From: Nesterenkonia aurantiaca
GTDB lineage: Bacteria > Actinomycetota > Actinomycetes > Actinomycetales > Micrococcaceae
DNA: 64,000 bases
Assembly: GCF_004364585.1 (NCBI RefSeq)
Contig: NZ_SOAN01000003.1
Coordinates: 186,001 to 250,000 of the forward strand
Direction of reading: 5' to 3'
The translations under genes and the position numbers were made by a program. Below the pieces are notes generated by a model. The model was not told the DNA's origin. It saw only the letters and a list, made by a program, of their open reading frames with translations, and ran no database searches. Shown one piece after another: positions 1 to 64,000 of the stretch (the first letter of the stretch is position 1; each line of letters starts with the position of its first letter).

Positions 1-74
1 TCGCACTCCTGCGCCTCGCTGCTGCCCAGTGATCGCTTGGGTTCCATAGTGTTCCCCTTCACAGATAAATTAAC

Positions 75-80
75 TATATT
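75..80 (+). promoter_or_regulatory. Weak candidate promoter of the tetR gene
   Basis: The first 100 bases of the window contain an AT-rich patch (about 62-88) unlike the GC-rich surroundings. TATATT at 75-80 could be a -10 element, with a poor -35 (TTCCCC, 52-57) 17 bases upstream. No clear operator palindrome was found. No gene is supported between base 1 and the tetR start. Confidence 0.3.
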
Positions 81-232
81 CATTAACGGGCAGTCCGGAG
101 CGGTTGTCAAGACCTGCCGGAGATTTTCAACGGCGCGACGCCGAGCTCTTAGACTTGCCCCTTGTGAACGGCGCGACCATCCGCGCGACGAGTCAAGGAA
201 CGACCAGCGCGACGAGCGAAGGAACAGAGACA

Positions 233-916
233 GTGACTGCGGAGAAGACGCGACCCCGGGGGCGAGGGCGACCCACCTCGCCGGTGCTCTCGCGAGGCGT
301 GATCGCGGGTCGGGCGATGACCCTGGTCGCCGAGCGCGGGTACGACCACCTGACCATGGCAGGCCTGGCGCGCAAGCTCGGGGTCTCGGCCTCGGCGCTG
401 TACAACCATGTCTCCTCCAAGCAGGAGGTGCTGGTGCTGATCCAGGATCGGCTCAATGAGGAGATCGACTGCAGCGCCTTCGACCGGCTTCCCTGGCCCG
501 AGGCGCTGATGGCCTGGGCGCGCTCCTACCGGGAGTGCTACATCGAGCACACCGAGCTGATTCCGCTGATCGCCGTCCTGCCCATCGCAGACGCTCCGCA
601 GTCGCTGCGGATGTATGAACGCGTCTTCGAGGCGCTGCATTCGGCGGGGATCGATGACCGCGACGCGGTGGACATCATCGTCGGGATCGAGGCGCTGGTC
701 TTCGGCGCGGCCTTCGACGCCTCGGCGCCGGCGAACATCTTCGACCCCGGCGACAGCGTGGAGATCGCGCCGACCTTCGCACGCGCGGCCGAGCTGCGCG
801 CCGCCGACGCCCGGGCCTCGTCAGACCGGGCGTTCGAGATGACGCTGGAGATCCTGGTGGACGGGCTGGTCCGGCGGATCCAGGACGGCGAGACGTTCAG
901 TCCAAGGCGTGCATGA
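233..916 (+). CDS. TetR/AcrR family transcriptional regulator
   Basis: DNA-binding repressor of 227 residues. The N-terminal helix-turn-helix is clear: an R-x-R-G-R-P lead-in, then the run from GRAMTLVAERGYDHLTMAGL to LGVSASALYNHVSSKQEVL. The C-terminal ligand domain resembles TetR_C types with a tryptophan/aromatic-rich helix (LPWPEALMAWARSYRECYIE). The open frame reaches back to a TTG at 104, but GTG 233 has a good ribosome site (AAGGAA, 219-224) and the upstream residues are non-conserved, so I chose 233. It ends 20 bases inside the convergent aldehyde dehydrogenase gene, so its target may be that gene, itself or something left of the window. The ligand cannot be read from the sequence. 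Confidence 0.88.
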   Translation: MTAEKTRPRGRGRPTSPVLSRGVIAGRAMTLVAERGYDHLTMAGLARKLGVSASALYNHVSSKQEVLVLIQDRLNEEIDCSAFDRLPWPEALMAWARSYRECYIEHTELIPLIAVLPIADAPQSLRMYERVFEALHSAGIDDRDAVDIIVGIEALVFGAAFDASAPANIFDPGDSVEIAPTFARAAELRAADARASSDRAFEMTLEILVDGLVRRIQDGETFSPRRA

Positions 917-2327
917 CGTGCTTGACCCGGGTGTATTCCTCCACTGAGTACAGCGAGAGGTCCTTGCCGTATCCGGAGGACTTGAACCCGCCGTGCGGCA
1001 TCTCGGCCACCAGCAGCAGGTGGGTGTTGACCCAGACGCAGCCGAAGTCGAGATCCCGACTCATCCGCATCGCCTGACCCTGATTCGTGGTCCAGACGCT
1101 GGAGGCCAGCGCGTAGTCCACGCCGTTGGCCAGGGTCAGGGCCTCCTCCTCGGTGCTGAAGGGCTGCACCGTGAGCACCGGGGCGAAGGTCTCCTCCTGG
1201 ACCAGCTCGTCCTCCTGGCGGACCCCGGTGATGATGGTGGGTTTCACGAAGAATCCCCGCCCACCCTCCGGGGGCACGCCTCCGGTGATCACCGTGGCGT
1301 GGTCGGGGATGTTCTTGAGCTTGGCGCAGACGGTCTCGAAGTGGCGCACGTTGTTCAGCGGCCCGTAGTCGTTCAACCCGTCATCGAGCTCTCCGGTGGT
1401 GAGCTTGGCCGCCTGAGCGGCGAGCAGCTCGACGAACTCGTCGTGGACGCTGTCCTGGACCAGTACCCGGGTCACCGCGGTGCAGTCCTGGCCGGCGTTG
1501 AAGGTTCCGAAGGTCAGGATCAGCTCGGCGGCCTTGTGCAGGTCCGCGTCGGCGAAGACCACGGCGGGCGCCTTGCCTCCGAGCTCGAGGTGGGTGCGTT
1601 TGACCGCCTTCGCGGCAGAGGTGGCCACGGCCTGGCCTGCGCGCACCGAGCCGGTGATCGATACCATCGCTGGGGTGTCATGTTCCGTGAGCAGCTGACC
1701 TGTGCTTCCGTCGCCCAGGACCACGTTGAGCACGCCGGGTGGCAAGACCTCCCCGGCCAGACGAGCCAGCACCAGGGTGGACTCCGGAGTGGTCTCCGCG
1801 GGCTTGAGCACGATGGTGTTGCCGGCGGCCAGGGCCGGGCCGATCTTCCAGATGGCCATCATGAGCGGGAAGTTCCATGGAGTGATCTGCGCGACGACGC
1901 CCACCGGCTCACGCCGCACATAGGAGGTGTGGCCCTCCAGGTACTCTGCGGCCCCGCGGCCTTCCAGCAGCCGGGCCGCACCGGCGAAGAAGCGCAGCTG
2001 GTCCGCGCCCGCGGCGACCTCCTCCTGCGCGATGATCCGGCGTGGCTGTCCGGTGTTGCGGTGCTGGGCCTCGACCAGCTCGTCCGAGTGCTGCTCCATC
2101 CTGTCCGCCAGAGCCAGCAGACAGCGCTGACGCTCTGAGGGGGTCACGGACTTCCAGGAGGCGAAGGCGCTGCGTGCCGCAGCGAAGGCGGCGTCGATGT
2201 CTTCCGCATCGGAGACCGGTGAGAGCGCGACGCGCTCGCCGGTCATGGGGCTGAGGACCTCCAGCTCCGCCGTGCCCTTGGCCGCGACGAACGATCCGTT
2301 GATGTAATTCTCAAGCCGGGAGTTCAC
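897..2327 (-). CDS. NAD-dependent aldehyde dehydrogenase, probably aminobutyraldehyde dehydrogenase type
   Basis: Oxidises an aldehyde to the acid with NAD(P) in the cytoplasm; 476 residues, normal for the family. It has the Rossmann-region motif ITPWNFPLMMAIWK, the general-base motif LELGGKAP and the catalytic cysteine in FNAGQDCT. The GQDCT context is typical of gamma-aminobutyraldehyde dehydrogenase (PatD, putrescine degradation) and betaine aldehyde dehydrogenases; PatD-like is inferred. GTG 2327 is chosen because GGAGGAG lies six bases before it and the protein then starts in the usual NYINGSFV motif. In-frame ATGs upstream (2345, 2366) only add unconserved residues. It converges on the tetR gene with 20 bases of overlap. 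Confidence 0.88.
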   Translation of the reverse strand: MNSRLENYINGSFVAAKGTAELEVLSPMTGERVALSPVSDAEDIDAAFAAARSAFASWKSVTPSERQRCLLALADRMEQHSDELVEAQHRNTGQPRRIIAQEEVAAGADQLRFFAGAARLLEGRGAAEYLEGHTSYVRREPVGVVAQITPWNFPLMMAIWKIGPALAAGNTIVLKPAETTPESTLVLARLAGEVLPPGVLNVVLGDGSTGQLLTEHDTPAMVSITGSVRAGQAVATSAAKAVKRTHLELGGKAPAVVFADADLHKAAELILTFGTFNAGQDCTAVTRVLVQDSVHDEFVELLAAQAAKLTTGELDDGLNDYGPLNNVRHFETVCAKLKNIPDHATVITGGVPPEGGRGFFVKPTIITGVRQEDELVQEETFAPVLTVQPFSTEEEALTLANGVDYALASSVWTTNQGQAMRMSRDLDFGCVWVNTHLLLVAEMPHGGFKSSGYGKDLSLYSVEEYTRVKHVMHALD

Positions 2328-2457
2328 AGAGGTCTCCTCCACCATCAGATAATGATTCGTGTTCATTTTACGACGGGTTGATGTGATGCGCAACACTGAG
2401 AGGGAATTCGCCGAAGCAGGCTGAGGAGCAGCGATTCGCGAAGCGGAGGAGGCTCAG

Positions 2458-2964
2458 ATGCGCAAGGTGATCACGGGACGACGGACGCACCACCACAAAG
2501 GTGACCTGGTGGTGTTCATGGTGGGGATGACGATCCACAAGCCGTGGCGGGTGCGCGCGTGGTTCCCGGTCTTCGCTGCCATGCCGAAGATGCTCGAGGA
2601 GCTCACCGCGGACCCCGACTCGGGGCTGCTCGGCCACCGACTGGTGTTCGGACGCGGAGGCCCGTTGTGCATCCGGTACTGGTCCTCCACCGAGCAGCTC
2701 TATGCCTACGCCTCCGACCGCGAGGGGCTGCACCGCCCGGCCTGGGCGGAGTTCAACCGTCGTGCGAAGAAGATTCCGGGCGCGGTCGGGATCTGGCATG
2801 AGGGCTGCCAGGTGGCGCAGGCGGAGTCGGTCTACGTGGACACCCCGGCAGCGGGGCTCAGCGAGGCGACGGAATCCGTGGAGGTGGGTCGCGATCAGGG
2901 CAGCGCGCGAGATCGACTACGCCGGATCCGCCCTGCTCAGGCCGGTGCTCCCGGATCGCCATAG
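2458..2964 (+). CDS. DUF4188 domain-containing protein
   Basis: Protein of 168 residues matching the DUF4188 pattern: VFMVGMTIHKPWRVRAWFPV, then MPKMLEEL, a central RYWSSTEQLYAYA segment and AWAEFNRR. The family is thought to adopt a dimeric alpha/beta-barrel fold related to small monooxygenases, but no reaction is established and I assign none. The start ATG is preceded by GGAGGAG at a good distance. The last 35 or so residues are polar and low in conservation. It is divergent from the aldehyde dehydrogenase and convergent with the RDD gene, with no operon partner. Confidence 0.8.
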   Translation: MRKVITGRRTHHHKGDLVVFMVGMTIHKPWRVRAWFPVFAAMPKMLEELTADPDSGLLGHRLVFGRGGPLCIRYWSSTEQLYAYASDREGLHRPAWAEFNRRAKKIPGAVGIWHEGCQVAQAESVYVDTPAAGLSEATESVEVGRDQGSARDRLRRIRPAQAGAPGSP

Positions 2965-3044
2965 CCTGGCACGGCGCGTACCCGGCCCGCGCCTGCTGCG
3001 CCCGCACCTGCTGCGCTCTGTTCCGACCGGCTGCGAGATCCATT

Positions 3045-3101
3045 GTGCAATTTGAGCGCATTTTGCGGCGGTTTCGGCGGATAAACCTGCACAAATTGCA
3101 C
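3045..3101. repeat. 57-bp intergenic palindrome with 10-bp perfect arms
   Basis: GTGCAATTTG (3045-3054) is exactly inverted as CAAATTGCAC (3092-3101) around a 37-base core. It lies between the convergent DUF4188 and RDD genes, so it could act as a bidirectional terminator, although there is no U-tract. Its design (conserved-looking arms, unpaired core) resembles the 61-bp and 68-bp repeats elsewhere in the window. Just downstream, about 3119-3150, a 16-bp unit containing GAGAGTGGCCG occurs twice in tandem. No gene is supported in 2965-3233. Confidence 0.6.
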
Positions 3102-3233
3102 TATCGATGTGGGGGAGCGGGAGAGTGGCCGCGCGGGAGAGTGGCCGTGCGCGGGAGCGGGAGCACAGGCGAGCAGACCCCCTCCGGTGCCGTGGCCAGG
3201 GGCCGACGCCCGGGCTCGTGGACGTGGTCCAGC

Positions 3234-4046
3234 TCAGCTGTAGGGCAGCTGGTGCAGCCGCTGGCCGAGCCGCTGCTGCCGCTCCGCCTGGATGCGAAGC
3301 CGCCGGTACTCCCGGTTGCGCCGCTCGGCCATCACCGCCACCAGGAACTCGGTGGCCGAGGAGGGCGGGGCCGGGGGAGCCACGTGGCCAGCGACCTCGT
3401 TGGCCAGCCGGTGCGCGGTGTGCTCCAGAGCCTGGGCGTTGTGCCCGCGCGGGTTGTCCTGGATGGTGCGCAGGAACCGCGAGGCCCGGGCCGCCACGGC
3501 GTCCGGGATCCGGCCCAGGTCAGCGATCTGGGTCCAGGAGGTCAGCTGGGCAGGCACCGGCAGCATCATCGGCTTCACGGCCGGCTGCCGGACCCGGATC
3601 ACATAGGTGCCCGCGACCATATCGCCCAGGCGCCGGGTCCGCCGGCTGAACATTCCGGCGAAGAGCGGGATGATGCCGAAGCTGAGGTAGATCTCTCCGA
3701 AGCCGACCAGCGCGCGGATACCGGCGTGCCGGAGCCGGATGGCGCCGCCGTCGTCGCGCACCACTCGGGTGCCGAAGATCAGCCGTCCCACCGAGCGGCC
3801 GCGGGAGAGGGTCTCCACCGTCATCGGCAGGATCACCAGGCACAGCACGGCGCCGCCGAGCATGACCGCAGCCTCCATGGCCGGATCCAGGACCCCGGCC
3901 CCGGCCGCCAGGCCGGAGAGGATCAGGAAGGCCAGCAGCGCTGCCCACGCGATGATCAGGTCCACGATCAGCGAGGCGGCGCGGGTGATCAAGGACGCGG
4001 CCGGAAGCTCCAGCTCCACGCCTTCACCGGTGATCACATTGCGCAT
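3234..4046 (-). CDS. RDD family integral membrane protein
   Basis: 270 residues. An N-terminal GEGVELELPAASLITRAASLIVDLIIAW segment precedes two or three membrane helices; then come SRGRSVGRLIFGTRVV and a third helix, ending with the RRTRRLGDMVAGTYVI motif typical of RDD proteins. A cytoplasmic tail of about 110 residues is rich in Arg and Gln. The molecular role of the family is not settled (transport or ion homeostasis have been proposed). RDD genes often sit head to head with a stage II sporulation M homologue; here that partner is at 4958, but a PEP-mutase-like gene lies between. A TAGGCT hexamer six bases before the ATG suggests a leaderless transcript. Confidence 0.88.
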   Translation of the reverse strand: MRNVITGEGVELELPAASLITRAASLIVDLIIAWAALLAFLILSGLAAGAGVLDPAMEAAVMLGGAVLCLVILPMTVETLSRGRSVGRLIFGTRVVRDDGGAIRLRHAGIRALVGFGEIYLSFGIIPLFAGMFSRRTRRLGDMVAGTYVIRVRQPAVKPMMLPVPAQLTSWTQIADLGRIPDAVAARASRFLRTIQDNPRGHNAQALEHTAHRLANEVAGHVAPPAPPSSATEFLVAVMAERRNREYRRLRIQAERQQRLGQRLHQLPYS

Positions 4047-4052
4047 GGGTCA

Positions 4053-4058
4053 AGCCTA
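4053..4058 (-). promoter_or_regulatory. -10 element for leaderless RDD transcript
   Basis: TAGGCT on the minus strand, followed by six bases and the ATG at 4046. No ribosome binding site fits between, so transcription probably starts at the start codon. Confidence 0.55.
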
Positions 4059-4095
4059 GCGTCGCCGGGGCGGGTTCGGGCGGCGCAGTGAAGGC

Positions 4096-4869
4096 TCAGG
4101 TGCTCGGGGTCCACGGCTGGAGGATCTCGTTCATGGCATCGGTGAGGCTGCGCTGCAGCAACGGGCCGAAGGAGACCCGCTTCACGCCCAGCGTGGTGAG
4201 TTCGGCAATGCTGAGTCCGCCGGGGATGGCGCCGTTGACCGGGTGTGCCGTGACATTGACCGGGGTCTTCACCGCGGCCAGGATCTGTTCCAGGTAGTCC
4301 CGGGACGGGACCTTCACCGGGTAGAGCGAATCGGCTCCGGCCTGTTCCAGCAGACGCAGCCGGTGCAGCGCGTCCTTGAGCTGGGCCTCCGGTCCGGCGT
4401 CGGTGGTGAACGCATCCGTGCGGCCGTTGATCACCAGGTGGGTGCCGGTGGCGTCCGCGGCGGCCCGGATCGCGGCGATGTAGCCGGCGTGCTCCTCGGG
4501 GGAGCGCATCTCATCCATCGAGTGCACCGTGTCTTCGATGTTGATGCCTGCGGCGCCGGCCTCCAGGGTTCGGTGCACCAGCTCCTCGGCAGGGGTGTCG
4601 TATCCGGACTCCAGGTCCACGGAGACCGGGATGTCGACGACGTCGGTGATCCGCCGCACGACGCGCAGCACCTCGGCAAGCTCCATGGCCTCGCCGTCGG
4701 CCTCGCCGAGGGAGTCCGCCACCGGGTGGCTGCCGATGGTCAGGGCCGAGAATCCGAGCGAGGCACAGGTCTCAGCGGACCAGGCGTCCCAGACCGTGGG
4801 CAGGATGACCGGGGTGGCCTGGTGGTGGAGATCCAGAAGGCGCTGGGCGTGCTGTTCTATGGAAGTCAT
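4096..4869 (-). CDS. Isocitrate lyase/phosphoenolpyruvate mutase family protein
   Basis: 257-residue TIM-barrel enzyme of the PEP mutase/isocitrate lyase superfamily, which makes or breaks C-C or P-C bonds next to a carboxylate. Visible signatures: LPTVWDAWSA near the N terminus, the metal-binding strand SVDLESGYDTP, INIEDTVHS and the substrate-loop region LVINGRTDAFTTDAG, ending in NVTAHP...ELTTLGVKRVSFGP. It lacks the long insert of true isocitrate lyases. Stand-alone members of this type are usually annotated as oxaloacetate decarboxylase- or carboxyphosphonoenolpyruvate phosphonomutase-like, and the substrate here is unknown. ATG 4869 fits homologues; ATG 4887 is possible. It lies between the RDD and SpoIIM genes. 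Confidence 0.82.
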   Translation of the reverse strand: MTSIEQHAQRLLDLHHQATPVILPTVWDAWSAETCASLGFSALTIGSHPVADSLGEADGEAMELAEVLRVVRRITDVVDIPVSVDLESGYDTPAEELVHRTLEAGAAGINIEDTVHSMDEMRSPEEHAGYIAAIRAAADATGTHLVINGRTDAFTTDAGPEAQLKDALHRLRLLEQAGADSLYPVKVPSRDYLEQILAAVKTPVNVTAHPVNGAIPGGLSIAELTTLGVKRVSFGPLLQRSLTDAMNEILQPWTPST

Positions 4870-4945
4870 CTTGGCATCGTGGCACATGCGCGACGCCGAG
4901 GGAAGGCAGTTTCACCGGCACCGCGGTGACGCGCTGAGCACGGGG

Positions 4946-4951
4946 TAGTCT
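4946..4951 (+). promoter_or_regulatory. -10 element for leaderless SpoIIM-like transcript
   Basis: TAGTCT, six bases before the GTG at 4958. No Shine-Dalgarno sequence precedes that GTG. Confidence 0.55.
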
Positions 4952-4957
4952 CGTGGC

Positions 4958-5947
4958 GTGGATATCGACGCCTTCATCGCCGTGCATCAGCACGAGTGGG
5001 ACCGGCTCGCGGCGCTGGCCTCGCGCCGGCGGCTCGCCGCCGCCGAAGCCGACGAGATGCTGCGGCTCTACGAGCGGACCTCCACCCACCTGTCCATGAT
5101 CCGCGCCGCCGAGCCGGATTCTCCGGTGGTGGCCTCACTCTCGGCCCCGCTGGGACGGGCTCGCGCGCATCTGACCGGGTCCGGGGAGAACGTGTTCGTG
5201 TCCAGCGCCTATTTCTTCACCCAGACCCTGCCGGTGGCGTTCTACCGGATCCGGTGGCTCACCGTGATCCTGGGTGCCGCCTTCATCGCCGTGGCGGCGG
5301 CCTTCGCCTTCTGGACGATCCACCACCCGCAGATCGATCTGCTGATGCCCCAGGAGGCTCGGCAGAGCTACGCCGGCACCGAGTTCGCCAACTACTACTC
5401 GGAGCACCCCAACTCCAGCTTTGCGGCACAGGTGTGGACCAACAACGCCTGGATCGCCGCCCAGGAGGTCGCCTTCGGGGTGACCGGCGTCTTCGTGCCC
5501 TTCGTGCTCTTCGTCAACGCCCAGGGCCTCGGCATGGCCGCCGGGGTCATGGCGGAACAGGGTGAGGCGTCCACCTTCTGGCTCTACATATTGCCGCACG
5601 GCCTGATGGAGATCACCGCGATCTTCATCGCCGGGGCGGCCGGGCTGCGAATCTTCTGGGCCTGGGTTGCGCCGGGCCAGATGCGACGCTCTGCCGCGCT
5701 GGCCGCCGAGGGGCGCAAGCTCATCACGGTGGCCTTCGGGCTGGTGCTGATCCTGCTGATCTCCGGAGTCGTGGAAGGCTTCGTGACCCCCTCGGATCTG
5801 CCGCACTGGCTGCGCATCGGCATCGGCGCCGCGGTGCTGGCCGGGTACTGGGTCTACACCCTGGTGCTGGGCGGGCGCGCCCACCGGGCCGGGGTCACCG
5901 GGGACCTCGGCAAGTACGACGCCGGAACGGTGGAGCTCACTGCCTGA
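4958..5947 (+). CDS. Stage II sporulation protein M family membrane protein
   Basis: 329 residues. A soluble N-terminal helical region (about 1-95; starts VDIDAFIAVHQHEWDRL and contains LYERTSTHLSMIR) is followed by five or six membrane helices. The SpoIIM/DUF95 core is seen in AFGVTGVFVPFVLFVNAQGLGMAAGVMA and YILPHGLMEITAIFIAGAAGLRIFWAW. In non-sporulating actinobacteria the role is unknown; it usually travels with an RDD gene and often with MoxR and DUF58 genes. Here only the RDD partner remains, at 4046. The start is taken from the leaderless promoter spacing and homologue length. Confidence 0.88.
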   Translation: MDIDAFIAVHQHEWDRLAALASRRRLAAAEADEMLRLYERTSTHLSMIRAAEPDSPVVASLSAPLGRARAHLTGSGENVFVSSAYFFTQTLPVAFYRIRWLTVILGAAFIAVAAAFAFWTIHHPQIDLLMPQEARQSYAGTEFANYYSEHPNSSFAAQVWTNNAWIAAQEVAFGVTGVFVPFVLFVNAQGLGMAAGVMAEQGEASTFWLYILPHGLMEITAIFIAGAAGLRIFWAWVAPGQMRRSAALAAEGRKLITVAFGLVLILLISGVVEGFVTPSDLPHWLRIGIGAAVLAGYWVYTLVLGGRAHRAGVTGDLGKYDAGTVELTA

Positions 5948-6212
5948 GCCTGGGTCGGTCGAGCTCGAACCGCTGAGTTTTTCACCTCAATTGCCTGGAG
6001 ACGCCGGTGTCCGCCGGGGCCCAGAGTGCTCCGCTGATCCTGCTGCGCCGCGCGGTGATCGCGGCCGGAGTGATCCGGACACGAGCCCGAAGCGCCCGAA
6101 GGCTGTCCGAGTGCGGTCCTTCCGCGGGATCACAGGGATGCTCATCGCCGACTCTCCGGGCTTCCTCCCCGCATAAGTGGCGTCACGCTCATACTGTTGG
6201 GGAGAGTCAGTA

Positions 6213-7889
6213 ATGCGTGGAGAGGCAGATATGAGCGCGAATTCCGATCGGAACGAGGCCGGCAGGCCCGCCGACGAGAACGAAGATTTTGAATCCGGGT
6301 TGGACTACGGTGCCTTCGCATCCGAAGAACCCGATTTCCCCGACGACAACCTGAGTGCGGAGCGAGACCAGCGCCCGGCACGGACCGGTCAAGGCCAGCC
6401 CGATGACCAGGCCACCCAGGCCATCCCCGCGACCCGGGCACCGCAGGGCGGTCCTGGCCGTCAGGACCAGGATGCCCCCACCGAGAACATTCCGCGCACG
6501 CCCGACCAGGGAGCAGCTGCGCAGAACCCCAATGCCACGCGTTCCCTCGATGATGTGCGCACCTCCCGGGACACCCGTTCCATGGAGGACACGACCACGT
6601 TCACCGGGGCGGCCGCAGCAGGTGCCGGCGGAGCAGGTGCTGGGGGAGCAGATGCCGCCAGCTCAGGCGCCGCGAGCTCAGGTGCCGCGGCGGAGCCCGG
6701 GGCAGCGCAGCAGGGCGTGCCGAGCCCTACCCCGGCAACCTCGAACCAGGGTGCTGATGCCCACCAGCCCACAGAGAATGCCGCCGAACTGAGCCGACGT
6801 GAGCAGCGCCGTCGTGATCGGGACGAGGCGAAGTCCGAGGATCAGGACACCGCTGTGGTTCCCGCCACCGCCGGAGCCTCGGGCTCAGCGGCCCCGGCGG
6901 CCGCCGGGGCTGGCGCCGGTGCAGCTGCAGGCACTGCGGCAGGTGCCGGGGGCGTTGACCGCTCCGGTCGCTCGGCCTCCAGCCCGACCCACGCGGCCTA
7001 CGGCTCGGATGAGTCGGTCACCGACGCGGATCTCGACGATGAGGTCGCCCGCTCCAATCGCGGGGTCTCACGGTTCTTCCAGGTCCTGATCGCGATCTTC
7101 ACCCCGATCCTGCTGCTGGTCGCCGCCGTGCGCCTGGTCGCCTCGCCGCTCTTCCTGTGGGTGGCCTACAACCGCCCCTGGATCCCCGACGGGGCCTACA
7201 GCATGAACGCCGATGACCGGCTGGTCTACGGCTCCTACGGCACAGACTTCCTGACCAACCTGGCGAACGGCCGGTACCTCTCGGAACTGGCCCCCGGTGG
7301 GGAGCAGCTGTTCACCGACGGTGAGGTCTCACACATGATCGACGTGAAGTTCGTGGTCCTCTGGGCCATGCTCATCGGCGTCATCCTGCTGGTGATCACC
7401 CTGATCCTCGCCCTGCTGCTGCGCGCCTGGCGTCCCGGAGGCACGGCCCGCGGGCTCTTCGCCGGCGCCTGGGTCACCCTGGGCATCATCATCGCCGTCG
7501 CGGTCCTGGCGATCATCGACTGGCAGCTCTTCTTCGCCGAGTTCCACCGGATCTTCTTCGCCGACGGCACCTGGACCTTCCCGGCCGACTCCACGCTGAT
7601 CCAGCTCTACCCCGAGCAGTTCTGGATCGACGCCGGCGTGGCCGTGGTCGCGCTTGCGGTGCTCTTCGCCGTGATCCTGCTGATCGCGACCTGGCCGACC
7701 CGCCGTCGTCGTGCCCGCCGGGCAGCCCGCCTGGCCGAGGTGCACGAGCGTCGCAAGGTGAAGCTGGTCGAGGAGCTGAACAAGGGCAACGCAGAGTACA
7801 GCGAGGCACCTGCTCACACCCCTGCCCGCGGTCGCAAGCGTGATCGCAACCTGGACCGAGAGCGGGATCAGACCACTGCGGTGGGCTGA
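6213..7889 (+). CDS. DUF1461 (TIGR01906-type) integral membrane protein with long disordered N terminus
   Basis: 558 residues in two parts. Residues 1 to about 270 are acidic, then Ala/Gly/Gln-rich and without predicted fold (AAAAGAGGAGAGGADAASSG). The rest is a four-helix membrane domain with the family signature: first helix FQVLIAIFTPILLLVAAVRL, an extracytoplasmic loop with VYGSYGTDFLTNLANGRY, two central helices, then FADGTWTFPADSTLIQLYPEQFW and a last helix followed by an Arg-rich tail. Function unknown. ATG 6213 and ATG 6231 have equally good ribosome sites (GGAGAG, spacing six), so the start is uncertain. The preceding 265 bases hold no gene. Confidence 0.82.
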   Translation: MRGEADMSANSDRNEAGRPADENEDFESGLDYGAFASEEPDFPDDNLSAERDQRPARTGQGQPDDQATQAIPATRAPQGGPGRQDQDAPTENIPRTPDQGAAAQNPNATRSLDDVRTSRDTRSMEDTTTFTGAAAAGAGGAGAGGADAASSGAASSGAAAEPGAAQQGVPSPTPATSNQGADAHQPTENAAELSRREQRRRDRDEAKSEDQDTAVVPATAGASGSAAPAAAGAGAGAAAGTAAGAGGVDRSGRSASSPTHAAYGSDESVTDADLDDEVARSNRGVSRFFQVLIAIFTPILLLVAAVRLVASPLFLWVAYNRPWIPDGAYSMNADDRLVYGSYGTDFLTNLANGRYLSELAPGGEQLFTDGEVSHMIDVKFVVLWAMLIGVILLVITLILALLLRAWRPGGTARGLFAGAWVTLGIIIAVAVLAIIDWQLFFAEFHRIFFADGTWTFPADSTLIQLYPEQFWIDAGVAVVALAVLFAVILLIATWPTRRRRARRAARLAEVHERRKVKLVEELNKGNAEYSEAPAHTPARGRKRDRNLDRERDQTTAVG

Positions 7890-7932
7890 CCCGCCGGTGC
7901 CCGAGGGCGCCTGTTCAGCAGGCGCCGAAGGG

Positions 7933-7938
7933 TACACT
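7933..7938 (+). promoter_or_regulatory. -10 element for the racemase gene
   Basis: TACACT ends eight bases before the ATG at 7947. A leaderless or nearly leaderless transcript is likely. Confidence 0.45.
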
Positions 7939-7946
7939 CTTCGCTG

Positions 7947-8678
7947 ATGACCAGTGACAACACCGCCGCCACCCATGCCGCCCAGGGCCCCCTCGTGGGG
8001 ATCCTGGGCGGCATGGGTCCTGCCGCCACAGTGGACTTCTATTCGAAGCTCATCGCAGCCACCCCCGCCGCCACGGACCAGCAGCACCTGCGGGTGATGA
8101 TCTGGGCCGATCCCACCGTCCCGGACCGCTCGCAGGCGATCGTGGGCCACGGGGAGGACCCGACGCCGAAGCTCGCGGAGGGCGCCCAGCAGCTCAAGGA
8201 CGCCGGCGCGGCGTTCTACGTGGCCGCCTGCAACGGGTCCCATGCCTTCCTGCCGCGCGTCCGCGAGCAGGTGGACCTGGAGTACGTCTCCATGATCGAG
8301 GTGACCGCCGAGCACCTCAGTGCGCTGCCCTACGTGAAGGCCGCCGGACTTCTGGCCACCGATGCGACGCTCACCGCAGGCCTCTACCAGGACAGCCTGG
8401 CCGCCTACGGGGTGCAGCCGATCGTCCCTGAGCCCGCCGACCAGCACACGGTCATGGAGGCGATCTACGCGGTCAAGGCCGGAAGCCTCGGGCCCGAGCT
8501 GCGCGCCGGCCTGGTCCGGGTAGCCCGGTCTCTGGTGGCCCAGGGCGCTGATGTGATCGTCGCGGCATGCACCGAGATCCCGCTGGCCATGACCACCGAG
8601 GAGTCACCGCGACCGCTGGTGGACCCTGCGGTGCTGCTGGCGAACCACGTGGTGACCAAGGCGAACAGTCTGCGCTGA
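7947..8678 (+). CDS. Aspartate/glutamate racemase family protein
   Basis: Cofactor-independent amino-acid racemase of 243 residues, using a pair of cysteines. The N-terminal GILGGMGPAATVDFY is diagnostic. The first catalytic Cys is in AACNGSHAF, where most homologues read PCNTAH. The second is in AACTEIPLAM near the C terminus. Substrate (Asp, Glu or another) cannot be told from the sequence. The gene is monocistronic and converges on a VOC protein across a strong hairpin. Family assignment is firm; activity on aspartate is an assumption. Confidence 0.88.
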   Translation: MTSDNTAATHAAQGPLVGILGGMGPAATVDFYSKLIAATPAATDQQHLRVMIWADPTVPDRSQAIVGHGEDPTPKLAEGAQQLKDAGAAFYVAACNGSHAFLPRVREQVDLEYVSMIEVTAEHLSALPYVKAAGLLATDATLTAGLYQDSLAAYGVQPIVPEPADQHTVMEAIYAVKAGSLGPELRAGLVRVARSLVAQGADVIVAACTEIPLAMTTEESPRPLVDPAVLLANHVVTKANSLR

Positions 8679-8750
8679 GCCGCTTCGAGGTGCGCGGCTT
8701 CAACGGTGCTCCGCCCTGGGACCGCTGCGTACAAGGCGCGGCCGAGGGAG

Positions 8751-8772
8751 CGGCGTGCCGGTAGGCACGCCG
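8751..8772. terminator. Bidirectional terminator hairpin
   Basis: CGGCGTGCC (8751-8759), loop GGTA, GGCACGCCG (8764-8772): a perfect nine-pair stem between the convergent racemase and VOC genes. No U-tract follows, as is common in actinobacteria. Confidence 0.65.
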
Positions 8773-8783
8773 AGGACGCCGGC

Positions 8784-9425
8784 TCAGATGGTGACGTCGC
8801 CCTTGGGGCTGCGGAAGGTCACCGACATGATGCCCGGTGTGCCTGAGGGTGCGATCCACTCCACGTCCACATCCTCGAACGGATCCACATTCGGGCTGGC
8901 GAGCCACTGGGTGACTCGGTCCGGGGAGCCGGCGATGCTCAGCTTCGTCAGGGCGGCCTCCGGCGGATAGGCCTGCGAGGGGTGCAGCCCGTCGCTGCCA
9001 TCGTTCCAGCGCAGGAGATAAGGCACCTGGGGATCGGCGATGAGCCCCTTGATGCCGATCTGCTGCCAGGTCAGCTCCTGGCCGTCGGGAAACTTGCGGT
9101 TGCCCGGGACGGCCTTGCGGCCCAGCCGCTCTTCGAACGGGGTGAGGTCATCGACGCTGACGCACCAGCCCATCCAGCCGCCGCCCACCAGGGAGCGGTT
9201 GCGCACGGCCTGACCGAAGGGCGCCTTGTCCGCGCTGGGATGGTCCAGCACCTCGACGATCTCCAGGTACTGCCGGTTCTCCAGCGGAATGATGGCGTTG
9301 CGGGTTCCGAAGCGCGGATGGATCCCGCCGCGGACGCGTTCTACGCCCAGGGCATCGGTGATTCGTGCCACCGTGGCTTCCATTCCATCGGGACCGACTG
9401 CATAGGAGACGTGATCGAGGCGCAT
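8784..9425 (-). CDS. VOC family (glyoxalase-like) protein
   Basis: 213 residues. The N terminus MRLDHVSYAVGPDGMEATVARI carries the metal-ligand-type His of vicinal-oxygen-chelate folds, followed by GVERVRGGIHPRFGTRNAIIPL and YLEIVEVLDHP, the pattern of the Glyoxalase_3/glyoxalase-like group. The reaction is unknown. The open frame extends about 100 codons upstream across the promoter region, but that part has no homology and crosses the SURF1 promoter, so I start at ATG 9425 (ATG 9428 is adjacent). It is divergent from SURF1. Confidence 0.85.
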   Translation of the reverse strand: MRLDHVSYAVGPDGMEATVARITDALGVERVRGGIHPRFGTRNAIIPLENRQYLEIVEVLDHPSADKAPFGQAVRNRSLVGGGWMGWCVSVDDLTPFEERLGRKAVPGNRKFPDGQELTWQQIGIKGLIADPQVPYLLRWNDGSDGLHPSQAYPPEAALTKLSIAGSPDRVTQWLASPNVDPFEDVDVEWIAPSGTPGIMSVTFRSPKGDVTI

Positions 9426-9496
9426 CATGAGGCCATCATGACACCACTGACCGCACAGGTATAAATCGAGTTGAATATTCATACTTATCCGGGATT

Positions 9497-9515
9497 TTTC
9501 TACCGATTGTAGAAA
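9497..9515. promoter_or_regulatory. Candidate operator (7-bp inverted repeat)
   Basis: TTTCTAC and GTAGAAA around CGATT, within the AT-rich divergent promoter region (about 9440-9520) between the VOC gene and SURF1. The regulator is unknown. Confidence 0.4.
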
Positions 9516-9554
9516 CATCGCGACCATGGCGCCCGGAGTGCTCTGCAGGGCGCG

Positions 9555-9560
9555 TATCCT
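9555..9560 (+). promoter_or_regulatory. -10 element for leaderless SURF1 transcript
   Basis: TATCCT, exactly six bases before the GTG at 9567. Confidence 0.55.
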
Positions 9561-9566
9561 TGATGA

Positions 9567-10409
9567 GTGCTCAAGACCGCTCTGCAGCCCAAATGGATCG
9601 GGACCCTCGCCCTGGCGCTGGTCCTGGCCACGGTCTTCGTGGTGCTGAGCGCCTGGCAGTTCAGCGAATCGAGCTCCGAGCCGCCGCCGACCCAGGAGAT
9701 CACCGAGAACCCGGTCCCGCTCACCGAGGTGCATGCGCCGATGCAGCCGATGACGGTGGCCCAGGCCGACCAGATCGTGGAACTCAGCGGCGAGTTCCTC
9801 GCCGACACCCAGGTGATCATCGATGAGCGCCTGCAGGATGGGACGTCTGGCTACTGGGTGGTCGCGGCCTTCCGCCCCGAGGACGCCCCGGATGAGAACA
9901 TCATCCCGGTGGTGCGAGGCTGGGTCTCCGATCCGGCCGATGCCGAGGAGCTTCCCTCCGGCGAGGCGCTCGAGGTCCAGGGCCGGCTGCTTCCTCCCGA
10001 GGCTCCCGGCCCGGGTCAGCGCGGAATGTCAGCCGATGGAACGCAGATCTTCCCCACGCTGTCCCCGGCTGAACTGATCAACGTGTGGGATGAGCCGGGC
10101 TATTCAGGCTTCGTCGTGGCCTTCGAGACGCTGGACGCCAGCGGCGCGGAGGTGGGAGCGACGTCGTCCTCCGCCATGGAGCCGGTGCAGGTTGACCCGC
10201 AGCCCGAGACCTCGGACATCAACTGGCTGAACCTCTTCTACGGCGTGGAATGGACGGTCTTCGCCGGATTCGCCTTCTACCTGTGGTGGCGCCTGGTCAA
10301 GGACGCCCATGAGAAGCAGCTGGAGGAAGAGCGGCTCGACCGTGAATGGCAGGAGCAGTGGCGCGCCGAGCAGCTCGCCCTGCGGCAACAGACCCAAGCG
10401 AAAGACTAG
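9567..10409 (+). CDS. SURF1 family cytochrome oxidase biogenesis protein
   Basis: 280 residues. A membrane helix near residues 10-30 (WIGTLALALVLATVFVVLSAW) ends in the WQ pair typical of SURF1. A soluble loop follows with the VELSGEFL...VIIDERLQDGTSGYWVVAAF region and VVRGWV, the SURF1 signature. A second helix sits near 225-245 (FYGVEWTVFAGFAFYLWWRLV) before a basic, Glu-rich tail. SURF1 helps haem delivery and assembly of aa3-type cytochrome c oxidase. It is followed six bases later by the DUF3817 gene, forming a two-gene unit common in Micrococcales, usually just ahead of guaA. Confidence 0.9.
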   Translation: MLKTALQPKWIGTLALALVLATVFVVLSAWQFSESSSEPPPTQEITENPVPLTEVHAPMQPMTVAQADQIVELSGEFLADTQVIIDERLQDGTSGYWVVAAFRPEDAPDENIIPVVRGWVSDPADAEELPSGEALEVQGRLLPPEAPGPGQRGMSADGTQIFPTLSPAELINVWDEPGYSGFVVAFETLDASGAEVGATSSSAMEPVQVDPQPETSDINWLNLFYGVEWTVFAGFAFYLWWRLVKDAHEKQLEEERLDREWQEQWRAEQLALRQQTQAKD

Positions 10410-10415
10410 AGACGC

Positions 10416-10937
10416 ATGAGTGACTCCCGTACCGGCGACGCCCATCTGACCGATCCCGCGGCGACCGATGACATCCCGCCGGCTCCGCCGCGGCCCAAGC
10501 AGCGCCGCTTCGGGGGCACCGCCGCGCAGATCCAAGGATCGCTGAACTTCTACAAGGCCTTCGCCTTCATCACCGGCATCATGCTGCTGATCCTGGTCGC
10601 CAAGATGACCATGGACTACGGCTTCGGCTACGAGCTCTACGCCGGCGGCACCACCGCCGCAGGAGCCGAGAACTCGCTGGGCTTCCACCCCAAGGACTCG
10701 GTTGTTGACGGCACCGGGATCTCCTACTGGATCGCGGTGATCCACGGCTGGATCTACGTCATCTACATCATCGCCGGATTCCGACTCTGGTACCTGATGA
10801 ACTGGAAGGTCGGCCGGCTGGTCACCATCGTGCTCGGCGGCGTCGTGCCGTTCCTGAGCTTCGTGGTGGAGCGCAAGATCGCCCGCGAGGTCCGGGTCGA
10901 CATGGAGTCCAACCCCGAGGCCGTGCGCCGCTACTGA
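10416..10937 (+). CDS. DUF3817 domain-containing membrane protein
   Basis: 173 residues. A polar N terminus of about 45 residues is followed by helices at FYKAFAFITGIMLLILVAKM, ISYWIAVIHGWIYVIYIIAGF and LVTIVLGGVVPFLSFVVERKI, the conserved DUF3817 core (FVVERK). Function unknown; the association with SURF1 suggests a link to the respiratory membrane. It is translated right after SURF1. In related genomes guaA usually follows directly; here two minus-strand genes and a repeat-rich spacer intervene. Confidence 0.88.
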   Translation: MSDSRTGDAHLTDPAATDDIPPAPPRPKQRRFGGTAAQIQGSLNFYKAFAFITGIMLLILVAKMTMDYGFGYELYAGGTTAAGAENSLGFHPKDSVVDGTGISYWIAVIHGWIYVIYIIAGFRLWYLMNWKVGRLVTIVLGGVVPFLSFVVERKIAREVRVDMESNPEAVRRY

Positions 10938-10992
10938 GCGGCCCACCGCATCGACGCCTGCCCCGGGAGGGCGAGAGTCCGGCCCGGGCGGG

Positions 10993-11032
10993 CTAGCGGA
11001 GCGCCGGAACGGTTAGCGGGGCGCCGGAACGG
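10993..11032. repeat. 20-bp tandem duplication at the 3' end of the MFS gene
   Basis: Two adjacent 20-base units (10993-11012 and 11013-11032), differing at two or three positions and each containing GCGCCGGAACGG. The second holds the stop codon and last codons of the MFS gene, so the end of that gene has been copied just past its stop. Confidence 0.6.
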
Positions 11033-12398
11033 GCCGCGCCTGCGCACGACCGGCCCAGAAGAGCACCGGGATCAGCAGCAGCGCGAGCAGCCCTCCGCCC
11101 AGCGAGAGATGTTCGAAGCTCGTCGTGGACATCACCACCCCCGACATCGCCCCACCGCCGGCTCCGGCAAGGGCGATCAGCACATCCACGCCGCCCTGCG
11201 TGCGGGCACGGTTCTCCGGGACCGTGGCGTCCACGACCAGCGCAGTGCCGGAGATCAGCCCCACGTTCCAACCCACCCCCAGCAGGATCAGCGCCAGGAT
11301 CAGCAGACCCAGGGAATCCCCGGGGGCTGCGGCGCCCACCACGCCGGCGCCGAGCAGCAGCACGGCAGCCGCGACGCTCATCGGAATCCGACCGAACCGG
11401 TCCACCAGGACCCCGGTGACCAGCGAGGGCAGCCACATGGCCCCCACATGCAGCCCGATCACCAGTCCCACCGATCCCAGTCCGTGGCCGTGGGCCAACA
11501 TGTGGATCGGGGTCATGGTCATGATCGCCACCATCGCGATCTGGGTCAGCACCATCACGGTCGCGCCGATATAGACGCCGGGCTCGGGCCTGGGGGCAGG
11601 GGCGGAATGCGCTGAGCCGGTGGAGCCTGCGCCGGCGGCGAGCTCGGAGACAGGTTCGGCCGCGTCTGCCGCCGTACCCCCGTGGGTGCTGGCGGCGGGT
11701 TCCCCGGCCATGCCAGGGGTTTCCGCAGCTTCGATCTCGGCGAGCTCCCGCGCCAGCAGGAACGGGTCCGGGCGGAGGAAGGCGAGGAGGATCGCTGCGG
11801 CGGCGAGGTAGGCCGCGGCCGCGAGCAGGAAGGGTCCTGCCAGCGGCGGGATGCCCAGGCTCGTCGCGAGATCTCCCAGCGGCTGAACCAGGTTCGGGCC
11901 GGCCACGGCCCCCAGGGTCGTGGAGACCATGGCGATGCTGATCGCGGTGGCGCGGCGTGATTCCGGCGCCAGGTCTGTCCCGGCGTAGCGGGCCTGCAGG
12001 TTCGTCGCGGTCCCGGCCCCGTAGATGAACAGGGCAAAGAACAGCAGCGGGACGTGATCCGCGATCGCCGCGGCCACCACTCCGATCGCGCCGAGCCCTC
12101 CGGCGGTGAACCCGAGACCCAGCCCGATCCGGCGACCCCAGCGCTGACTGACCCGCCCCACGGAGAACGCCGCAAGCGCGGAGCCCAGCGTAAACAGCGC
12201 GATGGGCAGCCCGGCCAGGCTCGCTGAGCCGAGCATCTCCTGGGCCAGCAGAGCGCCCACGGTGACCCCTGCGGCCAGTCCGGCGCCGCCGAGGATCTGG
12301 CTGAAGACGACGACGGTGAGCGTACGCCGCTGCACCTCGGCCCGCTTCGCCTCGGATTGCTGCGTGAGTGTCCGCGGCTGGGCGCCCCCGTGAGTCAT
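11013..12398 (-). CDS. MFS transporter
   Basis: 461 residues, about 12 membrane helices. The N-terminal half has the conserved loop 2-3 region (FSVGRVSQRWGRRIGLGLGF, a motif-A variant) and a mid-protein hydrophilic loop rich in Ala, Glu and Gly. The second half repeats the loop motif in TGVLVDRFGRIPMS. Substrate unknown; a drug or metabolite exporter is plausible. The frame opens 73 codons upstream, but that stretch is repeat DNA. ATG 12398 is chosen because TATGAT lies exactly six bases before it. It sits between DUF3817 and guaA, an unusual position for this neighbourhood. Confidence 0.85.
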   Translation of the reverse strand: MTHGGAQPRTLTQQSEAKRAEVQRRTLTVVVFSQILGGAGLAAGVTVGALLAQEMLGSASLAGLPIALFTLGSALAAFSVGRVSQRWGRRIGLGLGFTAGGLGAIGVVAAAIADHVPLLFFALFIYGAGTATNLQARYAGTDLAPESRRATAISIAMVSTTLGAVAGPNLVQPLGDLATSLGIPPLAGPFLLAAAAYLAAAAILLAFLRPDPFLLARELAEIEAAETPGMAGEPAASTHGGTAADAAEPVSELAAGAGSTGSAHSAPAPRPEPGVYIGATVMVLTQIAMVAIMTMTPIHMLAHGHGLGSVGLVIGLHVGAMWLPSLVTGVLVDRFGRIPMSVAAAVLLLGAGVVGAAAPGDSLGLLILALILLGVGWNVGLISGTALVVDATVPENRARTQGGVDVLIALAGAGGGAMSGVVMSTTSFEHLSLGGGLLALLLIPVLFWAGRAQARPVPAPR

Positions 12399-12404
12399 GC
12401 CCGA

Positions 12405-12410
12405 ATCATA
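12405..12410 (-). promoter_or_regulatory. -10 element for leaderless MFS transcript
   Basis: TATGAT on the minus strand, six bases before the ATG at 12398. This is the best match to consensus among the leaderless promoters here. Confidence 0.6.
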
Positions 12411-12461
12411 GACCGCCGCCTGCCGCGACCCTCCGCCGAGGAGAGGGGTCATCCCGTCTCC

Positions 12462-12522
12462 GGGGCGGAAACGGGTGCTCTCAGCTCGCGTGAAGGGGCG
12501 ATTCCGCCCGTTCGCGCCCCAG
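12462..12522 (+). repeat. 61-bp palindromic repeat, copy 1
   Basis: Starts GGGGCGGAAACGGGTGCTCT and ends ATTCCGCCCGTTCGCGCCCCAG. The two ends are imperfect inverted repeats of each other around a variable core. Same length and ends as copies at 12577, 28724 and 29807. Confidence 0.8.
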
Positions 12523-12540
12523 CGCGGCGGTCGAAAGCCC

Positions 12541-12565
12541 TGAAGTCCGCTGAGCGGAGACTTCA
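12541..12565. repeat. Hairpin between two 61-bp repeats
   Basis: TGAAGTCCGC (12541-12550), loop TGA, GCGG then AGACTTCA (12554-12565): a ten-pair stem with a two-base bulge, lying exactly between repeat copies 1 and 2. Confidence 0.55.
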
Positions 12566-12576
12566 TCCCCGTCACT

Positions 12577-12637
12577 GGGGCGCAAACGGGTGTTCTCAGC
12601 TCGCCCGACACAGCCATTCCGCCCGTTCTCGCCCCAG
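12577..12637 (+). repeat. 61-bp palindromic repeat, copy 2
   Basis: Starts GGGGCGCAAACGGGTGTTCT, ends CCGCCCGTTCTCGCCCCAG. With the flanking CT at 12575-12576, the outer arms CTGGGGCG/CGCCCCAG are perfect. It shares the first 28 or so bases almost unchanged with copy 1. Confidence 0.8.
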
Positions 12638-12643
12638 CAACAC

Positions 12644-12703
12644 GAAAGACGGCGCGCGGGCGCGAAAGACGGCGCGCGGGCGCGAAAGACGGCGCGTGGG
12701 CGC
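12644..12703. repeat. 20-bp tandem repeat, three copies
   Basis: Unit GAAAGACGGCGCGCGGGCGC at 12644, 12664 and 12684 (the third has one C-to-T change), followed by a decayed partial copy. No spacers, so not CRISPR-like. Confidence 0.8.
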
Positions 12704-12744
12704 TGAAAAGCAGGGCGCGGGCGAGCGTCGTCGTCGTTCTGGGG

Positions 12745-13542
12745 CTAGTCCGCCGTGAAGAAGGCCTTGAGCACGGCCGAGAAGACCTCGGGCTTCTCCG
12801 CGTGGACCCAGTGACCCGCGTCCTTGATCGTCGTCAGGCTCACGCGCGGGAACAGCGCCCGCATGGCAGGAGCGAAGTCATCCTGCACATAGTCGGACTC
12901 GGCTCCGGCGATCCAGAGCACGGGGCCCTCGAACGTCTCGTCCGTGAACTCCGGGAAGCCCCCGATCTGCGGCAGCGACTCATGGAGCAGGTCCAGATTC
13001 ACCCGCCAACGGAACCCCTCGCCGTCGCGCGCCAGGCTCTGCAGCAGGAAGCCGCGGACCATCCGCTCGGGGATCGGCTCCTGCAGGAGCTCATCAGCCT
13101 CGCCGCGGGAGGAGAGGCCTGCCAGGTCCAACCGGCTCAGACTGCTGATGAGATGATCGAATTCACCCATGGACTCCCGGGCGACCGGTGAGATGTCGAC
13201 GACGGCGAGGCGGCTGATCAGCTCCGGATGGCGCAGGGCCAGCACCATGGCGACCTTGCCCCCCATGGAATGCCCCACCAGATGCACCGGAGCCTCGCTG
13301 GCCACGGTGCGACGCAGGTGATCCGCGACCATATCTGCCTGCTCGACATAATCGAAGCGCTGGGTCCAGTCGGAGGCGCCGTGGTTGGGCAGATCCAGCA
13401 GGACAGAGCGCAGCTCGGGGGAGAGCGCCTTCGCGATCTGGGTGAAGTTCTTACCCTGCCCGAACAGCCCGTGCAGGAACACCACGGTCTCGCCAGACTC
13501 ACCCAGCTGCGCAACGTTGAGTGAGAATGTTTCGGCAGTCAC
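12745..13542 (-). CDS. Alpha/beta fold hydrolase
   Basis: 265 residues. Oxyanion-hole motif VVFLHGLFGQGKNF, then DLPNHGASDW, the nucleophile elbow VGHSMGGKVAMVLAL (Ser), an acid after the cap in LWIAGAESDYV, and the catalytic His in DAGHWVHAEKP. The set matches YbfF/PldB-like esterases that act on acyl-CoA or carboxylic esters. GTG 13542 is preferred over ATG 13572 because AGGAGAGA lies six bases before it. It is divergent from guaA. Confidence 0.88.
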   Translation of the reverse strand: MTAETFSLNVAQLGESGETVVFLHGLFGQGKNFTQIAKALSPELRSVLLDLPNHGASDWTQRFDYVEQADMVADHLRRTVASEAPVHLVGHSMGGKVAMVLALRHPELISRLAVVDISPVARESMGEFDHLISSLSRLDLAGLSSRGEADELLQEPIPERMVRGFLLQSLARDGEGFRWRVNLDLLHESLPQIGGFPEFTDETFEGPVLWIAGAESDYVQDDFAPAMRALFPRVSLTTIKDAGHWVHAEKPEVFSAVLKAFFTAD

Positions 13543-13674
13543 GATGAGTCTCTCCTGTTCACAGGTGTGCATCTGGTCCCGATCATCCTACGGCGGGCCC
13601 TCGACGGGTTTTCAAGCAGGCGACCTGTGAGCAGGACCTCCGGGGCAGGGCGGTGCGCCGCGGGTGCTGTCGCT

Positions 13675-13680
13675 TAGGAT
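13675..13680 (+). promoter_or_regulatory. guaA: -10 element for leaderless guaA transcript
   Basis: TAGGAT, exactly six bases before the GTG at 13687, with no Shine-Dalgarno sequence. Confidence 0.6.
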
Positions 13681-13686
13681 GGGACG

Positions 13687-15309
13687 GTGACTTCTCAGCC
13701 TGATTCCGCAGACTCTGCCGTTCCCGCCGTGGAGCGCTCGAACTCCGAGGCCCAGACCGTGCTGGTGGTGGACTATGGCGCGCAGTATGCCCAGCTCATC
13801 GCCCGCCGCGTCCGCGAGGCCCGGGTCTACTCCGAGGTCGTCCCGCACACCCTCGCCGCGAAAGAGATCATCTCGCGCAATCCCTCCGCAGTGATCCTCT
13901 CCGGCGGGCCCTCTTCGGTCTACGCCGAGGGTGCCCCCGAGGTGGAGACCGAGCTCTTCGAGGCAGGCATCCCGGTGATGGGCATCTGCTACGGCTTCCA
14001 GGCCATGGCTCACAGCCTCGGCGGCGAGGTGGCCCGCACCGGCGATCGCGAATACGGCAAGACCGAGGTGCGCAGCGTCAACGCCCCGCATTCGCTGCTC
14101 ACCGGCACCGATACGGTCCAGTCCACCTGGATGTCGCACAGCGACTCCGTGCAGCAGGCACCGGAGGGCTTCGAGGTCCTGGCCTCCTCGGAAGGCGCTC
14201 CCGTCGCAGCCTTCGCCGACGAGGCGCGCAGGCTCTACGGCGTGCAGTGGCATCCGGAGGTGCGCCACTCGCCCCAGGGCCAGATGGTCATCGAGAACTT
14301 CCTCTATAACGGTGCCGGCCTGACCCCCGAGTGGACCACCGGCAACATCGTCGAAGAACAGGTCGCCGCGATCCGCGCCCAGGTCGGGGACGCCCGCGTG
14401 ATCTGCGGACTCTCCGGCGGCGTGGACTCCGCCGTGGCCGCCGCCCTCGTGCAGAAGGCCATCGGAGACCAGCTGACCTGCGTGTTCGTCGATCACGGAT
14501 TGCTGCGCGAAGGTGAGGCCGAACAGGTCGAACGCGATTTCGTCGCCGCCACCGGCGCGAAGCTCTATGTGGCCGATGAGCGGGAACGCTTCCTCGCCGC
14601 ACTTGAGGGCGTCACCGATCCCGAGACCAAGCGCAAGATCATCGGCCGGGAGTTCATCCGGGCCTTCGAAGGCGCCGAGAAGGCGGTGCTCGCCGAGGCG
14701 GCCGCCGACGGCGCCACGGTCGAGTTCCTGGTCCAGGGCACCCTCTACCCCGACGTCGTGGAATCCGGCGGCGGCGAGGGTGCGGCGAACATCAAGTCCC
14801 ACCACAACGTCGGCGGGCTGCCCGAGGACATGGTCTTCAAGCTGGTCGAGCCGCTGCGCGCGCTGTTCAAGGACGAGGTCCGGGCCGTCGGTGCCGAGCT
14901 GGGACTGCCTGCCGAGATCGTCCAGCGTCAGCCGTTCCCGGGGCCCGGGCTGGGCATCCGGATCATCGGTGCGGTCTCCGAGGACAGGCTGCGGATCCTG
15001 CGCAAGGCCGATGCCATCGCCCGTGAGGAGCTCACCGCCTCCGGGCTGGACCAGGAGGTCTGGCAGATGCCGGTGGTGCTGCTCGCCGACGTCCGCTCCG
15101 TGGGAGTCCAGGGCGACGGCAGGACCTACGGCCACCCGATCGTGCTGCGCCCGGTCTCCTCCGAGGACGCGATGACCGCAGACTGGTCACGGCTGCCCTA
15201 TGAGCTGCTCGCCAAGATCTCCAACCGGATCACCAACGAGGTCGAAGAGGTCAACCGGGTCACCCTGGATGTCACCTCCAAGCCGCCAGGCACCATCGAA
15301 TGGGAGTGA
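13687..15309 (+). CDS. guaA: GMP synthase (glutamine-hydrolysing)
   Basis: 540 residues. Converts XMP to GMP using ATP and glutamine-derived ammonia, the last step of guanine nucleotide synthesis. The N-terminal class I glutamine amidotransferase has the catalytic Cys in GICYGFQAM and His/Glu in VQWHPEV. The ATP pyrophosphatase has the P-loop [15 protein letters not shown]. The C-terminal dimerisation domain includes [12 protein letters not shown] and ends KPPGTIEWE, the invariant GuaA tail. About 18 extra residues precede the usual start; the GTG is supported by its promoter spacing. DUF456 follows 12 bases downstream. Confidence 0.97.
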
Positions 15310-15321
15310 GTCAGACGACTC

Positions 15322-15834
15322 ATGCTTGATGCTCCCTCCGCCGAGGCGATCACCACCGTCGTCGCCGGACTCCTGCTGGTGCTCGGCGCGCTCGGCGTGG
15401 TGCTCCCGATCCTGCCGGGTTCGCTGCTGATCGTCATCACCCTGATCGTCTGGGCGGTGCTGCTGGGTGGCCCGGTGGCCTGGCCCGCGGCGATCTTGGG
15501 CGTGGTCCTGGCCGTGATCGGCTGGGGCAGCTCCACGGTGCTCACCGGTCGATCGCTGCACCGGCAGCAGATTCCGCGCGGGCCGATCATGATCGCGATC
15601 CTCACGGCACTGATCGGGCTGATCGTGTTCCCGCCGCTGGGGCTGTTCATCGGTTTCGCCGCAGGGCTCTTCGGCGCCGAATTCGTGCGCCGGGAGCGCG
15701 ACTGGCGTGCCGCTGGGACCGCGAGCCTGCATGCGCTGCGCGCCGTCGGGCTCGGGATCGTGCTCGAATTTCTGCTCGCCGGGCTCGCGATCTCCTCGTT
15801 CCTGATCGGCTCGCTGATCCACTTCTGGCCCTGA
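15322..15834 (+). CDS. DUF456 domain-containing membrane protein
   Basis: 170 residues with four hydrophobic segments (VVAGLLLVLGALGVVLPILPG, then a second helix, PIMIAILTALIGLIVFPPLG and a C-terminal helix). The LPILPGSLLIV and GLFIGFAAGLFGAEFVRRERDWRAA stretches are the DUF456 glycine-rich repeat, which forms glycine-zipper-like helices. Function unknown. The gene is close behind guaA, probably co-transcribed. Confidence 0.87.
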   Translation: MLDAPSAEAITTVVAGLLLVLGALGVVLPILPGSLLIVITLIVWAVLLGGPVAWPAAILGVVLAVIGWGSSTVLTGRSLHRQQIPRGPIMIAILTALIGLIVFPPLGLFIGFAAGLFGAEFVRRERDWRAAGTASLHALRAVGLGIVLEFLLAGLAISSFLIGSLIHFWP

Positions 15835-15930
15835 CCCGCGGCCGACCGGCGGCTTCAAGGTCAGGCTGAGACCGATTGCGGGTTGTGCCGCCGGGATCAT
15901 TAGACTTCACTGCATGTAATTATCGGCGAT

Positions 15931-15956
15931 CCTCGTCGTCCCTGAGGGAGACGAGG
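15931..15956 (+). other. Leader hairpin 1 upstream of the helicase-like gene
   Basis: CCTCGTC-G-TCCC, loop TGA, GGGA-GACGAGG: an eleven-pair stem with one bulge. A possible -10 (TAGACT, 15901-15906) lies upstream, so this and the next hairpin would fall in the 5' leader. Confidence 0.5.
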
Positions 15957-15959
15957 GTG

Positions 15960-15985
15960 CCGGAATGGGCGTGAGCCCATTCCGG
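15960..15985 (+). other. Leader hairpin 2 upstream of the helicase-like gene
   Basis: CCGGAATGGGC, loop GTGA, GCCCATTCCGG: a perfect eleven-pair stem ending 22 bases before the start codon at 16008 and only three bases after hairpin 1. It could be an attenuator or a stabilising element. Confidence 0.55.
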
Positions 15986-16007
15986 TGGGGATTGTGGAAG
16001 GTCGTCT

Positions 16008-19000
16008 GTGAGCAAAGAACCAGCCGCTGAGGAGTGGGACCTGCCGTCCGAGAATGGGCCCGCAGCAACTGCGCTGGAGCATCAGCACCGTGACAACGAG
16101 GACGACGCCGCCCCTGCGGCCTCGGACTCGCCCGGTTCCGCGCAGTCCCCGAGATCCGCGCAGTCTCCTGGATCCGTAGACTCCGCGAGCTCGGCTGCAT
16201 CGGCGTCGACCCCAGAGTCGCCCGGATCGGCCGATTCCGCAGACTCGGCCGGGTCGCCCGGCTCACCGGACTCAGCAGACTCACCGGCGTCCCCGTCCTC
16301 ACCCGCGTCCGCGGGCTCTGCGGCGTCCCCAGATTCGACGCCCTCGGCACCCTTGGCCAAGAACGGCCGCGACCCGGTCGCGGCCTGGCTGGAATCCGTG
16401 GGCTCGGGGACCGAGAACGACACGATGCTGCGGTTCTCACCGAGCCAGCACAATGCCATCGACCTCACCGACGCAAACTCTTCGGGGATGATGCAGCTGA
16501 TGGCGGGGCGCAAGACCCGGCTCTCCACGCTGCTCAACGATCAGCACGCCTTCACCATCGGCAAGCAGGCCGCCCAGGGCATCCGGGCCAAGACCCGCGA
16601 GATGTCCGAGGAGCGCGGAATCGACGTCGGCTTCCTCGCCGCCGGCGTGGTCAGCTGGACCGAGGATGCCGGTCAATCCTCCTCGGGGGAGCAGTTCACC
16701 GAGGACTTCACGGCTCCGGTCATGCTGGTGCCGATCACCCTGCGTCCGCGGGAGGACGGCAGTGGCGACTTCGAGATCCAGTTCAGCGCGGCCGCCCGGC
16801 TTAACCCTGCCCTGATCCGTCACCTCGCCACCCGACATGGCACCCGGCTGGACCCGGTGGAGTTCCACAGCTCCGGCTATGTGACCGCCCGCTTCGATCC
16901 CAGCCGTCCCGCAGATGCGCTCGCCCGGATCGCCGGAGGCGTGGACACCATGCACTCGGTGCAGGTGTGGCGACAGCTCTACGTCTCGACCTTCGCGGAC
17001 CTGACCTTCCTGGGAGACCCCACCGGGCTGGATCTGGATCACCCCGTCATCCGGGCCATGGCCACCGGTAAGCCGCTGGGCCAGGCTCGTGCCGAGCTCG
17101 CCCGCAAAGACCTGCCCCCGGTGGATGAGCGGGAGCCCCGCGACGAGCGCCTGGTCGCGGACGCCGATCCGCACCAGCAGGCAGCGCTGGACGCGGTGCT
17201 CGCCGGGCAGTCCGTGGTGGTCTCCGCCCCCGCCGGCACCGGTCAGACCCAGACCGCGATCAACGCCGCGGCCGGTCTGGCCTGGCAGGGCAGACGGGTG
17301 CTGGTCCTCGCCGAGCGCACCGCCACCCTGGAGCAGTTCAAGAACCGGCTCTCCGAGGTCCATCTGGGCACGCTGGCCGGCAACATCTCTGCCGCCGGGA
17401 CCTCCGAGGAGATCCGGGATCAGCTGATCCGCGCCATCCGCCGCAATGAGCGGGCCGAGCCGCCTCGGCTGGGAACCCTGCAGACGAAGCTGAAGAAGTC
17501 CCGCCACCAGCTGGTGGAACACGTGAAGTCGCTGCACAATGTGCGCCGCCGCTGGGACTGCTCGCCCTACCAGGCCATGCAGGCCCTGGCCGCGCTGACC
17601 AGCCTGAGCCCGGCGCCGTCGACCTCGGTCCGGCTGAAGCGCTCGGTGCTCGACAACACCGTGGACCGCAGCCAGATCACCGTGAAGCTCAAGCGCGCCG
17701 CCGAGCTGGGTGCCTTCTCCGCCGAGACCCGCGACAGTCCCTGGTTCAACGCCCGGCTCTCCAACCGACAGGAGACCCGGGACGCGATGGCCCTGGTCAT
17801 CGAGCTGCGCGAGCAGCTCCCGGAGCTGAGACAGATGATGGTCTCCGCCTGCGAGGCCGCCGGGATCACCCCGGGTGCCAGTTTCAGCGAGTGGAACAGC
17901 CAGGTGCTGCTCTTCCAGCGGGTGCAGGAATCCCTGGGCAGGTTCAGCCACGACGTCTACGCCCGCGCGGTGGACGATCTGATCGCTGCCACCGCCCCGG
18001 GGTGGTGGCGTCGGCAGAACAACGTCGAGATGACCTCGGTGACCCGCTCCCGGCTGCGTCGGCTCGCCAAGGAGTACGTGCGCCCCGGCGTCGCCATCGG
18101 TGATCTGCACTCCTCGCTGATCGATGTGCAGTCCGAGCGGGAGGAATGGAACCAGTGGTCCCTCTCCGGCTCCGCGCCCAAGGTGCCGCACCGGTTGGAC
18201 GCGCTCTGTGACGCCTTCGGGAAGGTCCAGGCCCGGCTGCAGCGTCTTGATGAGGTGCTCGAGACCGGGTCGCTGACCGAGATGCCCATTGAGGTGCTGC
18301 TGGACACCGTGGAGACCCTGGCTGCCGATGAGAAGCCGCTGGAGACCCTGCCCGAACGCACGCTGCTCGGGGAGCAGCTGCGCGAGCAGGGCTTCCGGGA
18401 CCTGATCGAGGACTTCTCCGAGCGCGAGATCAGCGCGAGCGTGGTCGCCGAGGAGCTGGAGCTCGCCTGGTGGCAGTCCGCGCTGGAGGCGATGATCTCC
18501 GGGGACGACTACCTGGCGATGACCACCGGTGAGAACCTGCGCAGCGTCGAGGAGACCTTCCGCAGCTCCGACGCCGGCCACATCGAGTCCAGCGCGCAGC
18601 GCCTCGGCCATGCCCTGGCGGTGCGCTGGAAGTCCGCCGTGGAGGCCCATCCCCAGGCCGCCGCGGATCTGCGCGCCCTGCTGCGCGACGCCACGCCCAC
18701 CATCGAGGCCCTGGAGACGATCAATTCCAAGGTGACCCAGCCGCTGGTCCCGATCTGGACCACCTCGCCGCTGGGGCTCGGGGAGCAGTTCCCGCCCGAG
18801 TACCGCGCCGATGTCGTGATCCTGCTCGACGCCGAGTCGCTCGCCGTGCCCACGGCGCTGAACGCGGTGACCCGGGCCGAACAGGTGGTGGCCTTCGGTG
18901 ACCCGGTGGCCGGTTCGCCCACCCCCTTCCACGTCTCCGCCGACCCGGTGGCGCGCGAGACCGAACAGCCACGCCCCGCCTCGATCTACGACGAGCTGGC

Positions 19001-20204
19001 CGCCGTGCTGCCGCACCATGCGCTGCGTCAGGTCCATCGCGGAGTCGACCAGGAGCTCACCGGTCTGCTCTCCTCCGCGCTCTACGACGGCGAGCTCACG
19101 CGACTTCCCGACGCCGCGCAGCTGACCGGTCAGGATCGCCGCTTCACCGTGGAGCTGGTCGCAGGCATCCAGGCCGGGTACCGCGACGCCGTGGAATCCC
19201 CGACCGGTGAGGTCAACCGGGTGGTGGACATGGTCTTCGAGCATGTGCGCTCCCGACGCGGGCACTCGCTGGCCGTGATCACCGGCTCCGCCTGGCACGC
19301 CCGCCGGGTCGCCGACGCGATCCGGTTGAACCTGGCCAATCATGCGTGGGCGAAGCCGTTCTTCACCGAAGGCGCCCACGGCGAGAGGTTCGTGGTGACT
19401 CCGGTGGAGCGCGCCTCCGGCCTGGTCCGCGACGACGTGATCTTCAGCCTCGGTTTCGGCCGCTCGGTGAAGGGCGAGGCGGCGACCCGCTTCGGGGAGC
19501 TCTCCGAGGTGCGCGGCCGTGAGCACTTCGCGATCGCGCTGACCCGGGCTCGGGAGCATCTGCGCGTGGTCACCTCGCTCTCGAACGCGGATATGTACCG
19601 CGACTCGCTGACCTATGGCGCCCGTGAGATCTATGACCTGATCAGGCTCGGCCTCGAAGGCTCGGACAACCCCACTGCCTCGGCGCAGCTGACCGATCCG
19701 CTGGTGCTGGATCTGGTGGACCGGATCCGGGCGCGCGGCGGGCGGGTCGAGGACGGGTTCCGCGGGACCCTCGATCTCGCGGCCTGCTCCCGCAGGTTCA
19801 CCTCGGATCAACCCATGGTGCCGGTGGCGATGGTCTCCGACGGGACCAAGAGCTACGGCGCCATGTCGGTGCGCGAGCGCTCCCGTCAGCGTCCCGCCGC
19901 CTTCGAGGCGCTGGGCTGGAGCTATATGGCGCTGTGGACCATCGAGGTCTTCTCCAACCCGGTGCGCTGCACGGAGGTCGTGGCCGAACAGGTCGGCCTG
20001 GCCTCAGGGCCGGAGTTCGCCGAAGCGGGCCGGATCACCGTGCAGACCGCAGGTGAGACCCCGCGCGGCCGCCGAGCCCGCGAGCAGGATGCCCGCGGCG
20101 AAGGCATCCGCTTCGGAGGCGCGGCGGACCTCGAGGACGAGGATTCCCACCGCAAGTCCAAGAAGTGGCTGCCGCCGCGGGAGCGCGGGGCATGGAAGCC
20201 GTAG
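16008..20204 (+). CDS. Large SF1-helicase/nuclease-like protein with altered catalytic motifs
   Basis: 1398 residues. Residues 1-120 are a Ser/Ala/Pro/Asp low-complexity tail (SADSAGSPGSPDSADSPAS). The first helicase lobe begins near 395 (DPHQQAALDAVLAGQSVVVSAP); its Walker A reads PAGTGQT, with Gln413 where ATPases have Lys. The second lobe carries LLDAES (941-944; normally DEAx), AFGDP and an intact motif VI-like IALTRAREHL. The C-terminal 120 residues resemble the restriction-endonuclease-like domain of MTES_1575-type helicases: LDLAAC, VSDGTKSYG, RERSRQR, ALGWSY, SNP. The expected acidic residue before DG is Val. I infer a DNA-related protein that may be catalytically reduced. It overlaps the next gene by 13 bases. 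Confidence 0.78.
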   Translation: MSKEPAAEEWDLPSENGPAATALEHQHRDNEDDAAPAASDSPGSAQSPRSAQSPGSVDSASSAASASTPESPGSADSADSAGSPGSPDSADSPASPSSPASAGSAASPDSTPSAPLAKNGRDPVAAWLESVGSGTENDTMLRFSPSQHNAIDLTDANSSGMMQLMAGRKTRLSTLLNDQHAFTIGKQAAQGIRAKTREMSEERGIDVGFLAAGVVSWTEDAGQSSSGEQFTEDFTAPVMLVPITLRPREDGSGDFEIQFSAAARLNPALIRHLATRHGTRLDPVEFHSSGYVTARFDPSRPADALARIAGGVDTMHSVQVWRQLYVSTFADLTFLGDPTGLDLDHPVIRAMATGKPLGQARAELARKDLPPVDEREPRDERLVADADPHQQAALDAVLAGQSVVVSAPAGTGQTQTAINAAAGLAWQGRRVLVLAERTATLEQFKNRLSEVHLGTLAGNISAAGTSEEIRDQLIRAIRRNERAEPPRLGTLQTKLKKSRHQLVEHVKSLHNVRRRWDCSPYQAMQALAALTSLSPAPSTSVRLKRSVLDNTVDRSQITVKLKRAAELGAFSAETRDSPWFNARLSNRQETRDAMALVIELREQLPELRQMMVSACEAAGITPGASFSEWNSQVLLFQRVQESLGRFSHDVYARAVDDLIAATAPGWWRRQNNVEMTSVTRSRLRRLAKEYVRPGVAIGDLHSSLIDVQSEREEWNQWSLSGSAPKVPHRLDALCDAFGKVQARLQRLDEVLETGSLTEMPIEVLLDTVETLAADEKPLETLPERTLLGEQLREQGFRDLIEDFSEREISASVVAEELELAWWQSALEAMISGDDYLAMTTGENLRSVEETFRSSDAGHIESSAQRLGHALAVRWKSAVEAHPQAAADLRALLRDATPTIEALETINSKVTQPLVPIWTTSPLGLGEQFPPEYRADVVILLDAESLAVPTALNAVTRAEQVVAFGDPVAGSPTPFHVSADPVARETEQPRPASIYDELAAVLPHHALRQVHRGVDQELTGLLSSALYDGELTRLPDAAQLTGQDRRFTVELVAGIQAGYRDAVESPTGEVNRVVDMVFEHVRSRRGHSLAVITGSAWHARRVADAIRLNLANHAWAKPFFTEGAHGERFVVTPVERASGLVRDDVIFSLGFGRSVKGEAATRFGELSEVRGREHFAIALTRAREHLRVVTSLSNADMYRDSLTYGAREIYDLIRLGLEGSDNPTASAQLTDPLVLDLVDRIRARGGRVEDGFRGTLDLAACSRRFTSDQPMVPVAMVSDGTKSYGAMSVRERSRQRPAAFEALGWSYMALWTIEVFSNPVRCTEVVAEQVGLASGPEFAEAGRITVQTAGETPRGRRAREQDARGEGIRFGGAADLEDEDSHRKSKKWLPPRERGAWKP

Positions 20205-20575
20205 GCAACGGGCCTGATGAGGCCGGTTCGGATCACGCTGCCTCGGGGAGCGCCGGTCCTGGCGGGGCCGGACGGGCCGGTTCTGGTGGCGCCGGACGGG
20301 CCGGTTCTGGCGGGGCCGGGCGGAGGCCACGACGGCGCGTGGTCGCGCCGCCGACCTCGGGACAGTCCCATGCCGTGGAGTCTGACTTCACCGACCCCTT
20401 CAGCCAAGACGAGGTGCCCCTGGGGCACGGCGCCGGGTCCTCGGAACAGGCTCCGGATCCTGCGGGGGAGCGGGCCCCTGGCGAGCCGCGCCCCTCGCAG
20501 CGCCGAAGCCCCGAGGCGCCCTTGACGGACCATGAGCAATGGATCCTGAGTCAGCGGCCCCCACACTGGGGTTGA
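20192..20575 (+). CDS. Small hypothetical protein with RPPHWG tail
   Basis: 127 residues, unrecognised. The ATG at 20192 lies 13 bases inside the end of the helicase-like gene, so translation is probably coupled. The N-terminal half is Gly/Ala/Ser-rich and includes two and a half copies of an eight-residue AGRAGSGG unit (24-bp repeats at about 20262-20320), then RRPRRR. The C terminus LTDHEQWILSQRPPHWG is compact and aromatic and looks like a conserved peptide. It is likely functionally tied to the upstream protein because of the overlap; the role is unknown. Confidence 0.6.
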   Translation: MEAVGNGPDEAGSDHAASGSAGPGGAGRAGSGGAGRAGSGGAGRRPRRRVVAPPTSGQSHAVESDFTDPFSQDEVPLGHGAGSSEQAPDPAGERAPGEPRPSQRRSPEAPLTDHEQWILSQRPPHWG

Positions 20576-20703
20576 TCCTGGACCTGCCGGGTGCAGCCGG
20601 TGCACTTTTCCCCAGCCCACCGTGCGGGCGCAGACCGCGCCCCGGCTCCACAGAGCGATGAGTCGCGGCAGCTGCGGCGCCCCCGTGGGCGACGCTGGTG
20701 GAC

Positions 20704-21705
20704 ATGTCCAGCCTCAGCCCCGTTCGACGTACCCGGCCTCGCGGTGATCCCCGGAGCGGTCTCCGCAGCGATTCCCGCGACGCTGGCCCTCACCAGGAGC
20801 CTGCTGGTCCGTTCCTTCCGCAGCGTCCCCGACGGGTCCGGACCCAGCCGGCTTCGCCGAGCAGGGGGCGAGCGCCGCAGAGTCCAGCCTCGAAGCGCAG
20901 CGTCGGTCCGGCACCAGCTGTGCGGTCTCCCACGACACAGATTCCTGCCCACCGGACCCCCGCGGTCCGGGATCAGAGGCGCAGGTCCCCGAGGATCAAC
21001 CGCCGTCTGCGCGGCTCCGGGCTGCCCCGGCTGATCCAACGGTTCCGGATACCGCTCGCTCTGATCCTGGGTCTGGGGGTCGCAGGGGCTGCGGTGCTCA
21101 CCGGTGCCGAGGGGCAGGTGGAGACCACCGCGGCGCTTCGGGTCAGCGCCGATATCGGGGCAGGGGAGCGGCTGAGTGCCGCCGTGGTGGAAGAGGTCCA
21201 GGTCGATGTGGCGGCGGTTCCGCACGACTACTCCGTGCGGGCCGAACAGGTGGTGGGACGCCAGGCCGCCGTGCCGATGCCGGCAGGTGCGCTGATCCAC
21301 CCGGATCAGCTCGTGGGTCCTGGCCTGCTCGCGGGACAGCAGCGCGGCACTGTGGCAGTGCCGGTGCGTCCGGCAGATCCGGCGATGGTTGCGCTGGTCA
21401 GACCGGGTCAGCGGGTGGATGTCCTGGCCTCGAGCGACACCCCGGAACGCGGTTCGGCCTCACAGCTGGTGGCGACCGCCGTGCCGGTGCTGTGGACCCC
21501 GCAGGATGATTCGGAGAACTGGCTGCCCAGCGGGGCCGAGGCCGGCGGGGTCGTCATTCTGGCCGTGGATCCTGCTGCGGCGGAGTCCATCGCTCAGGCC
21601 ACTCAGGAGGGAAGCCTGCACCTGAGTCTTCGCGGAGGCGGACCGCCCGCAACGGCTCGGGAGGGGGTGAGCCCTCCCGAAGAGTCAGCTGGAAGTGCCC
21701 GATGA
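20704..21705 (+). CDS. SAF domain-containing protein (CpaB/RcpC-like)
   Basis: 333 residues. A basic, Pro/Ser/Arg-rich cytoplasmic region (about 1-115) precedes a single membrane anchor (PLALILGLGVAGAAVLTGAEG). A SAF domain follows: ALRVSADIGAGERLSAAVVEEVQVD...VVGRQAAVPMPAGALIHPDQL. The C-terminal region VPVRPADPAMVALVRPGQRVDVLA matches the RcpC/CpaB fold of Flp-pilus assembly proteins, which bind cell-wall polymer. No other pilus genes are nearby, so a pilus role is not supported by context. GTG 20698 is an alternative start. Its end overlaps the convergent FmdB gene by 21 bases. Confidence 0.8.
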   Translation: MSSLSPVRRTRPRGDPRSGLRSDSRDAGPHQEPAGPFLPQRPRRVRTQPASPSRGRAPQSPASKRSVGPAPAVRSPTTQIPAHRTPAVRDQRRRSPRINRRLRGSGLPRLIQRFRIPLALILGLGVAGAAVLTGAEGQVETTAALRVSADIGAGERLSAAVVEEVQVDVAAVPHDYSVRAEQVVGRQAAVPMPAGALIHPDQLVGPGLLAGQQRGTVAVPVRPADPAMVALVRPGQRVDVLASSDTPERGSASQLVATAVPVLWTPQDDSENWLPSGAEAGGVVILAVDPAAAESIAQATQEGSLHLSLRGGGPPATAREGVSPPEESAGSAR

Positions 21706-22032
21706 GCCCGAGCCTGCGGACCCTGAACCCGAGGAGCCTGCACCGGAGGCCGCTTTGGTCGAGCTGGAGGAGGAATCGGAGGAGCCGCCGCTGGGACGGG
21801 CCGCTGACCCCTCGGAGCCTGAGCTCTTCGAGGTCTCGCCGCCGGAGCTGGCTGCGGCGCGGGAATCTGTCCGGTAGAAGCCGGAGCCCTTGAACGAGAC
21901 TCCCACGGAGCCGAACTTCTTGCGCAAGGTGCCCTGGCATTCGGGGCAGACGGTCAGCGAGTCTTCGCTGAACTTCTGGGCGATGTCGAAGGCATGGCTG
22001 CAGTCCTTGCAGGCATAGGCGTAAGTGGGCAT
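21685..22032 (-). CDS. FmdB family zinc ribbon protein
   Basis: 115 residues. The first 45 form a zinc ribbon: MPTYAYACKDCSHAFD and LTVCPECQGTLRKKFG, with two CxxC pairs. GVSFKGSGFYRTD follows, the FmdB regulatory-protein signature, and then a Ser/Gly tail of about 60 residues. The molecular role is uncertain; the family is named from a formamidase operon. ATG 22032 is preceded by GAGGAA. It lies downstream of the 5-formyl-THF cyclo-ligase gene on the same strand, a common pairing. Confidence 0.88.
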   Translation of the reverse strand: MPTYAYACKDCSHAFDIAQKFSEDSLTVCPECQGTLRKKFGSVGVSFKGSGFYRTDSRAAASSGGETSKSSGSEGSAARPSGGSSDSSSSSTKAASGAGSSGSGSAGSGSSGTSS

Positions 22033-22104
22033 CGAGTTCCTCAGAGGTGAAGGGTGCTGGACGGTCGGGTGCACCGGCCAGACTGTGGCAATACTGCCAA
22101 TCAA

Positions 22105-22809
22105 TTATAAGGGCCGCGGCGTGGTGGCTTCGCGTTCGGTCACGATGGTGTGCACGCGCAGGTCATGGGGTTCCACCGGGAATGCTCCCGGGCGGAGGAC
22201 CTCCTCGGCGTGCACCACGGCGATGAAGCGCAGCGGGCCGAGGTCGGACGGGTGCCCCACGGCGGACCCGCCGGACGTGGAGACCCGCTGATCGCTGCCG
22301 GCTCCGAAGGCGGTGTCGTAGAAGCCGCCGCCCTGGCCCATGCGTGCCCCCTGATGGTCCACTGCCAGGCCGGGTACCAGAACCGTGAGCCCCTCCGGGT
22401 GATGTTCGCGCAGCGTGACGGTGTCGAGCCCGTCACCCAGGGGCTCCTCGACCGCCGCGAAGGCGCTGCGTCGCAGCTGCGCCGCAGGCGACCACGGCGC
22501 CCACGTCAGGAGTCGATCTGTTGAGCTGGCGATCACCGGGACATAGACCAGACCGCCGACCTCGGCATGGTCGATGAGGAACGGTCGCACGTCCGGCTCG
22601 CCGGGCATCGGGAGATACCCCGCCACCGCGGAGCCAGCCGGCACCACCGTCTGGAGGACCTGGGCCAGTGCCCTGCCGCGGATCGAGATCTGTTCCGCGG
22701 TGAGTTCTCGGCGGGCCGCCCGGAGCCGGGACCGCACGGCGGCTTTGGTTGCGGCCGCGGATTCGGCTCTGGGGTCCCCGGATTCGGAGCCAAGGTCGGC
22801 TGTGTGCAT
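22105..22809 (-). CDS. 5-formyltetrahydrofolate cyclo-ligase
   Basis: 234 residues. ATP-dependent conversion of 5-formyl-THF to 5,10-methenyl-THF. Family marks: an N-terminal KAAVRSRLRAARREL helix that supplies the phosphate-binding Arg/Lys, AGYLPMPGEPDVRPF and the signature LAVDHQGARMGQGGGFYDTAF. It ends LRVHTIVTE. The start is ATG 22809, with a GAGG five bases ahead and the stop of the upstream gene five bases away, so the two are probably one operon. Confidence 0.92.
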   Translation of the reverse strand: MHTADLGSESGDPRAESAAATKAAVRSRLRAARRELTAEQISIRGRALAQVLQTVVPAGSAVAGYLPMPGEPDVRPFLIDHAEVGGLVYVPVIASSTDRLLTWAPWSPAAQLRRSAFAAVEEPLGDGLDTVTLREHHPEGLTVLVPGLAVDHQGARMGQGGGFYDTAFGAGSDQRVSTSGGSAVGHPSDLGPLRFIAVVHAEEVLRPGAFPVEPHDLRVHTIVTEREATTPRPL

Positions 22810-22814
22810 GGACC

Positions 22815-23972
22815 TCAGCCCCGCAGTTCCGGCTGCAGGAGGCTGGCTCGCAGAGACTCTGCGGCGTCGGCCAGATTGGGGGAGAAGGTGAACTGGGCGC
22901 TCAGGCGCAGCAGGGCAGCCCGCTCATAGGCCTCCAACGCATCTGCGGCGACACCGTTCCGGTAGGCGGCGTCGTTGATCAGTCGGAAGACCACCGCGCG
23001 ACGGGGAGCGTCCCACAGCCCGCGCAGCTCGTTCCACTTCGCGCAGGCACGCAGCCCGCCCAAGTCCAGTGCGGGGTGGGCCCAACCGGCGCTGGAGACC
23101 TTCACCAGTGCCGGTCCCACCTCCGGGGAGTAGAGCAGATCTTCATCGCGCAGCTGCCGGTGGGCAGGCACCATCCGACGCTCGGGGATCGAGGCCAGCG
23201 CTTCACAGGCAGTCCTCACGTTGCGCTGGAACAGCTCCGAACCGACGATATAGGGCCTGACCAGGGCCTCCCAGCGCTGCAGGCGGCGGATCTCCGTGGC
23301 GGCCCCGTGCACCGGGGTGCTCGCGGGCAGCTCGCCCGGGTGCTGGATCGCGGTGGACCACGCGTCCAGGGACTGCTCCCAGGCGGTCTCCCATGCCTGC
23401 GCGCCGATCCGGTGAGGTCGGTGCAGCGAAACGCCGGTCAGCGCCTGGAACGTGGCGGTGGAGTCACCATGACTGATCAATCGGGGAAGCCTGAACGGAC
23501 CGGAGAACGCCTGCGCCCGCCGCATGCCCGCGAGCAGATCGCTCGCCCCACCAGCGGGCAGGACGACGGTGTAGGTCTCATTCGCCTCGTCGCGATGCCG
23601 CACCACTGCACGCAGGCCGGGTTCGTGGGCGATCACGAGACCGCCCCGGGCGGCCTGCTGCAGGGCGGGCAGGGCGGGATCCGTGTTCGGCGGAAACAGT
23701 TCCAGGTGTTCCCTGTGCCTGGCGGCACCCCCGTGGTGCTCGACCCGGAAATACCCGGCTCGTCGGGCGCGCCGTGACCCGCCGGGGCTCGAGGCTGCCG
23801 GGCCTGATGCTTCTGCGGCTGAGGATCCGGCGGGCTCGGGATCCTCTAGGGCGGTGACCTCCACCGTCAACACCTGCGGCCGTCCTGGGACCGGCCAGGC
23901 TCGCTCGACAGACCAGCGTGCATCCTCGGCCCACAGGGGGCGCGAGGGCAGCGATGCGGCGGGGTCAAGCAT
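22815..23972 (-). CDS. Phosphotransferase-fold protein, probable pseudokinase
   Basis: 385 residues, not confidently named. The architecture follows aminoglycoside-phosphotransferase-like kinases: a substrate-side N lobe, a helical middle (LARLISHGDSTATFQALTG-like region) and a catalytic-loop equivalent PAHRQLRDEDLLYS, then a metal-loop equivalent VKVSSAGWAHPALDLGGL. In active relatives these read H-x-D-L-H and D-F/W-D. Here the catalytic Asp is Gln and the metal-binding Asp is missing, so kinase activity is doubtful. ATG 23972 is used because AAAGGAA precedes it; ATG 24008 is possible. Co-directional with the cyclo-ligase gene. Confidence 0.65.
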   Translation of the reverse strand: MLDPAASLPSRPLWAEDARWSVERAWPVPGRPQVLTVEVTALEDPEPAGSSAAEASGPAASSPGGSRRARRAGYFRVEHHGGAARHREHLELFPPNTDPALPALQQAARGGLVIAHEPGLRAVVRHRDEANETYTVVLPAGGASDLLAGMRRAQAFSGPFRLPRLISHGDSTATFQALTGVSLHRPHRIGAQAWETAWEQSLDAWSTAIQHPGELPASTPVHGAATEIRRLQRWEALVRPYIVGSELFQRNVRTACEALASIPERRMVPAHRQLRDEDLLYSPEVGPALVKVSSAGWAHPALDLGGLRACAKWNELRGLWDAPRRAVVFRLINDAAYRNGVAADALEAYERAALLRLSAQFTFSPNLADAAESLRASLLQPELRG

Positions 23973-24063
23973 GCTCGGGGCGTTCCTTTCGACCGGTTCG
24001 GCTCCCACCAGCTTAGGCCCGAGGAGCCGGAGGGGATCGAGGCAGGCCGGGTGCCCCGCGATT

Positions 24064-25737
24064 TCAGAGCCAGGAATCGATCCAGATCCGCATGCGCCAT
24101 TGCTCGTAGGGAATCAGCTCTGCGGTCCACAGCGGGAGGAAGAACACCGACACGGCCACACACAGCATCACGAAGCAGAGCAGGATCACGGTGTTGCGCT
24201 GACGTGCGGCCACGATCGTGGCCGCGGGGCGCTGGGTCCCGCCAGGACGCTGAGCCGCAGTGCCGACGCGCAGCACCAGGGCGGCGATCGCGGTGAGCGC
24301 CAGGATCAGGAACGGGTGATAGCTGATCGCGTAGAAGAAGAACGTGGTCCGGTCCGGGAAGAGCAGCCAGACCAGGTGTCCTGCCACGAAGCCGGAGAGG
24401 ATCGCGCCGTAGCGCCAATCTCGGCGCCCGGCCCAGAGCAGCGTCACCAGGATCAGCGCGATCAACCCGCTCCACCAGATCAGTGGATTCGCCAGGTCCA
24501 GGACCGCTGAGGAACAGGTCTCCGCGGCGCAGGTCTCCCCGGTCTGTGCGTAGGTCTCTCCGGCGGAGACCGAGTCGTAGTGCATCGAGACCGGTCGGCC
24601 CATGAACGGCCAGGTCCAGGGGGTGGAGGCGTAGTCATGTCCGCTGCTGAGTCCCTGATGGAAGTCCGTGGCGGAGACATGGTAGTTCCAGAGTGATCGC
24701 AGCGGATCCGGCACCAGCCGGGCCAGCCCCTCAGCCGGGTGGGAGAGGTGCCATTGCCGGCCCCAGCCTCCCTGCGTGGCCAGCCAGCCGCTCCAGCTGG
24801 CCAGGTAGGTGCTCGCCGCGAGGGGCAGCACCGTGACCACCGCCGGGAGGGCGTCCTTGAGCATCCCGGATCGGGCCCAGCGTTCGATCCCGGCAAGGCG
24901 TCTGGCCTGCAGGTCCCAGAGGATCACCATGATGCCGAACACCGCGAGGAACGCCAGCGCTGAGAGCTTGACCGCCACCGCCGCGCCCAGCAGCACGGCC
25001 GCCAGAAGCCGAAAGGGCCGAACTCCCAACCACGGCCCGCCGGCCCTGTGCCCCTCGGCGCCCGGGTCGACCGCCCAGGCGGCCAGCCGCCGTCGTCCGC
25101 TGTATCGATCCAGCAGCAGCGCGCCGAAGGCCGCGAGGCAGAAGAGCATCATGAAGATGTCCAGCAGGCCCACTCGGCTCATCACCAGGTGGTGGCCCTC
25201 GATCGCGGTGAGGATCCCGGCGAACGCGCCAAGGAAGACCGAGCGGAACATCCTCTGCGCGATGAGCGCGATCAGCAGCACCGCCAGGGTGCCCGCCAGC
25301 GCCCCCGAGATCCGCCAGCCGAACGCGCTCTCGGTCCCGAAGACCCGCAGCCCCAGCGCGATCAGCCATTTGCCCAGCGGCGGGTGCACCACGTAACCGC
25401 CCTCACCGGTGGGCTGCGGCTCACCGGCCAGCCAGGAATCGTCGGCGTCCTCCGGCCAGACCAGCTCGTAGCCGGCGAGCATCAGCGCGTACGCATCCTT
25501 GGCGTAATAGGTCTCGTCGAACATCAGCAGGTGCGGGGTGGCGAGATCTCTGATCCGCAGGATTCCGGCGAAGAGCGTGATCATCCCGGGCAGGATCCAG
25601 CCCCAGAGCCCCGGCCGGTAGGCCTCGGCCTCGAGCCGGCGCTGCATCCGGGAGAGGCTGCCGGACTCCGGCTCGGTGAGGCGTCCGGTCACCCCGGCGG
25701 GGGCCGGAGTGCTGCGGACAGGCTCGGCGGGGTTCAC
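24064..25737 (-). CDS. Dolichyl-phosphate-mannose-protein mannosyltransferase (GT39)
   Basis: 557 residues with about ten membrane helices. Transfers mannose from polyprenyl phosphate to Ser/Thr of secreted proteins. Family motifs: LFAGILRIRDLATPHLLMFDETYYAKDAY, with the catalytic Asp-Glu pair; HPPLGKWLIALGLRVFG, GWRISGALAG and the lumenal loop W..HP. The DE of FDETYY and HPPLGK are diagnostic for PMT/POMT. The frame extends 230 codons further, but antisense to rsmI. GTG 25737 (VNPAEP) is used because TAGCAT lies seven bases ahead. Divergent from rsmI, a very common actinobacterial pair. Confidence 0.92.
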   Translation of the reverse strand: MNPAEPVRSTPAPAGVTGRLTEPESGSLSRMQRRLEAEAYRPGLWGWILPGMITLFAGILRIRDLATPHLLMFDETYYAKDAYALMLAGYELVWPEDADDSWLAGEPQPTGEGGYVVHPPLGKWLIALGLRVFGTESAFGWRISGALAGTLAVLLIALIAQRMFRSVFLGAFAGILTAIEGHHLVMSRVGLLDIFMMLFCLAAFGALLLDRYSGRRRLAAWAVDPGAEGHRAGGPWLGVRPFRLLAAVLLGAAVAVKLSALAFLAVFGIMVILWDLQARRLAGIERWARSGMLKDALPAVVTVLPLAASTYLASWSGWLATQGGWGRQWHLSHPAEGLARLVPDPLRSLWNYHVSATDFHQGLSSGHDYASTPWTWPFMGRPVSMHYDSVSAGETYAQTGETCAAETCSSAVLDLANPLIWWSGLIALILVTLLWAGRRDWRYGAILSGFVAGHLVWLLFPDRTTFFFYAISYHPFLILALTAIAALVLRVGTAAQRPGGTQRPAATIVAARQRNTVILLCFVMLCVAVSVFFLPLWTAELIPYEQWRMRIWIDSWL

Positions 25738-25743
25738 TATGGG

Positions 25744-25750
25744 TATGCTA
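25744..25750. promoter_or_regulatory. Overlapping divergent -10 elements for the mannosyltransferase gene and rsmI
   Basis: TATGCT on the plus strand (25744-25749) overlaps TAGCAT on the minus strand (25750-25745). The minus copy sits seven bases before the mannosyltransferase GTG; the plus copy lies about 40 bases before the rsmI ATG. Confidence 0.45.
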
Positions 25751-25789
25751 CTTGGCGCAAGCCGGTCACCGATCAGAAGCGGGCGTGTC

Positions 25790-26713
25790 ATGGAGTCAGG
25801 CGAGGCAGAGCAGCCGCAGCACACCCAGGAGCCCGATGATTCCGGCCTGTGGGACACCCCGATCGTGCTCGCCGCGACGCCGATCGGCAACCTTGGGGAC
25901 GCGACCGACCGGCTCAAGCGGCTGTTGGGCACCGCGGAGGTCATCGCCGCCGAGGACACCCGGACCGCGCGCCACCTGGCTCGGGCGCTGCAGGTCAGGT
26001 TCCACGCCCGGGTGGTGAGCCTGCACGAGCACAACGAGGCGGCGCGCTCCGAGGAGCTCGTCGAGCAGGCGCGCCAGGGGACCCGGATACTCGTGGTCTC
26101 CGACGCCGGCATGCCCTCGGTCTCTGATCCGGGGTTCCGGCTCGTGGAGACCGCCATCGCCGCCGGCGTGGGGGTCACCGTCGCGCCGGGCGCCTCTGCG
26201 GTCACCACTGCGCTGGCGCTCTCCGGTCTGCCCACCGACCGGTTCACCTTTGCCGGGTTCGTCCCGCGCAAGGCAGGTGAGCGCAAGAAGCTGCTGGACC
26301 GGCTGGCGGCCGAGGAATGGACCACGGTGCTCTTCGAGTCCCCGCACCGGATCGCCGCCACACTGCGTGAGTTCGCTGCGGCGCTGGGGGAGGACCGCCC
26401 GGCGGCGCTGGCCCGGGAGCTGACCAAGCGCTACGAGGAGGTGCTGCGCGGCGGCCTGGGCGAGCTCGCCGGCGTGGCGGCCGAGCGCCACCTGCGCGGC
26501 GAGATGGTCCTGGTCCTGGGTGGAGGTTCAACCGCCGGAACAGGCGGTGAACCGATGAGCCTGCAGGAGCTGGCCGACGTCGTGCTTCACCGGGTCGCCG
26601 AGGGGGCCAAGCTCAAGACGGCGGCCAAGGAGCTCGGGGCCGCGCATGCCGTCCCCGCCAGCAAGATCTATGATGCGGCACTTGCCCGGAGACGCGCCGA
26701 AGAGTCCAGTTGA
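25790..26713 (+). CDS. rsmI: 16S rRNA (cytidine1402-2'-O)-methyltransferase
   Basis: 307 residues. Uses SAM to 2'-O-methylate C1402 of 16S rRNA at the decoding centre. The tetrapyrrole-methylase fold shows in LAATPIGNLGDATDRLKRLL, AEDTRTARHL, VSDAGMPSVSDPGFRLV, PGASAVTTALALSGLP and FESPHRI, all RsmI signatures. The C-terminal helical part LKTAAKELGAAHAVPASKIYDAAL is the RsmI HTH-like end. ATG 25790 is chosen; earlier in-frame codons lie inside the promoter region. Divergent from the mannosyltransferase gene. Confidence 0.95.
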   Translation: MESGEAEQPQHTQEPDDSGLWDTPIVLAATPIGNLGDATDRLKRLLGTAEVIAAEDTRTARHLARALQVRFHARVVSLHEHNEAARSEELVEQARQGTRILVVSDAGMPSVSDPGFRLVETAIAAGVGVTVAPGASAVTTALALSGLPTDRFTFAGFVPRKAGERKKLLDRLAAEEWTTVLFESPHRIAATLREFAAALGEDRPAALARELTKRYEEVLRGGLGELAGVAAERHLRGEMVLVLGGGSTAGTGGEPMSLQELADVVLHRVAEGAKLKTAAKELGAAHAVPASKIYDAALARRRAEESS

Positions 26714-26779
26714 ACAGTAGAATGACGTCCAGAGCGGAGAGGCACTCCACCGCAGGGGAATCGATGGGCAGGCGGGGTC

Positions 26780-28654
26780 ATGACCGAGGAGCACGTGGGC
26801 AGCGAACATGCCGCCGAGACGAGCGGCAACCAGATCCGCGAAGCTGCCACCGCGCAGGTCGCGTGGCTGGATCCGCACACCAACGCTACTGACGGGGTCC
26901 TTGACCTCTTTGCCGCCCGCCCGAACCAGCCGGTCTACGCCGTGCCCAACGGGACCGGCGGCTGGGTGGACGTCTCGATCACCAGCTTCCTCGACCAGGT
27001 TCGTGGAGTCGCCAAGGGTCTGATCGCGCTCGGCGTCGAACCCCAGGACCGGATCGCGGTGATGGCGCCCACCGGTTACAGCTGGGCGGTGGTGGACCAG
27101 GCGATCTGGTTCGCCGGAGCGATCTCCGTGCCGATCTATGAGACCAGCTCCGCGCATCAGATCAGTGCCCTGCTCCAGGACTCCGGTGCCAAGCTTGCGC
27201 TTGCGGGAACCGTGGAGCTCCAGGACCACCTCCGCGCGGCAGCTGCGAAGCTCAATGGGAAGCGCCCCACGGTGCTGCCCATCGGCGAGGTGCTCCAGTT
27301 CGATGACCTCACCGCCTCCGGAGAGCACATCTCCGATGAGCGGCTTGAAGCCGCCCGCTCACGGGCCGGCCTGGACGACGTCGCCACGCTGGTCTACACC
27401 TCCGGAACCACCGGTCGGCCCAAGGGAGTGCGCATCACGCACCGCAACCTGGCCGAGGGCGCGGCGAACATGCTGCCCTTCGCGGATCAGATCCTTGGCG
27501 AGAACGAGTCCCGCACGCTGATCTTCCTGCCGCTGGCCCACGTGCTGGCCCGGGCGGTGCAGCTGATGTGTCTGCAGCGCGGCGTGCAGGTGGCGCACTC
27601 GGCCAGCTCCGAGAAGCTGCTCGAGGACCTTGCCAGCTTCCGCCCCACCTGGCTGCTGGCGGTGCCGCGAGTCTTCGAGAAGGTCTACCACGGCGCCTCC
27701 GCCAAGGCCCGCGCCGAGGGCAGAGGAAAGATCTTCGAGACCGCCAAGGAGACCGCCGTGGCGTATTCGAAGGCGCTGCAGGCCGAGGCCACGGGAGAGG
27801 GCCCCGGCCCCTCGATGCGGCTGCGCGCGCGGCGCGCCATGTTCGCCAAGCTGGTCTACGCCAAGCTCCATGCCCGCCTCGGCGGCAGCGTGCGCTACAT
27901 GATCTCCGGCGCCTCTTCGCTGAACCCGGAGATCGCCCACTTCTTCACCGGCGCGGGACTGCCGGTCCAGGAAGGCTACGGGCTCACCGAGTCCACGGCC
28001 CCGATCACGCTGAACATCCCCGGCGCCACGCGCATCGGCACCGTGGGCATCCCGGTGCCAGGCAACACGGTGAGGATCGCCCCGGATGGGGAGGTGCTGC
28101 TCAAGGGCCCGGTGATCTTCGACGGGTACCACGGGCAGCCTGAGGCCACGGCCGAGGCCTTCGACGCGGAGGGCTTCTTCCGCACCGGGGATCTCGGCGA
28201 CCTGGACGAGGACGGCTTCCTCCGGCTGACCGGGCGCAAGAAGGACCTGATCGTGACCGCCGGCGGCAAGAACGTCTACCCGATGCCGATGGAAGAGGTC
28301 ATCCGGGCGCATCCGCTGGTCGCGCAGGTCATCGTGGTCGGAGACGACCGGCCCTTCGTCGCCGCGCTGATCACCCTGGACGCCGATGCAGTGGCCGACT
28401 GGTGCCGGGCTCAGGGCTACCGCTCGCTCTCGCTGATCGACGCCGCCAAGCACCCCCGGCTGCGCCAGGAGATCGGTCTCTCGGTGGAGGTTGCGAACCG
28501 CAGGGTCTCCCGCGCCGAGTCCATCAGGAAGTTCGAGCTGCTCGACGTCGAACTCTCCGAAGAGTCCGGTCATATGACCGCCTCGATGAAGCTGCAGCGG
28601 CATCGGGTGCTCGCCGACTTCGAGGGCGTCATCGATTGGATCTACGCGAACTGA
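26780..28654 (+). CDS. AMP-dependent long-chain fatty acyl-CoA synthetase
   Basis: 624 residues. Activates a fatty acid with ATP and CoA. Core motifs: LVYTSGTTGRPKGVRITH (P-loop), the gate region LPLAHVLARAV, GYGLTESTAPIT, FRTGDLGDLDEDGFLRLTGRKKDLIVTAGGKNVYP, and a C-terminal basic cluster near MTASMKLQRHRVL. The length and the AVPRVFEKVYH segment place it with FadD15-like enzymes. ATG 26780 follows 66 bases after rsmI; a possible TAGAAT -10 lies at about 26718-26723, giving a leader of about 50 bases. Chain-length preference cannot be read. Confidence 0.93.
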   Translation: MTEEHVGSEHAAETSGNQIREAATAQVAWLDPHTNATDGVLDLFAARPNQPVYAVPNGTGGWVDVSITSFLDQVRGVAKGLIALGVEPQDRIAVMAPTGYSWAVVDQAIWFAGAISVPIYETSSAHQISALLQDSGAKLALAGTVELQDHLRAAAAKLNGKRPTVLPIGEVLQFDDLTASGEHISDERLEAARSRAGLDDVATLVYTSGTTGRPKGVRITHRNLAEGAANMLPFADQILGENESRTLIFLPLAHVLARAVQLMCLQRGVQVAHSASSEKLLEDLASFRPTWLLAVPRVFEKVYHGASAKARAEGRGKIFETAKETAVAYSKALQAEATGEGPGPSMRLRARRAMFAKLVYAKLHARLGGSVRYMISGASSLNPEIAHFFTGAGLPVQEGYGLTESTAPITLNIPGATRIGTVGIPVPGNTVRIAPDGEVLLKGPVIFDGYHGQPEATAEAFDAEGFFRTGDLGDLDEDGFLRLTGRKKDLIVTAGGKNVYPMPMEEVIRAHPLVAQVIVVGDDRPFVAALITLDADAVADWCRAQGYRSLSLIDAAKHPRLRQEIGLSVEVANRRVSRAESIRKFELLDVELSEESGHMTASMKLQRHRVLADFEGVIDWIYAN

Positions 28655-28723
28655 GCCGGGCTGCGGGCCGTTTGGCTGCTAGCGCCTGCGAGCGTGCGCC
28701 TGCCTGCGCCTGCCTGCCTCTGC

Positions 28724-28784
28724 GGGGCGCAAACAGGCGGAATGAACCGTTTTCCAGAGGTTGTTCCACCCGTCTGCGCCCCAG
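28724..28784 (-). repeat. 61-bp palindromic repeat, copy 3 (reverse orientation)
   Basis: Plus-strand ends GGGGCGCAAACAGGCGGAAT and TTCCACCCGTCTGCGCCCCAG. Read on the minus strand it aligns best with copies 1 and 2, with ATTCCGCC near the right end. It lies 81 bases before the endonuclease-like gene. A CTGCC/TGCGC-rich tandem stretch precedes it (about 28696-28720). Confidence 0.75.
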
Positions 28785-28864
28785 CGATCTCGGGGTTCGT
28801 GTCTCGAGGTTCAGGCCTGTGGAGAACTCGGATGTGACGCTCGGGATGGGCCAGGATGTCTCCC

Positions 28865-29791
28865 ATGCGGGAGCCTCGGGAACTGCCATCAGACCTCCAG
28901 AACACCGTCTTCACCCGTGCGGATCTGCGATCGCTGGAGCTGCATGAGGATCGGGTCCGCCGTCGGGATATCCGCTGCCTGGCTCATGGGTTCCACGTCT
29001 CAGCCGCGACGCAGCGGACCTCTCTGCAGGATGCCCTAGCCCTGGCTCGGGCCTTGCCCGACTGCTGGATCTCCCATGCCACTGCCGCCCGCCTCTATGG
29101 CTGGGAGCCGCCTCGGCGGTTGGGGGAGAGCGAGACGATACACCTGACCCAACCGCGAGAGTCGAACCGGCGGATACGACGCCCCGAGGTGATCAGCCAC
29201 CGGCAGTCCGCTGTGCTCGATGATCAGTTAACACTCGAGGGGGCTCGTGTGGCGAGCCCGGCGCGCACCTGGCTGGACCTTGCCGCCGCGCTCCAGGAGG
29301 TGGAGCTCGTGTGCTTCGGTGACCACCTGGTGCGGTCCCCGTACCCGAAGTTCGAGGGCAGACGGACTCCGTACACGACGATCGATGAGCTTCGGGCGAC
29401 CCTGGCGCGCGTGATCAGAGTTCCAGGCCGAGCGCGGGCGCTTGCAGCTCTGCCGCACGTCCGGGTGGGGGCTGACTCGGGGCCCGAGACCCGGCTGCGA
29501 CTCGCGCTGGTCCGCGCAGGGCTTCCCGAGCCGGGGCTCCAGGTGCCGCTGTCCGCGGATGATCCGCGGTCCCGATGCGCCGACCTGGGATATCCGGGAC
29601 TTAAGATCGCCATCCAGTACGAGGGCGCCAGCCACTTCACCCCGGAACAGGCGATGGCCGATCAGCGGCGGGACAACGCGTTCCTGGCTGCCGGATGGAT
29701 CGTGCTGCGCTTCAACGCCAGGGACCACGCGGAGGGCTTCGTCTCCGCGACGCGTCAGGTCCGTGGCGCCATCACGCACCGCCGGGACTGA
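28865..29791 (+). CDS. AbiEi-like HTH plus endonuclease-domain protein
   Basis: 308 residues of a type common as orphans in Micrococcales. The N terminus (FTRADLRSLELHEDRVRRRDIRCLAHGFHV) looks like the winged-helix domain of AbiEi antitoxins, followed by ISHATAARLYGW and TLEGARVASPARTWLDLAA. The C terminus (CADLGYPGLKIAIQYEGASH ... DQRRDNAFLAAGWIVLRF) is the compact restriction-endonuclease-like fold of DUF559/Vsr relatives. Function unknown; phage defence or DNA repair is possible but unproven. No partner toxin gene is adjacent. ATG 28856 is an alternative start. It is bracketed by two 61-bp repeats in inverted orientation. Confidence 0.72.
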   Translation: MREPRELPSDLQNTVFTRADLRSLELHEDRVRRRDIRCLAHGFHVSAATQRTSLQDALALARALPDCWISHATAARLYGWEPPRRLGESETIHLTQPRESNRRIRRPEVISHRQSAVLDDQLTLEGARVASPARTWLDLAAALQEVELVCFGDHLVRSPYPKFEGRRTPYTTIDELRATLARVIRVPGRARALAALPHVRVGADSGPETRLRLALVRAGLPEPGLQVPLSADDPRSRCADLGYPGLKIAIQYEGASHFTPEQAMADQRRDNAFLAAGWIVLRFNARDHAEGFVSATRQVRGAITHRRD

Positions 29792-29806
29792 CTCGCTGCG
29801 GTTCGC

Positions 29807-29867
29807 GGGGCGATACCGGGTGCTGTGGAGGGTTTCGCGCGGGATATGGCACCTGTTCTCGCCCCAG
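29807..29867 (+). repeat. 61-bp palindromic repeat, copy 4
   Basis: Starts GGGGCGATACCGGGTGCTGT and ends GGCACCTGTTCTCGCCCCAG, then CAA as in copy 2. It begins 15 bases after the stop of the endonuclease-like gene. The core is unlike the other copies. Confidence 0.75.
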
Positions 29868-29944
29868 CAAGGGGAGACCAGGTCTCACGGGGCGCGAGCA
29901 GGCGCGAAGGCCGGGGTGTGGAAGGCGAGGCAGGGGGTGAGCGA

Positions 29945-29950
29945 TAGAGT
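29945..29950 (+). promoter_or_regulatory. -10 element for tatD
   Basis: TAGAGT, eight bases before GTG 29959. ATG 29953 would be only two bases away, which favours the GTG as start. Confidence 0.4.
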
Positions 29951-29958
29951 TGATGACC

Positions 29959-31029
29959 GTGAGTCATCAGCAGCGAATCCTTCCAGACGCCGAGTCGAGC
30001 CCCGCCGCGGTGGCGGGGGAGACCCCGCCCGCCTACCGGCCGGCACCGTCCGACGACGACGGCGCGCGCCCGGTCTCGGCCGGAGCATCCCCCGCGTCGG
30101 AGGCTTCCGCTGACGCCTTCTCCACTGAGGCCGCCACCGGGGCGGCCACCGGCCCCGCTCGCGATCAGGCGGAGGAGAAGTCGGGGAAGAAGCGCCGGCT
30201 GCAGTACCCGCCTGCCCCCGAGCCGCTGGCTGTGCCGGTGATCGACAACCACGCCCACCTGGACTTCCGGGACGGAGAGATCTCGGTCTCGGTGCAGCAG
30301 GCCCTTGAGGCCGCCCGGGCCGTCGGCGTGGTCGGCGCGCTGTGCGTGGGTTACGACGTGGCGTCCTCGGAGTTCTCGGTGAACGCCGCCGCCGAGCACC
30401 CTGCGCTGAAGGCCGCTGTCGCGCTGCATCCCAATGACGCGCCGGTGCTCGCTGCCCAGGGGGACTACGAGACCGCGTTCGCCCAGATCACCGAGCTGGC
30501 CCGCCATGATCAGGTGGTGGCGATCGGTGAGACCGGGCTGGACTTCTACCGCACCGGCGAGGAGGGCATCGCCGCCCAGCGACGCAGCTTCGAGGACCAC
30601 ATCGCGCTCGCCGTCGAACGGGGACTCGCCATGCAGATCCATGACCGCCAGGCCCATGCAGAGGTGGTGGAGGTGCTCAACGCCGCGCCCACGCTGCCCA
30701 GCTCGGTGGTCTTCCACTGTTTCTCCGGCGACGCGGACCTGGCTCGAATCTGCAACGCCAACGGGTGGTACATGTCCTTTGCCGGCTCGGTCACGTTCAA
30801 GAATGCCCGTGCTCTGCGCGAGGCGCTCGCGGTCGCTGATCCGCAGCTGATCCTGGTGGAGACCGACACGCCCTTCCTGACGCCACATCCTTACCGCGGT
30901 CAGCCCAACGCGCCGTATCTGATCCCTCAGACCATGCGGCTCATGGCCCAGGTGCGCGACACCGGACTGGACTCGATGTGCCAGCAGGTCATGTTCAACA
31001 CCACCCAGGCCTATGGGAGCTGGACATGA
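29959..31029 (+). CDS. TatD family metal-dependent DNase
   Basis: 356 residues. A disordered N-terminal extension of about 85 residues (Ser/Ala/Asp-rich, then [13 protein letters not shown]) precedes the amidohydrolase-fold nuclease. Metal ligands are seen in [35 protein letters not shown] and [15 protein letters not shown]. TatD proteins are 3'-5' exonucleases in DNA repair and turnover. The order tatD-rsmA-ispE is classical in actinobacteria. rsmA starts in the ATGA overlap at the stop codon, so the two are translationally coupled. Confidence 0.92.
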
Positions 31030-32156
31030 GTGATTCCCAGACACCGCCGGCTTCGCCGCAGCCGGAGCCCCAGCCGCAGCCCCAGGCGTCACCTCAGTCG
31101 TCACCGCCGCAGCTGCTCTCCGCAGCCCATGTCCGTGCGCTGGCGGATCAGCTCGGCGTGCGCCCCACCAAACAGTGGGGGCAGAACTTCGTCATCGACC
31201 CCAACACGATCCGGCGAATCGTGAGCCTCGCCGATCTCGACGGCAGTGAGCATGTGCTCGAGGTCGGACCGGGCCTCGGGTCGCTCACCCTGGGTTTGTT
31301 GGATGAATCGACGCTGGTCAGCGCCGTGGAGATCGACCCCAAGCTGGCAGGTCAGCTGGCTGAGACGGTGCAGAGCTTCCGCCCCGAGCGTGCCGGGAAT
31401 CTACGTGTGATGGAACAGGACGCGCTGAAGCTCACTCCCGAGTCCTTCGCGGACTTCGGCGACGGGCAGGGCCCGGAGGTGCTGGTCGCGAACCTGCCGT
31501 ACAACGTGGCGGTCCCGGTGGTGCTGCACCTGCTCCAGATCCTGCCCTCGCTGCGCAAGGGCCTGGTCATGGTCCAGGACGAGGTCGCGGACCGGCTCTG
31601 CGCCGGGCCCGGCTCCAAGATCTACGGCGTGCCCAGTGTGAAGGCCGCCTGGGACACCACCATGCGCAAGGCCGGCGTGGTCGGCAAGCGCGTCTTCTGG
31701 CCCGAGCCCAGGATCTCCTCCGGCCTGGTCCGCTTCGACCGGCGCGCCGAGGCCTCCGCCGAGCTCAGCCGTGAAGAGGTCTTCGCCGTGATCGACGCCG
31801 CCTTCGCCACCCGACGCAAGACCCTGCGCGCGTGCCTGGCCGGCATTGCCGGTTCCCCGACCCGCGCCGAGGCGGTGCTGCGCGCCGCCGGGGTGGACCC
31901 CTCCGCCCGCGGTGAGACCCTGGATATCACCGGCTTCACCGCGATCGCCGCCGCGCTGCGAGATGCCCCCGCCGAGGACCCGACGCAAGCCCCCGCCGAG
32001 GACCCGACGCAAGCCCCCGCCGAGGACCCGACGCAAGCCCCCGCCGAGGACCCGACGCAAGCCCTGGCCGAGGACCCGACGTCGGCCCCCACCGCCGACG
32101 ACGAGTCCGGCTCAGGTCCGGACCGCGCGGTCCCACATGTCAGTGGCGAGAAGTAG
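31026..32156 (+). CDS. rsmA: 16S rRNA dimethyladenosine transferase with repetitive C-terminal tail
   Basis: 376 residues. Dimethylates A1518 and A1519 of 16S rRNA with SAM. Motifs: [19 protein letters not shown], the SAM site [19 protein letters not shown] and the catalytic [17 protein letters not shown], then [12 protein letters not shown]. The core ends near residue 320. The tail is five copies of an eight-residue APAEDPTQ-type unit encoded by 24-bp tandem repeats, then an acidic end. A Pro/Gln-rich stretch of about 30 residues precedes the core. The start overlaps the tatD stop (ATGA). Confidence 0.95.
31965..32084 (+). repeat. 24-bp in-frame tandem repeat in the rsmA tail
   Basis: Four identical 24-base units start at 31965, 31989, 32013 and 32037, and a fifth, diverged unit at 32061. 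Each encodes A-P-A-E-D-P-T-Q. Identity at DNA level shows recent expansion. Confidence 0.9.
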
Positions 32157-32159
32157 GGT
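32154..32159 (+). promoter_or_regulatory. ispE: -10 element for leaderless ispE transcript, overlapping the rsmA stop
   Basis: TAGGGT, whose first three bases are the rsmA stop codon, six bases before ATG 32166. This would allow ispE expression independent of tatD-rsmA. Confidence 0.5.
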
Positions 32160-32165
32160 CGAGGC

Positions 32166-33152
32166 ATGCGCGATAGCGAATTCTTCGGACATGTCACCGC
32201 CGTAGCTCCGGGCAAGATCAATGTGAGCCTCCGGGTCGGTCCACTCCGCGAGGACGGCTACCACGAGGTCGCCACGCTCTATCTGGCGGTTTCGCTCTAT
32301 GAGGAGGTCAGTGCGGCGCGGCGTGAGGACGGCGCGATCACGGTGAGCCTCTCGGAGCGTTCTAGCTTCACCGAGGTCCAGACCCGGGATCCGGAGACCC
32401 AGGAGATGGTGGCCGCGGCGATCCCGCTCGATGAGCGCAACCTGGTGCACCGCGCCGCCTCGAAGCTGCGTGACCGGCTCGGCATCACCGACGGGGTTGA
32501 CCTCACGATCACCAAGAACGTCCCGGTCGCCGGCGGGATGGGCGGAGGCTCCGCCGATGCCGCCGCCGCCCTGGTGGCCTGTTCGGCACTCTGGGAGGCG
32601 GGGCTCTCCAAGGAGCAGCTGGCGGAGCTCGGCGCCGAGCTCGGCGCCGACGTGCCGTTCGCGATCCTGGGCGGGGCAGCCGTGGGTCAGGGTGTGGGCG
32701 ACGAGCTCTCGCCGCTGCTCAGCCGCGGAGAGCTTCACCTGGTCCTGGTCCCGGCCAACACAGGGCTGTCCACGCCCGGCGTATACGCCAAGCTTGATCA
32801 GATGCGCGCCGAGGCCGGAGTCGAGGCCGAGGCTCCGGTTCTGGATCCAGACCTGGTCCGAGCGGTGTGCACCGCCGACGCCGAGCTGGTGGCCACGCTG
32901 ATGGCCAATGACCTGCAGGCTCCCGCCGTGGCCAGCCTGCCCTCGCTCGAAGACATGATGGACATGGGCATGATCGAAGGTGCGCTGCAGGGGATGGTCT
33001 CGGGCTCCGGCCCTACCCTGGTGTTCCTCGCCCGGGACGCGGAGTCCGCCCATCAGCTCTGCACCAGCCTGGAGGAGCGCACCGAGGTGTGGGCCATCCC
33101 GGTCACCGGGCCGGCCCCTGGCGCCCGGCTGATCAACGGCCGCGAGATCTGA
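32166..33152 (+). CDS. ispE: 4-diphosphocytidyl-2-C-methyl-D-erythritol kinase
   Basis: 328 residues. GHMP kinase of the MEP isoprenoid pathway that phosphorylates CDP-ME. Motif 1 is APGKINVSLRVGPLREDGYHEV. The ATP-binding glycine loop is VPVAGGMGGGSADAAAALVA. Motif 3 is GMVSGSGPTLVFLA near the C terminus. LGADVPFAILGGAAVGQGVGDEL is also typical. It follows rsmA by nine bases but has its own candidate promoter. Confidence 0.96.
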   Translation: MRDSEFFGHVTAVAPGKINVSLRVGPLREDGYHEVATLYLAVSLYEEVSAARREDGAITVSLSERSSFTEVQTRDPETQEMVAAAIPLDERNLVHRAASKLRDRLGITDGVDLTITKNVPVAGGMGGGSADAAAALVACSALWEAGLSKEQLAELGAELGADVPFAILGGAAVGQGVGDELSPLLSRGELHLVLVPANTGLSTPGVYAKLDQMRAEAGVEAEAPVLDPDLVRAVCTADAELVATLMANDLQAPAVASLPSLEDMMDMGMIEGALQGMVSGSGPTLVFLARDAESAHQLCTSLEERTEVWAIPVTGPAPGARLINGREI

Positions 33153-33171
33153 GGCCGGAGGGAACTGCGCT

Positions 33172-33203
33172 GAGGCGCCGCCGGAGAACATCCTTGGCGC
33201 CTC
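33172..33203. terminator. Terminator hairpin after ispE
   Basis: GAGGCGCC (33172-33179) and GGCGCCTC (33196-33203), perfect eight-pair arms with a 16-base loop, in the convergent gap between ispE and the ABC-F gene. Confidence 0.5.
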
Positions 33204-33254
33204 GCAGGAGACCGGGACCCCCTGGAAGCAGGCTGAGAAGGGGCGTGACCTGAA

Positions 33255-33274
33255 GGCCACGCTCACGCGTGGCC
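33255..33274. terminator. Terminator hairpin after the ABC-F gene
   Basis: GGCCACGC, loop TCAC, GCGTGGCC: a perfect eight-pair stem 16 bases beyond the end of the minus-strand ABC-F gene, which it probably terminates. Confidence 0.6.
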
Positions 33275-33289
33275 CGCAGCCTGACCGGC

Positions 33290-35176
33290 TCAGCCCACCT
33301 TCTCGGAGAGCTCCAGCCAGCGCTCCTCGAGCGTCGCGTTCTCGCCCTGCAGCCGACTCACATCGGCGGTGAGCTTGCCCAGGCCCTCGAAGTCGCTGGG
33401 ATCATGATCGGCCATCTGGCGCTGCTTCTTCTCCATCTGGGTGATCAGCTTCTGCATCTTGCGCTCGAGCGCGCCGACCTCCTTGCGCACCTCGCGTTCC
33501 TCGGCGCTGCTCAGCGCCGGGCCACCAGCTGACGCGGCCGAGGCCGACTTCATCGCCTCTCGGCGTGCCACGGCCGCCGCCTTGCCCGACCCGCCGCCGG
33601 CGCTGCCGCCGGACCCGGAGCCGCCGGACCCGGAGCCGCCAGTCCCTGAGGCGTCCGCGGAGGCGCCGTTGGCCCGGGCAGACTTGAGTCGCAGGTATTC
33701 CTCCACGCCGCCGGGCACGTGGCGCATGCGTCCGTCGAAGATCGCGTACTGCTGATCGGTCACGCGCTCGAGCAGGTACCGGTCGTGGGAGACCACGATC
33801 AGGGTGCCGGGCCAGGAGTCCAACAGGTCCTCCATGGCGGCGAGCATGTCGATGTCCAGGTCGTTGGTGGGCTCATCGAGGATCATCACGTTGGGCTCGG
33901 AGAGGAGCACCAGCAGCAGCTGCAGGCGTCGTCGCTGGCCGCCGGAGAGCTCGCCCACTCGGGCGGAGAGGTGGGCGGTGGAGAAGCCGAGGCGCTCAAG
34001 GAGCTGCGCCGGGGTGTGCTCCTTGCCGTCGATGACCACCTGGGTCTTCTCCCGCGCCAGCACCTCGCGGACCCGGTCGCCCTCGATATCAGCCAGCTGG
34101 GAGAACTGCTGATCCAGGGTCGCCAGGCGCACGGTCTTGCCGCTCTTGACCCGACCCGTGTCGGGCTCCAGCTTCCCGGCGATCAGGTTCAGCAGCGTGG
34201 ACTTGCCGGCGCCGTTGGCACCGAGGATCCCGGTGCGCTCACCGGGCCCGATCCGCCAGGTGACCTCATTGAGGATCTGCTTATCGCCGAAGGCCAGTGA
34301 GACGTCGAGGACATCGACCACGTCCTTGCCCAGCCGAGCGGTGGCCATCTTCTTCAGCTCGATCGGGTTGCGCGGGGGCGGGACATCGGCGATCAGCTCG
34401 TTGGCCGCCTCGATGCGGAACTTCGGCTTGGTGCTGCGGGCGGGGGCGCCGCGGCGCAGCCAGGCGAGCTCCTTCTTCATCAGGTTCTGTCGCTTGGCCT
34501 CCACGGTGGCCGCCTGCCGGTCGCGCTCCACCCGCTGCAGCACATACGCGGCATAGCCGCCGTCGAAGGGCTCCACCAGACCGTCATGGACCTCCCAGGT
34601 GGTGGTGCTGATCTCATCGAGGAACCAGCGATCGTGGGTGACCACCAGCAGACCCCCGGAGCTGCGCGGCCAGCGTCGGTTCAGGTGGTTCGCCAGCCAG
34701 GAGATGCCCTCCACGTCGAGGTGGTTCGTAGGCTCATCCAGGGCGATGATGTCCCATTCGCCCACCAGCAGCTTCGCCAGCGCCACTCGGCGGCGCTGCC
34801 CGCCGGAGAGCTCGGAGATCTTCGACTCCCAAGGGATGTCGGCCACCAGTCCGGCGATCACGTCGCGGATCTTCGCATCGGAGGCCCACTCGTGGTCATC
34901 GGCGTCCCCGACCACCGAGTAGCCCACGGTGTGCTCATCCTGGAGATCATCCGACTGGTCCAGCACGCCGAACTGCACGCCCTTGCGCCGGGTAACCTGC
35001 CCCGAGTCGGGCTCCAGCCGGCCGGTGAGCATGGCCAGCAGCGAGGACTTGCCGTCGCCGTTGCGCCCGACGACGCCGACGCGGTCGCCTTCGTTGATGC
35101 CGATCGTCACCGAGTTGAACACGGTGCGGGTAGGGAATTCCAGGTGTAGGGCTTCGGCCCCGAGAAGATGTGCCAC
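33290..35176 (-). CDS. ABC-F family ATP-binding protein (Uup/EttA type)
   Basis: 628 residues, two ABC domains and no membrane segment. Such proteins act on the ribosome. Domain 1: Walker A GRNGDGKSS, signature LSGGQRRRVALAKLL, Walker B IIALDEPTNHLD. Domain 2: GANGAGKSTLL, ELSGGQRRRLQLLL, MILDEPTNDLD. The linker has the Lys/Arg-rich ABC-F segment (RQNLMKKELAWLRRGAPARSTKPKFR). A Gly/Ser linker (GTGGSGSGGSGSGGSAGGGSG-like, encoded by short tandem repeats) leads to a C-terminal coiled coil from about 555 to 628, as in Uup. GTG 35176 is supported by TACCCT six bases upstream. Confidence 0.93.
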   Translation of the reverse strand: MAHLLGAEALHLEFPTRTVFNSVTIGINEGDRVGVVGRNGDGKSSLLAMLTGRLEPDSGQVTRRKGVQFGVLDQSDDLQDEHTVGYSVVGDADDHEWASDAKIRDVIAGLVADIPWESKISELSGGQRRRVALAKLLVGEWDIIALDEPTNHLDVEGISWLANHLNRRWPRSSGGLLVVTHDRWFLDEISTTTWEVHDGLVEPFDGGYAAYVLQRVERDRQAATVEAKRQNLMKKELAWLRRGAPARSTKPKFRIEAANELIADVPPPRNPIELKKMATARLGKDVVDVLDVSLAFGDKQILNEVTWRIGPGERTGILGANGAGKSTLLNLIAGKLEPDTGRVKSGKTVRLATLDQQFSQLADIEGDRVREVLAREKTQVVIDGKEHTPAQLLERLGFSTAHLSARVGELSGGQRRRLQLLLVLLSEPNVMILDEPTNDLDIDMLAAMEDLLDSWPGTLIVVSHDRYLLERVTDQQYAIFDGRMRHVPGGVEEYLRLKSARANGASADASGTGGSGSGGSGSGGSAGGGSGKAAAVARREAMKSASAASAGGPALSSAEEREVRKEVGALERKMQKLITQMEKKQRQMADHDPSDFEGLGKLTADVSRLQGENATLEERWLELSEKVG

Positions 35177-35182
35177 CCATCC

Positions 35183-35188
35183 AGGGTA
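35183..35188 (-). promoter_or_regulatory. -10 element for leaderless ABC-F transcript
   Basis: TACCCT on the minus strand, exactly six bases before the GTG at 35176. Confidence 0.5.
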
Positions 35189-35304
35189 ATGCCACGGTGG
35201 GGTCGCAGTTTCATCCCGCGAGGCGGCCCATGCAAAGATGGACCAGCGCGTGGCCGGAGATGAGGGTGTTCGCAGCGCCGAGCATCCTTAGACCGCCGTC
35301 GCAC

Positions 35305-35376
35305 TCCGCCTTGGTGTAATGGCAGCACGCCAGCCTTTGGAGCTGTGCAGTCTAGGTTCGAATCCTAGAGGCGGAA
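35305..35376 (+). tRNA. tRNA-Gln (anticodon TTG)
   Basis: 72 bases. Acceptor TCCGCCT (35305-35311) pairs with AGGCGGA (35369-35375), discriminator A. The anticodon loop CTTTGGA between stem CAGC/GCTG gives TTG, reading CAA/CAG. The T arm CTAGG-TTCGAAT-CCTAG is perfect. No CCA is encoded. It lies immediately before glmU, a conserved arrangement in Micrococcales. Confidence 0.97.
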
Positions 35377-35444
35377 CGGCAGTCGAGATCGCCGGACCTC
35401 TCTACACTGAGGAGTCCCAAATACCGCGTCGAGGAGCAGCCTTC

Positions 35445-36932
35445 GTGACCAACACCCAGTCATCCCAGCCCACCGCAGTGATCGTGCTCGCGGCCGGAGC
35501 CGGGACCCGGATGAAGTCCAGCACCCCGAAGATCATGCACCCGATCGGCGGCGTCTCGATGATCGGGCACGCGCTGAGCGCGGCGAAGGGCCTGAACCCG
35601 CAGCAGCTGGTCGCCGTGGTGCGCCACCAGCGCGAGAAGGTCGCGGACCACATCGTCTCGGTCGAGCCCCGCGCCGTGATCGCCGATCAGGACGAGGTCC
35701 CGGGCACCGGCCGCGCCGTGGCCTGCGCCCTGGACGCGCTCACCGCGGCAGGGGCTCCCGCCGAGACCGGCACCGTCGTCGTCACCTACGGCGATGTCCC
35801 GCTGCTGCAGACCCAGATGCTCGCGGAGCTCGTGGACACCCATGAGCGGGACGGCAACGCCGTCACCGTGCTCACCGCGGTGCTCGAGGACGCCGCCGGC
35901 TACGGCCGGATCCTGCGCAGCGCAGAGGACCCGCAGGACGTGCTCGGGATCGTGGAGCATAAGGACGCCACCGCGCAGCAGCGCAGCATCACCGAGATCA
36001 ACTCCGGGATCTACGCCTTCGACGCCGCCGTGCTCACCCGCGCGCTGGCCCAGGTCACCACGGACAACGCGCAGGGTGAGATGTACCTCACCGATGTGCT
36101 CTCCATCGCGCGCGCCGAGGGCGGGCGAGTCTCTGCCGTCATCACCGAGGACCGCTGGCAGGTCGAGGGGGCCAACGACAGGGTCCAGCTGCAGGCGCTC
36201 GGCGCGGAGATGAACAAGCGCATCGTGGAGCGGGCCATGCGTGCCGGCACCACCGTGATCGATCCGGCCACCACCTGGATCGACGCCACCGTCACCTTGG
36301 AGGAGGACTCCACCATCCTTCCTGGCACCCAGCTCCACGGCGCCACGCATATCGGGCGCAACGCCGTTGTCGGCCCGGACACCACGCTGCGCGACGTGAT
36401 CGTCGGAGAGGCCGCGACGCTGACCCGGGTCCACGGCTCCGGAGCCCAGATCGGCGCCGGTGCGAGCGTGGGACCCTTCACCTACCTGCGTCCGGGCACA
36501 GTGCTGGGAACCGAGGGCAAGATCGGCGCCTTCTACGAGACCAAGAATGTGGAGATCGGGCGGGGCAGCAAGCTGAGCCATCTGGGCTATGCGGGCGACG
36601 CGACGATCGGGGAGTTCACCAATATCGGCTGCGGCAACATCACCGCGAACTACGACGGCGAGAACAAGCACCGCACGCAGATCGGCTCCCACGTGCGCAC
36701 CAGCTCCAACACCGTCTTCGTCGCACCGGTCTCGGTGGGCGACGGCGCCTACACCGGGGCAGGCGCCGTGGTGCGCAAGGATGTGCCCGCCGGAGCGCTG
36801 GCGCTCTCCATCGCGCCGCAGCGCAACGCCGAGGGCTGGGTCCAGGCCAAACGGCCAGGATCCGCAGCCGCCGACGCCGCCCAGGCCACGGCCGCCGACG
36901 CCCCGGCGTCCACGCGGCCCGAAGCCGTCTGA
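35445..36932 (+). CDS. glmU: Bifunctional UDP-GlcNAc pyrophosphorylase / GlcN-1-P acetyltransferase
   Basis: 495 residues. Makes UDP-N-acetylglucosamine for peptidoglycan. The N-terminal pyrophosphorylase has VIVLAAGAGTRMKSSTPKIMHPIGG (nucleotide-binding) and VTYGDVPLL. A linker follows, then a left-handed beta-helix acetyltransferase of hexapeptide repeats (IGRNAVVGPDTTLRDV, then GSGAQIGAGASVGPFTYLRPG) with ETKNVEIG, SHLGYAGDATIGE and CGNITANYDG. A disordered Ala-rich tail of about 30 residues ends it. The frame is open back into the tRNA, so I start at GTG 35445, preceded by GAGGAG. Confidence 0.97.
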   Translation: MTNTQSSQPTAVIVLAAGAGTRMKSSTPKIMHPIGGVSMIGHALSAAKGLNPQQLVAVVRHQREKVADHIVSVEPRAVIADQDEVPGTGRAVACALDALTAAGAPAETGTVVVTYGDVPLLQTQMLAELVDTHERDGNAVTVLTAVLEDAAGYGRILRSAEDPQDVLGIVEHKDATAQQRSITEINSGIYAFDAAVLTRALAQVTTDNAQGEMYLTDVLSIARAEGGRVSAVITEDRWQVEGANDRVQLQALGAEMNKRIVERAMRAGTTVIDPATTWIDATVTLEEDSTILPGTQLHGATHIGRNAVVGPDTTLRDVIVGEAATLTRVHGSGAQIGAGASVGPFTYLRPGTVLGTEGKIGAFYETKNVEIGRGSKLSHLGYAGDATIGEFTNIGCGNITANYDGENKHRTQIGSHVRTSSNTVFVAPVSVGDGAYTGAGAVVRKDVPAGALALSIAPQRNAEGWVQAKRPGSAAADAAQATAADAPASTRPEAV

Positions 36933-36985
36933 AGACCACCTACTTAACCCACCCACAGCAACGCCGGCGAGAGGCAACAACACCC

Positions 36986-37966
36986 ATGGATGAAATCAGG
37001 CTGAGCGGGGAGAAGACGCTGGTGCTGGCATCGGGGCGCGCACACCCGGAGCTGGCCGAAGAGATCGCGAAGGAGCTCGGCACCGAGCTGCTGCCGATCA
37101 GCGCCTACGACTTCGCCAACGGAGAGATCTACGTCCGATCCTCTGAATCGGTCCGCGGCAAGGACATCTTCCTGCTGCAGTCCCACCCGGCGCCGATGAA
37201 CAACTGGCTGATGGAGCAGCTCATCATGGTCGACTCCATGAAGCGCGCCTCGGCCAAGCGGATCACCGTGGTCTCCCCGTTCTACCCCTATGCCCGTCAG
37301 GACAAGAAGGGCCGCGGTCGCGAGCCGATCTCGGCGCGACTGGTCGCGGACCTCTATAAGGCGGCAGGCGCTGACCGGATCATGAGCGTGGACCTGCACA
37401 CCGCGCAGATCCAGGGATTCTTCAACGGCCCGGTGGACCACCTCTTCGCGGTCCCGCTGCTGGCCGATCACATCCGCGGACGCGTCGCCGACGACGAGGT
37501 CACCGTGGTCTCCCCAGACACCGGCCGGGTGCGCGTGGCGGAGCAGTGGGCCGAGCGCCTGGGCGGCGCGCCGCTGGCCTTCGTGCACAAGACCCGCGAC
37601 GTGACCCAGCCGAACAAGGCAGTCTCGAAGCAGGTCGTGGGCCAGGTCGAGGGCCGCACCTGCGTGCTCATCGACGACATGATCGACACCGGCGGCACCA
37701 TCTCCGGCGCCGTGCAGGTGCTCAAGGACGCCGGGGCCAAGGACGTCATCATCGCCGCGACCCATGCTGTTTTCTCCGACCCCGCCGCCGAGCGGCTGGC
37801 CAACTGCGGGGCGCGGGAGATCGTGGTGACCAACACGCTGCCGATCCCCGAGGAGAAGCGCTTCGAGACCCTCACCGTGCTCTCGATCGCGCCGATCCTG
37901 GCCCGGGCGATCAAGGAGGTCTTCACCGACGGCTCGGTGACCTCCCTCTTCGACGGTCACGCATAA
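36986..37966 (+). CDS. prs: Ribose-phosphate pyrophosphokinase
   Basis: 326 residues. Makes PRPP from ribose 5-phosphate and ATP for nucleotides, His and Trp. ATP/Mg site: SVDLHTAQIQGFF. Flexible loop: FYPYARQDKKGRGREPISARL. PRPP-binding loop: CVLIDDMIDTGGTI. ISAYDFANGEIYVRSSESVRGKDIFLLQS is the N-terminal regulatory-fold region. ATG 36986 follows a GAGAGG. It follows glmU with a 53-base gap, probably co-transcribed. Confidence 0.97.
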   Translation: MDEIRLSGEKTLVLASGRAHPELAEEIAKELGTELLPISAYDFANGEIYVRSSESVRGKDIFLLQSHPAPMNNWLMEQLIMVDSMKRASAKRITVVSPFYPYARQDKKGRGREPISARLVADLYKAAGADRIMSVDLHTAQIQGFFNGPVDHLFAVPLLADHIRGRVADDEVTVVSPDTGRVRVAEQWAERLGGAPLAFVHKTRDVTQPNKAVSKQVVGQVEGRTCVLIDDMIDTGGTISGAVQVLKDAGAKDVIIAATHAVFSDPAAERLANCGAREIVVTNTLPIPEEKRFETLTVLSIAPILARAIKEVFTDGSVTSLFDGHA

Positions 37967-37995
37967 CCAGCAGCACAGTCCCACACACCCCGCGC

Positions 37996-38063
37996 TGAGG
38001 GGCGGATTCTGCGACTATCTGAAGCCTCTTGAGGGGTCAGATGCTCGCAGAATCCGCCCCTCA
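37996..38063 (-). repeat. 68-bp palindromic repeat, copy A
   Basis: TGAGGGGCGGATTCTGCGA (37996-38014) is perfectly inverted as 38045-38063. One mismatch further out the pairing resumes (CGCG at 37991-37994 with 38065-38068). Inside, ATCTGA (38017-38022) pairs with TCAGAT (38037-38042). It lies between the convergent prs and tetR genes, overlapping the tetR stop codon, so here it may also terminate transcription. Same length and ends as the copy at 51938, in opposite orientation. Confidence 0.8.
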
Positions 38064-38702
38064 ACGCGTGGGGTGGGTGGCCCAGGCGACGACGACGTCG
38101 CCGATGAACCGGCGCATGTGCTCCTGGCGGGACTCGGTGGTGAAGTCCGGATCGAAGAGGTGCCCGAAGGTGTAGCGGTTCGCGACCTGGAACACGCAGT
38201 AGGAGCTGATCAAGAGGTGCAGGTCCAGCGCATTGACCTCTTCGCGGAAGGCCCCCTGCTTCTTGCCCTCGGCAATGATCCCGTCGAGGATGGTCACCGC
38301 CGGCTTGCCCAGGTCGCCCAGGGACTCCAGCTTCCGGATGTACTTGCCGCGGTGGATGTTCTCGATCGAGACCAGCCGGATGAAGGCGGTGTTGCGCAGG
38401 TGATGCTCGTAGGTCAGCTCCGCGAGTTCGCGCAGCGCGTCGATCGGCTGCATCTCATCGACGTGCAGGGACTGCTCGGCCTGCCGGATCCCGCGGTAGG
38501 CGTTCTCCAGCACGGCGAGGTAGAGCTTTTCCTTGCCGCCGAAGTAGTAGTAGATCATCCGCTTGGTGGTGCGGGTGCGGCGGGCGATCTCGTCGATGCG
38601 AGCCCCGGAATATCCGTCATCGGCGAAGGCTTCGGTGGCTACCGCGAGGACCTCGGCGCGGGTGCGCACGGCGTCTCGCTGTCGGGCGGGCGTCTGCGTC
38701 AC
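38061..38702 (-). CDS. TetR/AcrR family regulator of the TRAP operon
   Basis: 213 residues. HTH: RTRAEVLAVATEAFADDGYSGARIDEIARRTRTTKRMIYYYFGGKEKLYLAVLENAYRGIR-type layout, very conserved. The C-terminal domain is a TetR_C type with a Tyr/His-rich region (YEHHLRNTAFIRLVSIENIHRGKYI). GTG 38702 has AGAGGAG six bases ahead. ATG 38768 overlaps the upstream stop codon as ATGA and is the alternative. It is the last gene of the dctQ-dctM-dehydrogenase-dctP-phosphotriesterase operon, so I infer it controls that operon, perhaps at the palindrome at 43574. Confidence 0.87.
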   Translation of the reverse strand: MTQTPARQRDAVRTRAEVLAVATEAFADDGYSGARIDEIARRTRTTKRMIYYYFGGKEKLYLAVLENAYRGIRQAEQSLHVDEMQPIDALRELAELTYEHHLRNTAFIRLVSIENIHRGKYIRKLESLGDLGKPAVTILDGIIAEGKKQGAFREEVNALDLHLLISSYCVFQVANRYTFGHLFDPDFTTESRQEHMRRFIGDVVVAWATHPTR

Positions 38703-38764
38703 AGTGTTCTCCTCTGGCTCAGCCGCGACAGTATCAGATGCCTCAGGCTCAGAAAGGTGGCCCG

Positions 38765-39760
38765 TCATGCTCCTGTCAGCATCCGACGCGGGTTCTCCAC
38801 CATCAGCCGGTGCTCCAGCGCAGGGTCCAGGCCCTGCGTGCGCAGGCGGGGCAGGATCCGTCGGTGCAGATGATCCATCCGCCAGTGCGGGGCGTGCGCT
38901 GCCCGCCAGGAGGGCGGGGTGATCCGGCTGAAGACGGCCGCATCATGGGAGAGCAGCAGCTGGTCCTCGAGACCGAGCTCCAGGAGGTTCAGCAGCATCG
39001 TGATCCGGTCCTCATCGGAGCCGGTATGACGCATCCCGAAACGGTCGAAGCCCAGGAAGGACCCGGCCTGGGCGAGCTCCTGAAGGTAGCCCAGGTCGGT
39101 GGAGTCCCCGCTGTGCCCGATGACCACCCGGGTCAGATCCACGCCCAGGCGCCCGAGCAGCCGCTGCTGATCCAGGCCTCCGCCTGATCCCGGGTCCGAG
39201 TGGGTGGTGATCGGCACCCCGGTGATCCGGTGCGCCTCGGCCGCTGCGGTGAAGACCTGGGCCACGTCCTCGGTGATTCCGGCCCTGTCCGAGCAGACCT
39301 TGATGAGTGCCGCCCGCAGCTCGGTGCCGGCGATGCCCTCCTGGATGTCGCCCAGGAACAGTCGCAGCAGCGGATCCGGGCCATCCACCAGCCGCCCCGG
39401 GCCGTTGAGGTGGAAGAAGTGCGGCAGCACGTCGCTGGTGTACCAGCCGGTGGCGGCCAGGATCCGGACCGAGGTGCGGCGGGCCAGTTCAGCGACCCGC
39501 CGCACATCTCGTCCGAGACCGGGGACGGTGAGGTCCACGATCGTCTCTACGCCCAGCTCTGCCAGCCCCTGCAGCTGCCTCACGGCCTCGGCCATGACCG
39601 CGGTGGAGTCCCACTCGGGGTGGGGCAGGTCCCGATCCAGCTGAGGATCACCGACGATCAGGTGCTCATGCACCAGCGTGGTGCCCAGCTCTGCGCCGGT
39701 CACCTCTCCGGTGAGCGTGGGGACCGTGCCGGGGATCAGGCCGGGGTTCGGGCTGGACAT
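38765..39760 (-). CDS. Phosphotriesterase family hydrolase (lactonase-like)
   Basis: 331 residues, amidohydrolase TIM barrel. Metal ligands: HEHLI near the N terminus, the Lys likely to be carbamylated in AALIKVCSD, His in THSDPGSGGG, His in VIGHSGDSTDLGYL and the catalytic Asp in LLLSHDAAVF. Members hydrolyse lactones, phosphotriesters or carboxylic esters; the real substrate is unknown. Its place in a TRAP-transporter operon with a shikimate-dehydrogenase-like gene suggests a lactone or ester of the transported acid. ATG 39760 lies ten bases after the dctP stop; upstream codons overlap that gene. Confidence 0.88.
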   Translation of the reverse strand: MSSPNPGLIPGTVPTLTGEVTGAELGTTLVHEHLIVGDPQLDRDLPHPEWDSTAVMAEAVRQLQGLAELGVETIVDLTVPGLGRDVRRVAELARRTSVRILAATGWYTSDVLPHFFHLNGPGRLVDGPDPLLRLFLGDIQEGIAGTELRAALIKVCSDRAGITEDVAQVFTAAAEAHRITGVPITTHSDPGSGGGLDQQRLLGRLGVDLTRVVIGHSGDSTDLGYLQELAQAGSFLGFDRFGMRHTGSDEDRITMLLNLLELGLEDQLLLSHDAAVFSRITPPSWRAAHAPHWRMDHLHRRILPRLRTQGLDPALEHRLMVENPRRMLTGA

Positions 39761-39770
39761 AGAGGTGGTG

Positions 39771-40796
39771 TCACTCGCTCGCGGAGCGGATGGACTCGAA
39801 GGCCTCCAGAGATTCGCCCTCGAGAGCATCCTCGAGGTTGCTCACGGTCTGCTCCTGGAAGGCCTCCACGTCGACATCCTCGATGACCTCCCAGTCATCG
39901 CCCGAGCGCCATTCCTCCAGCGTGACCTCCTCGTCCTCGACCACACAGTCGGTGACCTGGGTGACCGCGGAGTCCACGGCGGCGCTGAGCGCCTCCTGCT
40001 GCTCCTCGTCGAGGTTGTTCCATTCCTCGGACATGATCACCAGGTTGGTGTTGAGCTGGTGCGCGGAGAGGTTCAGGTAGTCCTGGACCTCGGCGAGGTT
40101 CTCCGACTCGATGTTGGTGATCGGGTTCTCCTGGCCGTCCACCGCGCCCTGCTGCAGCGAGAGGTAGAGCTCCTCATAGGCGACCTCCACCGCGTCCGCG
40201 CCGAGCGCCCGGGCGTTCATCAGGAACTGCGGCGATCCGGGGAAGCGGATCTGCATCCCGGCGAGGTCCTCAGGGCTGCGGATCGGCTCATTCGAGGTGA
40301 AGTGCCGGGCGCCGGCGGACCATGCGCCCAGGGTCTGGATCCCAGCCTCCTCGGCGAAGGCCTCGGTGAGTGCCGCGCCGTCCTCGCTCTCCATGAACCG
40401 GGCGAGGTGATCGGCGTCGTCGAAGGCGTAGGCGGCGTCGAGCACGCTGATCGGCTCGTAGACCGCGCCCAGGGCGGAGGCGCCCTGGATGTCGATGTCC
40501 ACGTCGCCGGAGGCCACCGAGGCGATCCGGTCGGCGTCGCCGCCGAGCTGGCTGGCACCGTAGATCTCGATGCTCAGTCCGACGTCGGCGGCCTCGACCT
40601 CTTCCTTGATCACGTCGGCGCCGCAGCGGGCCTGGGGCTGGTCGTCGTTGTAGCTGTGCGCCAGGGTCAGCTCGGTGGTCTCGCCATCGCCGCCCGCGTC
40701 TCCGCCGTCGCCGTTGCCGCCGCAGGCTGTCAGCGCCAGGATCGGGACTGCGGCCAGCACGGCTGCCTTGCTGAGGGTCTTCTTGGACTTGAACAT
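39771..40796 (-). CDS. TRAP transporter substrate-binding protein DctP
   Basis: 341 residues. Lipoprotein signal peptide: KKTLSKAAVLAAVPILALTACGG, lipobox LTAC. The mature protein is DctP-type: LTLAHSYNDDQPQ, IEIYGASQLGGDADRIASVASGDVDI, then the conserved carboxylate-binding Arg region MQIRFPGSPQFL and YLSLQQGAVDGQENPITNI. TRAP systems use Na+ gradients to import organic acids. The start has AAAGGAA nine bases ahead. The dehydrogenase gene upstream ends 15 bases away. Confidence 0.93.
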   Translation of the reverse strand: MFKSKKTLSKAAVLAAVPILALTACGGNGDGGDAGGDGETTELTLAHSYNDDQPQARCGADVIKEEVEAADVGLSIEIYGASQLGGDADRIASVASGDVDIDIQGASALGAVYEPISVLDAAYAFDDADHLARFMESEDGAALTEAFAEEAGIQTLGAWSAGARHFTSNEPIRSPEDLAGMQIRFPGSPQFLMNARALGADAVEVAYEELYLSLQQGAVDGQENPITNIESENLAEVQDYLNLSAHQLNTNLVIMSEEWNNLDEEQQEALSAAVDSAVTQVTDCVVEDEEVTLEEWRSGDDWEVIEDVDVEAFQEQTVSNLEDALEGESLEAFESIRSASE

Positions 40797-40810
40797 GGTG
40801 GGTGTTCCTT

Positions 40811-41716
40811 TCATCGGTGCAGCGCTGCACCAGGGTGGAGTGATTCGGCTTCGATCAGGGCATTGAGGTCTTGGAGCATGGCGGAGCGGTCTGCGGTGTT
40901 CCCGGTGAAGATCTCGAAGGCGTCGGCGGCCTGGTGCATGGCCATGCCGAGTCCCGAGATGGTGAGGCAGCCGCGCTTCTGCGCCGCAAGCAGCAGCGCC
41001 GTGTCCACCGGGCGGTAGACGACGTCGGCCACCCAGTGCCGGGGCTGCAGCAGTTCGGGGTCGAAGGGTGTGCCGGGGTGGTGCGCCATGCCGAAGGGGG
41101 TCGCGTTGACCACGCCGTCGGCGCGTGCCAGCAGCTGCGGGAGCTGGTCCGGGGTGGCCTGGCCGATGCTGAATCCGTGAGCCGCGTGCACGCTGGCCGC
41201 CAGCGCGGCGCACTTCTGTGCGTCCACATCGACCACCTGCAGGCTCTCGACCCCGCGCATCACCAGGGCGTGGGCGACGGCGGACCCGGCGCCTCCGGCT
41301 CCGACGAGCACCACGTGTCCGCACCGGTTCTGCGCGAGCGCGTCATCGATGGAGGCTTTGAAGCCGGTGACGTCGGTGTTGTGCCCGACGGCGGCGCCGT
41401 CCTCGTCGAACAGCACGGTGTTCACCGCGCCGATCATGGCCGCCGAGGGTCCCAGCCGATCCAGCAGCGGCATGATGTTCTGCTTCGCGGGAAAGGTGAT
41501 GTTGAGCCCGTTGAAGCCCAGCCGGCGCGCCATCTCGAGCAGCCGTTCCAGATCCGGGAGGGAATCGGCGCCGCCGGCGAATTCGATGCTGCGGTAGATA
41601 TAGCGCATGCCATGTCGGGAGCCTTCGAGCTCGTGCATCGGCGGGGTCAGCGAGGGTCCCACGCCGTGGCCGATCAGACCGGCCAGGATGCTGCGTCCGA
41701 TGTCGGGGTTGCTCAC
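40811..41716 (-). CDS. Shikimate/quinate dehydrogenase-like protein
   Basis: 301 residues. Substrate domain: GLIGHGVGPSLTPPMHE (usually S-L-S-P-x-M-H-N), the Lys of ITFPAKQ and VGHNTDVTGF with the paired Asp. Cofactor domain: VVLVGAGGAGSAVAHALV. C-terminal GLGMAMHQAADAF. The motifs place it in the AroE/YdiB/quinate dehydrogenase family. The variant SLTPPMHE and the operon context argue for a catabolic enzyme rather than the biosynthetic AroE. The GTG at 41716 overlaps the dctM stop by four bases (GTGA), so translation is coupled. Confidence 0.9.
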   Translation of the reverse strand: MSNPDIGRSILAGLIGHGVGPSLTPPMHELEGSRHGMRYIYRSIEFAGGADSLPDLERLLEMARRLGFNGLNITFPAKQNIMPLLDRLGPSAAMIGAVNTVLFDEDGAAVGHNTDVTGFKASIDDALAQNRCGHVVLVGAGGAGSAVAHALVMRGVESLQVVDVDAQKCAALAASVHAAHGFSIGQATPDQLPQLLARADGVVNATPFGMAHHPGTPFDPELLQPRHWVADVVYRPVDTALLLAAQKRGCLTISGLGMAMHQAADAFEIFTGNTADRSAMLQDLNALIEAESLHPGAALHR

Positions 41717-42987
41717 AGTCCGAGCACCTCCGGGAAGAACATCAGCGCGTTGGGGAAGATGATCACCAGCAGCAGCACGATCACCGCCGGCATCGCGAAG
41801 GGCAGCGCGCCCTTGAAGACCTCGCCGACGCGGGTGTTCGAGACCGAGGCGGTCACGAACAGCGCCGTGCCCACCGGTGGGGTGAGCAGGCCGATCATCA
41901 GCGAGAGGATCAGCACCACGCCCAGCACGATCGGGTCGATCTGGTACTGCAGCGCGATCGGAAGCAGGATCGGGACCACCAGCACCAGGATCGCGGTGGC
42001 GTCGATGACCGTGCCCAGGATCAGCATCAGCAGCGCGACCAGCAGCAGAAAGACCATCGGACTCTCGGTGATCCCCAGCAGCGTCTCGGTGAGCAGCTGC
42101 GGCAGCCGCTCCAGCGCCATGATGTGGCCCAGAAGCGCGGCCGAGGCCACGATCAGCATGATCGCGCCGGTGGTGATGACGGTCTCGCGGACTGCTGCGA
42201 GGAAGCCCTTCCAGGACAGCGAGCGCTGGACCAGCGAGATCAGCAGCACCCAGAAGACGGCGACGGCGGCTGCTTCTGTGGGGGTGAACAGGCCACCCAG
42301 GATGCCGCCCAGTATGATCACCGGAGTCACCGCGGGCAGCAGCACGCCCTTGGTGGAGGCCAGCAGCTCCTGCCGGTCGAAGCGGCCCGCGGTGAGCTGC
42401 GGATTGCGCCGGACCAGGATCCAGACCACCAGGCACAGGCCCACCGCCATGAGCAGCGCGGGGACCACGGAGGCCGCGAAGAGCGCGCCGGTGGAGGCCG
42501 CTGCGAGGCCGGCGTAGATGACCGCGGGGATGCTCGGCGGCATCACCGGGGCGATCAGTGAGGAGGCGGCGGACAGCCCGGTGGCGAAGCGGCGGGTATA
42601 GCCGTTGCGCAGCATCGCCGGGATCTGGACCTTGCCCAGCGCGGCTGCATCGGCCACCGCGGAGCCGCTCATCCAGGAGAAGCCGACGCTGGCGCCCACG
42701 GTCACATAGCCGAGGTTGCCGCGGATCTTGGCCAGGGCGGCCATGGCGAAGCGGAAGAGCCGGTCGGCGAGTCCCGCGTGGTTGGCCAGGGTGCCCAGGA
42801 AGACGAAGAGCGGCACGGCCAACAGCGGGAAGCTCTGCACGGCGTTGGTGACCTGGCGCAGGCTGGTGCCCGAGGCCTGTCCCTCGAAGAGCATGTAGAC
42901 CAGGGAGGGACCGAGGAAGGCGAAGGCCACCGGGACCCGGATCAGCAGCAGTACGGCGATGGCCACGCCAAGCAGTATGAGTGTCAC
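41713..42987 (-). CDS. TRAP transporter large permease DctM
   Basis: 424 residues, 11-13 hydrophobic helices. Family marks: RVPVAFAFLGPSLVYML, AVPLFVFLGTLANHAGLADRLFRFA, VGASVGFSWMSGSAVADAAALGKVQIPAM (the conserved Gly/Ser-rich segment), SLIAPVMPPSIPAVIYAG and GLLTPPVGTALFV. This is the ion-coupled transport subunit. GTG 42987 overlaps the dctQ stop by four bases (GTGA). Confidence 0.95.
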   Translation of the reverse strand: MTLILLGVAIAVLLLIRVPVAFAFLGPSLVYMLFEGQASGTSLRQVTNAVQSFPLLAVPLFVFLGTLANHAGLADRLFRFAMAALAKIRGNLGYVTVGASVGFSWMSGSAVADAAALGKVQIPAMLRNGYTRRFATGLSAASSLIAPVMPPSIPAVIYAGLAAASTGALFAASVVPALLMAVGLCLVVWILVRRNPQLTAGRFDRQELLASTKGVLLPAVTPVIILGGILGGLFTPTEAAAVAVFWVLLISLVQRSLSWKGFLAAVRETVITTGAIMLIVASAALLGHIMALERLPQLLTETLLGITESPMVFLLLVALLMLILGTVIDATAILVLVVPILLPIALQYQIDPIVLGVVLILSLMIGLLTPPVGTALFVTASVSNTRVGEVFKGALPFAMPAVIVLLLVIIFPNALMFFPEVLGL

Positions 42988-43523
42988 GAGCGGTCCTCCA
43001 CGATGGCGGGCGTCAGTTCAGCGGTGGGCAGGATCGGGCCGTGCCGGGCGATCATGAAGGCGGCGACCAGGGAACGGACGACCGTGCTGAGCATCCCGGT
43101 GAGCACCGGGATGTAGACCAGTGCCATGGACATGCCCAACACGGGGGAGCGCAGCGCCCCCTGGGTCTGGACCAGCCCCCAGGCCTCCCGGGTCAGCCCG
43201 ATCGCGATGACGGCGACGATGAGCAGCGAGGCGACCTGCACGGTGCGGATCAGGCGCGGCGCGGGCAGGGTGTCGACCACCTCGAGGGCGATGTGCCCAC
43301 GCAGGGTGATCAGCACCCCGGCCACCGAGAAGGTCATCCATGCCAGCCCGAACCGGGAGATCTCACCGGTCCAGGCGATGCCCTCGAAAGAGGTGTAGCG
43401 CTGGGCGGCCTGGGTGAAGACGAGGACGAGGATCACGAGCAGCATCACGCCCGCGAAGCCGAGCTCGAGCCGCGTGAGCGTGTCCACCACTCTGCGGCTC
43501 AGGGGTTTCCTGGTGTCGGTCAC
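42984..43523 (-). CDS. TRAP transporter small permease DctQ
   Basis: 179 residues, four membrane helices (LELGFAGVMLLVILVLVFTQAAQRY; FGLAWMTFSVAGVLI; VQVASLLIVAVIAIGLT; MSMALVYIPVLTGML). GIAWTGEISRFGLAWMTFSVAGVLITLRGHIALEVV is the DctQ motif region. GTG 43523 with AAAGGAA ahead is chosen over ATG 43559. First gene of the six-gene minus-strand operon ending with tetR at 38061. Confidence 0.92.
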   Translation of the reverse strand: MTDTRKPLSRRVVDTLTRLELGFAGVMLLVILVLVFTQAAQRYTSFEGIAWTGEISRFGLAWMTFSVAGVLITLRGHIALEVVDTLPAPRLIRTVQVASLLIVAVIAIGLTREAWGLVQTQGALRSPVLGMSMALVYIPVLTGMLSTVVRSLVAAFMIARHGPILPTAELTPAIVEDRS

Positions 43524-43573
43524 GGGATTCCTTTGATCAAGAAAAGTGGCGCATGCCACATCGACTGGAATAA

Positions 43574-43587
43574 ACGTACCGGTTCGT
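43574..43587. promoter_or_regulatory. Candidate operator upstream of the TRAP operon
   Basis: On the minus strand ACGAACCGGTACGT, a 14-bp palindrome with one mismatched pair around ACCGGT, 51 bases before the dctQ start. A possible -10 (TAATGT) is adjacent. The shape fits a TetR-family site, so the operon's own TetR is the first candidate. Confidence 0.5.
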
Positions 43588-43652
43588 ACATTAGGTGTCG
43601 AAGGTCACAGCCTCGGCTGGGTCCAGGCGTGATGAATAGAGCGCGTGGGTGT

Positions 43653-43676
43653 CGCGTTGAGCACTAGAACAACGCG
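43653..43676. promoter_or_regulatory. Inverted repeat ahead of the flavin oxidoreductase gene
   Basis: CGCGTTG (43653-43659) and CAACGCG (43670-43676) with a ten-base spacer containing CACTAGAA, about 70 bases before the ATG. It could be an operator or a leader hairpin. Confidence 0.35.
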
Positions 43677-43744
43677 CAGCGGCATCTCGTGCCGCCGGGC
43701 CGAGCAGCGACCGGAGAGCACTCCAGCCATCTCAAGGAGCAGTC

Positions 43745-45214
43745 ATGGAATCCCAGGCAGAAGCACCGGATCAGCAGTCTTCGGCGGGCCAGGTCTACGA
43801 CCTGATCGTCATCGGGGGAGGAGCCGTCGGTGAGAACGCCGCCGACCGCGCCGTTCAGGGGGGCCTCAGCGTGGTGATCGTGGAGGCCGAGCTCGTCGGT
43901 GGGGAGTGCTCCTACTGGGCATGCATGCCCTCGAAGGCGCTGCTGCGCTCGGCCCAGGCGCTGCGGGCCGCCCACGGAGTCTCCGGAGCCGCCCAGGCGG
44001 TGACCGGGGAGCTCGACGTCGACGCGGTGCTCTCCCGCCGCGACTCCTTCACCAGCGGGTGGAAGGACGAGGGGCAGGTGAGCTGGCTCGAGGGCGCTGG
44101 GATCGAGCTGCTCCGTGGTCATGCCCGGATCACGGGGCCCCGGCAGGTCAGCGTCACCTCGGCCGACGGCGGCGTCCAGACACTCACCGCTCGCCATGCG
44201 GTGGCCATCGCCAGCGGCTCCGCAGCGGCGATTCCACCCGTGACCGGCCTGCACGAGTCACATCCCTGGACCAGCCGCGAAGCTACCAGCGCGCAGCAGG
44301 TTCCTGGCCGCCTCGCCATCATCGGCGGGGGTGTGGTGGCAGTGGAGATGGCCACGGCGTATGCCTCCCTCGGCTCCGAGGTGACGCTGCTGGCGCGCAG
44401 CGGGCTGCTCGGCGGAATGGAGCCCTTCGCCGGGGAACTGGTCGGCGAGTCGCTGCAGGCCCAGGGGGTGAGCCTGCGGCTGAACACCTCGCCGGTGAGT
44501 GTCGCCCGCACCCGCGAGGGAGTGAGGCTGGAGACCTCGGCCGGTGACGCGCTGCACGTGGACGAGGCGCTCGCCGCCACGGGTCGCACCCCGCGCACCG
44601 GGGACCTGGGTCTGGAGAGCATCGGTCTGGAGTCGGGGAGCTGGATTCCGACCGATGACACCATGCGGGTCCCGGGGTTCGACTGGCTCTACGCCCTCGG
44701 CGATGTCACGCATCGGGCGCTGCTGACCCATCAGGGCAAGTACCAGGCCCGGGCGGCCGGGGACGTCATCGTCGCGCGTGCCCGGGGGGCCCAGATCGAT
44801 GATGCCCCCTGGGGTGCACATGTCGCCACGGCAGATCACGCGGCCGTGCCTCAGGTGACCTTCACCGACCCGGAGGTCGCTACGGTCGGGCTCACCGCGG
44901 CGGAGGCCCGTGAGGCCGGATATGAGATCCGGGTGGTGGACCGCGAGCTGGGCGACGTCGCAGGTGCGGCACTGTATGCCGATGGGTACTCGGGCCGGGC
45001 GCGCATGATCGTCGATGAACAGCGTCGGGTGATCCTGGGGATGACCTTCCTGGGTCCCGACGTGGCTGAGCTGCTGCATGCCGCGACGATCGCGGTCAGT
45101 GCCGAGGTCCCGCTGGATCGTCTCTGGCACGCGGTCCCGGCCTATCCCACGATCAGCGAGGTCTGGCTGCGGCTGCTCGAGGCCTACGGCCGCCCCGCAA
45201 GGACGGGGACCTAG
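43745..45214 (+). CDS. NAD(P)/FAD-dependent disulfide oxidoreductase
   Basis: 489 residues, glutathione/mercuric reductase family. FAD site: DLIVIGGGAVGENAADRAVQGG. Redox pair: GGECSYWACMPSKALLR (CxxxxC). NAD(P) site: LAIIGGGVVAVEMATAYASLGSEV. Second FAD motif: FDWLYALGDVTHRALLTHQG. The C-terminal dimerisation domain runs from VPQVTFTDPEVATVGLT onward. The usual C-terminal HPE of lipoamide and glutathione reductases appears replaced (LWHAVPAYPTISEVW: His and Pro present, Glu displaced), as in several actinobacterial paralogues. Substrate unknown. SD AAGGAG precedes ATG. Its stop overlaps the symporter stop in a shared CTAG. Confidence 0.88.
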   Translation: MESQAEAPDQQSSAGQVYDLIVIGGGAVGENAADRAVQGGLSVVIVEAELVGGECSYWACMPSKALLRSAQALRAAHGVSGAAQAVTGELDVDAVLSRRDSFTSGWKDEGQVSWLEGAGIELLRGHARITGPRQVSVTSADGGVQTLTARHAVAIASGSAAAIPPVTGLHESHPWTSREATSAQQVPGRLAIIGGGVVAVEMATAYASLGSEVTLLARSGLLGGMEPFAGELVGESLQAQGVSLRLNTSPVSVARTREGVRLETSAGDALHVDEALAATGRTPRTGDLGLESIGLESGSWIPTDDTMRVPGFDWLYALGDVTHRALLTHQGKYQARAAGDVIVARARGAQIDDAPWGAHVATADHAAVPQVTFTDPEVATVGLTAAEAREAGYEIRVVDRELGDVAGAALYADGYSGRARMIVDEQRRVILGMTFLGPDVAELLHAATIAVSAEVPLDRLWHAVPAYPTISEVWLRLLEAYGRPARTGT

Positions 45215-46704
45215 GCGTCGGATGGCTCCTGGGACGCCTTGGCCGCCTCCACGGAAGGGTCCTTCCACCTGCCCGAACGCACTCCGCGGAAGTAGATCCG
45301 GCCGACCACCAGGGAGGCGATGAACAACACGATCATCGGGATCAGGACGATATAGACATTGCCGGTGGCGACCATGATCGGGATCGCCAGGGCGGTGACC
45401 AGCCCGCCTCCGAAGAACGGCTCGAAGAACAGCTGCTTATAGCCGAAGGCCTCCAGGGCTGGGGACTCGTCGTAGGGATCGGCCACTCGCAGCAGCACCA
45501 GACCGGTGGCCGTGACGCCCATGGACTGGCCGAAGTCAGCGATGCCGCGCTCGAGCCAGAACTCCGGGATGATGCGTGGGGTGCAGATCAGCAGGATCGT
45601 GGTGCAGAACAGGATCCCCGCGACCGAGAGGATCAGGAAGGTCTCCCAGAAGTTCGCGATGACCTCCAAGGAGATGGTCGCCAGTGCGGCCACGATCAGG
45701 ATGTCCAGGGCGAGCCCCTGGATGCGCTTCATCGTCTCGTGGTCGACCAGGTTGGTGTTATCGGTGCGATCCAGGATCAGCTGGATGATCACTCCACCGA
45801 TCATCGCCAGCGGGAACAGCGGGACGTAGCCCAGCAGGGTCAGGCCCTCCTCGGAGAAGACCGATCCCGGCTGGCCCCAGAGCTGGTCCTCGACCCAGAC
45901 CAGCCCTTCCAGGAGGAGCCACCCGATGATGATGGCCAGTCCCACGATGGCCACGTGCAGCGTCAGCGGTTCGATCGAGCTGGGACGCGCGGTCATCCGG
46001 CCGGTGGAGACGTTCTCCTTCTTGCTGTAGAGCCCGCGCAGTTCGGCCTTGGACTGCTTGGAGACGTTCTTGATCACTCGGGTCCGCCCGGTGCGCACGC
46101 CCCAGTTGATGACCGAGATGCCGATCAGGATGCCGAAGACGAGTCCCACAGTGGCGATGGCCAGGGCGAGGTCTGTGGCTTCTGGGATTCCCATGTCGTC
46201 GAAGGCGGGCTGCATGCCGGCCGCGGTGCCATGTCCACCCTCGAAAGCGATCTCGAGCAGCGCACCGAAGATCGGGTCCACCCCGAGCAGCGGAGAGAGC
46301 ACCAGGAGTCCCAGCGTGATGCCTACGACGTACTGCCCGGAGCCGTAGGCCACTCCGATGGAGAGCTGCGGGCCGACCAGCTTTGCTGCCCGCACCGGGG
46401 ACGGAATCCTCGATCCCAGGAACAAGGTGGCGAAGACCACTGAGATCAGCAGGCCGGGCAGTTCGGCCCAGACGTCGAAGATTCCAGTGGTCAGTAGGCC
46501 CCCGTCCTCCAACCAGCCCCAGCCCAGGGGCTCGCCGAGACGGCCCAAGACCTGGGGGCCGATGATGAGTCCGATGAAACCCGCGATGATGGCGCTGGGC
46601 AGCAGGAGCTTCTGAATGAATGGCACTTTGACCCGGACGTATTTGCCGATCAGCATCACTGCTGCCAGCAGCACGATCGCAAACCCGACGACCTCTGGAC
46701 TCAT
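45211..46704 (-). CDS. GltS-type sodium/glutamate symporter family protein
   Basis: 497 residues, about 12 helices in two inverted halves. Marks: KVPFIQKLLLPSAIIAGFIGLIIGPQVLG near the N terminus, the pore-loop region FEGGHGTAAGMQPAFDDMG and, in the second half, FGQSMGVTATGLVLLRVADP. These Gly-rich pairs are typical of GltS and relatives. The transported ligand may not be glutamate in this divergent branch. ATG 46704 has GAGAGGGG ahead; the ATG 46767 extension has no homology. Convergent with the flavin oxidoreductase gene. Confidence 0.87.
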   Translation of the reverse strand: MSPEVVGFAIVLLAAVMLIGKYVRVKVPFIQKLLLPSAIIAGFIGLIIGPQVLGRLGEPLGWGWLEDGGLLTTGIFDVWAELPGLLISVVFATLFLGSRIPSPVRAAKLVGPQLSIGVAYGSGQYVVGITLGLLVLSPLLGVDPIFGALLEIAFEGGHGTAAGMQPAFDDMGIPEATDLALAIATVGLVFGILIGISVINWGVRTGRTRVIKNVSKQSKAELRGLYSKKENVSTGRMTARPSSIEPLTLHVAIVGLAIIIGWLLLEGLVWVEDQLWGQPGSVFSEEGLTLLGYVPLFPLAMIGGVIIQLILDRTDNTNLVDHETMKRIQGLALDILIVAALATISLEVIANFWETFLILSVAGILFCTTILLICTPRIIPEFWLERGIADFGQSMGVTATGLVLLRVADPYDESPALEAFGYKQLFFEPFFGGGLVTALAIPIMVATGNVYIVLIPMIVLFIASLVVGRIYFRGVRSGRWKDPSVEAAKASQEPSDA

Positions 46705-47037
46705 CCGATACCCCTCTCCGAAGTGGACCGCCCAGGACGGCCGCACGTGTGAAGAGAAGCACACCACAATTCAGGCCCTGTGGCGAGGACCTGACCGGGC
46801 CCGGCTGATGAGGGGTTGGGTTCAGTTCCCGAGTCCTGCGGTGTTCCTGGCTTCACAGGTTGTGATCGGACATACGACCTGCGCCAGGATCATGGGACCG
46901 ATGTCGAACGGTGCTGTCATCCAAGACTCTTCGCAAGAGGGCGTGCCTGGAGCACAGATCCATTCCCCTCCAGACGTTTCGAAGCACGTCGCTGCAGCTG
47001 CAGCTGGCGACGGGAAGGCGCTCCCGGGCCGGTGCAG
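46705..47037. other. 333-bp spacer without a supported gene
   Basis: Lies between the symporter start and the end of the YczE-like gene. GC content is somewhat lower than its surroundings. Short frames on both strands show no recognisable protein. It probably carries the symporter promoter and the 3' end of the yczE-like mRNA. Codon use and motifs do not reveal a pseudogene. Confidence 0.5.
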
Positions 47038-47727
47038 TCATGCCCCCTTGAGTTCGCGGTCTTCATCGGCGAGGTCCGCACTCTTGGTCTGTGAGGATCG
47101 ATCGGGGTGTGACGGTCCTGGGCTTTGGGTGCTTTGCTCGGGTGTGGGGATATGGAAGATGGGCAGTGCCAGGTGGACCAGCGGGCCGATGAGCAGGACC
47201 ACGGCGACCGTTCCAACTCCGACAGGGCCACCAAGGAGCCAGCCGAGGAGAAGAACTGTGCCTTCGATCGCGGTGCGCACGAACCAGATGGGCAATCCGA
47301 AGCGGCGGTGCATTCCAGTCATGAGCCCGTCTCTGGGCCCGGGTCCGTATTGCGCACCGATGTAGAGCCCGCTCGCCACGGCGAGGAGGATCAGGCCGCC
47401 GGCAAACAACAGGATGCGTGCCCATAGGGTCTCGGGTTCCCGGAGGACCGCCAGGCCGACCTCCGCACTGGGGCCTACGAGGAGGACATTGAGGATGGTG
47501 CCGACTCCGGGCTTCTGCCGAAGCGGGATCCACAGCAGCAGCACGATCAGGCCGATGATGTTGGTCATGACGCCGAAAGGGAGGCCTGTCTGCAGCGCGG
47601 AGCCTAGACCCAGGACGTCCCAGGGCGAGACGCCGAGGGTGGCTCTGATCATCATCGCGAGCGAGAACCCGTAGAGGAACAACCCGATCAAGAGTTGGGT
47701 GCTGCGCCACGCGCTGAGAAGACTCAT
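47038..47727 (-). CDS. YczE-like (YczE/YyaS/YitT) integral membrane protein
   Basis: 229 residues, five or six helices. N terminus: STQLLIGLFLYGFSLAMMIRATLGVSPWDVLGLGSA, the hallmark of YczE proteins. YIGAQYGPGPRDGLMTGMHRRFGLPIWFVRTAIE and LGGPVGVGTV are also family-typical. The polar tail of about 40 residues is unconserved. Function unknown; in bacilli and actinobacteria it is the divergent partner of a MocR-type regulator (YczR), as here. ATG 47727 lacks a good ribosome site. Confidence 0.88.
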   Translation of the reverse strand: MSLLSAWRSTQLLIGLFLYGFSLAMMIRATLGVSPWDVLGLGSALQTGLPFGVMTNIIGLIVLLLWIPLRQKPGVGTILNVLLVGPSAEVGLAVLREPETLWARILLFAGGLILLAVASGLYIGAQYGPGPRDGLMTGMHRRFGLPIWFVRTAIEGTVLLLGWLLGGPVGVGTVAVVLLIGPLVHLALPIFHIPTPEQSTQSPGPSHPDRSSQTKSADLADEDRELKGA

Positions 47728-47746
47728 GAGAGAAGTTCACCAGCCG

Positions 47747-47771
47747 ATTGGCATTACGACAAGATGCCAAT
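47747..47771. promoter_or_regulatory. Candidate MocR operator between yczE-like and mocR-like genes
   Basis: ATTGGCAT (47747-47754) and ATGCCAAT (47764-47771), a perfect 8-bp inverted repeat with a nine-base spacer, 17 bases before the regulator's start and 19 bases from the membrane protein's start. Arms are 17 bp apart start to start. Confidence 0.6.
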
Positions 47772-47788
47772 TGTGGCAGGGTGGACTG

Positions 47789-49204
47789 ATGATGGTTCTC
47801 ACTGCTCGCCGGTTGGCCGCTGAGCTCGGTGCCTGGCGCGTGGCCGGGCCCGCCTATAGCGCGCTCGCGGATCGCATCAGGCTTCTCACCCTGGATGGAC
47901 GGATTCCGCTCGGCACGCGGCTGCCCGCGGAACGTGAGCTTGCCTCCGAGCTGGGGGTGAGCCGCACGACCGTCGCCGCGGCCTATGCGCGTCTTCGAGA
48001 GGCTGGGTACCTCCACAGCACCCGTGGATCGGGCAGCGTGGTCGCGATTCCGGGACGTTTTAGCCCGGTGGAGGACGTCGAGGCGCGCACCACCACCACT
48101 CTCGACTTCAGCAAGGCCGCGCTCCCCGCGGCCCCGCAGGTCGGGGAGGCCTCGCTGCGAGCCGCCCGAGCGTTGCCGGCCTACTTGAGCGGCACGGGCT
48201 ATGATCCACTCGGGCTGCCACGACTCCGCCAGGCGCTGGCCGAACGGTACACGGCTAAAGGCCTACCGACCGACCCTGAGAACATCATGGTGACGCTGGG
48301 TGCCCAGCATGCGATCTCACTGATCACCAAGACCTTCCTGTCCCGTGCAGATACCGCTCTGGTGGAGGCTCCGAGCTACCCCCACGCCTACGACGCCTTG
48401 GGACTCGCTGCTCGCAAACTCGTGACCGTCACGGTCGACCCTCGACGGGGCTGGGACGATCACGGGCTCATGCAGGCTTTCCGCAGCGCGAATCCGGCGC
48501 TCGCGTATGTCATGCCAGATTTCCACAACCCCACGGGCGCCGTCATGCCGGCTTGCCAGCGCGAGCTGCTCATGGACCTCGCCACCCGCCACGACTCGCT
48601 GGTGGTCGCAGATGAGACGACGGCGGACCTGCGTATCGACGGGGCCGCGGGAGCGCCGCTGGCGGCGTATGGGCCGGCGATTCTTGTGGGGTCTATGGGC
48701 AAGACGGTGTGGGGAGGGCTGAGGATCGGGTGGATCCGCGCGCAGCCCGAGAAGATCAGACGACTCGAGCAAGCACGATACGCCCAGGACCTGGGCACCC
48801 CGATCCTCGAACAGCTCATCGCCCTTGAGCTGCTCGGGCAGTACGACGAGATCCTGCGCTTCCGGACCGTTCAGCTCACCGAGGGGCGCGATCACGTCGA
48901 GCACCTGCTCCGAGCGAACTTCCCCCAGTGGGAGGTGCCGCACGTCGCGGGTGGGCTGTGCACCTGGGTCAACATCGGAGAACCTGTCAGTTCTCAGCTC
49001 GCCCTGGCGGCGCGCGACGGCGGCCTCCCCATCGGTGCCGGCCCACGGTTCGGACTCGGGGGAGCCTTCGAGCGCTTCCTCCGCTTCCCACTCAGCTACC
49101 CCGCGGAGGAGACCAGCCTTGCGGTGGAGATCTTGGCCGAGGCCTGGCGCCGCGTGGACCAAAGCCGCGCGGTGGGAACAGAGTTCAAGCCTGCCCTGGT
49201 CTGA
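47789..49204 (+). CDS. MocR/PdxR-type GntR regulator with aminotransferase domain
   Basis: 471 residues. Winged helix at about 20-85 (GPAYSALADRIRLLTLDGRIPLGTRLPAERELASELGVSRTTVAAAYARLREAGYL). The class I aminotransferase-like domain follows: SGTGYDPLGLPRLRQALAERY, VTLGAQHAISLI, PDFHNPTGAVMP, ADETTADLRI and the PLP-lysine region ILVGSMGKTVWGGLRIGWIR (Lys in SMGKT). These regulators bind PLP-linked effectors. Its divergent YczE partner makes YczR the closest named relative. ATG 47789 or 47792; both lie just past the candidate operator. Confidence 0.9.
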   Translation: MMVLTARRLAAELGAWRVAGPAYSALADRIRLLTLDGRIPLGTRLPAERELASELGVSRTTVAAAYARLREAGYLHSTRGSGSVVAIPGRFSPVEDVEARTTTTLDFSKAALPAAPQVGEASLRAARALPAYLSGTGYDPLGLPRLRQALAERYTAKGLPTDPENIMVTLGAQHAISLITKTFLSRADTALVEAPSYPHAYDALGLAARKLVTVTVDPRRGWDDHGLMQAFRSANPALAYVMPDFHNPTGAVMPACQRELLMDLATRHDSLVVADETTADLRIDGAAGAPLAAYGPAILVGSMGKTVWGGLRIGWIRAQPEKIRRLEQARYAQDLGTPILEQLIALELLGQYDEILRFRTVQLTEGRDHVEHLLRANFPQWEVPHVAGGLCTWVNIGEPVSSQLALAARDGGLPIGAGPRFGLGGAFERFLRFPLSYPAEETSLAVEILAEAWRRVDQSRAVGTEFKPALV

Positions 49205-49672
49205 GGTGCGGCTGAGAGCTTCACTGCTCGCAACTCGACGACGTGGCCGAAACGATGAATCAGACAGAGTTGCCGGAATGCCGCCGTCTGCCGCTGTCAT
49301 CCACAGGTCCTCTGTGCTGGAAGGGGCCGAACTTGCGAGGACGAAGAAGTCGACCTTAGAAGGGTTCAAGCCGTGGGTGAAAACCTCAATACAGTCGGGT
49401 CCTACGCCGACGACTCCTACATTGGAAGCAGGAACAGCTCCGTCGGAGCCTCTTGAAAAATGCCGCCCAGGAGCACCTTGCACACCGTCCGATACAGGTC
49501 AGGTCACCCGCAGGAGTGTCGATCCCAGCGGCGCGAGACCAGGCTCACCAACCGGCGCCGTCAGCCATGCACCGCCTGTCGAGGTGCGTCGAGGATACTG
49601 AGGATTCCACAGTGGTCGGCGCGGCTGCGCGTGTGGGTCTTCTTCGTCGTGTGCCGATCGGCGGCTAGGTGG
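49205..49672. other. 468-bp spacer without a supported gene
   Basis: Open frames on both strands are present, but none has a ribosome site, domain or codon pattern like the neighbours, and GC is lower than average. It ends with a TGGCTAGG tandem pair near 49665-49680. It may contain remains of a deleted gene or element, but nothing identifies which. Confidence 0.45.
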
Positions 49673-50086
49673 CTAGGTGGCCGAAGGGTCTGCCCGCCGA
49701 AACGTCAGGGACCATGGTTGCTTCCCTCTGGTCAGCTGCTCCCACCCGTCTCGGGCCAGATCGTCTCGCAGCTCATCCAACGCGGCGGTGAGTCCCGGTG
49801 CCCACTGCTCCTGGGGAGGGATGGAGTTGGTTGACCCTGCCACAGGGAACGTGGAGCTCTTGTACCGCGTTTCACCATTGACCTGACCCACAAAGCGCTG
49901 TTGCGTGCTTCCGGACTGTGAGGCCAAGACGGTCAGCAGTCCGGCCCACCATGAGGTGTCCCCGACGTTCTCCAGGACCACGGTCAGCGTCTCTGTTCCA
50001 GGAGTCATCCACCCATGGTTGTGCTGCAGCCTTGAGGCGTAAAGGCTCGCCGTCCACTCAACCCCACCAGCACCGCCCTGGCTCAC
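49673..50086 (-). CDS. Hypothetical protein
   Basis: 137 residues, no named family. Segments LTVVLENVGDTSWWAGLLTVLASQ and the C-terminal LRDDLARDGWEQLTRGKQPWSLTFRR look like a small conserved alpha/beta protein seen as an orphan in actinobacteria, with a DGWEQ...PW...FRR pattern. No signal peptide or membrane helix. GTG 50086 is taken as start, with GAGGAG very close; ATG 50008 is an alternative. It follows the dehydroshikimate dehydratase gene by 24 bases on the same strand, perhaps by chance. Confidence 0.55.
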   Translation of the reverse strand: MSQGGAGGVEWTASLYASRLQHNHGWMTPGTETLTVVLENVGDTSWWAGLLTVLASQSGSTQQRFVGQVNGETRYKSSTFPVAGSTNSIPPQEQWAPGLTAALDELRDDLARDGWEQLTRGKQPWSLTFRRADPSAT

Positions 50087-50110
50087 TCCTCTAGTCGCGG
50101 CATCCGTACC

Positions 50111-51898
50111 TCAGCGAAGGGGTCGTAGCTGGCGGCGCTGGGCTGCCAGGCGGACCGGGGCATTGGCCGCGCCGTAGCCGTCGTAGGTCCCCGTGCGCTG
50201 GACCATCTCCAGGAAGAGCCCCCCGATCGTGGGGGTGTAGAAGTGGATGAACTCGCCGTCGGCGTCTCGGTCATAGAGCAGGTTCAGCGTCTTCAGCTGG
50301 GACAAGTAGTCCTCATCCAGCCCGAAGCGGGCGTGGAGATCGGCGTAATAGTTGTCCGGGATGGACAGGAAGCGCAGTCCGCGCTCCTGCGCTCGGCGCG
50401 CCAGTTCAAGGATGTCCGTGCAGGTCACCGCGATGTGACGCGGGGGCAGCGGGGCAGTGGGTGGGGCCAGGTTCAGCGGCAGCCGCACCGTGGCATCGGC
50501 GGTGCGCATGACCTGGCTGCGCACCAGGCCCTGTGGGCTGGGCACGTTCTCCGGGGTCTGCGCCTGCAGCCCGAGCACGCTGTGGAAGAAGAGCACCGTC
50601 TCTTCGAACTCATGCCAGCGGTAGGACAGGTTGATGTGATCCACCGCGTGGCTGGACTCCACGGCAGCCTGCCCACCCTCGAACTCGGTGACCCAGGTGT
50701 CTTCAGCCGGCGCATCGTTGAAGTAGATGACCGTCCCGTCCGGGGCGCCGAGGGCTCGGAGCTCGTGGTCCCCGGCGTAGGTGCGGCGGAACACCACCGG
50801 CGCGCCCAGCGCAGCTCCGCGGGCAAGGGCCTGGCCGGCGTCGTCGACCAGCAGTCCGATCGCTGAGAGGTGCGGTGCCGGTTGCTGGCTCTGCTCATTG
50901 AGGATGATCCGGGTGGAGCCCAGGGTCCACAGGCGCACCTGTTTCGTGCGGTGTTTGCCGCGGAAGGTGAAGCCGAGCTGGTCCAGGGTCTCATCCGCCG
51001 CCCCGAGATCGGATCCGGTGATCTCCACGAAGTCCACGCTGCGCGGGCTCTGCGCGGAGGGGAGCCGGTCGGTGCTCCACCCATTGGCTGCCGAGGCGCG
51101 GTCCGCCAGCCAGGTCAGCGACCGTCGTGCATGGGCGGCGGTGCTGGTGACATCGGTCTGCCGAAAGGTGTCGTTGAAGACCTCGAGTGAGAGCGGACCT
51201 GTGTAGCCGGCCTTGAGCACATGGGTCAGGAAGCCGCTGAGGTCGAAGGAGCCTTCGCCGGGGAACAGTCGGTGATGCCTGCTCCAGGAGAGCACGTCCA
51301 TATCGAGCTGCGGTGCGTCGGCAAGCTGGAGGAAGAAGATCTTCTCCCCGTCGATGTGCTCGATCTCCGCCGGGTCGTGGCCGCGGGCCAGGATGTGGAA
51401 GCTGTCCAGGCAGGTGCCGAGATTCGGGCGGTCGGCGAGCTGGACCAGCCGCCAGGCGTGTCGGTAGTCGTTGACGTAGCGGCCCCAGGCCAGTGCCTCA
51501 TAGGCGATCCGGATTCCGTAGCCGGCGGCGAGGTCGGCCAGCGCGGCCAGTTGTTGGGCGACCACCGCGTCGTCGTCGACGGTGGCCGTGCCGGCGTTGC
51601 TGCACACCAGGATGGTCTCCGCGCCCAGGCGGTTCATCAGCTGGAACTTCGCCTCGGCGCGGCGCAGGTTCTCCGCGAGCAGCTCTTCGCTGACGCCTTC
51701 GAAGTCGCGGAAGGGCTGGAACAGGTCGATGCGCAGCCCCAGGCGCTGGCACAGCGCGCGAATCTCTTCCGGAGATTCGTAGGAGACCGTGAGGTCGGTG
51801 TCCATGATCTCGACGCCGTCGAACCCCGCATCGGCACAGGCCTGCAGCTTGTCGGTGAGACTTCCGGAGAGGCAGACGGTGGCGATTGAGGTGCGCAT
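50111..51898 (-). CDS. 3-dehydroshikimate dehydratase fused to an HPPD-like domain
   Basis: 595 residues. The N-terminal xylose-isomerase-type TIM barrel (1-270) includes ATVCLSGSLTDKLQACADAGFDGVEIMDTDL, IAYEALAWGRYVNDY, LGTCLDSFHILARGHDP and FFLQLADAP, the metal-binding and substrate motifs of QuiC-type 3-dehydroshikimate dehydratase, which yields protocatechuate. The C-terminal half (about 290-590) is 4-hydroxyphenylpyruvate-dioxygenase/VOC-like: VEITGSDLGAADETLDQLGF, HINLSYRWHEFEETVLFFHSVLGL, HIAVTC and FLEMVQRTGTYDGYG. It is divergent from the IclR gene and lies next to the beta-ketoadipate genes. TACATT six bases upstream suggests a leaderless message. Confidence 0.9.
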   Translation of the reverse strand: MRTSIATVCLSGSLTDKLQACADAGFDGVEIMDTDLTVSYESPEEIRALCQRLGLRIDLFQPFRDFEGVSEELLAENLRRAEAKFQLMNRLGAETILVCSNAGTATVDDDAVVAQQLAALADLAAGYGIRIAYEALAWGRYVNDYRHAWRLVQLADRPNLGTCLDSFHILARGHDPAEIEHIDGEKIFFLQLADAPQLDMDVLSWSRHHRLFPGEGSFDLSGFLTHVLKAGYTGPLSLEVFNDTFRQTDVTSTAAHARRSLTWLADRASAANGWSTDRLPSAQSPRSVDFVEITGSDLGAADETLDQLGFTFRGKHRTKQVRLWTLGSTRIILNEQSQQPAPHLSAIGLLVDDAGQALARGAALGAPVVFRRTYAGDHELRALGAPDGTVIYFNDAPAEDTWVTEFEGGQAAVESSHAVDHINLSYRWHEFEETVLFFHSVLGLQAQTPENVPSPQGLVRSQVMRTADATVRLPLNLAPPTAPLPPRHIAVTCTDILELARRAQERGLRFLSIPDNYYADLHARFGLDEDYLSQLKTLNLLYDRDADGEFIHFYTPTIGGLFLEMVQRTGTYDGYGAANAPVRLAAQRRQLRPLR

Positions 51899-51902
51899 AG
51901 CG

Positions 51903-51926
51903 GCAATGTACCAAACATTACATTGC
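51903..51926. promoter_or_regulatory. Candidate operator covering the -10 of the dehydroshikimate dehydratase gene
   Basis: GCAATGTA (51903-51910) and TACATTGC (51919-51926) form a perfect 8-bp inverted repeat. The left arm contains the minus-strand -10 (TACATT, 51910-51905) six bases before ATG 51898, so a bound protein would block transcription start. Confidence 0.55.
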
Positions 51927-51937
51927 GCGGTCAGCGT

Positions 51938-52005
51938 TGAGAGGCGGATTCAGCGTGCATTCTGACCCGAGAACCGCGTCAACCACTCGGAGAATCCGCC
52001 CCTCA
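51938..52005 (+). repeat. 68-bp palindromic repeat, copy B
   Basis: Begins TGAGAGGCGGATTC and ends GAATCCGCCCCTCA, the same ends and exactly the same length as copy A at 37996. Its core shares GCATxCTGACCC with the reverse complement of copy A. It lies in a divergent promoter region, so it cannot be a simple terminator. Confidence 0.75.
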
Positions 52006-52034
52006 GCGAAGGGAGGGGAGGTTCAGCGGATGGA

Positions 52035-52040
52035 TAGGAT
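52035..52040 (+). promoter_or_regulatory. -10 element for leaderless iclR transcript
   Basis: TAGGAT, exactly six bases before ATG 52047. Confidence 0.6.
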
Positions 52041-52046
52041 CACTGC

Positions 52047-52877
52047 ATGGATCAGGAGCCCCCCGCGCAGCCCGGCGTCAATCGCAACGAGTTCGTTCGA
52101 TCACTCTCGACCGGGCTCCGGGTCCTTGAGTCCTTCTCCGCCACGGAGCCCAGGCTGACGCTCTCCGATGTCGCCCGGCGCGCCGAGATCAGCCGGGCCA
52201 CCGCACGGCGCATGCTGCTCACCCTGGTCCATGAGGGTTACGCCTATACCGATGGCCGGTTCTTCGAGCTCACGCCCAAGGTGCTCGGGCTCGGGCAGGG
52301 CTACTGGTCCGGGCGCGGCTGGCATGAGCTGCTGCAGCCCTCGCTCGGTGAGCTCTCCGGGAAGCTCGGCGAATCCTGCTCGGCGGCGCTGCTTCTCGGC
52401 GATGAGGTGATGTATGTCTGCCGGGTGCACACCCGCCGGATCATGCGGATCGACCTCGGACTGGGTACCAAGCTGCCGGCGTTGGCCACCTCGATGGGGC
52501 GGGTGCTGCTCGCCGGGCTGGGGGAGGAGGCGCTCGAGGAGCGTCTGCGCACCGCAGACCATCGGGCCTACACCTCGCGCACCGTCACCGACCCGACCCG
52601 GCTGCGCGAGATCATCGCGGAGGTCCGCGCCACAGGCTATGCGGTGGTCGATGAAGAGCTCGAGGACGGGCTGCGCTCGGTGGCGGTTCCGGTCCGCGAC
52701 GCCGCCGGGAACACCGTGCTCGCGCTGAATACCTCGCTCTCGGCCGGCAGGGAGTCCGCTCAGGAGTCCTTGGCTCGGACGCTGCCTGATCTGCAGCGCT
52801 GCGCCGCGGCGGTGGAGGACCTGATCCGATCCCTGGGTGAGGACGTCCGTCGGCTCACCGTGCCCCAGGGCCTCTGA
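52047..52877 (+). CDS. IclR family regulator (PcaR/PcaU/PobR-like)
   Basis: 276 residues. N-terminal winged helix: FVRSLSTGLRVLESFSATEPRLTLSDVARRAEISRATARRMLLTLVHEGY. The effector domain has LGLGQGYWSGRGWHELLQPSLGELS, the conserved LATSMGRVLLAGL and GYAVVDEELEDGLRSVAVPVRDAAG. The RSLSTGLRVLESF start is typical of the PcaR/PcaU branch that senses protocatechuate or beta-ketoadipate. It precedes the thiolase and CoA-transferase genes, whose promoter carries direct half-sites. Activator or repressor cannot be decided. Confidence 0.92.
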   Translation: MDQEPPAQPGVNRNEFVRSLSTGLRVLESFSATEPRLTLSDVARRAEISRATARRMLLTLVHEGYAYTDGRFFELTPKVLGLGQGYWSGRGWHELLQPSLGELSGKLGESCSAALLLGDEVMYVCRVHTRRIMRIDLGLGTKLPALATSMGRVLLAGLGEEALEERLRTADHRAYTSRTVTDPTRLREIIAEVRATGYAVVDEELEDGLRSVAVPVRDAAGNTVLALNTSLSAGRESAQESLARTLPDLQRCAAAVEDLIRSLGEDVRRLTVPQGL

Positions 52878-52906
52878 CCCGCACCTCTGGAAAAACCAGG
52901 AAGCGC

Positions 52907-52954
52907 CGACTATGCTTCCTGGTACATAGCGCACACATGTTTGCATAGCGAACA
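52907..52954 (+). promoter_or_regulatory. Candidate IclR-family binding sites ahead of the thiolase gene
   Basis: CATAGCGCACA (52925-52935) and CATAGCGAACA (52944-52954) are direct half-sites 19 bp apart; an inverted partial copy (CGACTATGC, 52907-52915) precedes them. On the minus strand they read TGTTCGCTATG and TGTGCGCTATG, close to the TGTTCGATAAT half-site described for PcaU. Confidence 0.55.
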
Positions 52955-52989
52955 TAGGTGTGGCTTCGTCCAGGGATCAGGGAGCTCAT

Positions 52990-54204
52990 ATGCAGGACGT
53001 CTTCGTCTATCAGGGTCTTCGGACCCCCTTCGGCAAGGTCGGCGGGGCCCTGGCCGGTCAGCGTCCGGATGACCTCGCCGCGCTGGTGATCTCCGAACTG
53101 GTGGCACAGGCCCCCGGGCTGACCCCGGAGAACGCCGGGGAGGTCGTCGGGGAAGTGGTCTTCGGCAACGCCAACGGCGCCGGCGAGGAGAACCGCAATG
53201 TGGCGCGCATGGCCTGGCTGCTCGCGAAGCTGCCGGTCCACGTGCCCGCCACCACGATCAACCGACTCTGCGGATCCTCCCTGGACGCCGCGATCTCCGG
53301 GGCTCGGCAGATCGCGCTGGGGGAGACCGATGTGATCCTCGCCGGCGGTGTGGAATCCATGTCGCGGGCTCCCTGGGTGCTGCCCAAGACCGAACGCCCC
53401 TTCCCGATGGCCAACCTCGAGCTGGCCAACACCACACTGGGCTGGCGGCTGATCAACGAGCGCATGCCCAAGGAGTGGACCGTCTCGCTCGGGGAGGCCA
53501 CCGAGCAGCTGCGCGAGCGCCACGGTATCGGCCGCGAACGGCAGGACGCCTTCGCGGCCCGCTCCCATGAGCTTGCCGCCCGCGCCTGGGCCCAGGGCCA
53601 CCTCGCCGACCTCACCGTGGCCGTGCCCGGCGTGGACCTGGACACCGATGAGACCATCCGGGCCGGTGTCACGAGTGAGAAGCTCGCCGGGCTGCGGACG
53701 GTCTTCCGCTCCGAGAACGGCACCGTCACCGCCGGCAATGCCTCCCCGATGAACGACGGCGCCTCCGCCGTCTGGCTCGGATCCGCGGCCGGCGGAGAGA
53801 AGCTGGGCCTGACCCCACAGGTGCGGATCGCCGGCTGGGCCGCCGCCGCCAATGAGCCGCAGTACTTCGGCTACGCCCCGGTTGATGCCAGCAACAAGGC
53901 GCTGGCCCGGGCCGGGATCGGCTGGGCCGAGGTCGGTGCGGTGGAGCTCAATGAAGCGTTCGCCGCGCAGTCCCTGGCCGGCCTCGACGCCTGGGATATC
54001 GACCCGGAGATCGTCAACGCCTGGGGCGGCGCCATCGCGATCGGCCATCCGCTGGGCGCTTCGGGCACCCGTGTGCTGGCCACTCTGGCGAAGCGGATGC
54101 AGCTCAGCGGCGAACGCTGGGGCGTGGCAACACTGTGCATCGGCGTGGGTCAGGGCCTCGCCGTCGTGCTGGAGAACGCAACCACCCATCCCACCCAGAA
54201 CTAG
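52990..54204 (+). CDS. Thiolase, probably 3-oxoadipyl-CoA thiolase
   Basis: 404 residues. Cleaves 3-oxoadipyl-CoA with CoA to succinyl-CoA and acetyl-CoA. Active-site Cys94 in NRLCGSSLDAAISG, His in GGAIAIGHPLGASGTRVL and the second Cys in LCIGVGQGLAVVLE. AGGVESMSRAPWVLPKTERPF and the SLGEATEQL region fit PcaF-type thiolases. The role is inferred from the adjacent CoA-transferase genes. ATG 52990 has GGGAG ahead; TTG/ATG codons at 52960 only add residues inside the promoter. Confidence 0.92.
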   Translation: MQDVFVYQGLRTPFGKVGGALAGQRPDDLAALVISELVAQAPGLTPENAGEVVGEVVFGNANGAGEENRNVARMAWLLAKLPVHVPATTINRLCGSSLDAAISGARQIALGETDVILAGGVESMSRAPWVLPKTERPFPMANLELANTTLGWRLINERMPKEWTVSLGEATEQLRERHGIGRERQDAFAARSHELAARAWAQGHLADLTVAVPGVDLDTDETIRAGVTSEKLAGLRTVFRSENGTVTAGNASPMNDGASAVWLGSAAGGEKLGLTPQVRIAGWAAAANEPQYFGYAPVDASNKALARAGIGWAEVGAVELNEAFAAQSLAGLDAWDIDPEIVNAWGGAIAIGHPLGASGTRVLATLAKRMQLSGERWGVATLCIGVGQGLAVVLENATTHPTQN

Positions 54205-54216
54205 AGGGAAGAATCG

Positions 54217-54912
54217 ATGACTGAATTCGTAGACACCGCCGCCGAGGCCGTCGCCGGCGTGCGCGACGGCGCCACGGTGCTGCTCGGCGGCTTCGGCAAC
54301 GCCGGGCAGCCCATGGAGCTCATCGACGCGCTCCTGGACTCCGGCACCACCGACCTGACCGTCGTGAGCAACAATGCCGGGCAGGGGGACCGCGGTCTCG
54401 CGCTGCTGATCAAGGAGCGTCGGGTGCGCAAGGTGATCTGCTCCTTCCCGAGGCAGTCGGACTCCTGGCACTTCGATGCGGCATACCGCGCCGGGGAGCT
54501 CGAGCTGGAGCTGGTGCCGCAGGGCAACCTCGCCGAGCGGCTGCGCGCCGCCGGTGCCGGCATCGGCGCCTTCTTCACCCCCACCGGCTATGGCACAAGC
54601 CTTGCCGAGGGTAAGGAGACCCGCGAGATCGAGGGCCGGAACTACGTGCTGGAACACCCGATCCGCGGCGACGTCGCGCTGATCAAGGCGCTCAAAGCCG
54701 ACGACGTCGGCAACCTGGTCTTCCGCAAGACCGCCCGGAACTTCGGCCCGGTGATGGCCGCCGCCGCCTCGCATACGGTCGTCCAGGTCGCGGAGCTGGT
54801 GCCGAGCGGCTCCCTTGATCCGGAGAATGTCGTCACCCCGGGCATCTACGTGGACACGGTGACGGCCCTGACTCCGCGCACCAGCCAGACCCAGGAAGTG
54901 AAGGAAGCATGA
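54217..54912 (+). CDS. 3-oxoadipate CoA-transferase, subunit A
   Basis: 231 residues. Alpha subunit of a class I CoA-transferase that activates 3-oxoadipate with succinyl-CoA. GATVLLGGFGNAGQPMELIDALLDSGTTDLTVVSNNAGQGDRGLALLI is the coenzyme A transferase 1 signature; ICSFPRQSDS and FFTPTGYGTSLAEGKETREI follow. ADDVGNLVFRKTARNFGPVMAAAA is also typical. SD GAGGGAA is 8-10 bases ahead. The beta-subunit gene overlaps its end in ATGA. Confidence 0.94.
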   Translation: MTEFVDTAAEAVAGVRDGATVLLGGFGNAGQPMELIDALLDSGTTDLTVVSNNAGQGDRGLALLIKERRVRKVICSFPRQSDSWHFDAAYRAGELELELVPQGNLAERLRAAGAGIGAFFTPTGYGTSLAEGKETREIEGRNYVLEHPIRGDVALIKALKADDVGNLVFRKTARNFGPVMAAAASHTVVQVAELVPSGSLDPENVVTPGIYVDTVTALTPRTSQTQEVKEA

Positions 54913-55595
54913 GCAGCCAGAACAGCACCGCCAGCCAGATGGGCCAGCAGCCGCTCTCCCGCGAAGACCTCGCGAAGCTCGTCGCGGCCGACATCGCGCC
55001 CGGCTCCTACGTGAACCTCGGGATCGGCCAGCCCACCAAGGTCTCCGACTACCTCACGCCCGAGCAGCAGGTCACCCTGCACACCGAGAACGGGATGCTC
55101 GGCATGGGCCCGCAGGCCCACGGTGAGGACATCGACGAGGAGCTGATCAATGCCGGGAAGATCCCGGTCACCGAACTCCCCGGCGCCAGCTACTTCCACC
55201 ACGCCGATTCCTTCGCGATGATGCGCGGCGGACATCTCGACGTCTGCGTCCTGGGCGCCTTCCAGGTCTCGACGGGCGGGGACCTGGCCAACTGGTCCAC
55301 CGGTGCGCCGGACGCCATTCCGGCTGTGGGTGGAGCCATGGATCTCGCCATCGGGGCCAAAGAGGTCTTCGTGATGATGTCGCTGTTCGCCAAGGACGGG
55401 ACGCCCAAGATCGTGGCCGACTGCAGCTACCCGGTGACCGGGCTGGGCTGCGTGAGTCGGGTCTACACCGATCACGGGGTCTTCTTGATCGAGGCGCGGG
55501 ACGGCGGGCCCCGGCTGGTGCTGCGCGAGGCCTACGGGATCGCACCCGAGGAGCTGGTGAAGCGGTTCGACTTCCCGGTGGTGATCGCCGGCTAG
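54909..55595 (+). CDS. 3-oxoadipate CoA-transferase, subunit B
   Basis: 228 residues. Beta subunit carrying the catalytic Glu in LHTENGMLGMGP. GSYVNLGIGQPTKVSDYL is the nucleotide-loop signature, followed by GHLDVCVLGAFQVSTGGDLANWSTG and YPVTGLGCVSRVYTDHGVF. Starts in an ATGA overlap with subunit A, ensuring equal amounts. Last gene of the lower beta-ketoadipate operon. Confidence 0.94.
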   Translation: MSSQNSTASQMGQQPLSREDLAKLVAADIAPGSYVNLGIGQPTKVSDYLTPEQQVTLHTENGMLGMGPQAHGEDIDEELINAGKIPVTELPGASYFHHADSFAMMRGGHLDVCVLGAFQVSTGGDLANWSTGAPDAIPAVGGAMDLAIGAKEVFVMMSLFAKDGTPKIVADCSYPVTGLGCVSRVYTDHGVFLIEARDGGPRLVLREAYGIAPEELVKRFDFPVVIAG

Positions 55596-55603
55596 CCAGC
55601 TGG

Positions 55604-55609
55604 TATAGT
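55604..55609 (+). promoter_or_regulatory. rplY: Extended -10 promoter for rplY
   Basis: TATAGT preceded by TGG (extended -10), flanked by two CAGCTG palindromes (55598-55603 and 55613-55618). It would give a leader of about 170 bases before the rplY ATG at 55789. Confidence 0.5.
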
Positions 55610-55630
55610 CATCAGCTGTGCCCAGGCGAG

Positions 55631-55670
55631 GGGGCGACATCTGCGGATCGATCCGTGAGACGTCAGCCCC
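55631..55670 (+). other. Long hairpin in the rplY leader
   Basis: GGGGC (55631-55635) pairs with GCCCC (55666-55670), and the pairing continues through GAC/TCT/GGAT segments to an ATCGAT apex with small bulges, about 17 pairs. It may be a leader control structure or, if the promoter call is wrong, a terminator of the upstream operon. Confidence 0.45.
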
Positions 55671-55788
55671 GTGATCGACGAGGCGAACTTGCAGGAGAAC
55701 ATCACCGCTGCTCATGCGCGGAGAGCCTGGAATTCACTTGTCGTTGGTGCCTGGATCAATACGAATCCAACCAACGAAGGACAACACC

Positions 55789-56427
55789 ATGGCTGACAAG
55801 ATTGTCATTCCCGCCACGAAGCGCACCGAGTTCGGCAAGGGCGCAGCCCGCAAGGCCCGCCGCGACGACCTGATCCCGGCAGTGGTCTACGGCCACGGCG
55901 AAGACCCCATCCACGTCGTGCTCCCCGGTCACCAGACCCACCTGGCAGTGCGTAACCCCAACGCGCTGATCACCCTGGACATCGAGGGCACCGAGCAGCT
56001 GGTGATCCCCAAGGCCATCCAGCGCGACATCATCAAGCGCTCGATCGACCACATGGACCTGCTCACCGTGCGTCGCGGCGAGAAGGTCGTCGTCGACGTC
56101 TACGTCGAGGTCACCGGCGAGCCGGCAGTCGGCTTCGAGTGGATCCTGGAGCAGGCCACCGTCTCCGTCGAGGCCGAGGCGACCCACCTGCCCGAGCACG
56201 TCACCGTGGACATCACAGACCGCGACGAGAACGCCCTCCCGGAGCACATCGCGCTGCCCAAGGGTGTCACGCTGGCACTGAGCGACATGGAGTCCCCGGT
56301 CGTCTCCATCCACGAGCCCGTCGAGCAGGACCTGGGCGAGGAGGAAGAGACCACCGAGGACGAGGCCGCTGAGGGCGAGACCGCCGAAGGCGAGTCCGAG
56401 GAGAACGCCGAAGGCGAAGACAGCTGA
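55789..56427 (+). CDS. rplY: 50S ribosomal protein L25/general stress protein Ctc
   Basis: 212 residues. Binds 5S rRNA. N-terminal L25 domain: TKRTEFGKGAARKARRDDLIPAVVYGHGEDPIHVVLPGH. The C-terminal Ctc beta domain (about 95-190) includes VEVTGEPAVGFEWILEQATVSVEAEATHLPEHVTVDIT. The acidic tail (EEETTEDEAAEGETAEGESEEN) is typical of long actinobacterial L25. The ATG has GAAGGA eight bases ahead; the longer open frame lies in the leader. pth follows. Confidence 0.96.
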   Translation: MADKIVIPATKRTEFGKGAARKARRDDLIPAVVYGHGEDPIHVVLPGHQTHLAVRNPNALITLDIEGTEQLVIPKAIQRDIIKRSIDHMDLLTVRRGEKVVVDVYVEVTGEPAVGFEWILEQATVSVEAEATHLPEHVTVDITDRDENALPEHIALPKGVTLALSDMESPVVSIHEPVEQDLGEEEETTEDEAAEGETAEGESEENAEGEDS

Positions 56428-56450
56428 ACAACCTCACGCTGAGACTCCAC

Positions 56451-56456
56451 TAGGCT
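56451..56456 (+). promoter_or_regulatory. pth: -10 element for leaderless pth transcript
   Basis: TAGGCT, exactly six bases before ATG 56463. Confidence 0.55.
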
Positions 56457-56462
56457 CGAAGC

Positions 56463-57041
56463 ATGGCTTCAGAGACGTGGTTGGTAGCGGGACTCGGGAA
56501 CCCCGGGTCCCGCTATCGTCATACCCGGCACAATATCGGGCATATGGTGCTCGAGGAACTCCTCGACCGCATGGACGCGAAATACACGCGGACCAAGGTC
56601 GGGGCCAAGGCCGTGGCGGCTCGATTGGGTCCCGGCGGACCCAAGGTGGTCTTCGCGATCTCCGAGGGCTACATGAACCTCTCCGGGAAACCGGTGCGCG
56701 GACTGATGGACTACTTCTCCGTCCCTACGCAGAACCTGATCGTGGTCCACGATGAGCTCGACCTGGACTTCGGCCGAGCCAAGCTCAAGCGCGGCGGCTC
56801 CGAAGGCGGGCATAACGGGTTGAAGTCCATCACCACCCACCTCGGCGGCGACCGCGACTACCTGCGCGTGCGCGCCGGAGTGGGCAGGCCCCCGGGACGC
56901 ATGGACAGCGCGGACTACGTGCTGCAGAAGTTCAGCGCCGCCGAGCAGAAGGAGCTGGGGATCTTCATCTCCCGCCTGGCCGATGCGGTGGAGCTGCTGG
57001 TCTCCGATGGACTGCCGGCCGCGCAGAACGCCGTGCACTGA
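56463..57041 (+). CDS. pth: Peptidyl-tRNA hydrolase
   Basis: 192 residues. Frees tRNA from stalled peptidyl-tRNA. Signature LVAGLGNPGSRYRHTRHNIGHMVLEEL with the catalytic His of HNIG, then YMNLSGKPV, VVHDELDLDFGRAKLKRGGSEGGHNGLKSI and LRVRAGVGRPPGRMDSADYVLQKF. Complete. It follows rplY, the standard actinobacterial order, with its own candidate promoter. Confidence 0.97.
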   Translation: MASETWLVAGLGNPGSRYRHTRHNIGHMVLEELLDRMDAKYTRTKVGAKAVAARLGPGGPKVVFAISEGYMNLSGKPVRGLMDYFSVPTQNLIVVHDELDLDFGRAKLKRGGSEGGHNGLKSITTHLGGDRDYLRVRAGVGRPPGRMDSADYVLQKFSAAEQKELGIFISRLADAVELLVSDGLPAAQNAVH

Positions 57042-57059
57042 TCCTGACCCCTGGGCCCG

Positions 57060-57128
57060 GACCCCTTGCACTGACCGTGGTCACTGGCTCTGAGCATGAC
57101 CGTGCGCCCTGACCCCTTGCACTGACCG
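57060..57128 (+). repeat. 18-bp direct repeat pair downstream of pth
   Basis: GACCCCTTGCACTGACCG occurs at 57060-57077 and again at 57111-57128, 51 bases apart. A related CACTGATCCTGACCCC precedes them at the pth stop. Function unknown; no gene lies in 57042-57332. Confidence 0.7.
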
Positions 57129-57183
57129 ACGGCGTCCCGCCCGTGCCCAGCCCCGGGGCGACAGATTCGAGCTCACGCCGCGG

Positions 57184-57209
57184 GTTTCCACAGCTGGTTT
57201 CCACAGCTG
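57184..57209 (+). repeat. 13-bp tandem repeat
   Basis: GTTTCCACAGCTG twice in direct succession (57184-57196 and 57197-57209). Confidence 0.75.
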
Positions 57210-57242
57210 AGGCGAACCGCTTGCGCAACGCCGGGAACCTCT

Positions 57243-57261
57243 GTAGGACCTAAGGCCCTAC
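57243..57261 (+). promoter_or_regulatory. Candidate DosR/DevR-like box
   Basis: GTAGGACCTAAGGCCCTAC, a 19-bp imperfect palindrome 71 bases before the BON-protein start. The GGACc...GgCCC arrangement resembles DevR/DosR sites that control BON and universal-stress genes in other actinobacteria. Confidence 0.45.
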
Positions 57262-57332
57262 ATCTGGCACGCCGAGCGGGAGAGGCTGGTCACAGCTCGT
57301 CAGACGGCGAGCAGCGACGAGGAGGCCCGCCT

Positions 57333-58004
57333 GTGATTATTGCTACCAGAACGCGTTCAGACCACAAGATCCACTCGCTGGTCCTCGCCGAACTCGACTG
57401 GACTCCTGATCTCGACGCCTCGGAGATCCAGGTCGAGGTGGAGGCGTCTGTCGTCACGCTCTCGGGGGCGGTGGGGGATTACTTCGAACTCCTCGCGGCC
57501 TCGCGCGCCATGCGCCGGGTCCACGGCATCGCGGGCGTGACGAACCACCTCATCGTGAACCCACGGTCGGCCAAATGGGTCACCGACGCCGACATCGCCC
57601 GGGTCGCGGAACGCGCACTGACCTGGTCTGCGAACATCCCGGCCAGCGTGCGGCCACAGGTGGACTCCGGGTGCATCACGCTCACCGGGCAGGTCGACTG
57701 GCACTTCCAACGTGATGCCGCCGAGCGGGCCGTGGAGAACATTCGCGGGGTCCGGTCGGTGCTCAACGAGATCAGGCTGATCTCCCGCCCAGGCGCCGAA
57801 GACGCCGCAGAACGCATCCGCACCGCGCTGTTTCGCAACCCACAGGTCGACGCCAGCCATATCAACGTCACCGTGGTCGAGAACACGGCGGTGCTCACCG
57901 GCTATGTCACCACCCTGGCGCAGAAGAACCAGGCCGGGGCGGCCACCTGGTCCTCCCCGGACGTCACCCAGGTCGACAATCGGATCAACGTTCGACCCTA
58001 CTGA
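57333..58004 (+). CDS. BON domain-containing protein, three repeats
   Basis: 223 residues, no signal peptide. Three BON domains: about 10-75 (VLAELDWTPDLDASEIQVEVEASVVTLSGAVGDYFELLAASRAMRRVHGIAGVTNHLIV), 85-150 (ALTWSANIPASVRPQVDSGCITLTGQVDWHFQRDAAERAVENIRGVRSVLNEI) and 155-220 (AALFRNPQVDASHINVTVVENTAVLTGYVTT). BON domains bind phospholipid or other surfaces; soluble three-BON proteins of actinobacteria are linked to redox, hypoxia or stress responses. GAGGAGG lies eight bases ahead of GTG 57333. Confidence 0.88.
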   Translation: MIIATRTRSDHKIHSLVLAELDWTPDLDASEIQVEVEASVVTLSGAVGDYFELLAASRAMRRVHGIAGVTNHLIVNPRSAKWVTDADIARVAERALTWSANIPASVRPQVDSGCITLTGQVDWHFQRDAAERAVENIRGVRSVLNEIRLISRPGAEDAAERIRTALFRNPQVDASHINVTVVENTAVLTGYVTTLAQKNQAGAATWSSPDVTQVDNRINVRPY

Positions 58005-58107
58005 GCGGCACGCGGCCGGGCCGCGGGAGCCGGTCGATCCCGATCGAGGACGGTCATCCGAAGCGCTGACCGATCTCAGTTCCACAGAACCACAGCGCAG
58101 GGGGCGC

Positions 58108-58395
58108 ATGATGTTCGATTGGCTCTATCTCTGGAATCTGATCTGGTCCTTCTTCCTGATCCTATCCCTGGTCTTCGTGCCGGCCTTCATGGTGCTCGTC
58201 TACTTCATCACCCGGGAGTCCAGGGCGCAGGAGACCCTCGCGCAGACCCGCAGGCCTGCCCGAGGATCCTCTGAGAAGAACACCGCAGCGACCACGGGTG
58301 TGGTCGGTGCGCCGTCGATCCCGCCGCTCGCGCGGCCCTCGATCCCGCCGCTGGGTCGTCGCGCCGCCCGCCACCAGGGCAGGAGGGCCGCGTGA
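58108..58395 (+). CDS. Small single-helix membrane protein
   Basis: 95 residues, unrecognised. One strong membrane helix (LIWSFFLILSLVFVPAFMVLVYFI) is followed by a cytoplasmic Arg/Pro tail with a repeated SIPPLxRP motif (APSIPPLARPSIPPLGRR). The N terminus and helix resemble short Ykt/PLDc-N-like actinobacterial peptides, but no family is certain. AGGGGGCG precedes ATG 58108. It follows the BON gene by about 100 bases and may share its transcript. Confidence 0.65.
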   Translation: MMFDWLYLWNLIWSFFLILSLVFVPAFMVLVYFITRESRAQETLAQTRRPARGSSEKNTAATTGVVGAPSIPPLARPSIPPLGRRAARHQGRRAA

Positions 58396-58449
58396 CGCCC
58401 GCAGCAGGTGCAGGCGCGCTTCGGCCCGTCGGCCACAGCGGCAGCCGGA

Positions 58450-58953
58450 TCAGCTGCGGCTGGAGATCCAGGCGCTGACCTCGCGGGCCTGCAGGTCCAC
58501 GAACTTGCGCATATACGGCTCCGCGGCTGCCTTGATCTTCTTGCCCACGATCGGGATGCTGACGTTGACGTCGCCACGGACCGTGGAGAGCGTCTCGGTG
58601 GCCCCGCGCACATGCAGGTTCTGCGCGGACTGCGCGGAGACCGGAGCCGAGGAGATCTTCACCGCAGTGTCGGCCCGGCGTGAACCCGCGGCGTCGGGTG
58701 CGCCCCAGGAGTGGGTCACGTGCACGCTGACCTCGCCCTTGATGACCTTCTTGGCGATCTCCGGCAGCTTCTCGGCCGACATCGACTGCTCGGTGATGAT
58801 CTCGAAGGGACCCTCCAGCGGACCGACGACCTCGAAGCTCACCAGCTTCGCACCGACCTTCTTCGAGAGGTGCTCATTGAAGTCTCGATCGGCGTAGGCC
58901 TTGATGATGTCCTGCGCGCTGTGCGGAATCACGAGCTCTGATTCAAGTGCCAC
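58450..58953 (-). CDS. DUF2505 domain-containing protein
   Basis: 167 residues, SRPBCC-like fold. N terminus LESELVIPHSAQDIIKAYADRDFNEHLSKKVGAKLVSFEV; then VSVHVTHSWGAPDAAGSRRADTAVKISSAPVSAQ, and a C-terminal helix VGKKIKAAAEPYMRKFVDLQAREVSAWI, all fitting DUF2505 of actinobacteria. Function unknown; SRPBCC relatives bind hydrophobic ligands. GTG 58953 has GAGGAG ahead. Divergent from the antiporter gene. Confidence 0.88.
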   Translation of the reverse strand: MALESELVIPHSAQDIIKAYADRDFNEHLSKKVGAKLVSFEVVGPLEGPFEIITEQSMSAEKLPEIAKKVIKGEVSVHVTHSWGAPDAAGSRRADTAVKISSAPVSAQSAQNLHVRGATETLSTVRGDVNVSIPIVGKKIKAAAEPYMRKFVDLQAREVSAWISSRS

Positions 58954-59020
58954 TGGTGGTCTCCTCGTTGACGTCTTGCTGAAGGCGTTCGGCGACGGCG
59001 GTCACGGAACTTTCCCATTG

Positions 59021-59026
59021 TAAAGT
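59021..59026 (+). promoter_or_regulatory. -10 element for leaderless antiporter transcript
   Basis: TAAAGT, seven bases before GTG 59034. Confidence 0.5.
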
Positions 59027-59033
59027 TGCGCGA

Positions 59034-60260
59034 GTGACCATCATGACTCTTCTCCTGCTCCTGGGCGGTTTCGTCCTGCTCGTCGGCGGTGGCGAGGCCC
59101 TGGTTCGAGGGGCTGCCTCGCTGGGCCGCACCGTCGGCCTGTCCTCCCTGATCGTCGGCCTGACCGTGGTCTCCTCCGCCACCTCGGCCCCCGAGCTGGC
59201 CGTGAGCACCGGCGCCGCGCTCAGCGGCTCACCCGGACTCGCCCTGGGCAACGTCGTGGGCAGCAACATCGCCAACATCCTCTTCGTCCTCGGACTCACC
59301 GCGATCTTCGGGGCGCTGGTGGTCAAGGTCCAGCTGATCAAGGTCGACATCCCGATCATGATCGGGTTCTCCGTGATCGCGCTGCTGATGGCGCTCGACG
59401 GCGGCGTCAGCACCCTTGAAGGCTCCGTGCTGGTGGGGCTGCTGGTGGTCTACCTCGCGGTCACCGTGGTGCTCGCCCGGCGTCAGACACGACGCGAGCA
59501 GGCCGCTTCGAGCGAGCAGGCCATCTCGAGCCAACAGGGCACGCTCGACGTCGACCGGGCGGTCGGCGGCGGCTCGGTGAAGCTGACCAAGGGGCTGCGC
59601 ACCACGAAGCGGCGCTCGATCATGGTGGACCTGGGGCTGCTCGCCGTGGGCATCGCGCTGCTCGTGGTCGGCGCACAGATGCTGGTCTCGGCGGCGAGCA
59701 GCATCGCGCTGTCCCTGGGGGTCAGCGACCTGATCATCGGGCTGACCATCGTGGCCATCGGCACCTCGCTGCCGGAGCTCGCCACCAGCGTCATCGCGGC
59801 GCTGCGCGGAGAACGTGACATGGCGGTGGGTAACCTGGTGGGCAGCAACATCTTCAACATCGGTGCGGTCCTCGGGCTGACCTCGATCATCTCTCCCGAG
59901 GGGGTGGAGGTCGCCTCCGCCGCCGTGAACTTCGACCTGCCGGTGATGATCGCCACCGCGATGGTCCTGCTTCCGCTGGCGTTCACCGCCCAGGCGATCG
60001 GACGCTGGGAGGGACTGGTCCTGGTGACGTTCTACAGCGCGTATGTGGTCTACCTGGTGCTCTACGCCGCCGGTCACGCCGCGCTGCAGCCCTTCAGCTC
60101 CGCGATGCTCTGGTTCGTGCTGCCGATCACCGCGCTCTGGATCACCGCCCTGGTCGGCTACGAGATCGGGGTGCTGCGCACCCGCCGCGCGGCCCGGACC
60201 GGGAAGCTCCCGGGCGGCGGGTCATCCGCGGAGGAGCCCGGCAGGACCGGGGCACCCTAG
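59034..60260 (+). CDS. Calcium/sodium antiporter (CaCA family)
   Basis: 408 residues, ten helices in two inverted halves. Alpha-1 repeat: LIVGLTVVSSATSAPELAVSTGAALSGSPGLALGNVVGSNIANI. Alpha-2: LIIGLTIVAIGTSLPELATSVIAALRGERDMAVGNLVGSNIFNI. The acidic residues in both PEL motifs bind the ions; alpha-1 has SATSAPE in place of the usual GTS-PE. The central loop (about 150-200) is Gln/Ser-rich. Family YrbG-like. Starts at GTG on promoter spacing; ATG 59043 is the other choice. Confidence 0.93.
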   Translation: MTIMTLLLLLGGFVLLVGGGEALVRGAASLGRTVGLSSLIVGLTVVSSATSAPELAVSTGAALSGSPGLALGNVVGSNIANILFVLGLTAIFGALVVKVQLIKVDIPIMIGFSVIALLMALDGGVSTLEGSVLVGLLVVYLAVTVVLARRQTRREQAASSEQAISSQQGTLDVDRAVGGGSVKLTKGLRTTKRRSIMVDLGLLAVGIALLVVGAQMLVSAASSIALSLGVSDLIIGLTIVAIGTSLPELATSVIAALRGERDMAVGNLVGSNIFNIGAVLGLTSIISPEGVEVASAAVNFDLPVMIATAMVLLPLAFTAQAIGRWEGLVLVTFYSAYVVYLVLYAAGHAALQPFSSAMLWFVLPITALWITALVGYEIGVLRTRRAARTGKLPGGGSSAEEPGRTGAP

Positions 60261-60392
60261 CCGGATCAGCGAGTATCCTGTGGGAGGCCCGAACTCACGA
60301 ATCTCCCACCGCGCCGAAACCCCACCGCGCCGAAAACCCCGCCCGCGGATCTCCGGCATCGTCCTGTATGCGAAATGAGGCGTCACTCTTCT

Positions 60393-63300
60393 ATGGCTCT
60401 GTCAGGTCTGCGCGCAGCGCTCACGGCGAACTCCTCCTATAAGCGGGTCGCCGCGGCCGCCGCCCACCCGGCAGGGGAGCGCACCGAGGAGCTGCAGATC
60501 GCCTCGACCACCGGGCTGCGTCCCGCGCTGATCGCGGAGATCGCCACCACGCTGCGCCGCACCAGCTCCACCGGCACGCTGCTGGCCGTCACGGCCACGG
60601 ACCGCGAGGCGGATGAGCTGGCCACCTCGCTCGCCGCCTACGCCCCTGACGCCGCCGTGGCGCACTTCCCCTCCTGGGAGACCCTGCCCCACGAGCGGCT
60701 CTCCCCACGTTCCGACACTGTCGGACGCCGGCTCGGGGTGCTGCGCCGGCTCGCCCACCCGGATCAGGCCGGAGGGGTGCTCGACGTCGTCGTCGCCCCG
60801 GTCCGCGCGGTGGTGCAGCCGCTGGTCGCCGGGCTGGGCGACCTCGCGCCGGTGCGGCTGAAGGTCGGTGAGTTCGCGGACTTCGACCAGACCGTCGCGC
60901 AGCTCGCCGACGCCGCCTACTCCAGGGTGGACATGGTCACCCGGCGCGGCGAGTTCGCCGTGCGCGGCGGGATCCTCGACGTCTTCCCGCCCACCGAGCC
61001 GCATCCGGTGCGCATCGAGTTCTTCGGCGACGAGGTCGAACAGATGCGCTGGTTCGCCGTGGCCGATCAACGCTCGCTGGACACCGAGTCCACCGAGCAC
61101 CCCGAGGTGCTCGACGCCGCCCCCTGCCGCGAACTGCTGATCACCGAGGCCGTGAAGGCCCGCGCCAAGGAGCTCATCGCGCAGATGCCGCACGCCGCGG
61201 ATCTGCTCACCAAGCTCGCGGAGGGGATCGCGGCCGAGGGCATGGAGTCCCTGGCTCCGGTGCTGGTGCCCGAGATGGTGCCCTTCGTGGACCAGCTGCC
61301 CGCCGGTTCGCTCACCGTGGTGATCGAACCCGAGAAGACCCGTGGACGCGCCCATGACCTGGCCGCCACCAACGAGGAGTTCCTCGCCGCCGCGTGGTCC
61401 GCAGCCCCCGACGGCGCGGCCGCACCGTTGGACCTCAGCGGCACCCAGATCGGCAGCGAGCAGCAGGGCCTGGCCTCTGGGGGCTTCGCCAGCCTCGCTG
61501 AGACCCGGGACGCCTCGATCGCCCACGGGGCCGGCTGGTGGTCGATGACCTCGCTGGGACTGGACGAGGAGCTGGAACAGGACGCCGACATCGTCTCGAT
61601 CGCCTCCCGCGAGCCGATCGGCTACCGCGGCAGCGTCGAAGACGTGATGACCTTCCTGGGCGAGCGGGCCAAGGCGAACTGGTCCGTGGTGGTCACCACC
61701 GCCGCCGCCGGTTCCGCCCAGCGGGTCCAGGAGCTGCTCAACGAGCACGAGGTGCCCTGCGTCCGGGTCGAGACCCTGGACCAGCCCCCGGCCCAGGGCA
61801 CGATCACAATCTCCACCGCGAACGTCTCCGAGGGCTTCGCCGTGGACCCGCTGCAGCTGGCGCTGCTCACCGAGTCGGAGATGCTCGGCCGCGCGATCCG
61901 GCAGGACTCCGGCTCCGCCCGGAAGGTCCCGGCCCGGCGTCGTCGTCACGTGGTGGACCCGCTGGCGCTGAAGCCCGGAGACTATGTGGTCCACGAGCAG
62001 CACGGCATCGGGCAGTTCGTGGAGCTGATCCAGCGCAAGGTCGGCTCCCCGCAGGCGATCAAGGCCGGCACCGCGGGCATCCGCGAGTACCTGGTCCTTG
62101 AGTACGCCGCCTCCAAGCGCGGCGGCGCCAAGGACCGGCTGATGGTCCCCACCGACCAGCTGGACCAGGTCTCGCAGTATGTCGGCGGAGAGGCGCCCTC
62201 GCTCTCCAAGATGGGCGGCAGCGACTGGTCCCAGACCAAGCGCAAGGCCAAGAAGGCGGTCAAGGAGATCGCCGGCGAGCTGATCAGGCTCTACGCGGCA
62301 CGCATGGCCTCGCGCGGGTTTTCCTTCGGCCCCGACACACCCTGGCAGTCGGAGCTGGAGGACGCCTTCCCGTATGCCGAGACCCCGGACCAGCTCACCG
62401 CCACCGATGAGGTCAAGGCCGATATGCAGCGCGAGATCCCGATGGACCGGCTGATCTCCGGCGACGTGGGCTACGGCAAGACCGAGATCGCGATCCGCGC
62501 CGCGTTCAAGGCGGTGCAGGACGGCAAGCAGGTCGCCGTGCTGGTGCCCACCACACTTCTGGTCTCCCAGCACTACGAGACCTTCACCGAGCGCTACGCC
62601 GGGTTCCCGGTGCGGGTGGCCCCGCTCTCGCGGTTCCAGACCGCCAAGGAGTCCAAGGAGACGATGGCGGGTCTGCGCGAGGGCAGCGTGGACATCGTCA
62701 TCGGCACCCACCGGCTGCTCTCCAAGGAGGTCGACTTCCACGACCTGGGCCTGGTGATCATCGACGAGGAGCAGCGCTTCGGCGTCGAGCACAAGGAACA
62801 GCTCAAGAAGATGCGCACCAACGTGGACGTGCTGGCCATGTCCGCCACCCCGATCCCGCGCACCCTGGAGATGTCCATGGCCGGGATCCGGGAGACCTCC
62901 ACGCTGGCCACTCCGCCGGAGGAGCGGCACCCGGTGCTCACCTATGTCGGGCCCTACACCGATAAGCAGGTCTCGGCCGCGATCCGCCGCGAGCTGATGC
63001 GCGAGGGCCAGGTCTTCTTCGTGCACAACCGGGTCGCCTCCATCGACGCCACCGCCGCGAGGATCCGCGAGCTGGTCCCCGAGGCACGCGTGGAGGTCGC
63101 CCACGGTCAGATGAGCGAGACCCGGCTGGAGCAGATCATCCAGGACTTCTGGGAGAAGCGCTTCGACGTGCTGGTCTCCACCACGATCATCGAGACCGGC
63201 CTGGACATCTCCAACGCCAACACCCTGATCGTGGACCGGGCCTCCACCTACGGGCTCTCGCAGCTGCACCAGCTGCGCGGACGCGTCGGGCGTTCCCGAG

Positions 63301-64000
63301 AGCGGGCCTACGCCTACTTCCTCTACCCGGCGGAGAAGCCGCTGGGCGAGGTGGCTCTGGAGCGGCTGCGCGCGGTGGCGGCGAACAACGAGCTCGGTGC
63401 CGGCTTGCAGCTGGCCATGAAGGACCTCGAGATCCGCGGCGCCGGCAACATGCTGGGCGGGGAACAGTCCGGGCACATCGCCGGGGTCGGCTTCGACCTG
63501 TACCTGCGCCTGGTCGGTGAGGCGGTGGCCGACTATCGCGGGGACACCGAGGAGACCTTCACCGAGGTCAAGATCGAGCTTCCGATCAACGCCCACCTGC
63601 CCCACGACTATGTTCCGGGGGAGCGGCTGCGCCTGGAGGGCTACCGCAAGCTCGCCGCGGCGGACACCGAGGAGAAGATCGCCGAGGTCATCACCGAATG
63701 GCAGGACCGCTACGGCGACCTGCCCGACCCGGTGACCAACATCGTGGAGGTGGCCCGGTTCCGCAACCGCGCCCGGGCCGCGGGCATCCACGACGTCGGC
63801 ACCCAGGGTCAGTCCATCCGGTTCGCCCCGGTGGCCGAGCTCGCGGAGTCCAAGGCGATGCGTCTGGAGCGGATGTATCCGGGCAGTCAGCACAAGGTCA
63901 CCATGAAGCAGGTGCTGATCCCCAAGCCCAAGACCAGCGGGATCACCGGCGTGGAGCTCACCGACGGGGAGCTGCTGGCCTGGCTGAATCAGGTCTTCGA
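60393..64000 (+). CDS. mfd: Transcription-repair coupling factor Mfd (partial, cut by window end)
   Basis: 1202 residues visible, close to full length. UvrB-like N-terminal region: VAHFPSWETLPHERLSPRSDTVGRRLGVLRRL and FAVRGGILDVFPPTEPHPVRIEFFGDEV. RNA-polymerase-interacting domain: LKPGDYVVHEQHGIGQF. RecG-like motor: RLISGDVGYGKTEIAIRAAFKAV (Walker A), VIIDEEQRFGVEHKEQLK (DEEQ), AMSATPIPRTLEMSMAGIRE and the TRG motif MKDLEIRGAGNMLGGEQSGHIAGVGFDLY. It removes stalled RNA polymerase and recruits UvrA. The 132-base spacer from the antiporter holds a TATCCT (about 60285) and a short tandem repeat (CACCGCGCCGAAA twice). Confidence 0.97.
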   Translation, partial: MALSGLRAALTANSSYKRVAAAAAHPAGERTEELQIASTTGLRPALIAEIATTLRRTSSTGTLLAVTATDREADELATSLAAYAPDAAVAHFPSWETLPHERLSPRSDTVGRRLGVLRRLAHPDQAGGVLDVVVAPVRAVVQPLVAGLGDLAPVRLKVGEFADFDQTVAQLADAAYSRVDMVTRRGEFAVRGGILDVFPPTEPHPVRIEFFGDEVEQMRWFAVADQRSLDTESTEHPEVLDAAPCRELLITEAVKARAKELIAQMPHAADLLTKLAEGIAAEGMESLAPVLVPEMVPFVDQLPAGSLTVVIEPEKTRGRAHDLAATNEEFLAAAWSAAPDGAAAPLDLSGTQIGSEQQGLASGGFASLAETRDASIAHGAGWWSMTSLGLDEELEQDADIVSIASREPIGYRGSVEDVMTFLGERAKANWSVVVTTAAAGSAQRVQELLNEHEVPCVRVETLDQPPAQGTITISTANVSEGFAVDPLQLALLTESEMLGRAIRQDSGSARKVPARRRRHVVDPLALKPGDYVVHEQHGIGQFVELIQRKVGSPQAIKAGTAGIREYLVLEYAASKRGGAKDRLMVPTDQLDQVSQYVGGEAPSLSKMGGSDWSQTKRKAKKAVKEIAGELIRLYAARMASRGFSFGPDTPWQSELEDAFPYAETPDQLTATDEVKADMQREIPMDRLISGDVGYGKTEIAIRAAFKAVQDGKQVAVLVPTTLLVSQHYETFTERYAGFPVRVAPLSRFQTAKESKETMAGLREGSVDIVIGTHRLLSKEVDFHDLGLVIIDEEQRFGVEHKEQLKKMRTNVDVLAMSATPIPRTLEMSMAGIRETSTLATPPEERHPVLTYVGPYTDKQVSAAIRRELMREGQVFFVHNRVASIDATAARIRELVPEARVEVAHGQMSETRLEQIIQDFWEKRFDVLVSTTIIETGLDISNANTLIVDRASTYGLSQLHQLRGRVGRSRERAYAYFLYPAEKPLGEVALERLRAVAANNELGAGLQLAMKDLEIRGAGNMLGGEQSGHIAGVGFDLYLRLVGEAVADYRGDTEETFTEVKIELPINAHLPHDYVPGERLRLEGYRKLAAADTEEKIAEVITEWQDRYGDLPDPVTNIVEVARFRNRARAAGIHDVGTQGQSIRFAPVAELAESKAMRLERMYPGSQHKVTMKQVLIPKPKTSGITGVELTDGELLAWLNQVF

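Follow-up and report, generated by a model that had tools for sequence, protein, structure and literature searches.

Palindromes of one geometry bracket AbiEi/DUF559-like genes in Nesterenkonia and other actinobacteria

Results

In a 64,000-nucleotide stretch of Nesterenkonia aurantiaca DNA (the whole of which is called the window here), two palindromic elements, copies 3 and 4 of four, bracket a single gene, P0001, coding for an AbiEi/DUF559-like protein. Palindromes of the same geometry bracket homologous genes elsewhere, with arms that are shared within a locus and specific to the paralog, and matching solo copies are dispersed between other genes. With a probability that we put at about 0.6, the palindromes serve as recognition elements for P0001, a putative DNA-cutting enzyme, by a mechanism that we infer. 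In many actinobacteria, genes of this enzyme family have matching palindromes of their own on both sides, which points to a gene-plus-repeat system that is little known and may spread by itself.

Geometry and copies of the elements

The four elements are inverted repeats of ~73 bp, made of two ~28-bp arms around a free core of ~17 bp. Copy 1 (12455..12527) has type I arms, its GGGGCG..CGCCCC span being 12462-12520, and copy 2 (12570..12642) lies 115 bp after it; copy 3 (28717..28789) is upstream of the AbiEi/DUF559-like gene and copy 4 (29800..29872) just downstream. All four had been correctly located in the original prediction, which gave them a constant length of 61 bp: the constancy holds, but the GGGGCG..CGCCCC span is 59 bp in all four copies, 61 counts the trailing AG, and the palindrome extends to ~73 bp. 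The cores are largely unrelated, as had been claimed, part of the left core being common to copies 1 and 2 but not to copies 3 and 4. The copies also look intergenic as described; in the case of copies 1 and 2 this presupposes a start of the MFS gene at ~12400, which its homologue in locus L054 suggests, and not at the mechanical ORF start of 12617. In the orthologous region of copies 1 and 2 in genome G022, three copies follow each other with the same 115-bp period. A search of the window for the half-arm motif with one mismatch gave 18 matches, against 8.0 (sd 2.7) expected and at least 18 in none of 100 shuffles; one of them, GGGGCGCGAGCAGGCG (29889..29904, forward strand), is a single half-arm with no listed partner.

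Further copies, which had been anticipated in the genome and its relatives, are present, but their number is modest, with 10 sites in the own genome. A two-arm search pattern whose gap could vary between 35 and 50 matched this genome 6 times forward and twice in reverse, all eight matches spanning 61 bp, and its backwards control gave no match there. When the partner spacing was left free between 40 and 79 bp, the window and 52 Nesterenkonia loci (53 sources) yielded 67 element rows, with a span of 59 bp in 46, 60 bp in 19, and 58 and 62 bp in one each; four of these rows are places counted twice (L120 repeats L059, L129 repeats L112). A real family with conserved ends, free cores and a fixed length, as proposed, is borne out by the recurrence of that length in related species. 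The family-wide R1 search gave one weak match apiece in three genomes from a different genus (g14).

The palindromes might be RNA hairpins, acting as bidirectional terminators or mRNA stabilisers and alike in sequence by common descent. The four copies do fold strongly on both strands (z from -1.8 to -8.3), and by heuristic gene calls many solo sites lie after gene ends, others being found between convergent or divergent genes; the copies between divergent genes argue against this reading. Compensatory changes, for which a test had been proposed, give a mixed picture: the N. cremea type has an excess of them (none of 500 shuffles reach it, and 15 of 2000 do in a second shuffle test), but they do not exceed column composition in type I (469 of 500 and 1434 of 2000 as high). 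A hairpin loop need not hold one length, and an RNA function would predict neither paralog-specific arms nor an association with a single gene family, so that we regard hairpins as an improbable explanation. Rfam at gathering thresholds returned only a tRNA.

Palindromes flanking homologous genes

Bracketing was evaluated at 71 homologous loci chosen by protein homology alone, after leaving out 2 of 73 with fewer than 230 aligned residues and keeping the near-duplicates L131/L132 and L140/L141 in the bracketing and shared-arm counts. Palindromes scoring at least 18/26 occur on both sides of the gene at 31 of the 71 loci and on either side at 59. The both-sides control gave none among 46 window ORFs and none among 31 other ORFs of the same loci (0/77 together), and the either-side control 8 of 46 window ORFs. 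Arms common to both sides (at least 18/26) were found at 41/71 loci, compared with 1.3% of mismatched pairs. The 30 loci failing this test include the window's own (L131), for a methodological reason: a chance palindrome was picked downstream. Outside this family, at 40 loci of the class that were hand-picked and spread over other families, palindromes are present on both sides in 18 cases and common arms in 22, with 1.6% of 1560 mismatched pairs as the null. Bracketing is not exclusive to this protein family, since in some genomes an abhydrolase-like gene and a small ORF likewise have a palindrome on either side. The bracketing of a gene by copies 3 and 4 had not been part of the original prediction.

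The unrelated arms follow one geometry, pairing being high 9-36 bp from the centre and at background beyond (n = 38 odd-centred palindromes). For this profile the centres were chosen solely by pairing 15-28 bp out and the near-duplicates L132 and L141 were left out; in an earlier profile, with centres chosen by pairing 10-35 bp out, the flat top is partly built in.

At the 41 shared-arm loci, the upstream palindrome is centred ~72-199 bp before the start codon, and the downstream one anywhere between 13 bp ahead of the stop codon and 101 bp past it. The upstream position fits an operator without mobility, to which an AbiEi-like autoregulator would bind, the solo copies forming a small regulon and the nuclease region being used elsewhere, e.g. 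in defence. AbiEi is described in PMC3985639 as repressing its own promoter via inverted repeats; one paralog group (L142, L159-L164) has the upstream palindrome only, which suits a regulatory role, and solo sites are often orthologous between species. The operator model nevertheless leaves unexplained the matched downstream copy, the copies between convergent genes (by heuristic gene calls), the different element types at one site and the tandem copies at a 115-bp period, and we consider it unlikely.

Arm types, paralogs and dispersed sites

The window contains palindromes of other arm types: the one at 37993..38066 matches the arm beside a paralog in the same genome (G000:C8:60091, L180) at 27/28 positions, and a third type (3037..3109) matches, more weakly, the arms beside paralogs L159-L161 and also L144 (20-21/28). 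Protein and arm similarity are correlated over 57 loci, from which loci without an arm of at least 18 and the near-duplicates L132 and L141 were left out (Spearman 0.27; 0 of 999 permutations as high). This correlation is partly due to shared ancestry, the same locus being present in related genomes. Paralogs of one genome have common arms in none of 23 pairs, but their arms are as unlike (mean 0.47) as those of other pairs with comparable protein identity (0.44).

The arms from the flanks of one gene, used as a pattern, detected 15 sites in G010 and 9 in G004, and none in G012 and G018 or with the backwards pattern. Twenty of these sites (13 and 7, respectively) are away from the gene, 19 of them complete, and all 23 complete rows in the two genomes are 63 bp long at that register. 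One site is occupied by one element type in G010 and by another in N. cremea, the latter matching at 26/28 the arm beside its own paralog L176. The nine site groups checked in G000 all align with G022 site loci at 90-95%, suggesting that movement is rare or old there, and clean insertions with target duplication were not seen.

Alternatively, the elements could be MITEs that depend on a conventional transposase from another locus, their association with this gene being hitch-hiking. Terminal inverted repeats, multiple copies and intergenic positions are compatible with this, as are the non-orthologous G010 solo copies L247 and L257, which have 12 of 13 core bases in common, as if copies of one another. 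Apart from that pair, copies within one genome differ in core yet are exact in length; moreover, the copies flanking a gene are alike within the locus but not from one paralog to the next, and the link to the gene recurs in other genera and families. A MITE origin is therefore very improbable.

The protein family

P0001 (28856..29791, forward strand, 311 aa) is the proposed cognate protein, with an AbiEi-like N-terminal region and a DUF559/Vsr-like nuclease C-terminal region according to profile matches. It lies between an AMP-binding ligase gene (26780..28654, forward strand) and a gene that we take to be of TatD type (29950..31029, forward strand), which has a homologue in 30 of 30 genus genomes. 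Among 37 homologues, hand-picked mostly from loci with palindromes, the PADLOC AbiEi profile matches 34 (P0001 at 1.7e-11), DUF559 24 at E<=0.01 and MTES_1575 14; the Pfam matches of P0001 itself are below gathering scores. Pfam scans of P0001 and 36 homologues listed DUF559, MTES_1575, AbiEi_4, DUF2726 and AbiEi_1, and no transposase. Residues E211, D243, Y255, G257 and H260 are invariant in 71 homologues, and Q254, at whose position DUF559 proteins presumably have E, is found in 86%. At the P0001 locus, no AbiEii nucleotidyltransferase toxin is adjacent, the flanks being the ligase and TatD-type genes. A PDB search with the P0001 sequence gave no match, and one with a profile two insignificant ones, at E 0.25 and, to an endonuclease-like protein, at E 0.76; NCBIfam gave none for P0001 and at most one member per family among the homologues, and no relative was found in viral contigs. 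A structure predicted for the window protein and two related sequences was set aside (pLDDT 48.8). Across the class, AbiEi/DUF559-like genes are present in 91 of 216 genomes sampled (E<=1e-25).

Discussion

In the reading that we prefer, recognition by the encoded protein, a symmetric dimer of the AbiEi-like region would contact both inverted arms, and this would account for a fixed length and fixed arms with a free core. Binding to long inverted repeats is documented for AbiEi from S. agalactiae (PMC3985639). The DUF559/Vsr-like region might then nick or cut at the element, or at a hairpin formed during replication, and repair could seed or restore copies elsewhere. The gene sits between two copies of its own element, solo copies persist between other genes, and the whole would work as REPIN/RAYT systems do, but through an unrelated enzyme. 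The comparisons show the geometry, the bracketing, the sharing of arms within a locus, the paralog-specific arms and the dispersed solo copies of matching type; DNA binding, cleavage and mobilisation are proposed activities of the protein. More tentatively, at somewhat less than even odds, such pairs could be class-wide selfish or domesticated replicators in Actinomycetes, in which an AbiEi-nuclease protein recognises and propagates a private 73-bp palindrome and paralog and palindrome co-evolve as a pair. A literature search found no description of an AbiEi-nuclease gene-plus-palindrome system.

AbiEi/DUF559-like genes are widespread and so far unexplained; a private palindrome next to such a gene supplies a definite substrate and a function that lends itself to testing. 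Were the protein to maintain or spread the repeats, actinobacteria would have a chemically different equivalent of REPIN-RAYT, and intergenic palindromes that now lack an explanation could be assigned to a gene. Should the class-wide replicator reading be true, these pairs would parallel REPIN-RAYT as a non-HUH system and constitute a previously undescribed type of intragenomic element.

The original interpretation, REP- or MITE-like elements, is partly supported. Like MITEs, the elements are short and non-coding with inverted terminal repeats, but they have a fixed length and a free core and are tied to a bracketed nuclease-like gene; the interior differs among most copies, and no target-site duplication is visible by eye in the listed flanks. 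The layout is REP-like, whereas P0001 and the 36 homologues scanned are AbiEi/DUF559-like and have no Y1/HUH tyrosine transposase match, so that the palindromes are not RAYT-linked REPs. REPs are 20-40 bp long and carry a GTAG or CGTC tag. The present arms, by comparison, are ~28 bp with no GTAG tag noted, their outer ends being mostly CATC or GTTG in the Nesterenkonia types seen but CGTC at window copies 1 and 2; the genomes in which sites were counted have 10 to 15 of them. From AbiEi antitoxins of the type IV toxin-antitoxin system AbiE, whose profiles match the N-terminal region of the P0001 family and which bind long inverted repeats at their own promoter (PMC3985639), the family differs by the nuclease-like region that follows, by palindromes that lie on both sides and are dispersed, and, in P0001, by the AMP ligase and TatD-type neighbours. 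The C-terminal region resembles Vsr, DUF559 and REase_MTES_1575 (24/37 and 14/37 matches for the latter two); MTES_1575 REase is called a Vsr fold in passages of PMC3710099 that, as a difference, mention no palindrome family. With REPIN-RAYT, as PMC3116915 and PMC3733652 describe it, the elements share an intergenic inverted doublet with a free spacer, the coexistence in a genome of several types, each close to the gene belonging to it, a gene flanked by copies, and tandem arrays that take in the flanks. Here the multi-copy extragenic doublet occupies 10 sites in the own genome, 15 in G010 and 9 in G004, and the gene is flanked by its own repeat at the 41 of 71 loci with common arms.

Extent and distribution of the palindrome family

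The four repeats of the original prediction were confirmed where it had placed them, and they are more frequent than expected by chance. The family of four copies stands, and comparing the copies outward reveals a conserved arm longer than had been proposed (roughly CATCNCTGGGGCGNNAACGGGYGGAAT) and a symmetric unit of about 73 bp, found at 12455-12527, 12570-12642, 28717-28789 and 29800-29872 (copies 1 to 4). Element length with the spacing left free is 59 bp in 46 of 67 rows and 60 bp in 19. The further genomic copies that had been anticipated were sought with a covariance model, which gave 10 sites in the N. aurantiaca genome (2.95 Mb, 25 contigs), four of them inside the window. The model also matches 14 of 30 Nesterenkonia genomes at E ≤ 0.1 and, family-wide, 12 of 295 genomes at E ≤ 1e-5, nine being Nesterenkonia and three from another genus with a single weak match apiece. 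In G008, G011, G023 and G026, the gaps that appear equivalent from the sizes of their neighbouring genes hold elements of a second arm type (TGGGCR..), most of them 60 bp in length.

Only two further palindromes in the 64-kb window reach at least 19/26. The one at 38029 (37993-38066) is of another arm type, matching the arm of a paralog of the same genome (G000:C8:60091) at 27/28, and the one at 3073 (3037-3109) resembles the arms beside other DUF559-like paralogs (20-21/28 to several types); for random 28-mers from the window, the 99th percentile is 18 and the highest value 25. Short direct repeats (gcgcgggcgcgaaagacgg) lie directly after copy 2, at 12643-12705. The related genome G022 (probably N. 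sp. E16_10) carries one tandem copy more than that of N. aurantiaca.

With centres selected by pairing 15-28 bp out (38 odd-centred elements, plus 10 noisier even-centred ones), complementarity extends to 9-14 and 29-36 bp from the centre; at 37 bp and further out, and closer in than 9 bp, it is no higher than background. The fixed length of the core would favour a protein that measures distance. As for the compensatory changes that were to be looked for, shuffle tests found them in the N. cremea arm type, where covariation exceeds column make-up (15 of 2000 shuffles as high), but not in type I arms (1434 of 2000). Since either selection on a hairpin or correction of one arm by the other can produce symmetric change, covariation does not separate duplex binding from hairpin recognition.

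Palindromes bracket an AbiEi/DUF559-like gene

A gene for a 311-aa protein (28856-29791, + strand) lies between copies 3 and 4, and copies likewise enclose this gene in G022, G018 and G026. The protein matches the PADLOC AbiEi profile at 1.7e-11 and Pfam DUF559 and AbiEi_1 below threshold; certain homologues score better than it does on DUF559 and REase_MTES_1575, and residues compatible with a PD-(D/E)XK nuclease are invariant. These profiles suggest a putative AbiEi/nuclease fold.

The N. cremea homologue (48% identity) lies between two palindromes whose arms differ from those of copies 3 and 4 but whose geometry is identical, and this led to a general test of loci picked by protein. A protein-only search gave homologues in 28 of 30 Nesterenkonia genomes, one to seven each. 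Among 71 loci chosen by protein homology, palindromes of at least 18/26 lie on both sides in 31, upstream in 48, downstream in 42 and on either side in 59. The corresponding control counts are 0, 4, 4 and 8 for 46 ORFs of the window, and for 31 other ORFs from the same loci they are 2 upstream, 2 downstream and none on both sides. Both-side palindromes occur in 24/48 Nesterenkonia loci and in 7/23 from other genera of the family; arms are common to both sides in 41/71 loci at the same threshold (null from mismatched pairs, 1.3%). In other families of the class, 18/40 loci have palindromes on both sides and 22/40 have shared arms (null 1.6%).

In a paralog group of seven loci (L142, L159-L164), the flanks scanned hold a palindrome upstream of the gene (a weak one in L163) and no copy downstream; this group may represent a domesticated, regulatory form. 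The DUF559-like gene is not the only one to be bracketed: palindromes also flank an abhydrolase-like gene that adjoins a 540-aa GMP-synthase-like gene (L054, 2396/3473; L114, 3996/5033). Pairs about 600 bp apart around a small ORF of 141-169 codons (L050, 2870/3466; L109, 3842/4448; L120, 3956/4560) look like one orthologous site. DUF559-like homologues on an unverified faecal phage scaffold (L316, MT837503.1) and on two large Arthrobacter plasmids (L317, L318) have a 19-22/26 palindrome downstream, and L318 has one upstream too.

Relation between protein and arms

Protein similarity correlates with arm similarity over the 57 loci with usable arms (0.27; 0/999 permutations as high). Arms are shared (≥0.69) in 72% of the 29 pairs above 65% protein identity and in 26% of 96 pairs whose identity is 50-65%; below 50%, the share is 1% at most. 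The 23 pairs of paralogs from one genome, whose protein identity is low (mean 0.41), include none with shared arms. Since arms are equally different in other pairs of like identity, part of the correlation reflects descent of the locus.

Variation and stability of sites

Between the AMP ligase and TatD-type genes that neighbour it in the window, a DUF559-like gene is present in 7/30 Nesterenkonia genomes. It is inverted relative to the window in three of these (L206 in G019, L208 in G008, L210 in G023), with palindromes of other arm types on both sides. No DUF559-like gene was detected between the two in 10/30 genomes. It adjoins the TatD-type gene without the ligase in 2/30; the TatD-type flank as fetched lacks the ligase in 7/30 and has it on the opposite side in 4/30.

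A pattern made only from the arms of the N. cremea (taken to be G004) and G010 gene flanks, allowing up to 3 mismatches, matches 15 element sites in G010 and 9 in N. cremea, and none in G012 or G018 or with a backwards control. Away from the gene, 19/20 sites in these two genomes hold a complete element, and all 23 rows (19 solo and four gene-side copies) measure 63 bp at the pattern's register, although any spacing between 55 and 74 was allowed. The 19 solo cores all differ from one another. Two distant solo copies of G010 (L247, 1561-1623; L257, 1458-1520) agree at 12/13 core bases, possibly a trace of copying.

By BLAST, 7/7 solo loci of N. cremea align with those of G010; the L249/L263 pair has flanks 87% alike, yet its cores agree at 6/13. 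In the gap of the G010 site L254, the N. cremea palindrome has another arm type, matching the arm beside the N. cremea paralog L176 at 26/28 and the G010 type at ≤14/28. For G001 and G029 the left flank alone aligned at this site, with no palindrome of 18 or more beside it. The site loci fetched from N. aurantiaca and G022 align at 90-95%, which indicates that these sites are stable between close species.

Comparison with known systems

Both the repeat family and its link to an AbiEi/DUF559-like gene have good support. No description of palindromes linked to DUF559/AbiEi/MTES_1575/Vsr-like genes was found in the literature searched, which included few subscription papers, and a prior description may exist. 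The best account, used here as a working model, is a REPIN-like system of gene plus palindromes with an unrelated enzyme, whose biochemical steps are putative. The layout of gene plus palindrome is like that of REPINs and their tyrosine transposase gene (RAYT), whereas the enzyme proposed for the present system is unrelated.
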